This document shows positions 1 through 64,000 of a stretch of DNA of 64,000 nucleotides, one piece after another. Below the pieces are notes generated by a model. The model was not told where the DNA came from. It worked only from the letters and a program-made list of their open reading frames with translations, and did not search any database. Numbering within the stretch: position 1 is the stretch's first letter; every line of letters starts with the position of its first letter. Source of the DNA: Tribonema minus (Eukaryota; Sar; Xanthophyceae; Tribonematales; Tribonemataceae); the NCBI GenBank assembly GCA_017506865.1, contig JAFCMP010000049.1, positions 310,001 through 374,000 on the forward strand, in the 5' to 3' direction. Position numbers and translations under genes: made by a program.

Positions 1-1619
1 ATGCCAATGATCAGCATATGCGTTGGCGGTAGCGTGCGCATGGGGGGTTCATGTTTCCAGCCCAGTGATGATTGGCAGATAAGTGCTAGCCAACACACTG
101 TCAGAGCCTGTCATCATGTTGCCTGTAACCTCAAGTACTTCTAGTGCATTGAGAGAAAGTGGCATGCAGGCTGTATTTGAGGTACAGTACTTCCATGTCT
201 TTCAGCACGCCATTGTTGGTGGAACGCCAACGTGTTTCTGGCCACCATGCAGCAGTGTTTCATGCAAGAGGGAAATGTCAAAGTCAGATGCAAGTCACAG
301 CATCATGCCTGCAGCCTGAAAGCGTATGGCAAGTTGCAACAGACATTGTTGCCGCAGGAGCTTGACAGCCTTTCTTGCACAGTGCACATGTCTTGGACTT
401 TTTGAGTACCAGTCTACAAAGACCTGACATTGCCTAGGGTACATGAATATGATATTAAAAGTGACTGGTTTGAATTTGATTGTGGCAACAGCAAATTGCG
501 TCTACAACATGACACCAGTGTTCTGCCCCACCATCACTTTTACTTTCATATGCCACCCCCTGCGTTGGTCCTGTGCAGCTTGCTCATTTGCACAGGGGTG
601 TGCATCAGTGCACGGTTCCCTGGGTACAGCTGTCACCTCTGCAGCAGTGCGCCCCTCACAATTGGCCATTGCTCGCATGACCCCTATGCGTCAAAGCACG
701 GTCTGAGTGCATCGTGTGGCTATAGTATACATCACGGTCGCCGAGCGGTTATGCAAGGGCTCGCTGCGCCTGCCGAACTTTGGTGACCTGATAGATGGCG
801 TATGCCATGGCTGCAGTTTGCATCTCCCCTACCGCCAGCGGATTTGACGACGGCTGCGGCGGCCAGCGGCTGTGTTTCATGTGGACGATCTTGACACAGA
901 TAAGCAAGTGCTGGGTCGTGGTGTGTGTGTGTGTGCGGGAAGGGGGATATTGGTGCTGAAGCGTGGAGTCATTGGGTCTTGAAGTCACAGTTGAAGAAAC
1001 GTGGCAGTTTGCGATCACACGTTCGTGTGCGCCGCTGCGGGGTCTAATCCCTGGTGTCGCTCCACAGGCGATGGCGCGAGCTCACCAGTTTGTCACCATT
1101 CATGCCTATTCTGAGAAGCTGCCTGGTTCGCCTGTGTTGCGGCGAATCATGGATCGCACAACTGTTCGGCATGACTAAAGCTTTCGCGCGCGTTGATGCA
1201 CCTTTAGTCACGTGCAGGGTCCTGCTTTCGGCAGTAGAGAGGTGCCTCCACTGGACCCAAGTTAGCAGCGGCGCCCCGCCGTCACTCTCAAGGTGCGTGG
1301 GATGTCAACCGGGACACAAGTCCGCAGATATAGGGTCAGATTTGTGCTGTGTCCAACTTGCGATGTGCCCTGCCGATGGCGCAGCAACGAGGCTTCGCTT
1401 TGCAGTACAAACTCTCCGATCAACGGCTCTTGATCTTGGATAGCTGTTGATTCCCTCTGTTGAGCGCTTGCATCTTTGCGCTGTGCGAGCCTGAAAAGTG
1501 GCCAGAAGGAGGTCAAGATTGAAATGATTTGATCAGGAAACACAAGTGCCCTCCGTTTCTCTGACATCCTGCTTGCTGCTACCCTGATCAGTCACAGAGC
1601 CGACGAGTCGCTGCACAAA
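1..1619. other. Upstream flank, no convincing gene
   Basis: No exon with both a plausible splice frame and recognisable protein similarity was found before the protease start at 1620. A 101-codon minus-strand reading frame (1567 to 1262) is open and divergent from the protease, but it has no motif I recognise and no supporting codon or splice context. A GT dinucleotide run sits near 918-936. The stretch probably holds the 5' flank and promoter of the protease gene; no TATA-like element can be assigned with confidence. Confidence 0.4.
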
Positions 1620-4600
1620 ATGGCTCCTGCCGGCACAATACATGCGACGCTGCGCCGGCTCATTCTGCTATGGGCGGGACTGGTGTTGTGTCGGGCCGCA
1701 ACTATGGCTCCTTCGATAGCGCCATCGGCAGCACCATCGGCTGCGCCCTCTGTAGCTCCCGTTGGCTTCATAGACGACATGGCTGTTGACCCCACAAAAT
1801 ATAACTACAACATCGTGTTCACCGCGGATGTGCCCCCTCTCCTTCAGGTGCGCCAGATCAAGCTGCTGTTCCATAAACGCTTGCATGCTGCGGCACCGGG
1901 CTCCTCACGTTCCACACTGCAGTGCTAGCATCAACCATTGACGCTGTGAAAGTATGAGTATCTTCTCTTGCGCAATGTGATGCGCTGGTGCTGCCCCCAC
2001 TGCCTTGTGGTCCGTGCCGCTCAGAGCCATGCTTCAAGCGCAGTGTTCATGTTGCCTGTGGCGGTTGCTTGCTTTACTGGTGGACCGATATCGCCGCACA
2101 TTGCGACATTCACGGTACTGCGCCACAAGAATTGTCGCTTTGAGTTCGCCAACTTGTGCACAGCATGTCATCAGTCAGGGTCTCACCTGTCTGGCCCGGC
2201 TTTCTGCAACTGCATGCTGATCTGAGTTCTTGCGTGGCCACTACATTATGCAGACTGCAGTCCGGGAGGCTGCTGCAGCAATGGAAGACCTCATCACGGG
2301 TGACCTACCTGATGTACCCGCAATTACTCCCGGATCTGCGGCAGCGTACTGCAAAGACGGGCTTGGCGCAGCGGCCGAGGACGCTGCACAGTTGAAGGCA
2401 TGCGTAGATGAATCCGTTAAGCTGGGCTGGTAAGTGCTCGAGCTCTCGTTTGTGGCTCTGACGACTTTGCCCGTATACCACTGGCTGCGTCTGAACGCAG
2501 TTCACTACATAAGTGTTGCAGTCTAGTCTCAGACATGCTGCCACAATGCACATGCCCAGGAGGGCGACGCACGCACGCACCATTTACCTCTGCACAAAGA
2601 GGTAATTGTGTGTTGCCAGTAGCCATGCTGAGAGTGTGCTGAGCAGGTACAGCTGCCGTACAGCAGCACGTTTCAACTCGCCTGTGTTTGCACAAGCTTG
2701 AACAATCTCAGAGTCTGCTCGGCTACTCCAGGAGAAGCCTTCAGCGGCACAACGTGTACACTGCGTGAGTATTTGAGTAGGGTTGCACCAAAGCATATCT
2801 TAAAGTTTATTTATGAGTCAATTGAACCTTTTGTGGTGGACAGCATGCTCGGCATTGAGCAGACTCGCCACGTGCCCCACAAATATGTCCTTCGCGCAGC
2901 ATGTTAACGTGCTGAGGTGCTCAAGATGGTATTTCTGGTTGCCAATTGCGCCCCGAATATGCCGTACTTGCATGGCCAACTAGGTTTTTGTGCAACCCTG
3001 CATTTGAGCGACCAGCCGGGGCCATTGGCAAACCCATGAACTACTGCAGGGCATCACAAGCCCCCTTTCTCGTAAGCAGCCTCGCCCCCCCGGTCGTTGC
3101 CTCCGCCTACTGAAACCGCATGGCATCCCTTGGGGCCAGCACTGAAGCTGCATCGTACCATGCATGATCAACAAGCTGACCTGAGTGACTGCAATATGCC
3201 TTGATGGGTACATCAAGAGGCAGAGGGGATGGCTCAGTACCTACAGAGCACGCAATGATGCGAGTCACCTTGTGCAACAAAGTCCTAGGGTCAGTACAAT
3301 TGCACCACAGCCTTCTTCGTGCTGGACTGTTGACATCCTTAGCCGAAACATTTTCCGCAGCGCAAAGGACAAAGTTCCCTTAGTCCATCCGTACCTCATT
3401 TACCGTATGTGACACTGTCAGTGCGTAGCGGTGGTGCCTAGCTGCTGCAGGTGCAGGACAGTAGGACAGCACTGCAATGGCATGACGGGCGCCGCACAAG
3501 CATACAAGCTGCATAGGTTACATACTTCATTAGTCCATAGGGTTTCCGCCCCTCAAGCGGAAGTGAACAAGGCAATTTTGCAGATGGCACTTTCGGCATG
3601 GGTCATGGCGTACTGTGGCTTCGTCACGGACAGGGGGAAATGTAGTGAGGGGGGCGGTAGAAGATGATGTGGACAAGCTCGGAGATGGCTGGGTGGCTGG
3701 TAGCTTCTGATAGATATGTCAGCTAGTGATTGAGTTTGTGTGGACGTGAAAGACGGGCATTTTTGCGCCCTATGCAAGGTCTTGAAAAGTGAATACAGTA
3801 CAGACGAGTCAACCTCAGCTGCTGAACTCGGGTCCTTGAGTGGGCCTGCAGGGCTCCAGCTGTTGTCCGCATTGCCCGTTTGTGCGTTGTGCGGGCAAGT
3901 GCTGTTGCAGTGCGGTGGTTGTTTGGCGCAGGCCGACTCATCAGCCGGGGCAACACCACGAGTATGTTGCAAACGATAATTGTAGCTTCAGTTCAGCTGC
4001 TACATTGAGTACACGCAAGGTTGGCACGACTGCAGATGCGCAGTTTGTCAATGTGGTTTACACCAAACGCCTTTATATAACGACAAGCGCCATCAAGTCG
4101 GAAGTTGATACGTGACGAACGCTTGACAGTTCACACAGTCTGGTGCCATGTGATAAACGTGCACATGAGGCGGGAAGCCGACAGAGCTTTGAACTGGCGT
4201 GCAATCCTGCCAGTAGGATAAGAATCGGCAAACTCAACTCTACTGCAACGTCACCAACAAGATTGGGAGGCACCTGCATGTCTGCACGATGCCCTTTGCA
4301 GCAGAGCTTCCCCAGTGTGTTCACCATGAGGGAATGTCACCTCTACTATTCAATTCGACTGCTGTAGGAGCTTTCCTGCGCATGGGTCACATGCATCTCA
4401 CATCATGCCAGCATGACGCCGATGCAACGGCCCCTGTAACAATGCTGTGGCGGCTGTGGCACTAGGCTTTACATGCAATGTCATGGCACAAGGCCCTCAG
4501 CCATTGGCCTTGTGCCCCCAGCCAGCGTGCCGCTGATGCACCTGCCCGTTTGCGTGCGTCGCTGCCCAGGTTTGGCTCTGTTGTGGGCATGTTCGATCTC

Positions 4601-6568
4601 ACCGTGGAGAACACGCCGTTTTACGACGGGCCCATCGACGACATGCTCACGTTTGTCTACATGGACAACAACCTCCCCTTTGAAAGCCCACAAGGTGAGT
4701 CTGCCCCTTGCTCCCCATGTCGGACAGTAGCTCCAGATCTGCCCGTGGTTGAAGTTGAAGTTGTGTAGAGGAGCGCCTAGTAACACCACAACGATCTGTC
4801 ACAAGAAGGCATGCCACTCTGCCACTACCTATGTGCAGTTGGTGTGTCAACTGTCTGATAAGCCTAACAAGATTGACAGGTCTTAGCACTCACAGCACAC
4901 AGGTTTAACTTACTGGGGTCGGTCCTGGCTCCTCCTATCCCCGCCCTGCTTCTCCAGCCGCTCCTGCCAGCTGGTGCGTCTTGCTTGTCTTGTGTAAGTT
5001 TGCTGGCTGTGCTGGGTATGCGCGTTTGCGCTGGTAGCACGTGAACGCTGACCTGCTGCAATTGCCACAGCGGAGACTGAGCAATGCAACAAGAAGAAAC
5101 CGCGCATGCACACATCAGATGCGAGGACACCTGAGAAGCTGTCATACCACATGAGTTTGCTCGGGATCTGGTACTCGCCTCTATGCTGGCATGGTGGTCA
5201 TGTCTATGCTCGATGTCCGTCTCGCTTCCTCATGTGTAGCTGAAGGCAGATTAGCGTCTGGCATTACCAGGCAACATTGCCGCAAGCAAGCACTGCACTG
5301 CGCGCACATGTGAACTAAGTTCTTATTTGGTATAGGGCTGACATGGGCATAGGCCAGCCAATCCCCTCAGTGCTCCAGCTACTTCCACAGATCGCACACC
5401 AAATGGTATCTGGTGTAAGGCTGTCACTGGCATAGGCTAGCCAAAAGCCCCTCAGTGCTCCAGCTACTTCCATGGGTTTGCAGCTTTGGGATGTGTGTTG
5501 CAAGGTCGGCTCTAGCTCATGCAGCTATTGCCTTCCGCGGCTAAACCACACGTCGCACCAACTTGTCCCTGGTTTCTAGGTGTAGTCATCAGTAGCCATG
5601 AGACTCTCTGAGGTCCTACTACAAGCCAACGCTGAAAGTGCGTTCGCCTCCCCACGAACAATGACCACGGCACTGATGTGTAGGTGCATGTATATGTCTT
5701 GTCAACCTTTGCACCAAATATAGCTCGTTGATGTTTGTGTTGTTTGACATGCACGATTTGCCTTCATTGGCAGGACCTGCCGTTAGCTGTGGGGGGCAAT
5801 AGCTGCATAATCTAAGCCGACCTTGCAGCACACAACCCACAGAGTTGCAAACCTCACAATTTGCTATCACATGTCAATGGTGGTTGTCGCCCATAGGCAG
5901 TCATGAATCACGCACTCAACACAAGTTTCCCATGCGCCTGCCGAGCTGAAGCACATGCCTGCACAATGCAGATTTTTGAGGCCACGCGTGCTGTGCCCGT
6001 CATGCTGCGCGGGGTCTTCTTTGAAACTTCAGCATTATCTGACCACTCACTTGTTCAGAATAGTTACTTGTGTACACCTCTTCACAGCGCTCACTACTGC
6101 TGCACCATTTCCAGCTGCCATACCTAGGGTTGCACGCAAGACGCATTGACCACACAAGTACTGCTCTTAACAACGAGTGCACATGCTGCTGCGGACCACT
6201 ACCATAAGCCCTGTTGAGACTCTGAGCCAATGTGACCCCCCCCTCCCTGCCCCTCCCCCTCCTCCTCAGCTCCAGCGCAGCATCAGCCCCCCCCCCCCCC
6301 CCACGTAAATCAGGTCACCCCCCCCCCCGAAGTACCCAAAAGCGAACCCCTTCGCGCGCACCTGTCGGAGGGCTGCACGGGGGAGTCCGGCAGGTCGTTG
6401 TACGCAAAGCTGCTGGGGTCGCTGGAGATCTTGTCCGCGAGCGCGCGCACGAGCGCCTTCGCCTCCGCGTTTCCAATGTCCAGCGTGTACGCGTCCATCG
6501 CGGGAACGATTGCCACGCACGGCGACCACATGAGGAACAGCGCTGCGCTCGTGGCGCGTGGCGGCGGT

Positions 6569-6601
<33 letters not shown>

Positions 6602-9600
6602 AGCAGCAGAGGAGTGTGTGAACGTTGTGACCAGAAAGCGGCTGCACTGGCCAGAAGCATTGCAGGAGTGGTCGGCAGACTGCAGTGCGAGGTGCGCTTT
6701 GTGCTTCGGCGCACGCAGAAGCGGAAACCTGCGACGCGGCAGTTGGACTCATAAACAAACGCCGATGTATGCGACGGCGCAACCCTACCTATGAGTGAGC
6801 GCTGTACTACATGCAGCACTCTGAAATAGTTTGCTGTGCCACGTGACGTAGTGGAGTCGATAGATGCTAATTGTGGATCACTTTGAAGCCATTGCTGCTC
6901 CTCCGCCTGTGCAGGCTCTCGACAGTACACACTGAATGGCGCCACTGCATGTTATCTGACATCAACTACGTATGCTGCTTTAGACATGCAAAATCACACA
7001 ATGCCCTCGAGAAAATGATGACGTTTGTGCGTTGACAAGCTCGTAACGCACAGGTCATACATTCATTGCCGCAGTCTGCAGTGTGCCTGCGTAGGCCCTG
7101 GCTAGTACATGAACACACATGCAAGGATTTGCAACGCTCCGGGTTGTATGTTGCAAGGATGGCTCAAGCTTACTCAGCTCTTGCCTTCCACGGCTAACTC
7201 AGGTTGCACCAGCGAAGGTGCAGTCGGCCTCCGTCAAAACCACAAACTTTCAATGATTCAAGATTGGGTCACCCGGTGCAAAGATAGTAACTGGAACGCT
7301 CTCACTTGTTTATGTACATACATGTTGGCGCCACTGCGTGTTTGCTGACATCAACTAGCCATCCTTGTGTAACCCCCCCACCCCCTCCCCCCCACTTGCT
7401 GCCGCCCCCGCGCTCCCACAGTCTCTTCCCTCATGTATTCAGGGATCGTTTTCAGCAGAACGGCCGGGCAGGATGCGCCGTATAAGCGCCCCTTTTTGTC
7501 GGTCCTCGGCATCAACACGGCCCCGGAGGTGGTAGAGTACCTTGTCAAGGGCGGCGCGCTGGAGAAGTCGTTCTTGCACGAGATGCTGCACTCTGTGGGC
7601 ATCGGCAACAAGTGGCCAACCCCCGCCGGGTGCGGCAACCTCGAGCTGTGCAAGGCCACGGTGGAGAAGGAGGTCGACGCGGACGCCGAGGTCCGCCAGC
7701 CAATACCGTACACGCCCGCGGGCGCCGCGGCGCTGTGCAAGGCGGACGAGATCTACCGCAAGGAGTGCGCAGCGTCCGAGTGGTGCACGGCTAGGAACGG
7801 CGACATGCCGCTGCTCGTCGGTGAGTGGGCGCCAGATGATGGCTGCGTCGCGAGCAAGAGGAGGTCTTTCGCAAGTACGCCAACTTGCTGCTGGCATGCA
7901 TGGTTTAATGGCAGCCGAACGGCCAAATTATTGATTCACCTCTTGTTGCCAGAAGTGCGCGGCATCCGAATGGTGCATGGCCAGGAACGGCGACGTGCCG
8001 CTGCTCGTCGGTGAGTGAGCTCCCGAGGCAGCATCTGCTGAGCATAATGCTTTAATCTCTTTTTTGATGGGGGTTGCACGACGACGCATTTGGCCACACT
8101 GTGGCCCACACAAGAATGGCGTATTTGGGGCGCATGTGGCTTCCAGGAAGAGTGTTGCACGGTCAGAAATGACGACATGCCGCTGCTCGTCGGTGAGCGA
8201 GCGCTGGAGTCGGCATTCGGTGAGCATAATTTTTCTCTCCTCGACGGTGCCGCTGAGTGCTCACAGTACACGCGTCTTGCCGGTGCTCGTCGGCAAGTGA
8301 GCTCCAGAGCGAGCATGTGTTGAGCAGTTTTCATACTTCTCGAAGTATCTGATTTTGACGCTGCCGCTAACCGCCGGTAGTACTCTGCAACCGCCTAGTC
8401 ATCCTTCGGGTTTGCGCGAGTCTCCTAGGCCCTGTTGGTGAGCTGCCAGTTACGTCTGCAGCTGCCATGGCAATGTGCTGGTGAATTGGCAGTAGTGGGC
8501 ATTGATGGAGTGCTGCTGAGCCTTCACGCTCAGGATGCGAACCAGGGTTTGTGACGTACTGAGCTTTGTGCAATTTGGCGTGAGCATGGCATCTGCATGT
8601 GAGCGTACCACTACACAAACGAAGGCTGCGCACACAATCATGCAGTGCAACGTGCTGTGATTGCCAAGCCCGCTTGCTGACATTCGGCGCGGCTTCCAGT
8701 GCTGGCATCGCTTGCCAGTGCATGCGTGTGCTTGTCAGGCTCAAGACCGTGCTGATCATCGCATGCTGATAGTTTCATGTAGGGTTAGGGTCAGGGTGAG
8801 TCATGTGCATCAAGAACTCCATGCTCCTGTCAATCATATCATGGCTAACTGCGTTGCATCTCTGTTCGACGTTTGACATATCTGTTAATGTCGTAACTGA
8901 GGAATCAGCTACCGGGAGCGCGACATTGCTTGCTGACCTGCCTCTCTCCCCCCCCCCCATGCCCCCCTGCGCATTGCAGAATCAGCGGCTCCTGCCACCA
9001 AAGACGATCTCAACTTTGGCAGGTACGTATGTACGCATGGATGTATGTATGCATGCACGCATGTATGTATGTACGCATGTACGTATGTACGCATGTGTGT
9101 ATGTGTGCATGGACGCATGGACGCATGTATGTGTGCATGTATGTACTTACATGTATGTGTGCAGTATGTATGCAAGTATGTATGTAATTAATGGTACAAT
9201 CGAACTTCTGCCCTCAATCGCAGTAACTGCGCACACTGGCCCGAGGCGCAGTTGCCGGCGGAGATCATATCCACAAACGCCGCCGGCAAAAAGCCTTTTG
9301 GAGGCGCTCGTGGATTCCTTACAGCCGTCACAGCTGGAGCTCTAGACGATTTGGGTTACGAGGTGAGTTTTCATGCTCAGCAGTGCATAAACATGTTGCC
9401 CTTTGTTGCATTGGCTCTCTGTCGAAAATGATGATGACCGGGCATACCTAATGCTCAGCAAGCGGGTTACCCTTTGTTGCATTGGCTTCATGCCAGAAAT
9501 GACGATGACCTGGTGTAACTAATGCTCAGCAGACACGTGAGGTCTGCTATTCCGCCACTCTATGCATGGGCGAGGGCTCTGTGGTGCTTGCATGATTGGG

Positions 9601-11178
9601 GCCTGCTGCAGCCACAGGCGACACCACTGGCAGGTACGCGTTTGTAAAGTGCAGCGATGGTGCGGGCGGCTGTGAGCGTTCACTGCGCAGATGCCTGTAG
9701 TGTGACGATTCAGGCCGTGTTTGCACCACAAAGCGCAGGTCTTGTTAGGGCATCCAGTCTACAAATCCAGCAGTCGCAATTGCTTTGCACGAGCCCTTTG
9801 CGCTGCACTGTATCTCTCCTGTCATCGTAGGCGTATTGAATGAATGGACGTACCTCAGCCATCTCTTACCTGCTAGTGGGGCTACATCCCTGTCGTTGTC
9901 TTGCGTCGAGGGGTCCTGCAGGCTTTGAACACCCTGCCAGTGGCGAAGGTTATGTGTTGCACGACTCAGCTGAAGTGTCTGATGAAGTGATTGGAAGGGC
10001 TTGGGCAGCCCCAGCCGGCGCTTCATGTGGCATCCCTATGCTGCATGCTCGGCTTCCTGTAGTAGGGCTTACAACAAAGGAGCATATTCCGAAGTTTGCT
10101 TTTGAGTTCAAGTGCCCCTTTTTGTGCTGGAGTACCTACATGGTCGGGATTGAGCAGACGGACCACATGCGCATCAAATATGCCCGTCGCGCAGCATGTC
10201 TTCATGTTGAGGTTTGCTCAAGACGTGTACTTCTGTGGCCAGATACGCATTTGTGCAACCCTGACCTGTGGTGATGAGTGAAATGCTGAGATTGATTGAG
10301 GCGTGGGACTGTGCGTCCAGGAGTCACTGCGCTTCCAGGAGTCACGTCGTACAGGTTAGCGCAGTGACTCCTGGGTGCACGAAGTTATTTTCATGAGCTT
10401 CACAGTTACAAGGACTGCTCAGCGCTACATCAACTACTAGTCTATCCTAGGGCCGCCTCACGACAGGACCAGCAGCAGCCGGCAATTTGTTGTGACATTT
10501 CTGTGTCATGTGAAGCACCTGGTGTCTGGCTCACCTCTCGTGTGTCAGTGCTCTGTGTGGGCTGAGAGCAGCAAGAGCGTCATAGGCTACTAGCGCATTC
10601 TGTGAGTCAGATGCGATGCGCCGTTCAGCATAGCTGAATGCCGCATTCCTGCTGAATGGCCATGTTCACCTCTCACGCTTTTGTGACACACCTTGTCACT
10701 GCATGACGACGTGCCCGGTGCTCAAAGAATCTGTAACTGCTTTCATGAAGTGTAGACTGTGTACGTGTGTGTAGTCACTCCAGGTACTTGTACATCTGCA
10801 AGGCTGAGTGCGGACGTGTTTCAAAGTAAGCATGATGGCACTAAGTTGCTTCTAGAGAGGTACGGAGCACCTGCCCCAGATCTGCAGCCATGCGCACAGC
10901 TATTGCCATTCCATATGTGCTTGTCAAAGTCCACAGAAGTTGTGAGAGCTTTTCCTGGTGCCTCGCACCGCTACGAGCTACAGGACCACAGCATGCTCTC
11001 ATCCACTGTTGCTGGCACTGTCAGGCGTGCCTGCACTGCTCATGGCCACGCTGACAATTCTGCGCGCCGCTGCCTTTTTTTTTTTTGCTGACGTCTCCAG
11101 GTAAATTACGACAGCAAGGAGATCGACGACTTCGACCTCGTCAACAGCCGCATGAGGGAGCTCGACGGACTGCATTGA
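1620..11178 (+). CDS. Secreted leishmanolysin-like (M8-type) zinc metalloprotease, 7 exons
   Basis: Exons: 1620-1847, 2254-2429, 4570-4694, 7422-7820, 8980-9022, 9224-9362, 11101-11178. All junctions are GT-AG, phases agree, and the total is 1188 nt (395 aa plus stop). An N-terminal hydrophobic signal peptide (about residues 1-27) is followed by a short Ala/Pro/Ser repeat (about 28-48). A conserved-looking segment MEDLITGDLPDV lies in exon 2. The zinc site is HEMLHSVGIG (His228, Glu229, His232), an HExxHxxG metzincin motif. A later Cys-Ala-His-Trp (His328) fits the distant third zinc ligand of leishmanolysin-type enzymes. The C terminus has the family-like string GALDDLGYEVNY. Known for the family: extracellular or surface zinc endopeptidases. 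Family assignment is from motifs only. Oddities: the donor of the 7422-7820 exon is repeated three more times in the following intron, and only 12% of the 9.6-kb locus is coding. Confidence 0.78.
2780..2965 (+). repeat. Dispersed repeat, copy 1 (protease intron 2)
   Basis: About 190 bp in the intron between 2429 and 4570 is diverged but collinear with 10066-10262 in the last intron of the same gene. Shared blocks include the string around ATTGAGCAGAC (2859 and 10148), the CGCGCAGCATGT block (about 2894 and 10189) and GAGG..GCTCAAGA. No terminal inverted repeats or coding motif seen. It looks like a decayed interspersed element. Confidence 0.5.
4910..6660 (-). CDS. Possible small antisense gene inside the protease locus, two exons
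   Basis: On the minus strand, a GC-rich coding-looking exon runs from an ATG at 6660 (alternatives: an ATG at about 6530, or an upstream ATG at 6945) to a donor after 6362 (AG|gtgcgc). It joins in matching phase (2 to 1) to a second exon 4970-4910 with an AG acceptor and TAA stop. The protein would be about 119 aa. It has a Pro-rich run (possibly instead a polypyrimidine tract of an intron), a hydrophobic segment, then a hydrophilic part containing LDIGNAEAKALVRALADKI, and ends in a charged tail (WQERLEKQGGDRRSQ). I do not recognise the family. A hydrophobic stretch ending Ala-x-Asp-Ala could be a targeting signal (inference). The matching splice phase and high GC support it; the 1.4-kb intron and uncertain start weaken it. 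Confidence 0.4.
5335..5475 (+). repeat. Two-copy tandem repeat, ~74 bp unit
   Basis: Segments 5335-5392 and 5409-5475 are diverged direct copies sharing a core of CCCTCAGTGCTCCAGCTACT followed by TCCA, and an upstream GGGCTGACATGGGCATAGGC-like block. The location is intron 3 of the protease gene. No coding signal. Confidence 0.75.
5495..5875. repeat. Dispersed repeat, inverted copies
   Basis: The block at 5495-5560 (core TTGCAAGGTCGGCTCTAGCT, then an AGCTATTGCC-type string) recurs as a reverse complement at about 5770-5850 and, in direct orientation and longer form, at 7118-7350. The shared longer tract includes a GGTGCAAAG block and a TGTACATACATG-like block. The copies sit inside one protease intron, so it may be one element that was duplicated and inverted locally. 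No ends resembling terminal inverted repeats or target duplications could be fixed by eye. Confidence 0.5.
6937..7359 (+). repeat. Direct repeat flanking a dispersed element before exon 4
   Basis: The sequence TGGCGCCACTGC(A/G)TGTT followed by CTGACATCAACTA occurs at about 6937-6971 and again at about 7324-7358, 60 bp before the 3' splice site of the 7422-7820 exon. The part between 7118 and 7350 belongs to the dispersed repeat at 5495-5875. The arrangement could be a local tandem duplication of the intron 3' end or an insertion flanked by duplicated sequence. Confidence 0.5.
7767..8305 (+). repeat. Fourfold copies of protease exon 4 3' end and its splice donor
   Basis: The last ~55 nt of exon 4 plus its donor (G|gtgagt, 7821) is repeated in the intron. 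The second copy is at about 7953-8024 (donor 8011), the third at about 8140-8207 (donor 8193, gtgagc) and a partial fourth at 8272-8305 (gcaagt at 8293). The second copy even has an upstream AG with a pyrimidine-rich tract at 7939-7952, making a 58-nt pseudo-exon. Splicing any extra copy in would break the frame of the 395-aa model, so I take 7821 as the functional donor. Confidence 0.85.
9020..9186 (+). repeat. Tetranucleotide microsatellite (ATGT/ACGC type)
   Basis: Imperfect repeats of GTAC/GTAT/GCAT and ATGT tetramers fill almost the whole 201-bp intron between exons 8980-9022 and 9224-9362, beginning right at the splice donor (gtacgt). An open frame across it encodes only Met/Tyr/Val/Cys low-complexity sequence and is an artefact. 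Confidence 0.9.
9374..9533 (+). repeat. Two-copy tandem repeat, ~80 bp unit, near a splice donor
   Basis: Units 9374-9455 and 9456-9533 share CCCTTTGTTGCATTGGCT, an AAATGA(T/C)GATGACC block and TAATGCTCAGCA. They begin 11 bp after the donor of exon 9224-9362. Confidence 0.8.
10066..10262 (+). repeat. Dispersed repeat, copy 2 (protease last intron)
   Basis: Collinear diverged copy of 2780-2965. A 144-codon frame starting at 9840 runs through it but has no splice support or family motif and is treated as chance. Confidence 0.5.
10317..10374. repeat. Inverted repeat, 16-bp perfect arms
   Basis: Left arm CCAGGAGTCACTGCGC (10317-10332) and its exact reverse complement GCGCAGTGACTCCTGG (10359-10374) enclose a 26-nt loop. 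The loop contains a further direct copy of CCAGGAGTCAC. The pairing extends with mismatches to about 22 bp. It lies in the last intron of the protease gene. Confidence 0.85.
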
Positions 11179-12577
11179 TGTTCAGCTATCACAGGGTCCA
11201 GCCCTCGTCTTCCGCGCTACGCTTTTTCACGGCATTGTCAGTGATCAGTAGGTATCGACGGCAAGGCCTTTTCCAAGAGCGTCTGTTACAGGTGTGCACA
11301 CCACGCGCTTAGCTTAATTTACCAGTAAGGTCGCTGCATATTTGCAGAGCATCCCAGCCAAGAACCGACGGACAGGCGAACACACAAAATGAGCTTGGTG
11401 CGGCGATGCCAAAGATGTTGGCATTGTGTGGCAGAGGGGGGGGTACGGACAATCTGGGGGACAAGTGTTCCGCATGAGCCGGCGACCTGGGACTCGACCG
11501 CCCTCCCCTTCGCTGCTCCCCGCACCTAGGTCTAGACGAAAACAGACGGCGAGTTTCCTTTCATTTCATCCACTGGGTGCCTCGACGTAGAGGGGTTTGT
11601 ACCAAGGCAGCGAAAACGCGCCTACGGCCCTGCTGCAGAAACCGCAGTTGCCATCGACATGAACCACCGTCGAAACCGGTCTTCTGGACGCAAACGCTTT
11701 CGATCCTTAATCCCAGGTACAGCGCGCTGCTCGGAATCTCCGATGCACGCCAGCGTTGTTCATCTTGCGGCGTTAACAGCTTTGTGTATCTCTTTTGCGA
11801 GTCATTCAGTCAGGGCTAGCATCAGCTGCTATGCTTTGCCTGGCGGGGAGGGGGGGCGTAAAGTATTGAAGGGGGGCCATGTCAAGGCCTGTCTCATTTT
11901 GACTGACCTGGCAGGTTTGCTGCTCTGATTACATTCAGTAATAAACCTGGTTGCTAACACTTCTTAACTTGATGGTGCACTGTCAGTCTTTGCTGCCTCT
12001 GCTGCCTGGCACGCCCTGCACTTTTTTCTAGGGCTCAAGTTCCGTTGAAGATGAATCAGAACTGCAAAACATGGAGCCAGTATCGTAACACATGCTCCTG
12101 GTGTTTTTATTCTATTTAGGCACATGACTGTGACGTGCATGGCATGCTGGTGTGCATGCAGTTGATGGATACGGGGACGGCTACCAGCCGGTAGTGGGGG
12201 TTCTAAGGCAAACGAGGTCCTCCTGGAAGCCCTCCTGTAGTTGGCTCAGTGACCGTTTCATAGTGTACAGAGCGCATGTGTTCAACGTTTGACACAGCAC
12301 ATGTGTACACCAGTTGCATATTTGTTTTTCATCCGCCCCTCAAGCGGAAGTAAATAAGGTACAACCTCTCGTCGCGAGGCAACTGCTGAAATTGCTCTGC
12401 ATTGAGCAGTGCGTGAATTTGATCAGTCTGCAAGTCACTTGGGCGTGCGTGAAACGGCTTCATGTTGCTGACATGGGCTTTGGTGCGCCGTATGCGCCTA
12501 TCCATCATTCTGCTTCAGAATGGTAGCCCAGAGCTGCCAGCGGCCTCCACCACAACCACGGGCCCAGAAACTTGGGG

Positions 12578-12763
12578 TCAAGCTTCTTTGAACGCCCCTT
12601 GACAAGTGCGGGCCGGATCATCACCAGATGAGATCACCAACCGACACCTGCATCCCTCGTTTGACCGCGTCATTGACACTCTTAATGCGCTGTGCTTTGC
12701 GAAGGCTTCTTCTACCACCTTTTGCGCTAGCTGCAAGTTACGCAACCGATCCAATCTCGGCAT
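12578..12763 (-). other. Protein-like minus-strand reading frame, unassigned
   Basis: A 61-codon open frame begins MPRLDRLRNLQLAQKVVEEAF and is charged and amphipathic, unlike most chance frames nearby. It ends in a TGA at 12578. No neighbouring exon in matching phase was found and I do not recognise the family. It could be a relic of a mobile element or chance. Confidence 0.2.
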
Positions 12764-13099
12764 GCAGTCAACTTAACGGTCCTCAGCCATGAATGCATCA
12801 TGAGATTGATGCCTCGCGACCATACATGACAAAGAATGGGATGAGACCGGTGTCTGTCGGCAGCGCTCCACATGGCCTACTCTTTGCGTGTTATGACGCA
12901 CATGGCGGAGTGTACGGGGGGCAGATGGAGATGCCATTTGGCAATGTCATTTAGAAGTGACCGGCAATGCGCATTGAGACACTGTCAAGATGTTGACAAA
13001 GTCACTATGTAGACATCCACCATCTGGGCTTTTTTGCGCTGAGCAAGAATTAACAAGAAGGACTGAGCGAGAAATAATAAATACTGTGAAGCATGCCCA

Positions 13100-13260
13100 A
13101 ACATCGCCGCGTGCGCGGCCCTCGCGGCACACGCGAGCATGCTGCGCGCTGCTGCCGCCGCTGCGGCACGCAGCGGCGCCGCGCGCGCGCCAGAAGACCC
13201 GAATCTGCGTTGCCATGACAGCGCTGTTCGCGGCGACGTTGTCCTCTGGGCCCCTCCCCT
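13100..13260. other. GC-rich, CpG-rich island of unclear coding status
   Basis: About 160 bp rich in GCGC and CGCC stands out from the AT-richer surroundings, as the confirmed exons here do. Plus-strand reading from 13138 gives an Ala/Arg-rich leader-like peptide (MLRAAAAAAARSGAARAPEDP). Minus-strand reading gives another Ala-rich frame. No phase-matched partner exon was found on either strand, so I do not call a gene. Confidence 0.25.
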
Positions 13261-13293
13261 CCCCTTTTGAGCCCGTATGGGGGGTATGTGGAG
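13241..13293 (-). repeat. GC-skewed repeat, copy A
   Basis: The reverse complement of this stretch (CTCCACATACCCCCC, an AAAAGGGGAGGGGAGGGG-like core, then GCCCAGAGG) aligns with 21491-21543. The two copies lie in the two convergent spacers, on opposite strands. The G-runs could form a quadruplex. Confidence 0.6.
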
Positions 13294-14956
13294 GGGGGTG
13301 CCAGGGGACAAGCGGCGACGCGGCTGCGGCTCAAGGGCGGCAGCAGCAGCATGCTGGCCTTTCATATGGCCAACCTGACCTGAATATAGTATGTAAATGG
13401 AGCTGAAGATTGTGATCTCGTGAGTGCTTGAATGCAACTGCCTTTACCACTCACAGCCAGCACGTCACAGCGCCCCCCTCCCCCCCTTCCCCCCCCCCCC
13501 CCCCCACCACCCCCTGCGGCATCTTCCCACTCGGTAACAACAGAGGATATTCATTACGCTGCTCAAGTGGTGCTCTGGCCCTTGCCAAGCGACCGTCTGC
13601 AGAATGACAGCAGTTGTGCAGTGCGTGCTTCTGTCCATGTTGAAAAACTTCATGTACGAGGTTGTGGCTGATGTGCTCCACAGCCGCATCTTTACACCAT
13701 GTTGAAAGCCAGCCAGTGTCTCAGTGATTGCGGTAAACCAACCATGAGGGACTGCAGATTTTGATTGTTGCAACGGCAGATAGCTCATGATATCGTTTCA
13801 TCAGTCCAACCAGGCTGTCGGGGTAAGCGCACCACAACAACGTATTGTGCCCGCCATTGCGGAATGGAGCGGCGCAGAGATGCATGTGATGGCATCGCAC
13901 TGCTTCATACAACCATCAAGTCTGCGCATGTGAAGACAGCGCGTACTACCTGAGGAACAATGAGGGTTAGCCAATGTTAGCCAATGTTGTTTCGCGCAGA
14001 CGAGAAATGGCAACTTGAAAAGCGAAAAAGTGTCTTCCAAGTGCATGACAAAGCTATTCAGATACAGTTGTCGCGGGGCGTGACATTACGTACCTTGAGA
14101 AAGACCGCAGCAGCTTGCAGAGATCGCCACATACTATTAGGTTCTGACAAGAACATGCTTCGCGCGTTGAGACTCAATCTCAGGGAAGTCAGGCTCATAA
14201 TGCTCATAAGGCCGCCGGGTTCAATGTAGATGCAGTCTATACAGTCAACATGTACGACTATGTGGTAATACCATACGATCACAACACACTTCCTAGCAGT
14301 GGTACCCTTGAACAGAATTACAGAAGGCATTGACTGCTGCACCAACTTACCTGGTGTTTTACCTCCAAAGTGAAGCCCTTCACAATGAACAAGCGTGCAA
14401 TGATGCCGATACACAGGCGACACCCACCAATGCAACAAGGCATCCCAATGACAAACCCTGCTGCTTCATGCAAGACATTGTAGAATACGCAGCAGCAATT
14501 CAATCACTGTCTGCATCATGTGGTCAGTAGCAGCACAGCAGAAGCGACACGCGTCAATAATGGAAGTCCAGCAACCATGCGAGTTTATTGGTAAGGAGAC
14601 CACTCGCTTTTATACAACCCGCGGTTAAAATACATCCGTTTTGATACAAGTGTGCGCTGTGTCAGACACATCAGAGTCCAATGTGCACCAGACTTGTCTG
14701 TACACACCACCGAACGCTATCGCTGCCTGACATCTAATGATTGTAACGCCGCGGTTGGTGGACCGTCAAAAGCGCACTAATCTATATGGAAACAAACATC
14801 CGGCACTCATCCGAAATGAACACCGCAAACCGCTGCATCAGCCTCCGAGAGCCTGTGTGCAACACAATGCCATCTATGCATGGCTGCACACTCGCGCACT
14901 GAATAACAATAGCTCCTAACCCGCGTCTCCTCTCACCACTGCTGCTACGTCTGCTG

Positions 14957-16309
14957 CTATGAGCTCTTGGTGGCCATCCTGATCTCGCAGAACACGCCCT
15001 TGAAGCCCGGCGCGCAGTGGCACTTCTTGAACTGCCCCTGGTAGGGGAACTCGTCCTCCACGCAGCGGCCACCGTTCTTGCAGGTGTTGTCCTTGCACTT
15101 GAACGCGTACGCGCAGCGCGTAGTGACGGGCGCCGCGGTGCCGTGGAATGCCGCCGTGCACTGCTGCCGCGGTTTGCAGCAGCGGTCGTCGTCGCCGGGC
15201 TGGTCCACCTGCGCGCGGCCGCACGGTGTGTCGCATGACGAGCACTTGGTGGTGAACGAGCCGTTGGGCTGGTCGACCATGTAGCACTGCTGTCCGGCGG
15301 GGCAGCACTTGTCGTCCGAGTTGACAAGGATCTGGCCCGCCTCCTTGGAGCGACCGCACGCCTGCCGCCCCTTGGCGCACTTCTGCTTCTTGACGCACTT
15401 GGTGCCGTTGTACGCGCGCGCAGCAGGGTCGGAGACGCACTCGTGGGTGGAGGATGGGCAGCAGATGCTGTCGACGGTCTGGCCTCCAGAGAGCGTGAAG
15501 GCGTACGTGTTGGAGCCGCAGGCGGGGGCGTCAAAGGGGCAGTCCTTGGTCACGGGGGCGCAGTGGGTGCCCCAGATGCCCGTGTCCTTGTCGATGGGAA
15601 GCGCCTTGCACGCGGACTCGCCGTTGACGACCCCCGGGCAGCACTGGGTGTGGTGGGCTACTGTCTCGGGGGTGTACTCGTCGAGCCCTGCCTTGAAGGT
15701 GCCGCCGCACTGTGCGTCCACCACATCGCACTTGGGCCCTGAGCTGTTAGCAAGCTCCCGGAGGGCAGGCAGGCCTGAAGAGGAGGATACAATGTCATGC
15801 GGGACGGGCAATAGCTCAGAAAATGACCAGTCACATTGCTGCTCACTCATGCGAGCGGTGTGGCGTGGCACGCTCAGGAAAGTTGAAACATCAAGAACAG
15901 TTGTCCTGGCAAGCTTACAATACATGGTGAATCCCAAAGAGTAGACAAGACAAGCACCACACCACCAAAACGCATGGCCGTTGTCAGGGCCGAATGTGCT
16001 ACAACGTATCTAGTGTAGTCTTGAATCTGCAAATGCGCTGCGCCAGTAACAAATGTTGCTGGAGCAGACCGTCGGCCGAGAGTGTGACAACCCGCCACGG
16101 AGGTAGTTTTCAGGTTGCGAGGTACGAGCGAGCCCACCGAAACCAAGCAACACGGGCTGAGCGATAGACTTTGCGCACTACAAACACGAAGCGTTGACGT
16201 TTGACAGTGCTCTCGCCATTGTACAAGTGTCGTTTGCGCGCGGCTCACCTGCCAAGCAGCAAGATGCCATTGCCAGGGCCAGAAGCAGGGAGAACTGGTG
16301 TGGTGCCAT
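14957..16309 (-). CDS. Secreted Cys-rich protein with C-terminal EGF-like domain, 2 exons
   Basis: Exons on the minus strand: 16309-16249 (signal peptide MAPHQFSLLLALAMASCCLA) and 15774-14957 (stop TAG). The donor is G|gtgagc, the acceptor is tcctcttcag, and phase 1 matches; total 879 nt, 292 aa. The mature protein has at least 30 Cys in paired CC blocks (QCCPGVV, SICCPSS, DKCCPAG, DRCCKPR) and no membrane segment after the signal peptide. The last 46 residues start at Cys247 and show the EGF pattern C-x4-C-x5-C-x13-C-x-C-x8-C. It is a paralogue of the 17343-20463 gene, collinear from LPALREL onward and ending in the same APGFKGVFC motif. It probably acts outside the cell in adhesion or matrix (inference from EGF plus signal peptide). 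Unlike its paralogue it lacks the N-terminal Cys module and two introns. Confidence 0.88.
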
Positions 16310-17342
16310 GTTGAAGGTGATGCTGATGCCGGGCGGTGGGGTGGCGTCGGCTGGGCTGGTGCTGCGCCTGCTGGTGCGTTATGCGGGTGTGCTGCGCAAA
16401 GGTTACTATGGAGCGCAAACTTGACTTGCGCGGTGGCACTGGGGTTAGCTTGAAGTAGGCGAGCCGGCGATGAGCTGCGTGCTGGTGGAGAAGAAGCTGC
16501 GCTGACCCGCGTCGTGTCGTTGCCGTCGATGCCGAGCCTGCTGGTCTGCTGAGTGTGTGTGTGAGAGAGAGTGTGTGTGAGACAGAGCCAGGCGGGCGGC
16601 CTTTTTAGAGAGGGGAGGAACATCCTTCGATGAGTAACGGAATTCATCCTCGTGTGTGTGACACACCATCATTGGCGGCAGCTTCCGACTAAGGGCGCCG
16701 AAAGCTTCTTTATAGGCGGTCATGACGGTGCTGTCGGAGTGCCGTCAGCGCATGCAATTATTACTCAACCAGAGCTGGGTCCACAAGGATGGTGCAGCGT
16801 CGCCCGGCTCGTAGCGTTTGCGATTGCGCGTCAGCTGGCGATGCCGGCCGTCTTCACGTGTGTGTCTAGACGTCGTTGTCTACACTCTGTTTGTAGTCCC
16901 GCAAAGAAGGTATTCCGATGTTGGCGCGAGTAAATTCCCGACACATTCTTGCTCATCTCCGACTACGTCCACGGCTTGGTTACACGCGGCTTGCGTCTCC
17001 GGAAAGCGTGTACGCGGCGAGCGCACCTGAGGAGCGGATCCACGCTGGTCTGTCTGTGTTGGCCTCGCATGGCACACGGTGGCCGCTTCTTCTCGAATAT
17101 GCGGGTGCGGAGGGGCAGAGTATGACAGGGGCCTTTGGCATCGACAAGCCATCGGTGTCGCCGTGCTGAGGTGCAGTGCTTGTGGATGCCAACACGATGC
17201 TTTCGCGGCGCGGCACGGCAGAGTCTACGCCGTCGCGGGCATCATCAGAGGATGTCACAACCCTCAACCGTTGTTCGATGATGATCAGCACTTGCACTTT
17301 TGCCAATCTGTTCGGTGTGTGGTGCTGCGAATCTCGAGATCC
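16310..17342. promoter_or_regulatory. Divergent upstream region between two paralogous genes
   Basis: The two Cys-rich/EGF genes are transcribed away from this ~1.03-kb segment, so it must hold both promoters and 5' UTRs. Visible features are a GT/GA simple repeat at 16552-16588 and a short palindrome GTGTGTGACACAC at about 16653. No clear TATA box or shared motif could be fixed by eye. Joint regulation is an inference from the head-to-head layout. Confidence 0.5.
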
Positions 17343-20300
17343 ATGAGGCTATTGTTGATATTAGCAGCGCTACGAGCCGGCGCGGTGCAGGCCTCAGTCG
17401 GCCTCACAGAGCTCCTTGCTACGGCAGCAGCAGATGCAGTCTCTGCGACAGGCCTGGATCGTTGCGGGGCCGATGGATTGGGGATCCTTTCAGCGGACCA
17501 AACAACCTGCTGTCCTGCAAGGTTCGTAGGCGCGATTGCGTTGTGCGGGTGCGAGAGCTGCGTGGTCGTGAATGTCGCAAAACAGCTGCTTTGGTATTGA
17601 AGCAAAACTTTTTGGGTCTGTATCTTTCCGCTCGCCCAGCTGGCAGCTGGCAACTGGCAGCTGGCATTGATCTCCGTTGCATGATATGGTAATGTATCAT
17701 TGACAGCGCGACCACTGTCTGTCTCGCATCTTGGTCTTCATAAGTGCATGTCGATGTCTGCGAGTCTTGCCAAAAGATCTTCTGACATCAACTACGTAAA
17801 CTGGAGCAGTTGGCTGAAGCGGATTGGCAACTGTATATGTCTGACTGCACTATCTGCTAACATACAGCTATACAATCGCAGGTGCGAATGGCCGCAAACA
17901 TCGCAAAGTAGCAGCTGCCTCTGGTGTTGAAGCAATTTTTGGGTTTTGGGTTTGTACTTCTAGCAGAGCTGGCAGCTGGCAGCTGGCAGTGATCTATTTT
18001 GCATGATATGATAAATTATTATGGAGAACGCAACCGCTGCGTCTGTCTTGCAAACTTAGTCTCCACATGTGCATGTCTATGTCTGCGAGTTTGCGACCAG
18101 ATCTTCTGAGATCAACTGAAGCAGACAGAAGCAGTTGGCTAAAGCGGATTGGCGACTGTCACCGTACAGGTCTGACTGCTCCACCCGCTTACATGCGATA
18201 ATACACTCACAGGTGTGGAAAATGCGGCGGCGCGCACTGCGCCATTCGCTTTCACGGCAGCGCTGACTCCTGCTGTCAGATGAACATTGCCGCCAAGGCA
18301 ATGCCCTGCGGCATACCCCCGTGCACACGTTTCTCAAGCCTGCCTGGCTCCGTAGTCTTGGCACTGGAAGTGCAAGAGGCTCTCAAGGCGCCTCCGAAGT
18401 GCCAATACGAGGAGGATCAATGCGGGGCACGCTGGAAAACTGGCGCCGATGAATACAACCCGGTGCAGCAGACGCCCTACACCACCTGCTGCCAGGGCGT
18501 GGTGTTCGGCCAAAGTGCCTGCAAGGTGAGTCGTGTCTGACTGTGTGCTACACACCACATTTAAATGTTGATATATCGAGCAGAGATCTGCCCCATTGAG
18601 CAGAGATCTGCCCCATCGCTTTCGAGCATTGGTGATATGCAGAACTGCTGCCTATGCGTCAGGACTTCGCTTACCAAATTATCCAGCAAGTGAAGTGGCC
18701 AACGCTTACTGCAGATTCATGTGCATCGCCACTTGCAATTGATAAAAAATTAGAGCAGTTTGTGTTGCGCTGCCGCCTTATGTTCAGGCTTGCCAGTCCA
18801 GCCAGCTACTACAGTTGTAGTGCATGTTACAGCAAACGCACCTCCTTCTCAAGCCTGCAACTGTGAAGCTTCACCTGCTCGCTCGCATGCTCCGCAGGCA
18901 CTGCCCATCCAGAGCGATAACACATGGGGCACCGCGTGCTTCCCATTCAACGACAAAAACTGTCTGAATGGCAACTTGGAGTGTGAGAAGGAGATCTATG
19001 CATTCACGCCCTTTGGCTCCACGCGCAATCAAGTGTGCTGCAAAGTAGCGACTCATGACTGCGTTCAGGACCCGGACTCCAAGCACTATGGCTCAATGTG
19101 AGTGCAGAAGGCTATCCATTTGCAGGCAGCACGATAACACTGGTAGATTCGTCCAGACCTGCTAGTCGTGTCGCGTAACAAGAACTTAACCTAGTTGTAC
19201 AAGCGTGCGGTGATAAGCGTTATTGCAGAAGAAAGCCTTCCAGCTCGCTGTGTCGTGAGCGCATTGCACCCAGATGTCAATTGCATAGTCCATATATAAG
19301 ACTCCTAGAGCGTTTGTTAACTTGCGTAATCTGGTGATGAGCATATGGCAGCCCTCACAATTTCTGATGTCAATGACGATACATCAACGATTGTGGTTTC
19401 AATCATCGGTTAGGCGCACGCCCAGTCTACTTACTTGCCGACCTTCATCCAAACTAAATTCTTGTAGATGCACTGCATGCCCTCACAGAGCAAACTCTAC
19501 AACCTCAATTCTGCCATTGCCATGACGCATGCTATAAGCTTTTGTCACACAAGCGCACAAGACTAGACTACCATGGCCTTTCGAGGATGATGTCGTGACA
19601 CGAGTCCTGCAGTTGCCATGTTGTGAGCACGCATGGTGAGATCTGCATGCGAGAAATTGCCAATATCTAAGCTTGCTTGTCATCCGTGAACTGTAATGAA
19701 GTGATGCAGGAGGTGATGGGCTGCTTTAGTACACGAACACAAAACGCAAATGATGGGCTCATGTTGTCAGGCTGCCCAATTTATTCTGGTGGGCAGACTG
19801 GCGGCAGCGTGCAGCACAGCAATCAACAGCAGTGCCCGGCTTTTGACAGGAGAGACTCGCTGGTGTTGTTGCAATCAACGTCATGCATCCGCATCCCAAG
19901 AGAGTCACACAGAAATGATGTTGCCGAGCACATGCTCTTGAACTGCTGCCAACTGAAACGTGTGGTATGCAATGTTGGCTCTGAGCACCATCTCTACACT
20001 CTGCTCCGCTGCCCTCGCCAGCTGCGTGGCCAGGGTCCAGTGCGCCAAGGGCCAGGACGCCTGCGGCCGCAGCAAGAAGGCCGGCTCCATCCTGCAAACC
20101 GCGGACAACACGTGCTGCCCGTGCAACACCAAGTGCTACACAATCGACACCGACGGCGGCGGCTACAAGACCAAGTGCCTCGACTGCGCGGTGCCGTGCG
20201 GCAGAGACTACGTCAACAAGCCCGGCATTGACACGCAGTGCTGCCTGCCGCGCCAGACGTGCATACCGTCCTTCCACGGCGCGGCGGAGCCCGACACGAC

Positions 20301-20463
20301 GCACTGCGCGTACGACTTCCCCTGCAGCAAGGACCTGTGCAAGAACGGCGGCAAGTGCCGCGTCAAGCAGTTCCCGTATGCGGGGCAGTTTGACCGCTGC
20401 GACTGCGCGCCCGGGTTCAAGGGCGTCTTCTGCGACAAGGCGGTGGCGGCGACGGCGGCATAA
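17343..20463 (+). CDS. Secreted Cys-rich protein with extra N-terminal Cys module and C-terminal EGF domain, 4 exons
   Basis: Exons: 17343-17521, 18213-18525, 18898-19097, 20022-20463; 1134 nt, 377 aa, phases 2, 0 and 2 all agree. Signal peptide MRLLLILAALRAGAVQA. The N-terminal module has CCPARCGKCGGAHC and then SADSCC (Cys56 to about Cys81), a CC-x2-x-CG-x-CGG-x2-C signature I associate with secreted algal or protist proteins (recalled, not checked). From about residue 100 it is collinear with its neighbour on the minus strand: QSACKALPI, WGTACFP, CAKGQDACGRSK, then an EGF module from Cys332 (C-x4-C-x5-C-x13-C-x-C-x8-C). Introns 2 and 3 interrupt sequence that is continuous in the paralogue, so introns were lost or gained after duplication. 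Donor 1 is gttcgt. Intron 1 contains tandem copies of its own 3' end. Confidence 0.88.
17547..18212 (+). repeat. Tandem ~331-bp duplication in intron 1 including the 3' splice site
   Basis: Units 17547-17881 and 17882-18212 are diverged direct copies sharing the GCTGGCAGCTGGCAG block, TTGCATGATATG, the TCTGCGAGT and AGATCTTCTGA(C/G)ATCAACT blocks, and GCAGTTGGCT(G/A)AAGCGGATT. Each unit ends in an AG followed by GGTG(C/T)GAA-like sequence, so the functional acceptor at 18212 has a decayed twin at 17881 and an older relic near 17546. The nearer twin lies 331 nt upstream. Confidence 0.85.
18578..18617 (+). repeat. Two-copy 20-bp tandem repeat
   Basis: AGCAGAGATCTGCCCCATTG is immediately repeated with one change at the end. 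It sits 52 bp after the donor of exon 18213-18525. Confidence 0.9.
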
Positions 20464-20612
20464 GCAAACTCTGCGGCGCTGGAGGCAGGAGCGCAGGATC
20501 GCAGGGTGCGGCGCATAGCCTACCCCTCCTGCACTGAGGTGGGCACCTGTTGCGGCGGCGTTTGGCGGCGAGAGACGAGGCGACGGGTGCTGGTAGTGAG
20601 GATCGGGGTGGG

Positions 20613-20672
20613 GGGTTTTGGGGGGGGGGCGGGGGGGGGGGGGGGGGGGAGGGGGGGAGAGGGGGGTCATGA
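20613..20672 (+). other. G-rich tract, potential G-quadruplex, downstream of a stop codon
   Basis: About 60 bp are almost pure G, with runs of 3 to 19 G broken by single T, A or C. They start 150 bp after the TAA at 20463. A transcript would carry the G-rich strand of the convergent spacer. A role in 3' end formation is only a possibility; length errors in the homopolymer are likely. Confidence 0.8.
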
Positions 20673-21313
20673 TTTTCACCTGGGCGGACCTGTGTTGCGT
20701 GCCACCGCAGTCGACCAGTTGCATCAATGGGGATCACATGGCGGGGAGTGCGCTAGGTGCCGCAAGGGCAGCCTGCACCCATGCTGCGCAGCAACTGTGG
20801 GACACACCTGCAGCTGCGCGCCATGCGTGCGACTGCCGCAGCGCATGCCACCGCCAACAGCACCAGCCAGCAGACTTTCCTTGATAGGTTGTTTTAGATT
20901 CGATAGTGTTGCACACCTTTGAAGGGAGGGCAGGTTTCGGATTATCACACCACGACGCTACCGTAGTGACGTCTGAGAAAGCCACTGCGACGCATATATT
21001 GTGCGCAGCAGTGCATGCATGTTTTGTGATTTCCCTCCACCTGAGGACGCGTAGCCGCTAGATCCCGCTTTGCGCATCCTTACCTTTTGATTTCTTATCT
21101 GGCTTATCCGACGCTCAGGCGTGCACAAACGCCATCGCTGTGGTGTTTCATCGTCATTGAAGTCAGGGTCGCTCCGGTCTCAGAGCATACTCCCACGTAC
21201 ATTAGTTCGCATTTGAATCACAAACAGACCCTTTTTTGTCACATGATCATCTGATTCCTGTCAACTGGTCTCTCGTTGTGTGTGCGGCTGCGACAGCAAT
21301 CTTTTTTTAATGT

Positions 21314-21359
21314 AACATGCAGCTACAGTATGGTTAAAATCATACTGTAGCTGCATGTT
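21314..21359. repeat. Perfect hairpin, 19-bp arms, 8-nt loop
   Basis: AACATGCAGCTACAGTATG at 21314-21332 and its exact reverse complement at 21341-21359 flank the loop GTTAAAAT. It lies in the convergent spacer between the Cys-rich gene (ends 20463) and the MRS2-like gene (ends 22419). It could be a miniature inverted-repeat element remnant or a structured RNA; no flanking target duplication is evident. Confidence 0.95.
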
Positions 21360-21490
21360 TGCTCCACATCACGCATGAGCTGGCGGTATGCATCAAGGGC
21401 CAGAACACATGCGTGGCATCATCAACACAGCGTGACAGCTTTCAAAAGCATGAGCTGAACTTGACCCCTACTAGTAGGCTGGGACTCTTC

Positions 21491-21543
21491 CTCTACATAC
21501 CCCCCTCCCAGGGTCTAAAAGGGGGGAGGGGAGGGCCCAGGGA
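21491..21543 (+). repeat. GC-skewed repeat, copy B
   Basis: Starts CTCTACATACCCCCCTCCC, contains TCTAAAAGGGG and ends GAGGGCCCAGG. It matches the reverse complement of 13241-13293 at roughly three quarters of positions by eye. Confidence 0.6.
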
Positions 21544-22418
21544 TCAGTGCTGAACAAAATACGCCCTGTAGCTAGCCTGATCCTTTCTAGATGCATGCGC
21601 TCAGGATCATCGTGCATGAGCGTTGCCAGCGTGTTGCTGCTTTGCGATGTGTGCATGTGCTTGTTAATCTCACATTGATTCACAAAAGCTCAGTGAACAC
21701 TGGGGGGGAGGGCATCTCAAAGTGCACGTGTGCACGTCGTTCTGCCTCAAACTACTACAGAGTACACTTGCAGTACAGTCCACTTACAGTACAGTCAATG
21801 CCTTCACCCAGATGGAGCGTGCGTGTATGGTGATCCAGGGGTGGTTTGCGTCTTTGGGTTCATGTCCTGTAACAGCGAGTGAGCATTGCTGCGATAGTGT
21901 GGGGGGGGGGGGCTGCCATCAAAGGCACCAGGCCGCTGAGGAGGCACCTGTGGCCTCAATACAATCAAGCCGCTTCAGAAGCTCATGGCTGTATACTGGG
22001 CAACGATAGTTGCAACGCACTGTGTACCTACTTTCAAAGTGTAGACAGCAACGCAGCTTACGGAAGTACAGTCCTCAAGGTGATGTGGTTTGCGCCACCG
22101 TGTTGAGAGCTTTGCATACCATCATACCAACATACCATCAGATTGGCGAGCAAACCAACACATGCATATCACAGGGCTGCTGGACTCCACAATTATGCAA
22201 TGCCAGCATTTGCACAGTGACGGACTTCACAGCAAATTGGCCAGTTCTACTGCAACAAAGCATGCATAGCCACAATTGTGTCGAAAAGCCGCATGACACC
22301 AATGAACACGCAGCAGAAAGGAAGCTAGCTGGTTGTGTTGTATCATTTACAAAGCGGCAATGCCACCATCAAGCAGTACATACAGTGCGCGACAATGGGC
22401 TCGCAATCCACGGTGTCA

Positions 22419-25400
22419 TCATAGCAACCCCGCGCGTTTGCAGAACCAGCGTGTAGTGGCAATTGACGTGAAGATCCTGCCGTAGAGCAAGCACCGCAGC
22501 AGCAACAGCAGAGGGGAGTGTCAATTGGCATGTGAGTTATGGCTGGACTTGTGAGTGTCACTTCCTAGTGGTGGTGTGCGCATGAGCCACTTGAATTGCG
22601 CTCGCGTTGCATACGTTCTGTTATCTGATGGCACTGATGCCTGAGTCTTGCTGAGGGCATGACAAAATCCACTACTTCTAGATCAATATTATTGAACTGA
22701 GCGTTCTGTCATCTTGTGCTGGCATGTTGCTGCACCAAGTGTCAACCATGTCAGAAGGCATTCATTCCCATGTATTGCTTCACCCTCTGCAACAGTGTCA
22801 TCCACCCATCCACCCCCTCCTGGTTATCCCACGCGAGGCATTGCCTGCAAACCAAATGCCACGTGTGTGGAGCATTACGGAGTTATGGCAAGAGTTGTTA
22901 GCGTGGTTCTCTTGGGTGCGCGGTACAACATGGAACTCCGTGTCGAAACCAGCAGCTGCTCGCAATGCAGATTATCGAGACTGGCGACAAGCTACACATT
23001 CTGACATGACGTTTCAGCTTTGGTATGGCCAGACGCAGCAGCTTTGGTGTGGCATGATGCTTCATTCCCTTATATATACACATGACAGTAGTCTAGTGCT
23101 GCAATACTCTTGAGTAGCGAGCGTGCAAGGCTGACAGAACTGCAGCAGACCCAACAATGTGGCGCCATACAACACATGTCATACTTTTGTAGTACAACTT
23201 CACCTATGCACACGCAGACTTCAAGCAAGATCCATGCCATAACCGCAAAGAGACTCACCATGCAAATATTGCACCAGTCACAACCCAGAACATGTGCGGA
23301 TGTTCTTCCAGGTGGCTCTTCAAGTTCATGCCGAAGATCTGTCAGGCAGGCACACAAGCCATACACAAGGCATCGGAGCGTCAGCAGAATGCTGAGAGAT
23401 CAGGAAAGCCCAAATGCATGACACGCTTTGAGCAGGGCAGAACGGCAAGGCTTCAAGTGAAGTTCACATGACGCAAATGGCGAATTGACTTCAAGTGAGG
23501 TTTACGTTGTAGCAAACGGTGATCTGAAACCCAAAAGACAGTGTGCAGGTCGATGAAGACATGACAACAAGTGTGCATTTGAGAGCAATAAGTACCACCT
23601 AGAAGAAGTGAAACCGGAACCCACGACTCTCAGCAGCAGGCAACTCTGACTAATAAAGCTTGTAGTAGATAAGCACAGCCAACCAGCGTGGTCGCAACTT
23701 GTATCTCAGTATTTCGCATTTTGCAGGAGCAAGCACAAGTGCCCTCAATGGCAGTTGCATGCAACTACACAAACATTGACAGGAACAACATCATGACCTT
23801 TCTTTACAGCAATTCATACTGCAATCACGGTCCCCTGGCAAAGCCACCGAACCACATTGCACGCCACAATTTCCACTTTACAGTCAAGTACACTTACCCC
23901 TGTCCACAGTGCACCAAGCGCCACCATAAATGCACTGATCGACAGCAACAGCTCCACTTGCAGGATTCTGTGGCAGACGAGGACAGAGAACAGGCATCGC
24001 CACTCCTGTTGAGCTTTGCGCGAAGGCAATGCCAAAAGCAACTGCCGTTGCCACAAGCCAGTGTTTGTGTGTCTTTGCCGTTTGCCGACTGATTGCTGTA
24101 TGCTACAACAGTGTCAGGCAAATGCGCGTGCCAGCAGCATCAGGAGAAGCACTCAGTGATGGTCGCATCTTAATGGGCTTTCACTTCAATACACTTCGCC
24201 AGGCGTTGCCATACAAAGCTCCACGTATGCAAAGCGAAATCTTAAGTCGCTTATGTATGCAGCGCAATGGCTGTTGGCACGGCTGAGGCGGGAAGCGCAT
24301 GGCTACCTGGTAGTGAAGAGTGTTGCGTGCCACTTGCAATGTGCCAGTCGCCAATGCGACAGGAACGTCACCACCACTGCGCAAGTTGAAGTTGAAGCAG
24401 CATGATGTGTAGTTCAGCCATGACAGAACGCGTTGCTGCCTTACGTCGAGGAGCGCCTTACCTGTTGCGAATGACGTCCAGCTCGATGTCCACTATCTGC
24501 AAGACAACACAGGGTGGGCACGCAAGGGATGCATGAGTACTTCTCCGCCGCTGGCTGAACGGTCTGATCGATCTCGCGGACAAGCGGTCCAATAAGTGTA
24601 CTCTAAGCGGACTGTGAAGCACACAATGCAAATGGCCGCAGTTGTGATGTCAAAAAGCATGTTGTAAAGGACAACACAAATGGTATCCCGCTGCACTATA
24701 TGTGTGTGCTTCGGAAAGTAACTCCATTGAGAGCAAGTGCCACAAAGAAGTCTCCAAGGTTACCTGCATGAGGCGCGCTTACATGCACCTGCGTGTGAAA
24801 CTGAAGTACTTGTTGAATAGGCATGATCGATGACAAGGCGTGGATGCACGTGCAGTCGACCTGCCAACGTTGTTCTCTGCAACCCTGTGCAAGATCACCC
24901 ACCTCTTCAGTGTTGGTGATCTCATTCTGGTCATCTTTGATGTCACTGCTGATCAGCTCCACCTTCACAGCAGAGAGCAAGCAGTGCAGCGGCTTGTGCC
25001 TAAAATGGGCGAATGCATAGTCAAGGTCAAAGATGAATTGATCATTGCCATTAAGTTCTGCTTGCTTGACGGCAACTGTCGTTTTGACTCCATTTGCAGC
25101 CATATGCGTTGCATCTTTGAAGTGCACGTTCATACAAGCACAGTCAGGATCAAAGATGGACTGATCATTGCCACCAAGTTCTGTTTCCTTGACGGCAATT
25201 ATCGCTTAGGCTCCATTTGCAGCCATATGCATTACATCAGACGACTGACATGGCACCATCACTGAAGTGCATGCTCATGCAAGCAGAGTAAAACTCCTGT
25301 AAGCTACATGCAAGCCAAGCATGCAGCTGACTGAAAGTCTCCAGACCAACAAATCTGAGTGACGAGTGACACATGCCAGTTACATCACTGCAACGCCAGG

Positions 25401-28400
25401 TTGTTTTCATCATCTCTACACAAGGCAGGTTCTGGCGCAGCCTGAACCGACCATATGCATATACGCCCACTGTCAACTGTTGGCCACATGCCTGGATCTA
25501 TTTTCCTCTTGCAGCATTGCGTCTAGAACCGAAGCAGGACTCTTCTGAAGGGACGGGAAGACTTGCAACGTTGCCATCGTGTTCAACAGCAACTTGATGT
25601 AGACATCGATGTTGAGTGCTACAGATCATTTGTGTAAGAAGCAGGTACGGAAGGGTTTAGGGGTTGTACGCTTAACTGCATGAGATAGTTCTCATATTTC
25701 TATATGAGTTGCAGATCACAAACAAAGTGTAGGAATAAATGTTGGGGGTGGATTGCTTACCTGCATGAGATAGTTCTCAAATATCAGCTCCACATCCTCA
25801 TGGTCCGAGTCCTGTGTGTCAGTCATGGTGCATGGTGTACAAGAGAAATGGCATCAGTTTCAACAGCCAATACCCGCAGGCTTAGCATTAAGCAAAAGTA
25901 GGGGCAGGCAGGGGCAGCATTCTGCAACAAGCCAGGCGACTGCACCAGCCTACGATCTGCATCATGACAACACATTCTTGCTTGTCCATTTGTAGATGAC
26001 AACATGCTTTTGCTCTGCTCCTCGTTGTCAGAGAAGCGAGCAGGGCAAATCATCACTTGCAACAACTGCCATTCCAAGCAGCGAACTGTGAAGTCTTTTG
26101 GGCTGAAGGCACAGCACAGGCCACATGACAAGAGAACTTCAAAAGACAGCATCATGCTCACCTTGCGTTTTTTGTGCCGTTGTGCATCCGTAAGATACAT
26201 CTGCATGGCACAACATGATGGTACAAGAAGTCAGCTCGGCGTACGACCGTGGCTCATACCATATCACATCCAGGCATGGACATCGCTACAGCAGGACAAA
26301 GTAACAAGTGCGTGCATCGCGTTTGCTGTCCGCTAGCGTCAGGCAACTGCAGCGCGGCTGCAGTCTCGCTGTGCACTCCCTACACAGTAAAAAGCCAGCA
26401 CAGACGCGCGCCACAGGTGTGATGCTTGTGGCACATAATTACATGCAGACGGTGACAGAAAGCTGGATGGCAATTATCACGAGACGCTGCTGACTGCCAT
26501 GTGATGCATTCGGGGGGTGCAGCTTGCGCAAAGGCAGCAGCCTCAGCAGTATGACCCTGATGCGGCATGGCAGCAGAAACCATTTTTGGAACACCAATGC
26601 ACGCTGTACTTGGTGGGGAAGCAACCAACGCCATCTCAACTCAACCAAGGTGTATCCCGACCCAGCATTCCGTTGGCACTGAGGAACTCTATGGACGTGG
26701 TGGAGACAGTGCTGGCAGCAGAATGGCTCCACGCATTGTGCAAGTGCAGCGTACATGGAGCAAACTTGCAGCAAGGGCTTGCCGCAGCTAAGTCAGCCCC
26801 TCGTTTACTAAACAACAGGAATCAGGTCCCCAGTCACTTGTAGACGATATTCCCCAATTATGTTGCCAGGGGAATGGGATGCAGCGGTCTCACGCGTCTC
26901 AGGTGCATTGTATGCATGTATGTACTTCTTCTTCAAAAAAGTATGCATGTACGTTCATGTAGTTTTGTAAGTGTTCATCACCTGTGCCATGTCAGCGTTG
27001 TTAGTCAAGACGTCATTCAGGCAGCGTGCGACCTGCAACCACAGCATGCAAGCACAAGGCTCGCGGTGAGTGCCGATGAAATGTCAGGTGCTGCGCGGAG
27101 GCGATGATTCAACGTTGCATGTATTTCCTGTGTGGCCGCTTTGTACATTCAGCAGCGTCAGAAAAGCCCCATCGACGTAGGTGCACACGTGGATGAAGGA
27201 CGCGGCTTGTTGCTGCATGTCAGTGCATATGCAGTCCTGCACTTGACGGCGTCTGCGTGCACGTGAACCTTTGCCAGCCACTGTGCTTTTGATCTTGCTA
27301 CAATAACTTTTACTTGGTCATCAATTTTATCTGCGACTGCTGTAGACAACTCACTTCCATGTGTGCACAAGACATGTAAACTTGTAAGCGCAAATCAATC
27401 AGGTCCACTTTTCGCACATGCAACACAAGGAGCAACTGCCTGATGGTAAGCTTCACATGTTCTGAAGTTTGTCAATGCTGCCAGACGCCCTTCGTGCGAA
27501 CACTTTGGCTGTCCGTGGCACTTGGAGCATGAGACGCGTGTCAAGTCTCAACTACACATCCCCAAAGGACGCTAAGCACCCTAGATGCAGGACAAGCGCA
27601 AGTAGCGCACACACAATGTTTGGGGCATTGATTGAGGGGGCTTGTGACATCAAGTAGATTGCAAGCGCAGCACATGGGCTCTGGCACAAGACGTGCTCCT
27701 ATGTAGATCAGTGCGTTTCTGTATGCTTTGAACCGTAGCAACGCAATGCTGTTCCAACTGCACCCTAGAAAAAGGGGCTTCTCATGCAGGTTGTTGTCAC
27801 CATTAATGCTGCTTGAGAGACGAGTGAAATCATGTCACCACTGAACACGCGGTTGCAGAGAACAAATTACATCTACTTACAGCTGTGAGTGTGGTGTGCA
27901 TCTCATCCAGCTGATTCTTGAGCGGCAGCAGCTGGTCCAGCCGTTTTTGCAAGCTGCGGGCGTTGAGCAACACAAGCATGGCTCACATTGAGAGATGGCA
28001 GTGCTCTGCTAGCTACGAACAATGAGTGATCAGCAGCTAGACTACAGGCAGTACTGTCACTGGAGCGATAACTGATCAGATTAACTTGCTGTAGCACAGG
28101 GCAAGATGAGAACTGGCAGCGTTGAGATGACCATGATGCAGTCAGCGCTATGCGGTGGGTGCTTTGCACAAGCAATGAACTAGGTAGTCCTCAACGCAAC
28201 CACACGTGCTGAGTTGTACAAGTACATGGTTTACCATGCATAGGCGACACATGCAGGTCAGGGGTAGCCTCAAGAGAAGGTCACAGCAGCACAAAACATC
28301 AATTCATGGCTGCACAGCAGCATGTCACATGGCATGTTTGACAAGTAGGTTCCACGTGAAGCCACGTGTTTCGACCAGGGTGTGTGGCTGTCAGGAGGGG

Positions 28401-31400
28401 ATGCACAGATGACACTATAGAGTATGATGCAAAGAAGTAGAACTATAGTGTATATACTTCGTGCGCTTGTGTACTTGAAGTACGCTAGTATACATGGGCC
28501 TGCACATCACAGCAGCAGCATCCCTGGGCGCATGCTGCAGAACCCTACAGCGATGTGAAGTAGCATGCACTGCCTGCACGCACAACACATTCCAGATACA
28601 CACGCAACGCTTACACCTTATAGATGCCAGTGTAGTTGGAAGCGATGTCATCAGGTGACTGGACTGCACTTCTAACTGTGTTATACTACATAATGGCATA
28701 CCCATACCTGCCCCCTGCAGCCTTGAGCCCATGCAGCACCTGCCTCAGGTATGGTCGCAGCACCTGTCAACAAGAATGCCATAGCAGACACAACAATGAC
28801 TGTTACGGCAGTAGCAACATGTGCCTAGCAGTGTAGATATATTGATGCATGCTACTGCCAACCGTTGCATGCTGCAGCATATTCAACAAATTCTGCTTCT
28901 ACATAGCCACACGCTCATTGCCATGGCATCATGTTGCGCTGTACAGGATTTTGTCGCAGCAGGACACAGATGGGCATCAATGAGACCATCATACCAGCAT
29001 GCGGCTTGTTTGTTGCTTTGCAGAATGATAGGCAGTGACATTCCTCGCATTTTACTCGCAAGTCAACACAGCACAACTTTCAGTGCCATGGCCTGCAGCA
29101 GCGCACACCTGCTCTTTCATGAAGCTTCAACCAGTAGAAGATATTAGGACAAAACAACAAAGCAATCACTTCAAAGTGGTGCTCCTGCACCTGTGGCCTT
29201 GACTACCGCTAATGTTCTGCTAGTTGAGTTTTTGCCGTTGTGATTGACAACGCCAGCACAACACAGCGAACACAGCACATGTATCCTTGTGAAACACCCT
29301 GGTATGTTTACTGTCAGCCGCGTACTGACTGTAACAATGGCATCACCTGGAGTTGTGCGCTTTGTGATGCGCAGATCTGGCTCAGGCAGCACTCCAAGGC
29401 GATGTGCTCAAATGGCATGTTGCTTGTCATCAGCTGTAGCCGGAGAGAAGAAACAAGAAGCGTAGGCAACAACCAATGTTCAGGTGCGCATTGCTCCAGC
29501 TTCATGCCAACAACGTGAACCTGCAACTCATGATAGATGCAGAATGAGATGCGCCATGCACATGAGTGCGCGAACTACCATGTTGATTGCAGCAGGGCTG
29601 AGGCCTCCCATAGTCATGCTATAAACCGAATCCAGCATGCACAGATTAAGACGTCGATCATGGCAGGGCTTCAAGGCCCCCACAGAGATGCTGTCTAGCA
29701 GGAGACTGCTTCAGCGTAGTGGGGCCTGGCTCTGAGAGTGATACTTGTACATACTTGTTGTATGTCAATGGCGGAAGCTGCTGCAGCGCGACGCGCATTG
29801 CACCGCAATTGCGTCTCACTCGTGACTCATCCATGATTCAAGCTTACGTATGTTACGAGGTTTCTGCCGAGACAGGCTTGAGACACAATGCGCGCCATTG
29901 CCCCGCAATCCTTGGCGAAATAGTTGCTGCATGGCTTGAGACACAATGCATGAGATCGCACCGCAGCGCTCAGCAACTGGAGATCGCACCGCTCAACACA
30001 AAATCTTCAGTGATGATGTGCCTGTGAACCGTAGCATCCCGACTCAGGCTGAGTCACTCAGCACATGGGCTGCTTCCTGTTTGCGCACCGCTTCCAGCTG
30101 CAGCCCCACTGGTTGAAGTATGACGGTCGCTCATCGCTATGCCGAAGTGATCGTCTCTTCTAAAAGAATGTCAGAAGACAAAAAGTTGTGCACCTCAACG
30201 TTTTGGAGTGATGATGGACTGTTTCACTCGGCGCAGCAGCGGACATCACGCAAACACTGAGGATGCACATGTGGCCAGACTAATGACACTTCATACTTGA
30301 AGTATGCGACTCACCTGCTGTCGAACCGCTTCAGCGATGGCGATGGCGCAAAAACTCAGACTGCAGATGCATCTGAGTTATCATAACTTCAAGTATGTGA
30401 CTCACCTGTTGCCGAACTGCTTCAGCAATGGCGATGGCTTCCTTGTGGGATGGGTTGCCCAGGTACACCTCACTTGCCGTGATCACAGCCTGCAGCGCAT
30501 GACAGGAGTCAGCACACCGCAAGCAGACACACAGTTTCAGCCACATCATAATGAGTGACCTGTATTGTGGTACACAAGGTACGCCCATGGGCGCGCATGT
30601 TAGCGGCCATACTGCAGTAGTCTACATGCAACTTGCATCCAGAAGGGCGAGGTTGAGCACGTTATCTGCTTGTGGACAACACTCTTCGTTGCGGCTCTGA
30701 ATGAGTTCTGCAAATCGAGCTCATTCCCATGAAGTTCAATACGTGATGTAACATGCAGGTGGCCCGTGTACGCAGGAGCAACGCGGGTTGTGACGTGATT
30801 GCAATAGCATCGCCACGTTGACTTACCCTGATGTTGCTGGCGCTGACCAGAATGGCATTCTTTCGTGAAAGCACAGCCGGGTACTGCCCTGGAAAGCTGC
30901 CGTTCATGAATGCGGAGCAAGACAATCGAGCAGAAACGTTACAGTGATGCACAATTACACTTGTGCAAGCCCCTGCAGGAATAGTGCACAGACATTGAAA
31001 CCGCTTCAGACAGTGCACATCCTCCAACATTTCTTTGTCGCAAGTCATGGGCACAGTTTGGCATGCTACATTCTGCAGAAGCGCTTGTAAATCGCCGCCT
31101 CCGACCCCAAATACCACTTGATTCTTGCCACGTACTTGAAGTATCTGAACCTCAGCATCGAGAGTAGATGGGCTTTGCCAGAGCAAGTGGGGTTCGCCAT
31201 CACACATGGCGTGCAGAAGTCATAGAACATTGATGGTGCACTCATCAGCTTCGGTAGAAGTTTGCAGTGCAACAGCAAGAACAGCTGTGCACTCAGTCAT
31301 GTAGAGTGGTAAGTTGATCAAGCTTTTGTTCAATAGTTCAGGTTGAAGTGCGAAGGCAGCAGTCAACCTCACAGACATTTGTTCTGGTGATCTTCAGCAC

Positions 31401-32606
31401 AAATGAGTGCACGACCGTTGCGATGCAAGCGATGATGCCATGAACTACAACACAGCCCCGACATGCTGACAAATGTATCACATTGCCTCAATACGACTAG
31501 AAGTAGTAATGATCATGCTGACAGATGGTACTTTGTGGTATCAAACTGCCTCAATGCGAATAGAAGTAGTAATGTTAATAGTAGTGTTATGTCACCTTGG
31601 GTCCATCAGGCGTAGGTCACGCATGGGACATCTGAGTGACTGCGCCAGTTCCGCGCGGGAGAGCTGCAACATCACAGTACAGGCAAATGCAATGCAAACG
31701 CCACAGGTAAGCCACACTCAAAGCGCACCATATGAGGCCTGTCAAGCTGGTGCTGAGGCACGACCAGAAGCTGCAGCTGTAAGTACACCTATGTGTTTTA
31801 TGCATGCTGATGCGTCTCAGTGCAAGCACGCTCAGCGGCGCTGCCTGTCAACTCACGTAGTCACCTTACGTTTCTACTATGTTATGGGACTATACGCTGA
31901 GGTCATTTACACAGAATCATTTCAACAACTGCGTCTACGTCTATGCAGCAGGACATGCATCTCAGGAGTCCTGATGACACCTGTTTTGTGCAAGCAAAAC
32001 ACAGCCACTGGCTTCAAGATGCAGACTCATCAAAATGTGAAATCAGTAGCACAACAACGGTGGGGATTCACGGGAAACACTCCCCCAATCACGCACAACC
32101 ATCGCAACACATCCACTGCCACTGAAGTAGCAACACCCTTGCTTGCGCACTGAGAATGAAGCTCACGCCAAGCTTCCAAAAGCCCTAAACACTCTGTCAC
32201 CCCCCCTTCTTCTTCGTCCATGCATCGCACTGCTGATAGCGCCAGAGCACTGAACAGCCGCCACTTCCAACCTGCATGAAGTGCTTGAACACATGTATTT
32301 CATTCATGCATGAACTCAATGGACACAGGGCCAGGCCTCACCTCCAGCACCCTCACGCCCTCCGCCTTCAACACATGAGTTTCATCAATACATGGATTTC
32401 ATGAACACGAATTCCATGAACTCACCTCCAGCACCCTTACACCCCCCGTCTTGTCCACGCACAGCGCAGGAATTGGCCGGCTCACTGCCTTTGCCGCCTG
32501 CCCCGTTTGCGATGTGTGCACCACAGTCAGCGCGCGCTCCTGCCCTGGCACCTGGCCACCCTCACCGCCACCGCGAAGGGCCCACCATGTGTGAAGACGC
32601 AGTTGC
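22419..32606 (-). CDS. MRS2: MRS2/CorA-type magnesium channel, at least 15 exons (5' end unresolved)
   Basis: Minus-strand exons: 32606-32426, 31663-31596, 30896-30827, 30489-30406, 29433-29347, 28763-28708, 27953-27881, 27032-26982, 26200-26162, 25811-25761, 24962-24903, 24496-24462, 23967-23898, 23338-23259, 22476-22419 (TGA). The exons from 31663 on sum to 882 nt (293 aa); the 32606 exon adds 60 codons and enters in phase 2, so an upstream first exon is missing from this model. Family landmarks in order: DKTGGVRVLE, RCPMRDLRLMDP, RKNAILVSASNIRAVITA, MPFEHIALE, a coiled-coil stretch, MYLTDAQ, EDVELIFENYLMQ, transmembrane helix 1 (LLLSISAFMVALGALW), the pore signature GMN in IFGMNLKSH, helix 2 (FWVVTGAIFAW) and a basic tail (TRWFCKRAGLL). 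Known role: pentameric Mg2+ uptake channel of mitochondria, plastids or other membranes. Several introns carry junction duplications. Confidence 0.88.
25019..25265. repeat. Tandem ~124-bp duplication upstream of an MRS2 exon
   Basis: Units 25019-25142 and 25143-25265 share AAAGATG(A/G)A.TGATCATTGCC, AAGTTCTG, CTTGACGGCAA and CTCCATTTGCAGCCATATGC. On the MRS2 strand they lie in the intron just before exon 24962-24903. A 141-codon plus-strand frame across them is repeat-derived and not a gene. Confidence 0.85.
25650..25785 (-). repeat. Partial second copy of an MRS2 exon end with a ruined donor
   Basis: The end of exon 25811-25761 (encoding ENYLMQ, then CAG|gtaagc) recurs about 85 bp further along the transcript at about 25700-25676, sharing CTGCATGAGATAGTTCTCA on the plus strand. 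In the copy the donor reads ttaagc instead of gtaagc. Confidence 0.8.
30309..30440 (-). repeat. Second copy of an MRS2 exon end with an intact splice donor
   Basis: The 3' end of exon 30489-30406 (encoding AIAIAEAVRQQ, then CAG|gtgagt) is repeated at about 30345-30315 with conserved amino acids and donor, followed by the same intron start (ACTTCAAGTATG versus ACTTGAAGTATG on the plus strand). Offset between donors is 91 nt. Confidence 0.85.
32338..32450 (-). repeat. Second copy of the donor of the first identified MRS2 exon
   Basis: The string CTCACCTCCAGCACCCT (plus strand) occurs at about 32422 (functional end of exon 32606-32426) and again at about 32338, followed by related CGCCCTCCGCC versus CCCCCCGTC sequence. 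Both read GAG|gtgag on the minus strand; offset 84 nt. Confidence 0.7.
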
Positions 32607-33514
32607 CTGCAGGCAGCAAATGCTGTTACAGGTCACAAATGTGTGTGTAAAGCCCACTGCCAAGTGCCAGGGCGAATGCGACGCGTTGCCTGTGAGCTGC
32701 ATGGAAGTGACCTGCATTGAGTGTCAGAGGTGCTCTGATGTTGCAACATTTACTCAGCTGTGGCCACTTCATGGAACGATTGAGTATTTCAATGCGCGTG
32801 TCGCACAAGAGTATGTAAGGCAGACACGCCTGCTCCTACCAGTGCAGCCTACGTGCTGTTGCCTGCGCAGGCGAGCACGATCATGAATACACCAGCGATC
32901 GAGCACGAGATGCAGAGCAACCAGTCACAAACACAAAGGCTGACTGTTCAGCAACACCTTAAGCACATGCCTCAAAGCAGGCATGCGACCGGTGTCAATG
33001 CCTGATGCACCCCGCGCTATCTAGTGAAACATTGCTTGTGGAGGGCTGTCATATCACAGCGGCGTCTTGACCTGCGCCTACGTTCGGGATGTCCAAACCG
33101 CTGAGAAATGCCTCATTCAGTCCGGTCAGTGATCACGGCAGCACCAGCCTTCACTTCACAGAGTGCTACTCGCTGTGTGATGCAAAGATCAGCTCAACAT
33201 TGTACAGCTACAACAGTGTAACAGCGCTGCTAACATGTGCCGCATTGGATGTCGCCAGAGAGCTGACTGTGTGTGTGCTTGTGAAGTGCATGGCTCATGA
33301 AAGAAAAGGTGCACACAGCGGAGAAAGTCTGCACCTTGCTGCTGCACACAAAACACAAAACGTTACATCAAGGATTCATGAATGTAGTGCAGTTGCTGGC
33401 TTGTTGCAGAGGCAAGCGCTCAGGCTACGACGAAGGCATGGAGGCACCACATGACAAAGAATTATACAACACACGTATGGATAACATACCTGTTGGCGAC
33501 ACCAGACACGTGCT

Positions 33515-34476
33515 TTAATCGTTGCCTGCCAAGTGGTGCTGCAGGTCTGCCAGTTGCCCGATGACTGCTCCCAGCTGCTGTGTCAGAAGAGCCATGGGGT
33601 CCTACATACAGCAGTGACACGGGCACGGAACACGCCCTGAATGCTAAGCCACAGTGTTGATTCACAGACATGGGTCGATGCCCTAGCGTGTTGAAAAGGT
33701 GGCAACCTTGACATCCCACAGCGGACGACGTGGGCTATGAACTTGGAAACTTTTGCTGCGCTTGCAGAATGCGTCTAGCCAGGTTTTGGATACTGTTTCT
33801 CAATCTCTGCTACCCGTGAGCAAGCAACTTCAACATGCTGTCAGCTCTGTGCATTCACTTCACGACAAGGATACCAGCACTGTAATATATCTACAAGCCA
33901 TCACGCTTGCGACAAAAACATGAACAAAGCGCAGGAGTTGCAAAAACAACGCCTGCTGAAGTGTTGTCGGAATCCAGTGCAAAAAAAAGCAGCGAGATAA
34001 GCCTACAACTGTAGCTAGCTGAATCTGCAGCTAGCTGAACATGAGTCACGGCAGTGTATCAGTCTCTGTGAAGCTCAGTATCTTGTACGTGGCACACGGC
34101 AAAAGCTTGATACACTTTGCCACTTTGAACTGCAAGTACGTTGTACGTGTGTACACCCACCCCGACCCGCTGCGCCACATCCGCACGCCAGGCCCAAAAA
34201 CAAGGCGGACACCGCCACAATCCCGCTCAGCCGCATCCAAGTTCGCAGCTACTACACCAAGTCAAAAAACAAACTTCAAGTTTCTGGCGCTGAACGAACT
34301 CTGTTTTTTGAACGCGAAGAAGCCGAAGCACACACCACACGAAGCGAGGAGGGGGCAGCTGCGCCTAGAGCAGCAAACTTGCCGCAAATACTGACAAGGA
34401 AGCGCGCGCGGGCCGGAGTTGGAATAGGGGTGTGGGGTTGGATTGTGACGCAGGCGCAAGGTGAACTTGGATCCAT
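33515..34476 (-). CDS. Tentative small gene with transit-peptide-like N terminus
   Basis: A phase-consistent model on the minus strand is 34476-34300, 34248-34147, 33601-33515 (TAA), about 121 aa. Exon 1 encodes a Ser/Ala/Arg-rich leader (MDPSSPCACVTIQPH... SSRSKNR) resembling organelle transit peptides. Exon 2 has a hydrophobic stretch (GIVAVSALFLGLACGCG). The last exon, MALLTQQLGAVIGQLADLQ, is a convincing amphipathic C terminus with a good acceptor. Doubts: the first intron would be only 51 nt, far shorter than any other here, and exon 1 might instead be the missing first exon of the MRS2 gene downstream on the same strand. Function unknown. Confidence 0.33.
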
Positions 34477-36352
34477 CGCGCTTTGAAGAACTCCACTGAT
34501 ATTGCGTGCTGCAATATTGCTCGTGCTGTTTATAATTCTCGTTTAATCTCCACGAGCGGCAGCACCTGCTGAGTGGATGTAACGCAGCCCTCTGTGCAGG
34601 CTTCGGCAGCGAGAGCTGCAATATCTTTCGTAAGATGTCATGTGTCATGTGCCGAAGTTGAGGCGCTTGTCATCACTGTAACGATTAATCTAGCGGCATC
34701 CAAGAACTACCAACATCGTCCAGCATGGAGCGCTCTATGTTCTTCAGCATTGTTTAACTAGTGTCATCTTTAAAGTGACCCAAACAACAAAGCGTACAAG
34801 CACAGCGATTATCGCCCTCAAGAGGTTATCGTTAGCCGGGCCATGATACTGCATGCATGGTACTGCCGGCCATGCGCTACAAGAAATGTCGACCATACTG
34901 ATTGATGTTGAACCATTCACTATGGTAAGCATTTGCAGCGCTCAATACGGCAACAGCGCCACTCGGAAGTGGGTGTGTACTGCAGCGTATATGCATGTGT
35001 CCATCTGCTAGCAGGCATCAATCATTATCTGCTAGCAGGCGTCAATCATTACCATTGTCGCATCAGCAGCCATGCACAGCAATGGCAACATCAACCTTAA
35101 AGTGTTTGGCAGCTCTTCAATGCTTCCTGTTCATGTAGTATCACCTGTGACAGCAACGATTTAGGATCATTCTATATGATCACGACTTGACGCGCTTTGG
35201 TGGCGCTCTTGGTTGCATTGCTAAAGCGCCACTGTTGAACACCACTTGATGCAATGCTGCTGCCAGCAGCTCTAGGGGCGCAAACTGCATTTTCAGAGAT
35301 TGCTAGCGTTGCACAACCTGCATCACACAGCAAGGAAAGAATTGTGTAGGCACGTGGTTTTGGAAGCGAATTGTCACATGAAACAATTTCCAGCTGCCAC
35401 TGGCTAATGTCGGCATCTCTTTGAGTTGTTTCCACACTTCTCTATCCATGGACCAGACACGTGCACTGATGAATTGAGTAGATTGCAATATTTGTACACG
35501 TCATCATGATGGTCATTGCCAGCTCTGCCTCCCCAGCACATTCAAAGAACATCGTGTACAACTGCCGTCACTTTGCAGACCGTCGTGATTGTTGAACTTT
35601 GTTGTGATTGTTGAACTTTCCACAATGCCCTGGCCTACATGTGGCACCGCTACGGGCTGCATTGCTGCTCACTGTGAGCAGTAACGAGCAGCGGCATTTG
35701 ATATTACGTTAGCAGAGTTCACAGCGGCGACCTGCTCCGCCATCGCCAGTAATAGCTTGTTCATCCACAGTCTCGTTCTGAAAGTTCTGTCTTGTTCAGC
35801 AAGGCTGGCACATGTGTGCTAACAGCGAGATAGCACGCTCTGAGGAAGTAGATGCTACTATCAGCAGCGAGCACCTCAGTGTTTGCCTCTATGCTGACCG
35901 GCGATTACCCCCGTGTATATGATGCTGGCAACACAATGTAGAAGCAGAAAATGGGGCTGGGTGGCCACTTGCGACGCCAAATTGGTGGCAACATTACTTG
36001 ACTCAGGCGGCAAAGTCCTTGTCGATGGACGCGTGCAAGTGTATTACCTAGTTGAATGCTTATATATGCCCCTGAACGTCTGATGTACTGATGCTGCCGA
36101 CAGCTGAACCCATCATATACATACGCATGCTCCTAATCCCAGTCATACAAGCCACTGGCGTCACACCCCCTGCAAGTACATGCGCGCTAGCCTAATTCTG
36201 GTCCTCGTGTCATCATGTCAGCCTGTGTTACTTCACATTCTGTGCCATGCCTGCAGCCAGCAACCAGCGTGAGGCAGTGCTCACTTCACCTGCTGCAATG
36301 TCTTTCTAGGCGCAGGAACGCTGGCGATAAGTGCGAAGCGGAGTAAGGAGGC
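34477..36352. promoter_or_regulatory. Upstream region of DDB1
   Basis: No exon-like segment was found between the minus-strand start at 34476 and the DDB1 ATG at 36353. A two-copy 22-bp tandem (ATCTGCTAGCAGGC(A/G)TCAAT) lies at about 35005-35052. A shorter repeat (GTGATTGTTGAACTTT) lies at about 35585-35617. The DDB1 promoter and 5' UTR must lie here or in part of it; the start context is AGGAGGCATGT. Confidence 0.45.
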
Positions 36353-39300
36353 ATGTCTTACAACTATGTGGTCACGGCTCAGCGGCCAACGGCAGTTACA
36401 CACTCGCTGCTGGCTCACTTCACATCTGCCCAGGTACCTAGGAAGTTTTGCCACTGCCATTGTGGGCGATGCGTTGCGTTTAAACTTTGTAGCTGAGGAA
36501 TGACGTTTTGATCATGCGCTTGTTGGCACCTGCTGCTGAAGTGTTGTTGAAGTTTGAAGTTTGGTGGGGTACTCTAGGACACCTGCAATAATGTGTCCCA
36601 CTGCAGCCATGGGCCTCCGTGTCCCCAATGAACACAAAGTTCTGTTTTGAGACGTTCAAAGTGTAGAGGTTTTCAAACGGAGTCTGCGTGTGTGCTACAA
36701 GCACGCAACAAATGGTATCAGGCAAATCTGCCTACAGGATTCCACTTGTGCTGCGCAAGTATTAGCTTGAGCAGCCATCTGTGCCGCCTTCAATGTTGAA
36801 GCTCTGAGATCGATTGCTGCCTTTGTGTTGGATGTTGACGGTTTGGTGTTGTCAGTGCAAACATTGACGGATTTGAAGCCGCTCACGCAGCTCGGTTCTT
36901 GAAAAGCAGTTGCAAAAGTGCATTGCATTGTTGGAAAAATGTTGTCCCTTTGTCCCTTTTGCGTGCATGCCGTGGCATGTACGCTGTTGAACTTGTTATT
37001 CAGCAGACTACCAATTGCCTTGCTACATGCTGTGCCCCGCGAACTATGCATTTCTGCGCCTGTGCCTTGCGCAATTTCCGGATGGCTGTCAGCAACTTCG
37101 TGTTGTGACGTGCCTGTGCATGTCTGTGGTGCTGACAAAATGCATTACGCCCGCCGCTCTTTTTTGTGCAGGATGCCAACCTGATCACAGCCAAGGGAAA
37201 CCGTCTCAACATACTCACGGTGAGCGAGTTTTCTGTGACAACTTCAAGCACAACTTCAAGCGCAGGCTGCAAGCGTTGACGAGCACATCTTTGCATAGTT
37301 TCGCAAGCTCTTAACTTCAAGAGCACGCGCACGTCGCGCATCTCCTGCACCATCAAGGTTTGCTCGCATGATCAGCAAAGCAACAGGTGTGGACTGTCCG
37401 TAGACTGCTGGTACTGCATCACATTCTTGTAAGTACGCAAGCGCACTTAGCTTGGTACTAAGGCTTGATCGTATATTACTTGAACAAATATGTTCTGTAT
37501 CAGCAACCATTACATGCTTGCTTGCTTGCTTGTTTGTTTCAGCGAACATCACATCTCCGCTTGCATTATTCCTCATACATGCACGTGTGCTGGTAGTGGC
37601 CAAGTGCTGACATGAGAGCTCCACTGACGTTTCTCTTTGTCATCAGGTCACTGAGGACGGTCTGCAGGGCATTCATGATGCTCCGCTCTATGGCTCCGTG
37701 GCATGTATGGAGGCATTCCGGCTACCTGGCGAATCCCAGGACCTCCTGTTCATACTGACCGCTAGGTGAGTACGGTATGTATGTCATCGATACAGCCTCA
37801 GCACCGCGTAAATGCGTGCACACAGCGTTGACGGTATGACTTCAAGTGCAACATGCCATGTTGTTGTTAGCGAGGTTGGCGTGCGCCAACAGCTGATGAG
37901 CGTTGTTGAATGTGAACTGATGTGCGTTGAGCAGCAGTTGCTGTAACTGATCTATGTACAGCCCGCCATTCAACGATCTTTTTGATTTCGTTTTTCGTTC
38001 GTGCAGACAACACCTCTTGACCCAGGTGCTGCAGGTTGCTTGTTGAGTCGTTGTGGCAAGCAACCACTGTGGGCTGCTTTGGATAGCATACATTGTTGTT
38101 GAAATAGCCATACATTGTAGATACACGTACCATACTCTTGACAATCACACGGGTCGTTGCTGTAGGTGCACTGCTATCATCAATACAATCTATGTGTCTC
38201 AAAGTGCTGTGCCACCAATTTTTGATTGATTCAATACCAATTTATCTTCCATGTCATGGTTACGCTGCAGGTACCAGTTCTGCATACTGGGGTATGATAC
38301 ACAGGTGCGCTGAGCATTCCATGAGGCATGTAGAGCACTGCTGTGTCACTGTGTTTCCAGGTGTGCATGTGATGCCATCACGTGGGCTGTGTTTGCACAT
38401 GCGAGTACCTGCTTGCATGCAAGAACCTCCGCAGATACCTGGCATGTTGCCCATAGGGTCACTGTGATCAATCGCGTGTGCAGTCAATGCCGCAGTTGCT
38501 GTGCGAGTGGTTCCACTAGCACCTCGTATGTTGCCCATGTTCGCTGCATTCATTGGTATCATTCGTATTGTGTAAGCAGCCCATGCCACATTGTGCTACT
38601 TGAGGCAAGTGGTTGCGGCCTGGCATGTCTGTTGCGTCAACTTGTGTATGCCATCCTTGTCCTTGACACCCGCAAGATGCAAATGCGCAGCGGAAGCGGC
38701 GGATGCACTGTCTGTGTGTGGCAGGACCTTTGCCAAATCTGTGGACATGAACATCAGTTCACTCGCGCTATCCACAGTCACAGCCATCATCATTAACCTA
38801 TCATGCTGTGTTGAACTTGATGCTGGCAGAGTGGTGAGATCCGCACGCGCGGCAAGGGCAACTTGGTGGACCGTATTGGCAAGCCTGCGGATGTTGGGCG
38901 TCTATGCTCCATTGACCCACAGAGCAGGCTCATTGCGCTCTACCTCTACGAGGGCGTGCTCAAGGTGAGGAGCGTCTAACTTGAAGTTATGCTTTGAAGT
39001 AAGCCATTGAAGTGCGCTGCCCATAATGTTTTTACAGTTTTGCAGAGGTATCAGTGCGCTCTACCTCTACGAGGGCGTGCTCAATGTGAGGAGCATCTGC
39101 AATTGAAGTTGTGCCTTGCAGTAAGCCTTTGAGTGTCCAGCCGATTAGATTTCTATCGATGCACAGAGCACGCTCTGACATACTGTATGTTTTAAATGTT
39201 GCGTGCTCAAAGCAAGGAGCGTCTGCGCTTGAAGCCACCGCTTGCGCTTGGTGGTTGCCATTGCATATCAAGCGAAGGGTAGTAGTGTGCCGGTTGTTGA

Positions 39301-42300
39301 TCATGGGTGCACCGCTGAAATCAATGTTTGCGCTTCAAGTTGCAATACTCTGTCCACTAAACTAAGTACTTGGCTATGTACAGCATCGTCTTAGCCTTTG
39401 CATCGCAATGCTGAAGGTGATTCACTGTTGCAGCGTGCAGAGGCATACCATGTTCAGATGGATGTCATGCTCAGTCGAGATACAACAATCACTGCAAATC
39501 ACTGTGCTGTCAACGATGGCGGTTGCATGTTGCATAAGCTCACGGTGACACTGGCTACTACCCCAATCTGCATTGCTTTCCTGTGCTTCGCCTTCAACCA
39601 CAAGAGCTCAAGACTTCTTGGTAATGCACATCACCGCTCAACGCTCCAATGGTTACGTCAGCTAGGCTGCATGGTAACGCGCTCGATGGTAGTGGGCGTT
39701 ACAAATGGTTTAGTTGGTAGTTCAGGGCCCCGTGTTGCCATCACACTAAACCTGCTTACACTCCACGCTATGCGTGCGTCGTGCAGGTGATACCGATAGA
39801 TGCACGCGGCAACCTCAAGGATGCCTTCAACCTGCGCCTGGACGAGTTTCAAGTGCTCGACATACAGGTAAACACGGCAGTTTCAATCACGTCAACCACT
39901 GTCCATCAACGCAAATGTCCTGGTCAGTGGCAGCGCTTATTCCTGTCCAGTGACGCTGGCCATTTGCTTGAGCCAACCTATACCTCTGTGGCTGTTTTGT
40001 CCATGCCATGCAGCTCACTACTTGTGCACCCTTGCCGCATCTGCGTGTTGGCGTTAGCAACAGTGATCTTACTTTAAGGTGTGGTATACTCGAAGCACTA
40101 CTTGAAGTGTATGTAGCGATGCGTTACGCACAGCATTGTGACCCACAACGTTGGGGTGGCTCGTGCAAATACAACCTTAATGATGTCAGCTACATCTATG
40201 CAATGGCATCGCTGACAAACTGTGGAACATGGCATGTGATGTCGCCGTGTTGAAGCACGATAAGCGACCCATGAAGGCACATCGTGATGTTACAGCGCAT
40301 CCTTGCTTTTGGTGCATATTAAGGCTGATTTGGATGCTATGTGCCAAATCTCAAAACGCTTGCTTGACGTACAGCAAATGCATGGCACTGACTTGACATT
40401 TGCACAGCTGGGGTGCAATTTCTGGCCTATTGTCTGCTCTCAACACAAGTGCATACATGCTTGCTTGCCTTCCCTTGGTGTGTCGCTCTGTCAGTTTCTG
40501 CACGGATGCAGCAAGCCCACGCTGGCGCTGCTCCACGCAGATTCCAGGGATGCGCGGCACCTGAAAACATATGTGGTGAGAGTACTACGCCTGCCGTGTG
40601 GGATGAGGCAGTACCCGCTTCAGAACCATGTTATGATGCTTCTCCATGACCCTCACGCACCGCCTGCCGTGTGGGATCAGGCAGTACCCTCTTCAGATCC
40701 ATTTTATTAAGCAACGTCATTACCCTCACCCACCGAGTCAGCGCTGTCAGAGCTAGAAGTACTTCTGTCGATTCCTCAACGGTTGCATGGAGCACGACCT
40801 GCTTTCAATGCACTGCCAGTGGCGTACTTGTAAGTAGTCGAACTTCATCCGGTTGGACACCAAACCCCGCATATGCCTAGTGCATTGCCCTCACATTACA
40901 GCCTTTTTGTAGCCAACGATAGGCCTTCATGTGAGCAATACAGGGCACTACGTTGCTGGAATTGGTGCACTTTGCTTGCATCCAGTCTCTGGCTATCAGC
41001 AAGATGCAGCTGTATTTGCCATCACATCGACCATGTGCCTCGCATCATTGTGTACTCAGCCCCTGTGCTGGTGTGATACATCAGCATTTGGTCATGTTCT
41101 GTTGCTGACACTTTATGCGTTGTCCTCTGTATGCCAGGTGAATGTGCGAGAGAAGGAGCTGGCAGCAGGCCCCTGGCGACACCACAACGTGGAGGCTAAG
41201 GTCGGCAAGCGCAAGAATATAAGCGTGATCACTTACATCATGCAGACCTGGTATCACCTGCGTGCAAGTCATGTCTTTAGAAAGAGTAGCCTTGACATGA
41301 ATGACTGCATGCCAATGTGGAGTTGAATGGCTGCGCTGGCATGCACTGAACTTGTGCGGGAATGCACTTCAAGTATTCCGAAGCAGGTATGATGGTTGCA
41401 GCTCACAATACTGGATCATCAGAAGCTGCTTCAGGTATAGTGCATCCCATGAGCCGCAAAGCATTGCTCAACCGATTGCGCGTCTGATGTCAGTGCCAGT
41501 AATTGTGGATCGTTGCGCCATTTGACTTCTGAGATGCTGGTGTATCCCACGATGCCCCAAATTGAAGTATAAACTGAGTGTGATGCTAATGCTGTGCTTG
41601 CTGATGCCCAAGTTACAGTATTGACTGAGTGTGATGTTGATGCTATGCTTGATTAACAGGCCAGCAAGCTGGTGGCAGTGCCTGAGCCAATGGGAGGGCT
41701 GCTGGTGCTGGGACAGACAACAGTGACATATCACAATGGCATCTCCGTCAAGGCAACACCCATCTCACAGGTACACATGGCCTCTGCGATGTCGCCGAAG
41801 CACTATTTTCTTGTGCTGATTGCCTGAAGAGATTTATTGCGTGGGGCATATCATGGATTGAGGTGCATCTTCGCTGTTCCTTGGTATCTGATATGTGATT
41901 GAACTGCAGTAGTAGCAGCACTTGCACTTGCTCAGTGTGAGCAGTCCCTCTATGGCTTCTTAGTATGGTTTCTCGTCTCATGTTTGCCATGATCATTCTT
42001 CCGGGGCGGTGACATGCCATTTCTTGAACACCTCCATGTGTGATTGCCTTCACTGCATCTCATCAAAAGCACGTGTTTCATTGCGGACGATGATCACAGC
42101 TGTGGGGCGCGTGGGTTATTTTGCGAGGGGCAGTGACACGCCATTTCTTGAACATGTTCATCAAAGATCGCCCCTGCTGCATCTCATGTGTTTGTTTGCA
42201 GACGATGATCACAGCTGTGGGGCGTGTGGACGATACAGGAGGGCGCTACCTGGTGGGAGATATCACGGGGGGGCTCAGGCTCATTGTTCTGTCACCCGAC

Positions 42301-45300
42301 AAAGGTACGGTAACCACCATACTGAGGTTACAGCTGCAGGTTCCAACAAAGGTTGCACAGCATGAAATGGGCGATGCCACTTGCAGTTTTTATCTGTGCT
42401 TGCAAGGTCACATGCTGGTCATATCAGTGTCGTTCACTTCATGGTCATTGCAGCAGTGGTTTGGCAGTAGTCAAGCCTGCCCTGATGTTCCAGCAGCACA
42501 GCAAGTGAGAGCGACAACACACCAGAAGTGAGATCCTGCTATCATCCAGCTCAGCCACACGGGCAACTTGTACTCAACACAAGTTGAGCTGGACTTGTTT
42601 GTGCAGTCACCAACAAGAACCTCCAAGTAGCTGGTGTGGCTGCACTTGATGTTAGGAAGAACCACCAGGTGTTCGAATGCTGGGCCTTGGGGTGCACTGA
42701 CACTCTGCAATTATTGTTGTGTTTCTGTGTCTTCTGACCGCAGACAACAAGGGCGTGGAAACGGTGCACGTGGAGGCGCTGGGGGAGACAAGGTGAGACA
42801 ACAGTGCTCAGCACAGATGCTACGTGGATCTCAGAACAGAGGCATATGAGGGTGTCAGCCTGTATCACAGTGCAGACACGCGGAACAGTATGCACAATAC
42901 CTTCTATACAGGCATTACAGGCATTGCATGCTGCCTGATTGCAGCACAGGTGTGACACTTTGGCGCACGGTATGCAGTACTGATGTGAGCTTATGATGTT
43001 GGACATGGCTCATATGGTCACTGCAGCCTGGCTGCATGAGGCATGCCTTTCTCCAGAGTGACGGCCAGTGCACTGGCGCAGGCTCACTGACATGTGCCCT
43101 GCAACACAATTATTTGACTGATGTTCGAAAGAGCAAACGGCACATGGCCGTTTGGATCATTATTGGCAGGCAGTCGCTTTGGCTCTCTCTTTGCAAGCTG
43201 TGCAATAATGATTGCTAACTGAAAAAGCTGGAGTGCCTTGTGTTTGTGCCCAGCTGCTCAGTAGCGCCATCAGCACTGTAGCAGTGAAACACCTGCTCCT
43301 TGCGCAGAAAACTATACATACCCATACAGCCTGACACCCACTCCTCACACCCTGCTTGCGACTGCAGCTGTGCGAGCTGCATCACATACATTGACGAGGG
43401 AGTGGCGTATGTGGGCAGCACTGGTGGCGACTCGCAGCTGATCCGGCTAATGGAGACCCCGGGGGAGGATGGCTCTTATGTGGAGGTAAACGCTGTTATT
43501 AAGCAACTTGCGCCTGCTGAGCATCAGCACGCATTTGCAGGTGCAGGTTAAGATGGTTTCATCAGCGTGGTAGCAGGAGGCCAGCATCAGACTGATCAAA
43601 CGCCAATGCTTGAAAGCCCAATGCATACCAGCATTATGCAGCTGCAAGCAAGTGCCTACTACGCAGGTTGTATACTGCACTCAAACGCAAGATCGCCATC
43701 GAATCATATTGCTATGATGCAGTTTGCTTTTTTTGGACCACCGCTGTGCCTGCGACCTGGGGCTCATTTTGTGACGCACGACTTGTGAGCTTGCCCTGAT
43801 AGTCTCGGCAAAAAGCAGTTTATGAGCACCACTGCCATCATGGCAGTAAGTACGAGGACGCAATAGTAGATGCTGCACCTGCATGCCGCTTTGTCTGCAA
43901 TGTACAGCTTTCAATGATTTGCCTCTTGGTCCTTTGTTGTGACTGTCAGGTGCTTGAGTCCTTCTCCAATCTGGGCCCTATCGTGGACCTCTGCCTGGTG
44001 GATTTTGACAAGCAAGGGCAGGCACAGGTACATTCGCACACTTGTGAATTCCTTTTGCTGGCAAGTGCCTCAGCTTTAACTTGTTGAAGCGGTGAGCCCC
44101 CCCCCCCCCCCACATTCTCACACATTCATGAGCATGATCTACCTGTGTAACCTCCAACTACTGGCAGGCATGACGTCGTCTTGTCTTGTTCTATCTTGCC
44201 GCGAGCATCGAGATGGAAGCGTGTGATGCAGGATCCCAATGTGAACCCATCTCCAGTTTGAATGCCTTGGTCTGTCTTTTTCCACTAGCAGTGATGCTGT
44301 AAACAGGGGCCTCGACCAAGCAGGCCTTGTATCTGCCGTGCTGAATCACTGCACCAAACGTTGGTTCTGATTTTCTCAGCATTCACTGGCCACTCATGCG
44401 TGTCATTTGGCCTAGCGGGCATGTAGGAAGCAGAGAGGCAACAGCGCAATGCCGTTCCGCTCTCCTTCCACCTTACTTGTGTTGGGCAGCCATGCATGCA
44501 ACGTTGAAGAGCAGTGTCAACGGTGCAGTGCTGATGGGGTTTCCCTTGCAATTGGGCACCTGCTTATGTACTTTGCAGGCTGTCACCTGCAGCGGCTGCT
44601 ACAGGGATGGATCGCTGCGTGTCATTCGAAATGGCATCGGCATCAACGAACAGGTACTTCAATGAGCTGCAGTTATCTCATGCCGTGTCTGGCATCGCAG
44701 CGGGTGCGCAAGCTGCGCAGTTATTAGATCAGTTTGCTGCGCACTTGCATGGCTTGTGACGCCAAGTGATGTGCAGTCGCATGTTGTTCGATGCAGCAGT
44801 GACCTGAACGCTCAACAGGGGCAGAAGTGCGCATCATTCAGGGGTTGCATTTGCTGTGTGTCTTGCGTCGCTGTGCTGCCATTATGCGCATCTGAAGTTG
44901 TGGACACCGCAGCGGCAGACACTTCATTGTTCAAGCAGCCTGTGCTTTAGCCTGTGTCAGACACCGAGCAACTGCTACCTATGCGTCAACCGAGAGTCCG
45001 GCATTGTGCGGACTCCTGCTGTTGATGCCGCAAAACAACAACTCAAGCTCATGGAAGTTGTTTTTGTCACAATCAACAGCCATGGCCATCGTGCCCATGC
45101 TCGGGCTCACATTTCCCGTGTTGCACCTCCGCCTTGTTGTTGCAGGCGTCCATTGAGTTGGAGGGCATCAAGGGCATGTGGTCACTGAGGGAGGGGCATG
45201 CCGCGCCCTTTGACAAGTACCTAGTGCAGTCCTTCATTACAGGTACAGGAGTTGAAGTTTCATTTGCCACCTGCCTACTTGGCGCCGTTTGACCAATACC

Positions 45301-48300
45301 TAGTGCCGTCCTTTATTACAGGTACTGGAGTCATAGATCAATTTGGCACCTGTCTAGCTCGTTCAACTGCAACATATTTACGGGATGCACCATAGCGAGC
45401 TGCAGTGAGTCTGCAGTCCTGTTGCCTTTTATACGTCACATTGAATGGCGCGATAGAAGCGAAGTATAGCGGCCTTATCACTGGCATCCAATTTCTCATT
45501 GATGGGCATGTTCTGATGTTGCAGAGGCTGGTATCGCCCTTTATCATGAAGCCATTGTGCTCCATGTCTGCATTATTACAGTCTCGTGCAGCGGTGCAGC
45601 CCCCTGGAACGCATTTGTGCTCCCTTGTGCACCACACCACACTAGCAGCCGACACATCTGGACATGAGTACACAATGCCCATCACACGACAACGCAAGCA
45701 TTCTATGGCATTCTCGTGTTGACATGTCACACGCCACGCAACAGTAAAAGTGTCTTTGCAGCGCCTCAGCTTTTTTTTTTGTCATCACTCTTCTGTTGAC
45801 ATGCCTCCAAACAACGAGGCATTTTGATGGCAACGTGACTGTCCTCTGTGCTGAATTGGTGTCAACATTTGCGGTCTTGCATAATGCTGCTGTGAAATTG
45901 TGCAAGGTTGATGGTGTCAACAGTGCTCGTGACAGTCCTGTACTTCAGTAGCTTTTTGGTGCCGCACCATGAATGGGCATTTGACTACCCTTTCTGTGTC
46001 AACTGGATGTAGCATGGTTTAGTCTATACCTTTGCATACGTGCATATATCCACTTTCGTACTCACCTAACAATACATGATCTTGCGCGTTGCCACCCCCC
46101 CCCCCCCGCCTGTTGTTGCTTTTGCGACTCGTCTGCCCAGCGCAAGCACTGTGCAAGCCTACGGGTCTCAATATTGCTTAGCAACCTTGTATTTCAGTAG
46201 GTACTTTGAGCCTTTGACTGGGAATTGAAACCTCTCCGTGTCAACTGGATGTAGCAAGATGTACTGCCGTCCATGCTCCCCCCACCTCGGTACTCACCTG
46301 TTTTGCGCACTCCTCCCCCCTCTCTTTTTGCTGCACTTGCAACTCGTCTGCCCAGAGACACGCGTGCTGGCCATCGAGGATGATGAGATGGGAGAGGTCT
46401 GTCAGCAATGCCAACATGTTACTGAGCGTGATCCACCATTTGTACATCCGCACACTCAAGAGCATGCTGTCGTGTTGACTTGCCATTGTTGTTTCGGCAA
46501 GAAAGCCTACTGGTCTGGTTGACAGCATGCAATATCTGGCGCACCAAGTCGATGCGATGTGGCAGCAGACTTGCAACGCACCAATGTCGCCTGTCAACTA
46601 CCACCCCGTGAGAGACTGGCTTGTGATCATGGCACCAAACTGAGTGGTGGACCTGACATGTGGCACTTGCTTCCCTTCTCATTGGCCCTGGGCTGGTCTC
46701 TGGTTTTTGGCTCTATGTCTGCCAAACTGCTGAAAACGTTGACATCCATTCCTCCCTTGTGCGAGTGTTGTAACATACTTTTATGTCAATTTGATGGTAT
46801 TCGGCGCACTTGATTAGCCGTGATCTAAAGTACCATCATCAAGACGGGAGTTTGGCGTACGTGCTTTGTGCCCAGCGTGTATGCCTCCGCATTGTTGTTT
46901 ACGCCCCCAATACATTAAAATGACTCCCATGCTCAATTTGTGTTCTTGCTGTGTTGGTGGCAGGTGGAGATGAAGGGCTTCCTTGGTGGACGCACCATCT
47001 TCTGTGGCAACGTCATCGGAGACCTGGTAGGTTGCTGCAGCTACCGCCATGTGCTTGCATCAAGTCTTGGACCATGTGCAGTATTGCGACGATGAGGTTG
47101 ACAGGTGCACTAGCTACATGACGCTGACATATGGCCAACTGCTGCTCGTATGAGCACTGTTCGCTGCGGGCTTGTCAGAGCAGTGCAGCACTAACGCGAT
47201 TGCGCACTCATGGGGAGGTGCGGCATGCAGTCAGTGTAGGACTACTTACTACCATGCAGACATCAGCAGCGCTGCAAATCAAACCGCAATTATGTAGGGG
47301 TATCACATTGCAGCACTGCGCAGCGCAACAACCATCACTCAGCATGGCCCTGTTGGTCCATGGAGGCTGGCGTACATCTTAGCAGGCAACAATGCCTCCT
47401 ACATGACTTCTGTTAGAATGTGGGCCCACGTGGGCTAGCTCTCTGAGCAGAGCAGACACAGCCATGACACATCCTAGACCCAGATACTGGTGTTGAAGGT
47501 GGCTCTGATATGCTGATGAGCAATCAGTAGCCTTGGGAGGTGGGCATGCCACGGCAGCCGGTGCTGGCTGAGTGAACCACCTGCGCACTCTGGCACCTCC
47601 TCATGGTTTCCCTGTCTCCATGTGCTGGTGTTCACATTGAAAGCTGAGCGGCTCTCATGATTGCAGCAACTGCTCCACCACTACATCACTGAGGCTCGCC
47701 TGGGTCGCATCTCACCAGTGCACAGTTCAAATTTGCACCTGTCAAAACGTTGCCTGCTCCTTGTGTCTCGCTTTTGCGTCTCTTGTTTTGCCAGATACTT
47801 CAAGTTGCGGCGACGGGTGCTGTGTTGCTGGACAGCCGGACGCTGGATGTGGCTTCCACATGGAACCCTCCCGCACCACTGTCCATCATCGTCGCCACTG
47901 CAAATTCCAGGTGAACCTGTGTGTCAAATGTGTTCGTGGTTGCGCTTTGTGTCAGCATGACATGCGTTGAGTGGAGGTCTCGCATAGTGTGTTGTACTGT
48001 GTGGGAACCGAGGCAGTCACACAAGCGCGAGGACGTGTTCAGAGTGCGCACTCTGGTTGCTCAATGAATGAAACACGAATTAAAAGGTCGTTGAGCTCTA
48101 GGTGACAAGGGGTGGTTAGCCGCAAGTGCCTTCCACCAAAAAGAATGCTAGAAGGCTCGGAATGGCCATTATTTGGCTTTTTAAAGCTACTGTTTGCTGC
48201 ATCCTAAAACGTCTGTGATGGTTCGAGACTATACATTTTGTGTGCGTAATCAGATGTTATGCTTAGAAGCATTTGTCATCTAGCGGTTCCAAGTACTTGA

Positions 48301-51300
48301 GAGTGTCACGGGACCTTGGCACCTTTGAGGATTCAAAAGTCTGTCGAGACGATGATTAACGAGGGACAGTGAACACGTTATTATTCCTGCGTGTCCCTGA
48401 TGATGTATTTATGTCTTGCTCTTGTGTGTCGCTCACAATGTTTTCATGACTACGCCGCCTTGACTGTGCAGGCATGTGGTGCTGGCCTGTGGTGGGGGCA
48501 ACCTGTTCCACCTCGAGGTAAGCGCTTTTGTGCTAAAGTCCATGTGTCAATAGTGTCTTCAATATCCGTCAAGCACCGTAGTGGGTGGTGCACAATCAGT
48601 ATCGTTCATCAGCCTCAGTGAAGTTGAGAAGGATGCGCCTATTGCACGCAATCGTGTGGCACGAGCTTGTTTGCATGTTTGTATGTATGCGTTGTGTGCC
48701 TGCAACCAAGGTTGCAAGCAAAGCTTTACTGGCACAGAGTGCAAGACTACCCATCATTGACTATCACTGAGTGCGTACTGCGCACATGCAGATCCGATGT
48801 TTGAGTACTGCAGCATGTATAATAATAAGAGAGGCATGTGGCGTCGGCGATGTTTGCAGAGGGCATACATCCGTCTTGTGATAATTCTGTCCTTGAGCAT
48901 TTGGGCACTTGCGTTTGCAGCTACAGTTTGTTGATGTTGTGGACTCTATTGATCACTCTTGACACAAGTCATAGTATATGTGAGCCTGTATGGAACGTGG
49001 GCTGGCACGCAAGCTTGCGACTCCACATTTGCTACCCCCCTCTCACAATGTCCAAAGTTTGCTAGCACTTGAATGACAGAAAGGTCCTGTGGGCATTGTA
49101 TGCAGGTGTTGACAACCTTTACCCCCCCCGTATGGCCATACAGGATTGGTGCCATTTCCAGTTGTTGTAATTACGCCATGGAATTCACGACCATGTTGCG
49201 GCATTTCTCAAGTTGTCCATGTAACACATTTAACCAGGGCTCACTGGGGCATCTTCAACTCATTTGTGCAGGTGGACCCGGCTGCGCGCAGCCTTGCTCA
49301 GCGTGCAGCCGTGCAGCTGGAGCATGAGATAGCATGTCTCAGCCTCAACCCCCGGGCCAACACCGCGCCTGCCGAGGCAGCTGCCGAGCAGGCTCTGGGG
49401 GACGACATGGCAGTTGACGAGGGGGGCGGGGCTGCTGCGCGCCAGGTATGTAGGTATCTATATAAGCGTGCGGCTGTGGCACCAACACAAACATGCGCAT
49501 TTGTCCAAGTCGATGGGCGCCGCTGGGCTTGAGGGTATGGCTTCATGCGAGGGGGGGGGGGGGGCTGCTGCGCGGCAGGTATGTACGTATCTACGTGTGC
49601 GGGTTTGGTGCGGGGCACTTTTTTGCGTGTGTTAAAAGCTGATGCGTGCTGCTGGGCGTAAGGGTGTGACATGATGCATGGCAGTTGATGAAGGGGGCGG
49701 GGCTGCTGCGCGGCAGGTATGTAGGTATCCGACAGCGCAAAGCGCCACCACCATGCCAGAGGTGGACGACCAAGCAGACACAAGTCACGAGAGCATGTGT
49801 TGCTACGGATGAAGTGAATTGGGAACACGATGCAAACCCTGTCCGAGGTGGCGCGTCAGTGCTCACCAAGGACCCAACCTCAACATGCGCTGAGCTCTGC
49901 TCTGTCAGCATCTACATGCATATGCGTGGGCGGATGTGGGGCACTTTTTGCGTGTGTTGACAGTTGATGCGCGCTGCTGGCGTCAGGGTGTGACACAATA
50001 CGCTGGTGGTTATGCGTCGTGCTTACAAATATCTGATCATTGGGTCTTTGTGCGCTGTCCATTGTGTAGTGATGTGCACCATGGCAGTCGACAACACAGC
50101 AGGTGCCTATTGCAAATCTGTGTGTGTGCCTGCTCCTGGGTGGCAACATGCTTGCACATGTGTGTTTACTCCGGAACTTCAAAACATGTCCGCGATGTGA
50201 TCTATGGCAGTTGCTCAGCTCACACCATGTTGCTTTGCTTGTTCTCTTGACATGATTCATTGGCACTTGCAGCCCGGCAACCCTGCTCAGCTGGACCACA
50301 TGCTGGCAGTTGGGTAAGTCGAACCGCTAGAAGTATGCTATTAGTGAAAGCTTTGCTACAGGTTCTGTTGCATACTGGAACCAGTGTACGATGGCACATC
50401 AGTCAGTGTGCAGGGTGCTTCTTCGAACTAGCTCAGGAGACTGTGTAGGCCTATGATACAGAAACGGTTCTGACCTGCATTTGGGGGGCCTTGACTGCAG
50501 AACTTGAGCATCACAAGCAATAGCGGTCCCCAGCTGCCCTGCAGTACAGCACCAAAGTCAGGGTGATGCAGAGCACAAGTGCGCTGCAAAGCAACCATTC
50601 CTACTCTGGCATGAAAGACAACAGCGCACAAGCATGCTACCATGCACGTTCAATCACCCATGTTGCACGACAACACAGTGCGCTGGATACCGACATTGAC
50701 CATCTTTCAATGTTGACAAGCATGCTAATAAGATCTTGATGAGCAAGTTCTCTTCTTACCCATGTTACATGACAACACAGTGTGCTGGACACCGAGTTCA
50801 CTTTATTGATGCTGTCGTGTGTGTTGCCTGTCTGCGCTGCCCAATAGGCTGTGGACAGATCTGACTGTCAGGCTACTGAGCTTGACAGCGGATCTAAGCG
50901 AGCTGGCGCGTGTGTCACTGGGCGGCGACACACAGGCACGATCGGTGCTGCTGGTGACGCTTGGCACACAGCACACGCTGCTTGTGGGCCTCGGTGATGG
51001 GTGAGTTTTTAATAGTGCACTTTGTGAATCTAATTCTCTGATGAGCAGATGAATGCGCATTGTCAGTGCACAGTCAGTTTGACTGTGGCTGTCAGTGCAC
51101 AGTCAGTGTGACTGTGGTGGTTGGGTGAATAGAAGCCATATCGAGTCATTGTGCAGTCAATGCCCTCGTGTTGGTGCTTGCAGCGCAGCACACTCTGATT
51201 GTGGGCCTCGTCGATGATCGCCCCTCGCCCCTTGTCCATGTACCACAATGCAGACTGCAGTAGAGTGAAGCAAATGACTTCACAGCATGCGCTGCACACA

Positions 51301-54300
51301 CCTGCTGACACCCTTGAATACTCATTTACAGCCCGCAATAATCAATCATGGGCGTCAGAATGCTGGGCAGCTACCAATGCTTGGGTCATAAGTTTTTTAA
51401 CATGCCCAGATGACTGTCAGAACAGTCTTGTCAGTAGCATGGCAGCACATTGGTGCATAGAATAACGTGCAACCCTTCAACTGGCGCATCTTGCATAGCC
51501 ATAGCGCTGTATGCCTGTTCGGACAATGTTTCTCTCAATGTCATGCACACCCTGTCCGACTGCTGATGACTATGCGTTCTCATTTGTCGATTGCTTTGGC
51601 TGTCAGGCATGTGTACTCCTATCAAATGGAGGTGGCATTAACAGACGCGCCACCTGCGCTGCTGCCGCCCCGCAAGGCATCACTTGGCACACAGGCAAGC
51701 GTGTCCGACATTAGCTGGTTCAAATCGTGACAAGCATGTTTGCATGTTGTTTTGATATTCAGGTCAATCACAAGTGATATTGAAGTGTGTTGATGCAACT
51801 CTTTTTTTTAGGCTCGTCATTTGTACCTCATTAGCGGCGTGCCACAGCCTCATGGCTTGTCCTCCAAACTCCATTGATTGATGCACACGATGTCACGAAG
51901 CACCTTGCACGCTGTGAGAATCTTAGCACCTGTTGCAAGCCTCCTGTACTTCAGATCACATAATCTATGCAGAGTCAAAACACAAGCTCATCTCAAATCT
52001 CATGTGCTCTGTGCACTCACCAAAACACACGCCGCTTTTTGCTGCTGGCAGTGCCCCTTCCATGCTGAGATACATAGAAGTACATACCTTGCTGACGCCT
52101 ACCTACCCACTGTTGCGTGCACCTGCGGCATTTGAATAATATTGCGGTATGCACTGACATTGCACAAACCACAAACGGTGTGCGCGTGTACATCTGCAAA
52201 TGGGGTACCAGGCCTCACTGTGTTTGGACCTGCATCATCATATGCCATGATCAAATCGTTGCACGCATTTACATCGTGCGCAGGGGTCAGTACGTGTAGG
52301 TTCACATACTCAAAGGGGGTCTACCCTCCTGCCATGATCAAATCGTTGCACGCATTTGCATTGTGCGCAGGGGTCAGTACGTGTAGGTTCACATGCTTAA
52401 AGGGGATTCACCCTCCTAGCCAAGCTCATCATATATATATGTATTGTGTTCCCGCTGCCCTGCTGTCTGCAGCCCATCGGCCTGAACTGCTTTGTCAGCA
52501 ACGGCTCTGCGTGCGTGTTTGTCACGGGCGACCGGCCCACAGTCATGTACAGCCGTGCTGGCAAGGTGCTCTACTCCAGTGTCAACATCACCGAGGTACG
52601 TTAGCAAAGCGTGCGTGCACGCGTGGTGTACCTCAAACATCGTTAGCACCGTTGTGTTCCCTGAATCGGCATCCGAGGCAGGCTTTTTGGCATGGAATAT
52701 TGTGCTTACATGGTATTTGCTCTTCGTGTCAACTCCCATGTGCTCTTAGAGGCCAGGAGCTGACGACGCGATAGGCAATGGTTTGGCATTCGCTTAGTTT
52801 GCTCCAGTATTACTTGGGTATGCCCAGCATTTGAGAGCTGCTGTTTAAAATCTCAGGTGTGTCTTGTTGTTCAAAGCCAGGCAGGTCCTGTCCGACCCGT
52901 TGTACATTGTGAAAGCGTGCAGTGTACGAAGGCAGCAGCGGAGTCATTGCCTCCGCAGCGCAGGTACATAGCGCCTGTGACCGCGTTCACTACATCCACT
53001 GGCAGTGCCTGTGCAAGCCTTCTGCAGTCTTCAGCACACACGGAGTCAAGCATGATTGATCATTGCAGCAGCACCATGCACCATGCTCTGCACATCTGCC
53101 ATATTCAACGTCCTGATGATGATGATGTTTTGATCTCTTTACGCAGGTGAACTCCGTCTGCACTTTCCACTCGGAGCAGTTCCCTGAGTGCCTGGCTCTG
53201 GCCAACGAGGGCACGCTGACCATTGGCACCATTGATGGCATACAGAAGCTGCACATTAGGTGATGACCCTCCCCTTGCAGACCTATACTTGCATACCTAT
53301 ATTCTGAACTTGTGAACGTTTGAACTGTCATTTGTAATGCGTGTGGGCCTGTGCAGCATGCGGGTTATCCACCTCAGGGCTGTGCACTCGTAAAAATAAA
53401 ACCTCAACGTGCGAGGTATTGCATGCGTACATTCGTGCATGCAGATGCCGCAGCTTGGTTTTGTTGGTCAGTAGTCTGACGGCGGACCCAGCCACAACAC
53501 GCTTCAGCTTGCTCATACGAAGACTATCATTTGTAAAGCTTGTGGCCTGTGTAGCATGGGGGTCATCCACCTCAGGGCGGTACACATATGAAACTCAACT
53601 TGAGAGGTTTTGCATGACTGCTGTAGGTGCCTGCATAGTAGCTTACTGTGTAGCTTCATGTATTGAGATGCTGCAGCTCCAGGCTGTTGTTACCCTAGCC
53701 TTACCCCTGATCCGGCTACAACAGGCTTCAGCTTGCACATACAGTATGCGTAAAATGTCAATCAGTGATATTCATTTCTCTGACGAACCTTCTGTTGGTG
53801 TGTTTGTCACAATGTCATATTTGCAGGACGATCAAGCTGGGCGAACAGCCTCAGAAGATTGTGCACCACGAGGTACGCCATCAACACACACATGCAGTCA
53901 ATCACTGATGACTGCTCTTGCAGCGAGCTACCCACCTTTATCTGTCATGCCGCTTTGAGTTTGTTGTTGAGAGGCTGTCGTACAGCATAGTGGCAGCAGC
54001 ACTTACCAGCAGCAGATGATCAAAATCTACCAGCGGTGCCTTGGCATGTTCGGGTGGTGAATTGCATTGCGTGCAGTACTGACATCATGTGTAATTCTGA
54101 TCTGCAACAACTTCGTGTACACAGACATGCCACGTACGCGTAGACAGAGGCCAGGGTCCGCACCTGCTCTGTTGTACTTGAAGTTCAAGTACGTTGCATG
54201 GCGGTTGACTGGTGTTTGCGCTGCTGTGCACTGCCGCAGGGGGCGCGCCTGTTTGGCCTGCTGACGTGCCGAGAGGAGGAGGATGGAGATGAAGTTGGCT

Positions 54301-57300
54301 ACATGCGGTTTCTCGACGACACCACGTGAGCTAGTACATGCATCGCATATGGTTCGATCTGGATGTACCAACAAACTCAAAGTTGGTACAGACGACATCA
54401 TTATTACTTCACTTGGGAGAAGAATTCTACCACAGAAATATTGTACTAAGATACTTGAAGCAAGACGACCTCAGCAGACAGCATACATTGGCAGCTGGGA
54501 ATGCAAGTGTTTTGGGGCTCGCAGGGGACCATGATGAAATGCAACATATGGCCTTCATGGCTTGCTTAGGAATGTGTGATGAGCCTTCTGGGCGGCCAAA
54601 GCGCAGAAGGCATTGATATTTTGCTGTAGCTGAGATCCTTAGGCGTCGTGCTTTCAATCTGAAAGATTCTCCATTGATCTGCACGGTGTTCAAGTGGTTC
54701 ATTGCGCTTTGCTTGCACCGTTCCCTAACTGCTGCACGCCATGGTTTGTTATGTCGACTCTCAGGTTTGATGAGGTTCATCACCTCGCCCTGGACCCCTG
54801 TGAGATGGGCTGCAGCGCCACTGTCGTCAACTTCTCTGGCGTAGAGAAGGCACTGATCATTGTGGGCACTGCATATGTCAGAGCGGTGAGTGTTAGTGAG
54901 CGTGATGTACTTGTGTTTGGCTTATCAGCTGCAATGTGCGCATGCGGCTTTTGCATATGCGTTTGCACGTTGTCTGGTCAACCTTGTAGACACTACAGGC
55001 TCGGTTTATCTGTACGGTGTGCGGTCAAACCCTACAGGCATCACAAGGCTCCAGTCATACTTCGATAATTGGTGATGCACTCACAGGCGATGCTCTTACA
55101 AGTAATGCATTTACGAGTGATGCACTTCCAAGTGATACCTTTTCAGTGATGCGCTTGTCAGGTCAGGCACTGGGGTGGTTGTTGGCAGCACCATCCGGGA
55201 TGATTCATCCCTCATCGTGTGTCAGTCCCACCTTCCAGCCATGCTGCTATACTGCCATATCCTGAAAGGATAATTCAACATCTTCTTACATCTGTAATGT
55301 GCCTCTTGTCGCTTTGCACACAGGACGAGTATGAGCCATCGGCAGGGCGCCTGCTGGCATTCGGCGTTGAGGTAAGCCCACTAGTCATACCACAGCGTGT
55401 TGTACTTCAATGTTGGTGTGTCGTCCATTGTGTGCTGGTATTCGAAAGACGATCAGGAGCAGCATGCGCTGTGTTATCAAGGATGCCAGTCAGATGTGAC
55501 TCAGCTTACAGGTTGCTGTGCATGTGGATTCATCACATGTTGTCATTGGACAATCTGCCTGCGCAAAGAGCTGTGCAGTGAAACAACGGCATGTTGGAGG
55601 CACGGTCAGTATTTCTAATAAGCGCCTCTTGTGGAGTCATACTGCATGATGATTTTGCTAGAAGGAGTACATTCATTTTTGAGAATCAACATGAAGTTGC
55701 AAGCCCAATGACTACCTGGCCTGTCAGCAACTTCCTAAAGTTTATGAACGATACGTTCGTTTGTCGTGTAAACAGGGGGATGGAGCAGAGCGCACCGTCA
55801 CACTGCTCGCAGAAGCAAAGACGGATGGGGCAGTGTACGCACTGGAGCCCTTCCAAGGCGCACTGCTCGCGGGCGTCAATAGCGCTGTGCAGCTGTACAA
55901 GTGGCGTGAGCTGGTGAGACTGCACGCTTCTGCAGAGCTGCTGTTGAACTCCCGCGTTAATGTTAACGCCTGCCTGGCCTCCGACCCAAGTATCGGTGAA
56001 GTTTTACCGTGACGTTGTGCTGCAGCTCAGAAACAAATGAGGCGTTTATGAGTGTGGCATGTTGCACTTCAGTGGGCGGTACCGGGTGATATGAAGCCGT
56101 CTCACAAGTACGTGCTTTGACACCGCATGCTCCTTAGAATGACTGCTGACCTAGCCTTCTACAGCTTCTAGTAGCTAAATGCTTCTAAAAGTGACTTCAC
56201 AGGCCTGGCAGCTAGTTTGACATTACATACTTCGAAGTACTTTCTTTTGAAAAAAGCAAACTGTGTTTGGAGCTCATCATTTGTATGTGCTGACATTTGC
56301 TCTCCAGACTGTGCTGCTCTTGAGAGCTGTTGATAGTTGAGACATGCCAACTACAGTAGGCACTTGCATTGTGGGCCAAGCAGATTTAAATCGCTCGCGG
56401 TGACAAGTTTCAAGAGCCTGATATATCCAGCGAATCCACAACAGTGCTCTACACTTTGAACAGTGCTCTATACCTCAGTGAGCTGCGGTTTTGTGTTTTT
56501 AGACTCCGGCTTGCCTATCACGCCAATCTTTGCTCGCTTTCTCGCAGTGTGTCATGAATGGCTGCGGTCTGTCACCTCTGACTAAAGTGTATGTGGCCTC
56601 TGCCTTTGCTGCTAGCAGGGCCCTGGCCTGGTGGAGCTGGCTCTGGACACTGTCTATGCGGGCTTCATACTGGCCATGTACATGAAGACCAGGTACGCAC
56701 AGGCTGGTGCGGCCTGTACTGCAATTCTTTTTCCAGCATTTTTACTGAAAGTATTCCCAATTGGCATGGTGCACTGTTGTGATGATTGTGTTGAGCCGGT
56801 GCCTTTACCCATTGCCATTCAGCAAGCCGCGTTGGCTCGCAATGCCTGTCAGCCTTGGGCATAGGAGTGCCATGCATGCCACTACGCAGCTTGTGCCATT
56901 GACCAAAGACAGTCGCAGTGGCTCATTTATGTCACCCACATAGCCGACAGCAGTAAGCATTGCGTGCGGTGCCTTGGTCTTGGTCGCTCACTCACAATGG
57001 TCACACATGGTTTATGTGCAGGGGCAACCTGATTCTGGTGGGCGATCTGCTACGTTCCATGAGCCTCCTGCAACACAACGCTGACGAACGGAAGGTGAGT
57101 TTTGGTGTTTGACTCTTGCACAGGAGCTGAGCAGCTGCCAGCACTCCTGTTGACTAGCCCCCAGTTTCTTGTCATAGAGCCTAGCAGATGCTGCAGCACA
57201 TGCGCTGACAACAGTGTCACGCAACTGCTTACTACCATGCACCATTGCGAACAATGCTGTTGATGTGGTGGACTGACAGGCCATGTTCGTCATACTTGGT

Positions 57301-60300
57301 GCAAATTGATTGCATTGGAGATAGTTCATGGACGCAAGCCTGGCAAACTGCTTGCCTTGGCATGATCATGTTGCAGAGCTCAGGCTGAAGGCGCAGGTGG
57401 CAGCAACTAGGCTGACAGCGCGGCTGGGCACATGTCATGTGGACCAACAAACAGCGCGCTTCTGACAGTGTTTGTCTTGCCACACTGGGCCTCACCAAGT
57501 CTACCCGATGACATCATCGTGCTGCAGATCACGGAGGTTGCACGGGACTACAGCGCCAATTGGATGACAGCGGTGGAGGTGAGCACTGTCATCCTACACC
57601 ATACAGCTCAAAGTTCTACCTTGATGTTGAAGTTTGTGAGCAGGGCTGGTGCAGCTGGCCCAGTCAACACGTCAGCAGGCCTTTGTATGTAAATGTGGCT
57701 CCATGCTGCGCTGGTTTACAGGCATGTCCCCCTCTTGTGCCGGCAGGCAGACCTATGTTTTGCACCGGCGTGGACTGGAAGCATTGTGGCATTGCTTGTG
57801 GCCCAAGCTGTGTGGTATTTGCAATCACCTTATACTTTGCAAAACTTGACAACAACATCGTTTATTGACTCACTTGACAACAACATTGTTTATTGGTCCC
57901 CTTCTGGCTGCAGATCCTGGATGATGAAACATTCCTGGGAGCCGAGAACGACTCCAACCTGTTCACCGTCAAGCGGGTCAGTAACATATCACTTGGAGGT
58001 CAACACAGCATAATTAAAACTAGCTGCGTTTTGCTTTGACATCGCTGATAAGGCAACTTGGTATGCATGTGCGTCACGCTTGCTGGCCTGCTGTTGCATT
58101 GCTGTAGTCTAGGTATACGGAACCTCATTCACAAGTTTATACAATTTGCAATATTGTGACCTGTGCTTTCCTCCGTCTGTTCCTGGGCCTACAGAACACG
58201 GATGCGACCACTGAGGAGGTCAGAGCTCGCCTCGACTTGCAGGGGGAGTATCACTTGGGCGACTTTGTCAACGTCTTCGCAACGGGGTCACTCGTCATGC
58301 AGGTGAAGCAGCGCTGTGATGCCTGGTAGCTTGAATGTGTTTGCAACAGGGTCACTGGTCATGCAGGTAAAGCAGCGCTGTGATGCCTGGAAGCTTGAAT
58401 GTGTTCACAACAGGGTCATTGGTCATGCAGGTAAAGCAGCGCTGTGATGCCTGCAAGCTTGCTGATTGTTGGTGACCTGGCTGCTTCATGCCCAGAACAA
58501 TAGTGTGCTGCTTCATGGCCTAGGGGCTGGCAGTGGTCCTTGCCTACAGTATAAGCGATACCGTTCAGGCGATTGATCAGCAGCTCGCATAATCATACTT
58601 CTACTTGCATTTCTCACTGCTCTCGCGTCAGGTGCTGCGAGGCTGTCGAACCACACTGTCAACAACTTTTTTTCAGCACGCAGGACTCATCTGCAACTTT
58701 TCCAGAGAGCTCATTACACGCCTTATGAACCTCATGCACCCTTTGCACATGCCGTGTTTGCAGCCCGTTGATGCTGACAGGAAACGCAAGGAATTCGGCG
58801 TGGCGGGCGAGACGCGTCTCTATGGCGCTCTGAGCGGTGCTGTGGGCTGCATCATACCCATAACCAAGCAGGTGCGCATTGCTGTTTCGTGCATGGACAT
58901 CTTGCGCCAGCGCGATTGATCATAGGCTGTGAACTCGTTGCATCATACCCATCACCAAGCAGGTGCGCAGTGCTGCGTTGTGCATGGACATCTTGCGCCA
59001 GCGCGATTGATCATTGGCTGTGAAATCGTTGCATCATACCCATCACCAAGCAGGTGCGCATTGCTGCTTTGTGCATGGCCATCTTTCGCCAGCGCGAGTG
59101 ATCATTGGCTGAGAAACTGCTTGTATGGTGAACAAGTCAAGGTGCAAATTACATGTATGGTCCAGATGCTTGAGTGGTGGTATCCGAGGCTGGCCGTGTG
59201 TTGATCGATCAGGGTCAGTTGGGTACGCTCACTACAACGCTGCACATATTTGTATGCTGCCCTGGACAATGTTGTGGAGGGCACGCTCTTCTGGGGAGGG
59301 GCAACTTGGCATACTCTCTGCCACAGCCCAGGCTGAAACTCAGTGTAAGCGGTGTTGCGGGCTGCACCACTTTATGGCCTGTGCCTGACCAATACATACC
59401 TTTTGTCAAAGGACACCATGCCGCATTGCCACAGTGGAGTAAGATTTGTGCAAAGCTTTTCATATTACACTTGGACATTCTGCAGTAGCGGAATGGCCTT
59501 ATAGGGATGACTCGCGCCCATGAACAATGGTATAAATCACTACCTGCAGACGTTGGCTAAGGCATGAGACTGACATCCCGCCCCTTGTTGTGTTTCTTAG
59601 GCGCATGAGTTTTACAGCCGCCTGCAGCGTGCCATGACGCGTGTTGTCAATGGCATTGGAGGTCTCAGCCACAAGGAGTGGCGGGCATTCTGGTACGTTG
59701 TGTCCATTTGGTGACAGTTTGTTGCGCGCTTCTTGGCTTTGCTATCATGCTCATGCAACGCACTGGGGTTTACAGTAGCCCACTGCACGCTTGAGTGCTC
59801 ATTGAGCCACTTGCGGGGTACTGCATCGCATGACACGGGCATATTTTAGGCTCTTGCGTCGAGGCTGTGCAAGTCACCAGGATACTTGAAGGTCTCTTCA
59901 CCTGCAGTGCTGTCAGCAGTGCCTGAGGCCAAAAGGCCATGTTTGGCACTTGGAATTAGGCGGTTGTCTTCCTATCACAAGCGCTGACTGAGACGGTGTG
60001 AATCACTCTGAAAGATGTGTCAAGCCTTCTGCATGGGTCCCACAGGGGCGCTAGCCGCAGTGGGGCAGATACAACAATCGCTGGCCGTAAACATAAGAAA
60101 ATAGTTTCCTGCAGCTCATGCACGTACAGCTTTGTGTGAATGGTATGCGCAAAATCTGCTGAATCACATGCTGCTAGTAACGTGTTCGACTTCGGCAAAT
60201 CAAACACCTGACATTGTTCATGTAGAAGTAGTATGCCTGCGTCCCCCTGTGGTAGTGCACCAAATGTGTTATATTGCTATGGTGCGCCGTGGTTATGTGG

Positions 60301-61180
60301 TTCAGCACCTTCAGGTGGAACATCATAAACTGCAGACGCCATAACTTCGTGTTAGCGCACTTTCCTCATTTGGTTTTTGCTCGACCTCTTGCGGTGCAGC
60401 AACCAACGAAGAATTGCAGATGCGCGTTGCTTTGTTGACGGCGACATCATAGAGACATTCCAAGATCTGCCAAGGCAGGACCAGGTATAGCACCCTACTA
60501 CAAGCTCTCTTGCAACTGTGCATCGTCCTGACAGCCAGATCAGTTATTCTTATGTCAGAGCGCATCATTCTGCCACACCTGTCATACTCAAATGTATGTC
60601 GATCATGCAAGGAGACAGGTACTGAGAGCCAGGCACACCTTGAGTCTTGAAAGTTGCCATTGAGCGTTCGGAATATCTTGCTGCCACCACTGCGTCCTGG
60701 TTGTTGTACCGTTGCTGACTGCCGTGCCTTGTGCATGGTTAGTTAGTGCACTTCAAGTCCAGCACCGCACACCCGACACATGTTATCTCTGGCACCATGC
60801 TTGCAGTCACCCCTGCAACGCACGTGATGCACTCGCCTTTAGCAAAGATGCCTGCCGTCATGAGTCAAACACAGCGATCTTGTGCACTTATATATGGATA
60901 CCCACTGCGTCGTCAAATGCGCTCATTGGTGGCGCAATTTTGCCACTGCAATGACGCAAATGCTCCGCAGGACAAAGTGCTGCGCTTCATGGTGGACGAA
61001 ATGGCATCGGAGAGCATACCCCCACCGCCCGGCACAGCCCCCCTGGTCCCCCCCGCAGCCCCCGAAGAGCCTGCGTCGCCAACAGAAGATGCGGGCGCGG
61101 CGGCTGCGCACTGGGGCGTCGTTAGCATGACCGTGGAGGATGTGCTGACGCGCGTCGATGACATGGCGCGCATGCACTAG
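36353..61180 (+). CDS. DDB1: DDB1, damage-specific DNA-binding protein 1 / CUL4 ligase adaptor, 39 exons
   Basis: Exons: 36353-36433, 37172-37219, 37647-37765, 38271-38304, 38830-38964, 39787-39867, 40495-40575, 41138-41200, 41660-41770, 42202-42304, 42744-42792, 43368-43485, 43950-44027, 44579-44653, 45146-45242, 46356-46396, 46964-47026, 47795-47910, 48472-48517, 49272-49445, 50273-50313, 50848-51000, 51607-51694, 52473-52595, 53147-53259, 53827-53872, 54240-54325, 54765-54885, 55324-55371, 55776-55913, 56619-56692, 57022-57094, 57528-57578, 57914-57976, 58195-58302, 58764-58871, 59601-59692, 60400-60484, 60971-61180. The sum is 3534 nt (1177 aa; human DDB1 has 1140), and every phase agrees. 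Landmarks in family order: [111 protein letters not shown] and the terminal VDDMARMH. Known role: three beta-propellers (BPA, BPB, BPC) and a helical C-terminal domain, bridging CUL4 to DCAF substrate receptors in nucleotide-excision repair and proteolysis. Oddities: an acidic EEEDGDE segment, a Pro/Ala-rich insert in the last exon, one GC donor (51695), and many duplicated splice junctions. Confidence 0.96.
38930..39105 (+). repeat. DDB1 exon 5 donor duplicated
   Basis: The exon end GCGCTCTACCTCTACGAGGG, then CGTGCTCAA(G), with donor at 38965 is copied at about 39055-39085 with donor-like AAT|gtgagg at 39086, 121 nt downstream. The intron start (AGGAGC(G/A)TCT..TTGAAGTT) is included. The preceding exon sequence is not copied further upstream. 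Confidence 0.9.
40589..40700 (+). repeat. Two-copy tandem repeat just after DDB1 exon 7
   Basis: GCCTGCCGTGTGGGAT(G/C)AGG followed by CAGTACCC(G/T)CTTCAGA occurs at about 40589 and about 40670. It starts 14 bp after the exon 7 donor (40576), so the junction itself is not included. Confidence 0.85.
41563..41660 (+). repeat. Intron 3' end duplicated before DDB1 exon 9
   Basis: Two ~51-bp copies share ACTGAGTGTGATG(C/T) and TGATGCT(A/G)TGCTTG (from about 41573 and 41624). The second runs directly into the functional acceptor at 41659. Confidence 0.75.
42003..42240 (+). repeat. DDB1 exon 10 acceptor duplicated, upstream AG lost
   Basis: The functional acceptor GCAG|ACGATGATCACAGCTGTG (exon starts 42202) has an upstream copy GCGG|ACGATGATCACAGCTGTG at 42087, 115 nt earlier. 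About 80 bp of intron (GGGGC(G/A)GTGACA(T/C)GCCATT and TTCTTGAACA) is also copied. The copy differs by an A to G change that destroys the AG. Confidence 0.92.
45208..45335 (+). repeat. DDB1 exon 15 donor duplicated
   Basis: Exon end TTTGACAAGTACCTAGTGCA, then TCCTTCATTACAG|gtacag (donor 45243), recurs as TTTGACCAATACCTAGTGCC, then TCCTTTATTACAG|gtactg (donor 45322), 79 nt downstream. The following intron bases (TTTGCCACCTG versus TTTGGCACCTG) are also copied. Confidence 0.92.
45925..46356 (+). repeat. Intron 3' end with polypyrimidine tract duplicated before DDB1 exon 16
   Basis: Two copies (about 45925-46141 and 46160-46355) share GT(A/C)..TTCAGTAG, GTGTCAACTGGATGTAGCA, GTACTCACCT, a C-rich run and a final ACTCGTCTGCCCAG. 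The second AG (46355) is the functional acceptor; the first (46141) keeps AG but is followed by unrelated sequence. Confidence 0.85.
49408..49730 (+). repeat. DDB1 exon 20 3' end and donor in three copies
   Basis: The exon end encoding [13 protein letters not shown] with CAG|gtatgt (donor 49446) is followed by copies at about 49537-49578 (donor 49579) and 49678-49716 (donor 49717). Shared tails are GGGGCTGCTGCGCG(C/G)CAG, then GTATGTA.GTATC. Intron 20 therefore offers three near-identical donors. Confidence 0.92.
51695..51696 (+). other. Non-canonical GC splice donor of DDB1 intron 23
   Basis: Exon 51607-51694 ends CACACAG followed by gcaagc, a typical GC-AG donor with a strong exon match. 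The protein frame ([10 protein letters not shown] to [10 protein letters not shown]) requires this boundary, and no GT lies in the right phase nearby. Confidence 0.85.
53346..53750 (+). repeat. Tandem ~198-bp duplication in DDB1 intron 25
   Basis: Units from about 53346 and 53544 share GGCCTGTG(C/T)AGCATG, ATCCACCTCAGGGC, TGC(C/T)GCAGCT and CACGCTTCAGCTTGC-like blocks. It does not touch a splice junction. Confidence 0.8.
55073..55165 (+). repeat. 15-bp minisatellite in DDB1 intron 28
   Basis: About six diverged units of GTGATGCACTTACAA lie 190 bp after the donor of exon 54765-54885. In one frame they read as Asp-Ala-(Leu/Phe)-Thr-Ser repeats, but no phase-consistent exon is formed. Confidence 0.8.
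58280..58445 (+). repeat. DDB1 exon 35 3' end and donor in three copies
   Basis: The exon end GGGTCACTCGTCATGCAG (donor 58303) is repeated twice at exact 64-nt spacing: GGGTCACTGGTCATGCAG|gtaaag (58367) and GGGTCATTGGTCATGCAG|gtaaag (58431). AAGCAGCGCTGTGATGCCTG follows each. The two copies have donors at least as good as the functional gtgaag. Confidence 0.95.
58838..59110 (+). repeat. DDB1 exon 36 3' end and donor in three copies
   Basis: TGCATCATACCCAT(A/C)ACCAA then GCAG|gtgcgc occurs with donors at 58872, 58963 and 59054, at exact 91-nt spacing. CATGGACATCTTGCGCCAGC and a GATTGATCAT-type tail are repeated with them. All three donors are intact. Confidence 0.95.
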
Positions 61181-61217
61181 CGGCAGTGCTCAGCGTGACA
61201 TGGCGCGCATGCACTAG
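61158..61217 (+). repeat. DDB1 stop-codon region duplicated
   Basis: GACATGGCGCGCATGCACTA then G (stop at 61178-61180) is repeated 37 nt later, ending in a second TAG at 61215-61217. (G/C)AGC(G/A)GCAG-type sequence follows both. The copy is in the 3' UTR. Confidence 0.95.
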
Positions 61218-62771
61218 CAGCAGCGCTGAGTCGTCTTGCGCAGCAGTAGGATGTGAGAATGTTGTAGTCCGCAAGTGGCGGCCTTCAAGCAAGGCTATAG
61301 CATGTGAGCTTCGGTGTGCCACCACCGCCGTCAGGCCGCCTCTCTTGTGATGATTTACGGTGTGAGGGGTGCAGCAGTGCAGCATTTGCGCGCTTTGGTG
61401 GGCGTCGATGCCTATACAAGCCAAGATGCAAAAGGTGGTTCACCGCTGAGAGCAGTGCCAACAGCTAGTCGTGGACATGGGAGGTTTTGTGTGGGGGAGG
61501 AGAGGGGTGGTTTGCTGTGCGCTACCAGCAACGCGCCTTGTACATGCAGCGGCACCACATGTGCATGTATCTGTGCATCATAGCAGTAGTCGTTAATGCT
61601 CTTGAGTACCAGAACGTTTCACTTCTCGCTGGGGTTTTGCGCTTTCAACTGCATGCTTGAACTGAGGTTGCAAATGGCAAGGTCACTGATTGCAATGGAG
61701 TTGATGCCAAGATGTAAGCTGCACGTGGCGTGTCGACTCAAGTCAGCACCTTCACGCCACGAGTGTACAGAACAGCGTCTTTGTGCATGCCATCTCCTCA
61801 TGCTCGGTACAAGGACCATGCATCGGATACACTACGAAGGCACGACGTCTTGCATCACGCGATGGAGCAAATGGCCAAGTTTGTGTGCAAGAGGCAGACT
61901 CCCCAAAAGAAGTGCATGTCAGTCGAGGCCTGGATATTTAGCAACACCCCCCCCAGACACACCATTGCTTCATGTAGCTGTTTGGGCACATGGTCGCCTA
62001 TGGTAGCCTGTGACAACAGTGAAGATCATAGAACTCAGACTGGGGTGTGGTCGTGGGTGGGGGGGGCCATGGGTGGCGCATAGGGTGGGTGTTGGTAAAG
62101 AGTTGGCTTTGCAACGCGAGGCATCGTGTAGGTCATCTGAAGATTTGCACGACGATCTTTTTTGGTCACCCAGTGTACGCACCACCCACGGTTTGCTTGT
62201 CTGCAATTTTCTGTAGGGCGTTTCATAACAAGTCAGTTTGTACCGCTGCCCTGGAACTTGGCAAAGTGCGCAGGCAGCTCTCTTTTCTCGGATGGCGCTT
62301 CAAGCAGGTCCCCTTTCATTACAAAACAACTTCGGCAACAGTATCACCTTGCTGGCCATGCTGCACAATCATTGCAATGCTGATGCAAGTCCAACAAAAA
62401 GCGATGCCCGCATTGATGTAGCATGACGAGCTGTTGCCTACCTGGCCTGCTGTGATACGCCCCGCGTGTTTACATGCAGCATACTCATTTGCAGCTACAA
62501 GTTGATGATCGTCAAATGGAAGTACGTTGTTTGCACCGTCACCAGCTAGTTGGCAGCAACTGGGATGTTACCTGAAGCTGAAGCTCTGACCGACTGTGCA
62601 AGAATCTGATATCCATGTTATGCACACCTGCTGGATCGATTGTGCAAAATGATACAAATGTACTTTTTATTAATTCTCGCTCAGGGCGCGAAAAAGCCCA
62701 GATGATTGACATCTAGCTGTAAGGAATCTACATGTCGTATGACAGTCTGAAAGTGTCGCAACGACAACCAC
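61181..62771. other. Spacer between DDB1 and the retroelement fragment
   Basis: DDB1 3' flank. Open frames at 61314-62006 and 62047-62426 show no family motif or phase-matched splice partners. A G-rich run occurs at about 62053-62072. No gene is supportable. Confidence 0.5.
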
Positions 62772-63728
62772 TCAAACGCCGCCGCCGCCAAATGGTATCT
62801 CGGGGTCCTCCCCTACGTCCTCCTCCATGTGCCCCCCCCCCCTGGATTCTGCCATGTGTGTCATGACACGGCCAGAGTACGCCATGTGGAGCGCTGCCGA
62901 CAGTGCCGAGCGTAAGCGCGCCAGGGCGATGCCCTTGAGAGCTTTAGGGCGCGCTCCTCCGGGCACTGACATCCTGCTGGCATACTCCGTCGCCACAGCC
63001 GCCAGCAGCTTCCGCCCCTGCTCCTCAATGCTGCCAAATGACCCTATTGCCAAAGTGGCAAGTTTGTAGCAATTCTGATCATAATGACCAGAATAGTGGG
63101 TAGTCTTGGCGGCCTCTTGGTCGCGGCAGCATCGCTCGGGGTCTGCTGCAGTCTTCGCCGCCCGCGACGCCACCTGTGCCTCGAAGCAGGTAACGTCCAC
63201 CATGAGCGGTAGGTGGCGTGTCGGGTCGTCGTAGCTGGTCACCGGGAAGGCGTCGGCAGGCAGCACGATGTCCATCCTGCGACTCGGAGTCCCCGGCGGC
63301 CCGGCGGACCCCAGAAACGGCGTATAGTCCTCGTCCACCAGTCCCGTTTTGAGGTATTGCCGCAGGATGCGCTGCGTGGCCCTCTTGACGCTATTGTGGA
63401 CGATGGTGTCGTGCGCCTTGACGCGTGGCGCTTGACACAGCCGTGCATGCAGGGTGCCGCCCGGCGACTTCCCGCACAGCTTGCAGCCTGCCGTCTGCCT
63501 ATCTACTCCGATGGCGCGTTTGACGGTCAGCTGCCAGGATAGGCCATCGAACGAAGCCGTTGTGGAGTACATGGGCTCGTTGAGGAATGCCATGCCGATC
63601 GAGTGCATGTGACGCTGCGACCGGAATCGAGCAAGTGCTTGCGTGCGTTGCGTGCCCTGCGGCAGCTGTTGCAGGTCCGCCTCCACCTTATCTGCAAGCT
63701 CGGTAGCGAACGGCATCTGCAAGCGCAC
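62772..63728 (-). mobile_element. 3' end of a non-LTR retrotransposon polyprotein: CCHC knuckle and restriction-like endonuclease
   Basis: An uninterrupted 318-codon minus-strand frame ends at 62772. It has a CCHC zinc knuckle C-x2-C-x8-H-x3-C (Cys82, Cys85, His94, Cys98; CKLCGKSPGGTLHARLC). This is followed by an R-x-D (Asp153 in RRMDIVLP), DVT (Asp178) and K-x3-Y (Lys208/Tyr212) series matching the PD-(D/E)xK endonuclease found after the reverse transcriptase in R2/CRE-type elements. This domain nicks target DNA for target-primed reverse transcription (family knowledge). The reverse transcriptase itself would lie beyond the window edge. GC is much higher than in the adjacent DNA. Confidence 0.7.
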
Positions 63729-63990
63729 TCTGATCGGGGCGCTTCAGGCTACACTGCAACTGCAGAGCACTGGCGTCAAGTACGCAAGCAGCATCCGCAC
63801 CAGTGCCACCTGCTGTCGGCCGCAGCGACGGCTGCTGCGTAGGTGGTTGCTGCTGCAGTGGCGTTAGCGCTGGTGGCAGTATATGTTCCAGCTTGTCACC
63901 TGTTGCTGCACGTAGAAATGTGGCAGCTGTGGCGATCGTCCGCATGAGGGGCAGGCGCGCCACCTCTGCTGCTGCTGCGCCTTGTAGCAT
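63688..63990 (-). pseudogene. Upstream part of the same retroelement in a different frame
   Basis: A 100-codon minus-strand frame (Gln/Pro-rich, ending SLKRPDQSALADAV before running out) overlaps the start of the 62772-63728 frame by 41 nt in another phase. The composition and the position before the endonuclease part suggest one original polyprotein with a frameshift near 63700, so the copy may be dead. A sequencing error is the alternative. Confidence 0.45.
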
Positions 63991-64000
63991 TGCTGGTGTG

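Follow-up and report, generated by a model that had tools for sequence, protein, structure and literature searches.

Exon-intron junctions of the xanthophyte Tribonema minus, a stramenopile, are copied into the introns that adjoin them. This copying is real and reaches beyond the 64-kb stretch of DNA that was analysed (bases 310001-374000 of contig C49, hereafter the window). Inside the window it resembles ordinary mutation, only at unusual density, while in two genes elsewhere, encoding a histidyl-tRNA synthetase (HisRS) and a P5A-type ATPase (P5A), the copies behave in ways that plain duplication cannot explain. The best combined explanation, to which we give about an even chance, is frequent short local duplication that is most readily visible at exon edges and lengthens introns. 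According to this scenario, T. minus genes would gather short local duplications, with units mostly of ~60-330 nt, which probably arise when staggered breaks are filled in and their ends joined during repair. A unit straddling an exon edge would place a second edge and splice site inside the intron, and the outer, original junction would be the one that is spliced, so that the intron lengthens with no effect on the protein. In genes rich in duplications, the exon-derived part would outlive its intron flank, producing a sharp edge at the splice site, since the exon, being under selection, serves as an unchanging template; this would also make copies most visible at exon edges. The exon may also re-convert its own copies.

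Local duplications, defined as ungapped direct repeats with a score of at least 20 and an offset of 18-600, number 45 in the window when sought with an ungapped repeat finder, as compared with 0, 0, 0 and 1 in four dinucleotide shuffles. The DDB1 gene (36353-61177, plus strand) was modelled by spliced alignment as 39 exons, whose numbers agree with those of the original prediction, separated by 38 introns of 218-1113 nt each. The deposited T. minus protein JKP88DRAFT_353064 has identical residues in the shared exons (81% overall), but this 1015-aa model is without several exons backed by the spliced alignment. Gene models other than DDB1 come from homology or from a small ab initio gene finder. 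The MRS2-like gene owes its identity to Pfam family PF22099 (E 2.9e-18), while 'protease' and 'Cys-rich' are names taken over from the original prediction, no Pfam family having matched either.

All nine donors that had been predicted to be copied into their own intron (five in DDB1, three in MRS2 and that of protease exon 4) were found to be so. In DDB1, the copies of the donors of exons 5, 15, 20, 35 and 36 are identical to them at 25-29 of 30 nt across the junction. The exon 5 donor (38964|38965) has a tandem copy at +121 with a flank identity of 0.82 (38930..39168), the exon 15 donor (45242|45243) a copy at +79 (45203..45356) and the exon 20 donor (49445|49446) copies at +133 and +271 (49406..49729), in which likeness stops ~13 nt into the intron. 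With two copies each, the donors of exon 35 (58302|58303) and exon 36 (58871|58872) form three 64-nt units (58270..58461) and three 91-nt units (58848..59120), respectively. One case beyond those predicted was found at the end of exon 22, of which only the exon part (48 nt at 77%) recurs at +217 (50952..51216, plus strand as for the other DDB1 features). On the minus strand, the MRS2-like donor at 30406 is copied 91 nt downstream (26/30; 30295..30438), that at 25761 is copied 85 nt downstream with the copy's GT reading TT (27/30; 25657..25785) and that at 32426 is copied 84 nt downstream (25/30; 32337..32452). The end of 'protease' exon 4 with its donor (7758..8326, plus strand), known from an ab initio model only, is present in three clear copies and a weak fourth. 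Copies lie at +190 (61/70) and +372 (52/70), and the fourth matches the third at 39 of 54 nt, its GT reading GC.

The acceptor cases stood in part. Among the three DDB1 acceptors said to be copied, that of exon 10 (42201|42202) is indeed spanned by an upstream copy at -115 (27/30; 42070..42229), in which the AG reads GG, whereas those of exons 9 and 16 are not spanned. Upstream of exon 9, a 51-nt intron-only tandem repeat (41556..41651) stops before the acceptor at 41660, and at exon 16 an intron repeat ends at the acceptor AG with no exon part (46093..46355; all on the plus strand). As for the acceptor of intron 1 of the Cys-rich gene, AG|GTG is found in both repeat copies (42/61), although this gene is without an independent model. 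The long repeat concerned lies upstream of the exon and runs from 17645-17884 to 17967-18215 with an offset of 322-331 (17645..18215, plus strand). The window contains two Cys-rich, EGF-like genes in opposite orientation (14960-16009 on the minus strand and 17337-20463 on the plus strand) that are apparently diverged paralogues, and their intron repeats could be dated by comparing the pair. The same class of duplication occurs over a stop codon, as had been predicted for DDB1 (61178-61180), where a 37-nt duplication is seen at 61159..61230 on the plus strand (61159-61193, offset 37, 91% over 35 nt). It also occurs within introns, examples being an 87-nt intron-only tandem duplication of the background class (52243..52422, plus strand), another of 73 nt that begins 13 nt after the DDB1 exon 7 donor (40588..40735, plus strand) and a third at 25015.

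Outside the window, one 10-kb stretch was sampled from each of 24 contigs (loci L0xx). One of them, L002 on contig C1, which is 2.45 Mb long with a GC content of 72% and long open reading frames (ORFs), is probably a bacterium from the culture and was omitted from later counts (ab initio junction cases, intron statistics, tract and telomere tests and the dispersed-element search). The presence of this bacterial-looking contig shows that the assembly is unclean, which would lend some weight to the idea that the copies are assembly errors stemming from collapsed or expanded haplotypes. However, where exon edges were compared, the copies were 0-25% off the exon, often with different flanks, and they lie in order beside their own edge, within genes whose reading frames are open, which makes an assembly error highly improbable. 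Repeated ORFs were noticed as well: a predicted ORF at 62775-63990 of the window (minus strand), partly common to L006 and L025, resembles a repeated mobile-element gene, and L015 and L021 have another repeated ORF in common.

The density of duplications across the 24 loci is very uneven, ranging from 0 to 44 per 10 kb (coding repeats counted), and no cause was found for these differences between loci. HisRS (L010; PDB 3hrk, E 9e-137) and P5A (L013; PDB 9jbx, E 2.5e-54) were selected because their loci are duplication-rich and their proteins recognisable, the P5A gene model having been aligned to its own predicted protein, a prediction that the PDB matches back. These two genes, together with single cases in the ab initio genes of L011, L017 and L024, bear out the expectation that the phenomenon extends past the window. 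Introns of at least 500 nt, which are 11 of the 13 in these two genes, contain copies of their own edges at 10 of 11 donors and 10 of 11 acceptors, figures that count exon-edge families, some of which do not cross the junction. With junction-crossing seeds, the corresponding values are 9/11 and 10/11. The nearest copies are 112-327 nt off and there are up to five copies per junction. A profile search of the genome for a chaperonin (CCT-like) family, picked before any result was seen, returned 56 exon-like matches, which were sorted by place into 10 gene-like groups. In four of these groups, neighbouring matches overlap by at least 25 profile positions, as judged from profile ranges only, namely on contigs C51 (52-88, 53-81 and 51-147), C5 (155-224 and 177-224), C135 (242-278 and 241-322) and C279 (24-87 and 57-103), as would be expected if exon edges were present there two or three times.

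Are junctions special targets? The claim that they are hit above intron interiors failed for DDB1 as well as for 200 ab initio introns, and held only in HisRS and P5A, by a margin that depends on the model. In a test that seeds exon and intron sides alike, the DDB1 24-mers that recur within their own intron amount to 7/74 at exon edges, as against 5/74 immediately past the edge and 36/541 in mid-intron, and exon edges have no clear preference over mid-intron. The 200 ab initio introns yielded 10 donor and 9 acceptor families versus 28 intron-only events. In both sets, the proportions of junction and interior copies are those that random placement gives. The test fails there because the repeat unit is long in proportion to the introns. 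We estimate that about four in ten random units of ~130 nt would straddle a junction in introns of ~500 nt, and that having one partner frozen in an exon roughly doubles the time over which a pair can be recognised. Purely neutral random tandem duplication combined with a visibility bias, in which neither conversion nor targeting takes part, fits both DDB1 and the ab initio introns. As a complete account, we regard this as rather unlikely. In HisRS and P5A, 24-mers at 16 of 20 exon edges have a second copy as compared with 6 of 22 windows just inside the intron. Taken at point estimates, this contrast goes beyond a two-fold visibility effect at P=0.003, but only at P=0.038 when uncertainty is carried along, and it exceeds a three-fold bias only at P=0.19, which leaves room for neutrality alone. 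So does the finding that second copies of mid-intron 24-mers are common too in P5A (55/152; 16/155 in HisRS). Junctions may thus play a special part in duplication-rich genes, but as a general rule this is unproven.

Simulations with frozen exons were run under 17 settings of random placement (10 + 7) and 14 settings with a three- or six-fold junction preference. Random placement fell short of the share of copied junctions in HisRS and P5A, which speaks against neutrality alone: it reached at most 0.70 of donors and 0.82 of acceptors, and this only with ~3-kb introns, while at a coverage and length like those of the two genes 0.23-0.53 of junctions were copied versus 0.91 observed. However, the settings with junction preference, which peaked at 0.73 of donors and 0.76 of acceptors, likewise fell short, which indicates that the simulation model is poor, and the shortfall counts against random placement only if the model is right. 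The random settings that came closest to DDB1 gave 0.12-0.15 donor, 0.07-0.12 acceptor and 0.10-0.20 intron-only cases per intron, as compared with 0.16, 0.03 and 0.29 observed. The surplus of donors over acceptors in this gene, 6 to 1, is not accounted for by the random simulation.

In DDB1, HisRS and P5A, exon parts of copies are 14-99 nt long, with medians near 40, and whole duplicated exons are absent from these genes but for two tiny ones of 17 and 19 nt. Two classes can be told apart. In the plain tandem class, to which DDB1 exons 5, 35 and 36 belong (units of 121, 64 and 91), the flank is duplicated as well, with an identity of 0.78-0.94. At exon 15, too, the tandem repeat covers the full unit. 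Six complete recent tandem units have L-d values from -6 to 3, with microhomology of 0-3 nt or none. The second class takes in many copies in HisRS and P5A, in which similarity covers the exon part and a few bases at the start of the intron, beyond which the sequence is apparently unrelated. The donor copy of HisRS exon 4 thus matches its exon at 49/50 positions with a flank at 0.53, the donor copy of P5A exon 3 at 66/73 with a flank at 0.59 and the acceptor copy of P5A exon 3, at -327, at 34/34 with a flank at 0.60, where the random level is 0.52. A plain whole-unit tandem similarity is absent in at least these three cases. More generally, copies whose exon part is at least 0.9 identical have a flank at or below 0.68 in 15 of 22 cases, copies for the flank and splice-site analyses having been found by an exon-part likeness of at least 75%, which favours the exon side. 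Since flanks are often at the random level beside near-identical exon parts, simple tandem units do not account for them, nor does neutral decay of whole tandem units give a conserved exon part next to an unrelated flank. The same asymmetry appears between copies within introns: in 32 intron-intron copy pairs, identity is 0.84 over the 24 nt derived from the exon and 0.60 over the stretch of intron origin next to them, although pairs from the same array are non-independent and one pair is reversed (0.83 vs 0.91).

A kept exon part beside an unrelated flank could arise if the exon re-converts its copy, if an exon edge is inserted together with unrelated filler or if the copy is under selection. 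In the second of these, 25-75 nt of an exon edge would be duplicated around unrelated filler or pasted in as a templated insertion, the flank never having been copied. This would be consistent with a likeness that ends 2-13 nt past the donor in several copies of HisRS, P5A and DDB1 exon 20, and with P5A exon 1, where two flank types alternate behind one exon end. However, it offers no reason for a break at the splice site, it is at odds with DDB1 exons 5, 35 and 36, in which the flank is duplicated too, and the fillers are not a dispersed family in the 24 loci; we consider it unlikely. A tentative and broader possibility, still well short of an even chance, is that exon edges seed their own introns repeatedly and that the copies are kept in step by conversion or selection while their surroundings turn over, so that almost all junctions of some genes become small arrays of splice sites and introns grow from their edges.

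Copying multiplies splice sites, as originally predicted, and the dinucleotide (GT/GC or AG) is retained in 34 of 40 copies. Splice dinucleotides mismatch at 9/80 positions, the copied exon at 110/960 and the ungapped intron flank at 256/560. Since the dinucleotide rate equals that of the exon part, this is what would be expected without selection for or against the sites. In 27 of 28 cases, a reading frame extended to a copied donor would meet an in-frame stop first, which would make regular use of such donors harmful and lead one to expect that the outer junction prevails. At exons 5, 15, 20, 35 and 36, the donors employed by the deposited DDB1 model are the outer ones. Differences between an exon and its nearest copy fall at third codon positions in 74 of 123 cases and are synonymous in 65 of the 121 classed, as compared with 0.46 (p 0.001) and 0.40 (p 0.002) expected if only the exon were constrained, both expectations being our own and the junction-level bootstrap range of the third-position share being 0.49-0.72. 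At the level of sequence, this third-position excess is a hint of constraint on the copies. It is also one of the points in favour of a third possibility, that selection keeps the copies as functional splice modules (alternative edges or poison sites). Mostly intact splice sites, and an exon part and donor that are kept while the flank turns over, even between the non-independent intron-intron pairs, would point in the same direction. Nevertheless, we consider such modules very unlikely, in view of dinucleotides kept no better than the exon part, copies that are partial exons whose use would mostly bring a stop, and a third-position expectation that is self-derived with a bootstrap range reaching down to 0.49.

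As predicted, DDB1 introns with a junction copy average 714 nt (n=7) and the others 526 nt (n=31; p=0.048), while those with any duplication average 633 nt versus 523 nt (p=0.11). Length and family statistics drop introns shorter than 120 or longer than 2500 nt, exon flanks below 20 nt and coding repeats, and thus retain five HisRS and four P5A introns. The 11 longer introns of these two genes span 579-1319 nt. Copies therefore seem to lengthen existing introns. No intron newly created over AGGT came to light among the cases looked at. They also put gene finders at risk, ab initio models having read copies as exons in MRS2 (30406 and 32426), L011 and L024.

Several candidate causes were rejected. 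Repair linked to telomere-type sequence was considered since such runs touch a few copy breakpoints and TTAGGG hexamers are abundant in duplication-rich loci (15 in L003, 29 in L010, 14 in L011 and 15 in L013), but duplication boundaries lie within 12 nt of TTAGGG at a frequency of 0.039 versus 0.045 after shifting (432 boundaries), and, of 54 control hexamers, 2 gave a higher correlation across loci than TTAGGG (rho 0.36, p 0.05). Poly-C/G tracts are near 15 of 240 duplications (6.3%), as compared with 7.4% expected. An offset of 1 modulo 3 to the nearest donor copy, a pattern noticed post hoc, is seen in 5/5 DDB1 and 4/4 HisRS cases but in only 1/5 for P5A, and other residues occur in L011, L024 and MRS2. 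No dispersed element serving as filler was found among the loci compared. As to intron content in general, telomere-type 9-mers (TAGGGTTAG) are the most enriched intron words, with 29 occurrences in 14 of 291 introns where 0.15 are expected, and form short interstitial runs (in L010, L011, L013 and L003, for example). Three other words, CAACTTCAA, ACTTCAAGT and TTGAAGTTG, occur at about ten times expectation in 12-16 sample introns each. A stretch of ~200 nt is common to two unrelated introns, at window positions 49746-49937, directly after the DDB1 exon 20 array, and in HisRS intron 7 (L010 938-1130; 66.7%, E 2e-13). An Rfam search over window positions 30000-62000 gave no match.

Intron growth and the origin of new splice sites are usually inferred from few cases. 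A genome with dozens of exon-edge copies at several stages of decay would permit direct measurement of the duplication rate, of any preference for junctions, of the choice among near-identical splice sites and of the fate of copies. Introner elements, which are dispersed families of like sequence, are another genome-wide process that shapes introns. In contrast to these, the T. minus fillers are not dispersed in the loci compared. No introner-like family emerged when 51 introns of DDB1, HisRS and P5A were compared with 24 sequences without L002: the 17 matches outside the own gene were mostly to one 80-nt family (from DDB1 intron 18) and to telomere-type runs. This dispersed family, ~80 nt long and located at 48062-48141 in the window, has matches in L013, L024, L009, L011 (two) and L017, and a weaker one in L010.

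In the literature searched, which was mostly open-access and had the T. minus genome paper outside it, no report of serial junction copies in introns was found. Related systems are on record. Break repair is known to produce small tandem duplications, and PMC8355091 describes how they form through fill-in by CST-guided Pol alpha-primase at breaks with 3' overhangs. Both systems have short units repeated directly in tandem, end to end, which makes this a candidate mutational route, although that account concerns breaks induced in human and mouse cells and nothing in it links them to T. minus or to splice junctions. Stwintrons (PMC8469720) likewise have more than one donor or acceptor in one intervening sequence, but they are nested introns removed in two steps, whereas the extra sites in T. 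minus bring exon sequence with them. In Drosophila, novel intron positions have been attributed to tandem duplication or sliding, with premature stops in all 18 introns (PMC2891723). Duplicated coding sequence with proto-splice sites gives extra splice sites there too, yet the seven cases described are within-exon duplications that led to new introns, while in T. minus existing junctions are copied serially. Tandem duplication is an established route of intron gain (PMC4974935, published in 2016 and citing Rogers 1989, Hellsten 2011 and Gao and Lynch 2009), and in the potato case presented there a short tandem duplication crosses an intron-exon boundary and takes its splice signals from the parent junction. 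There, however, one event produced a new intron, whereas the T. minus copies found lie within introns, not at both ends of one, and accumulate serially inside existing introns, which they lengthen.
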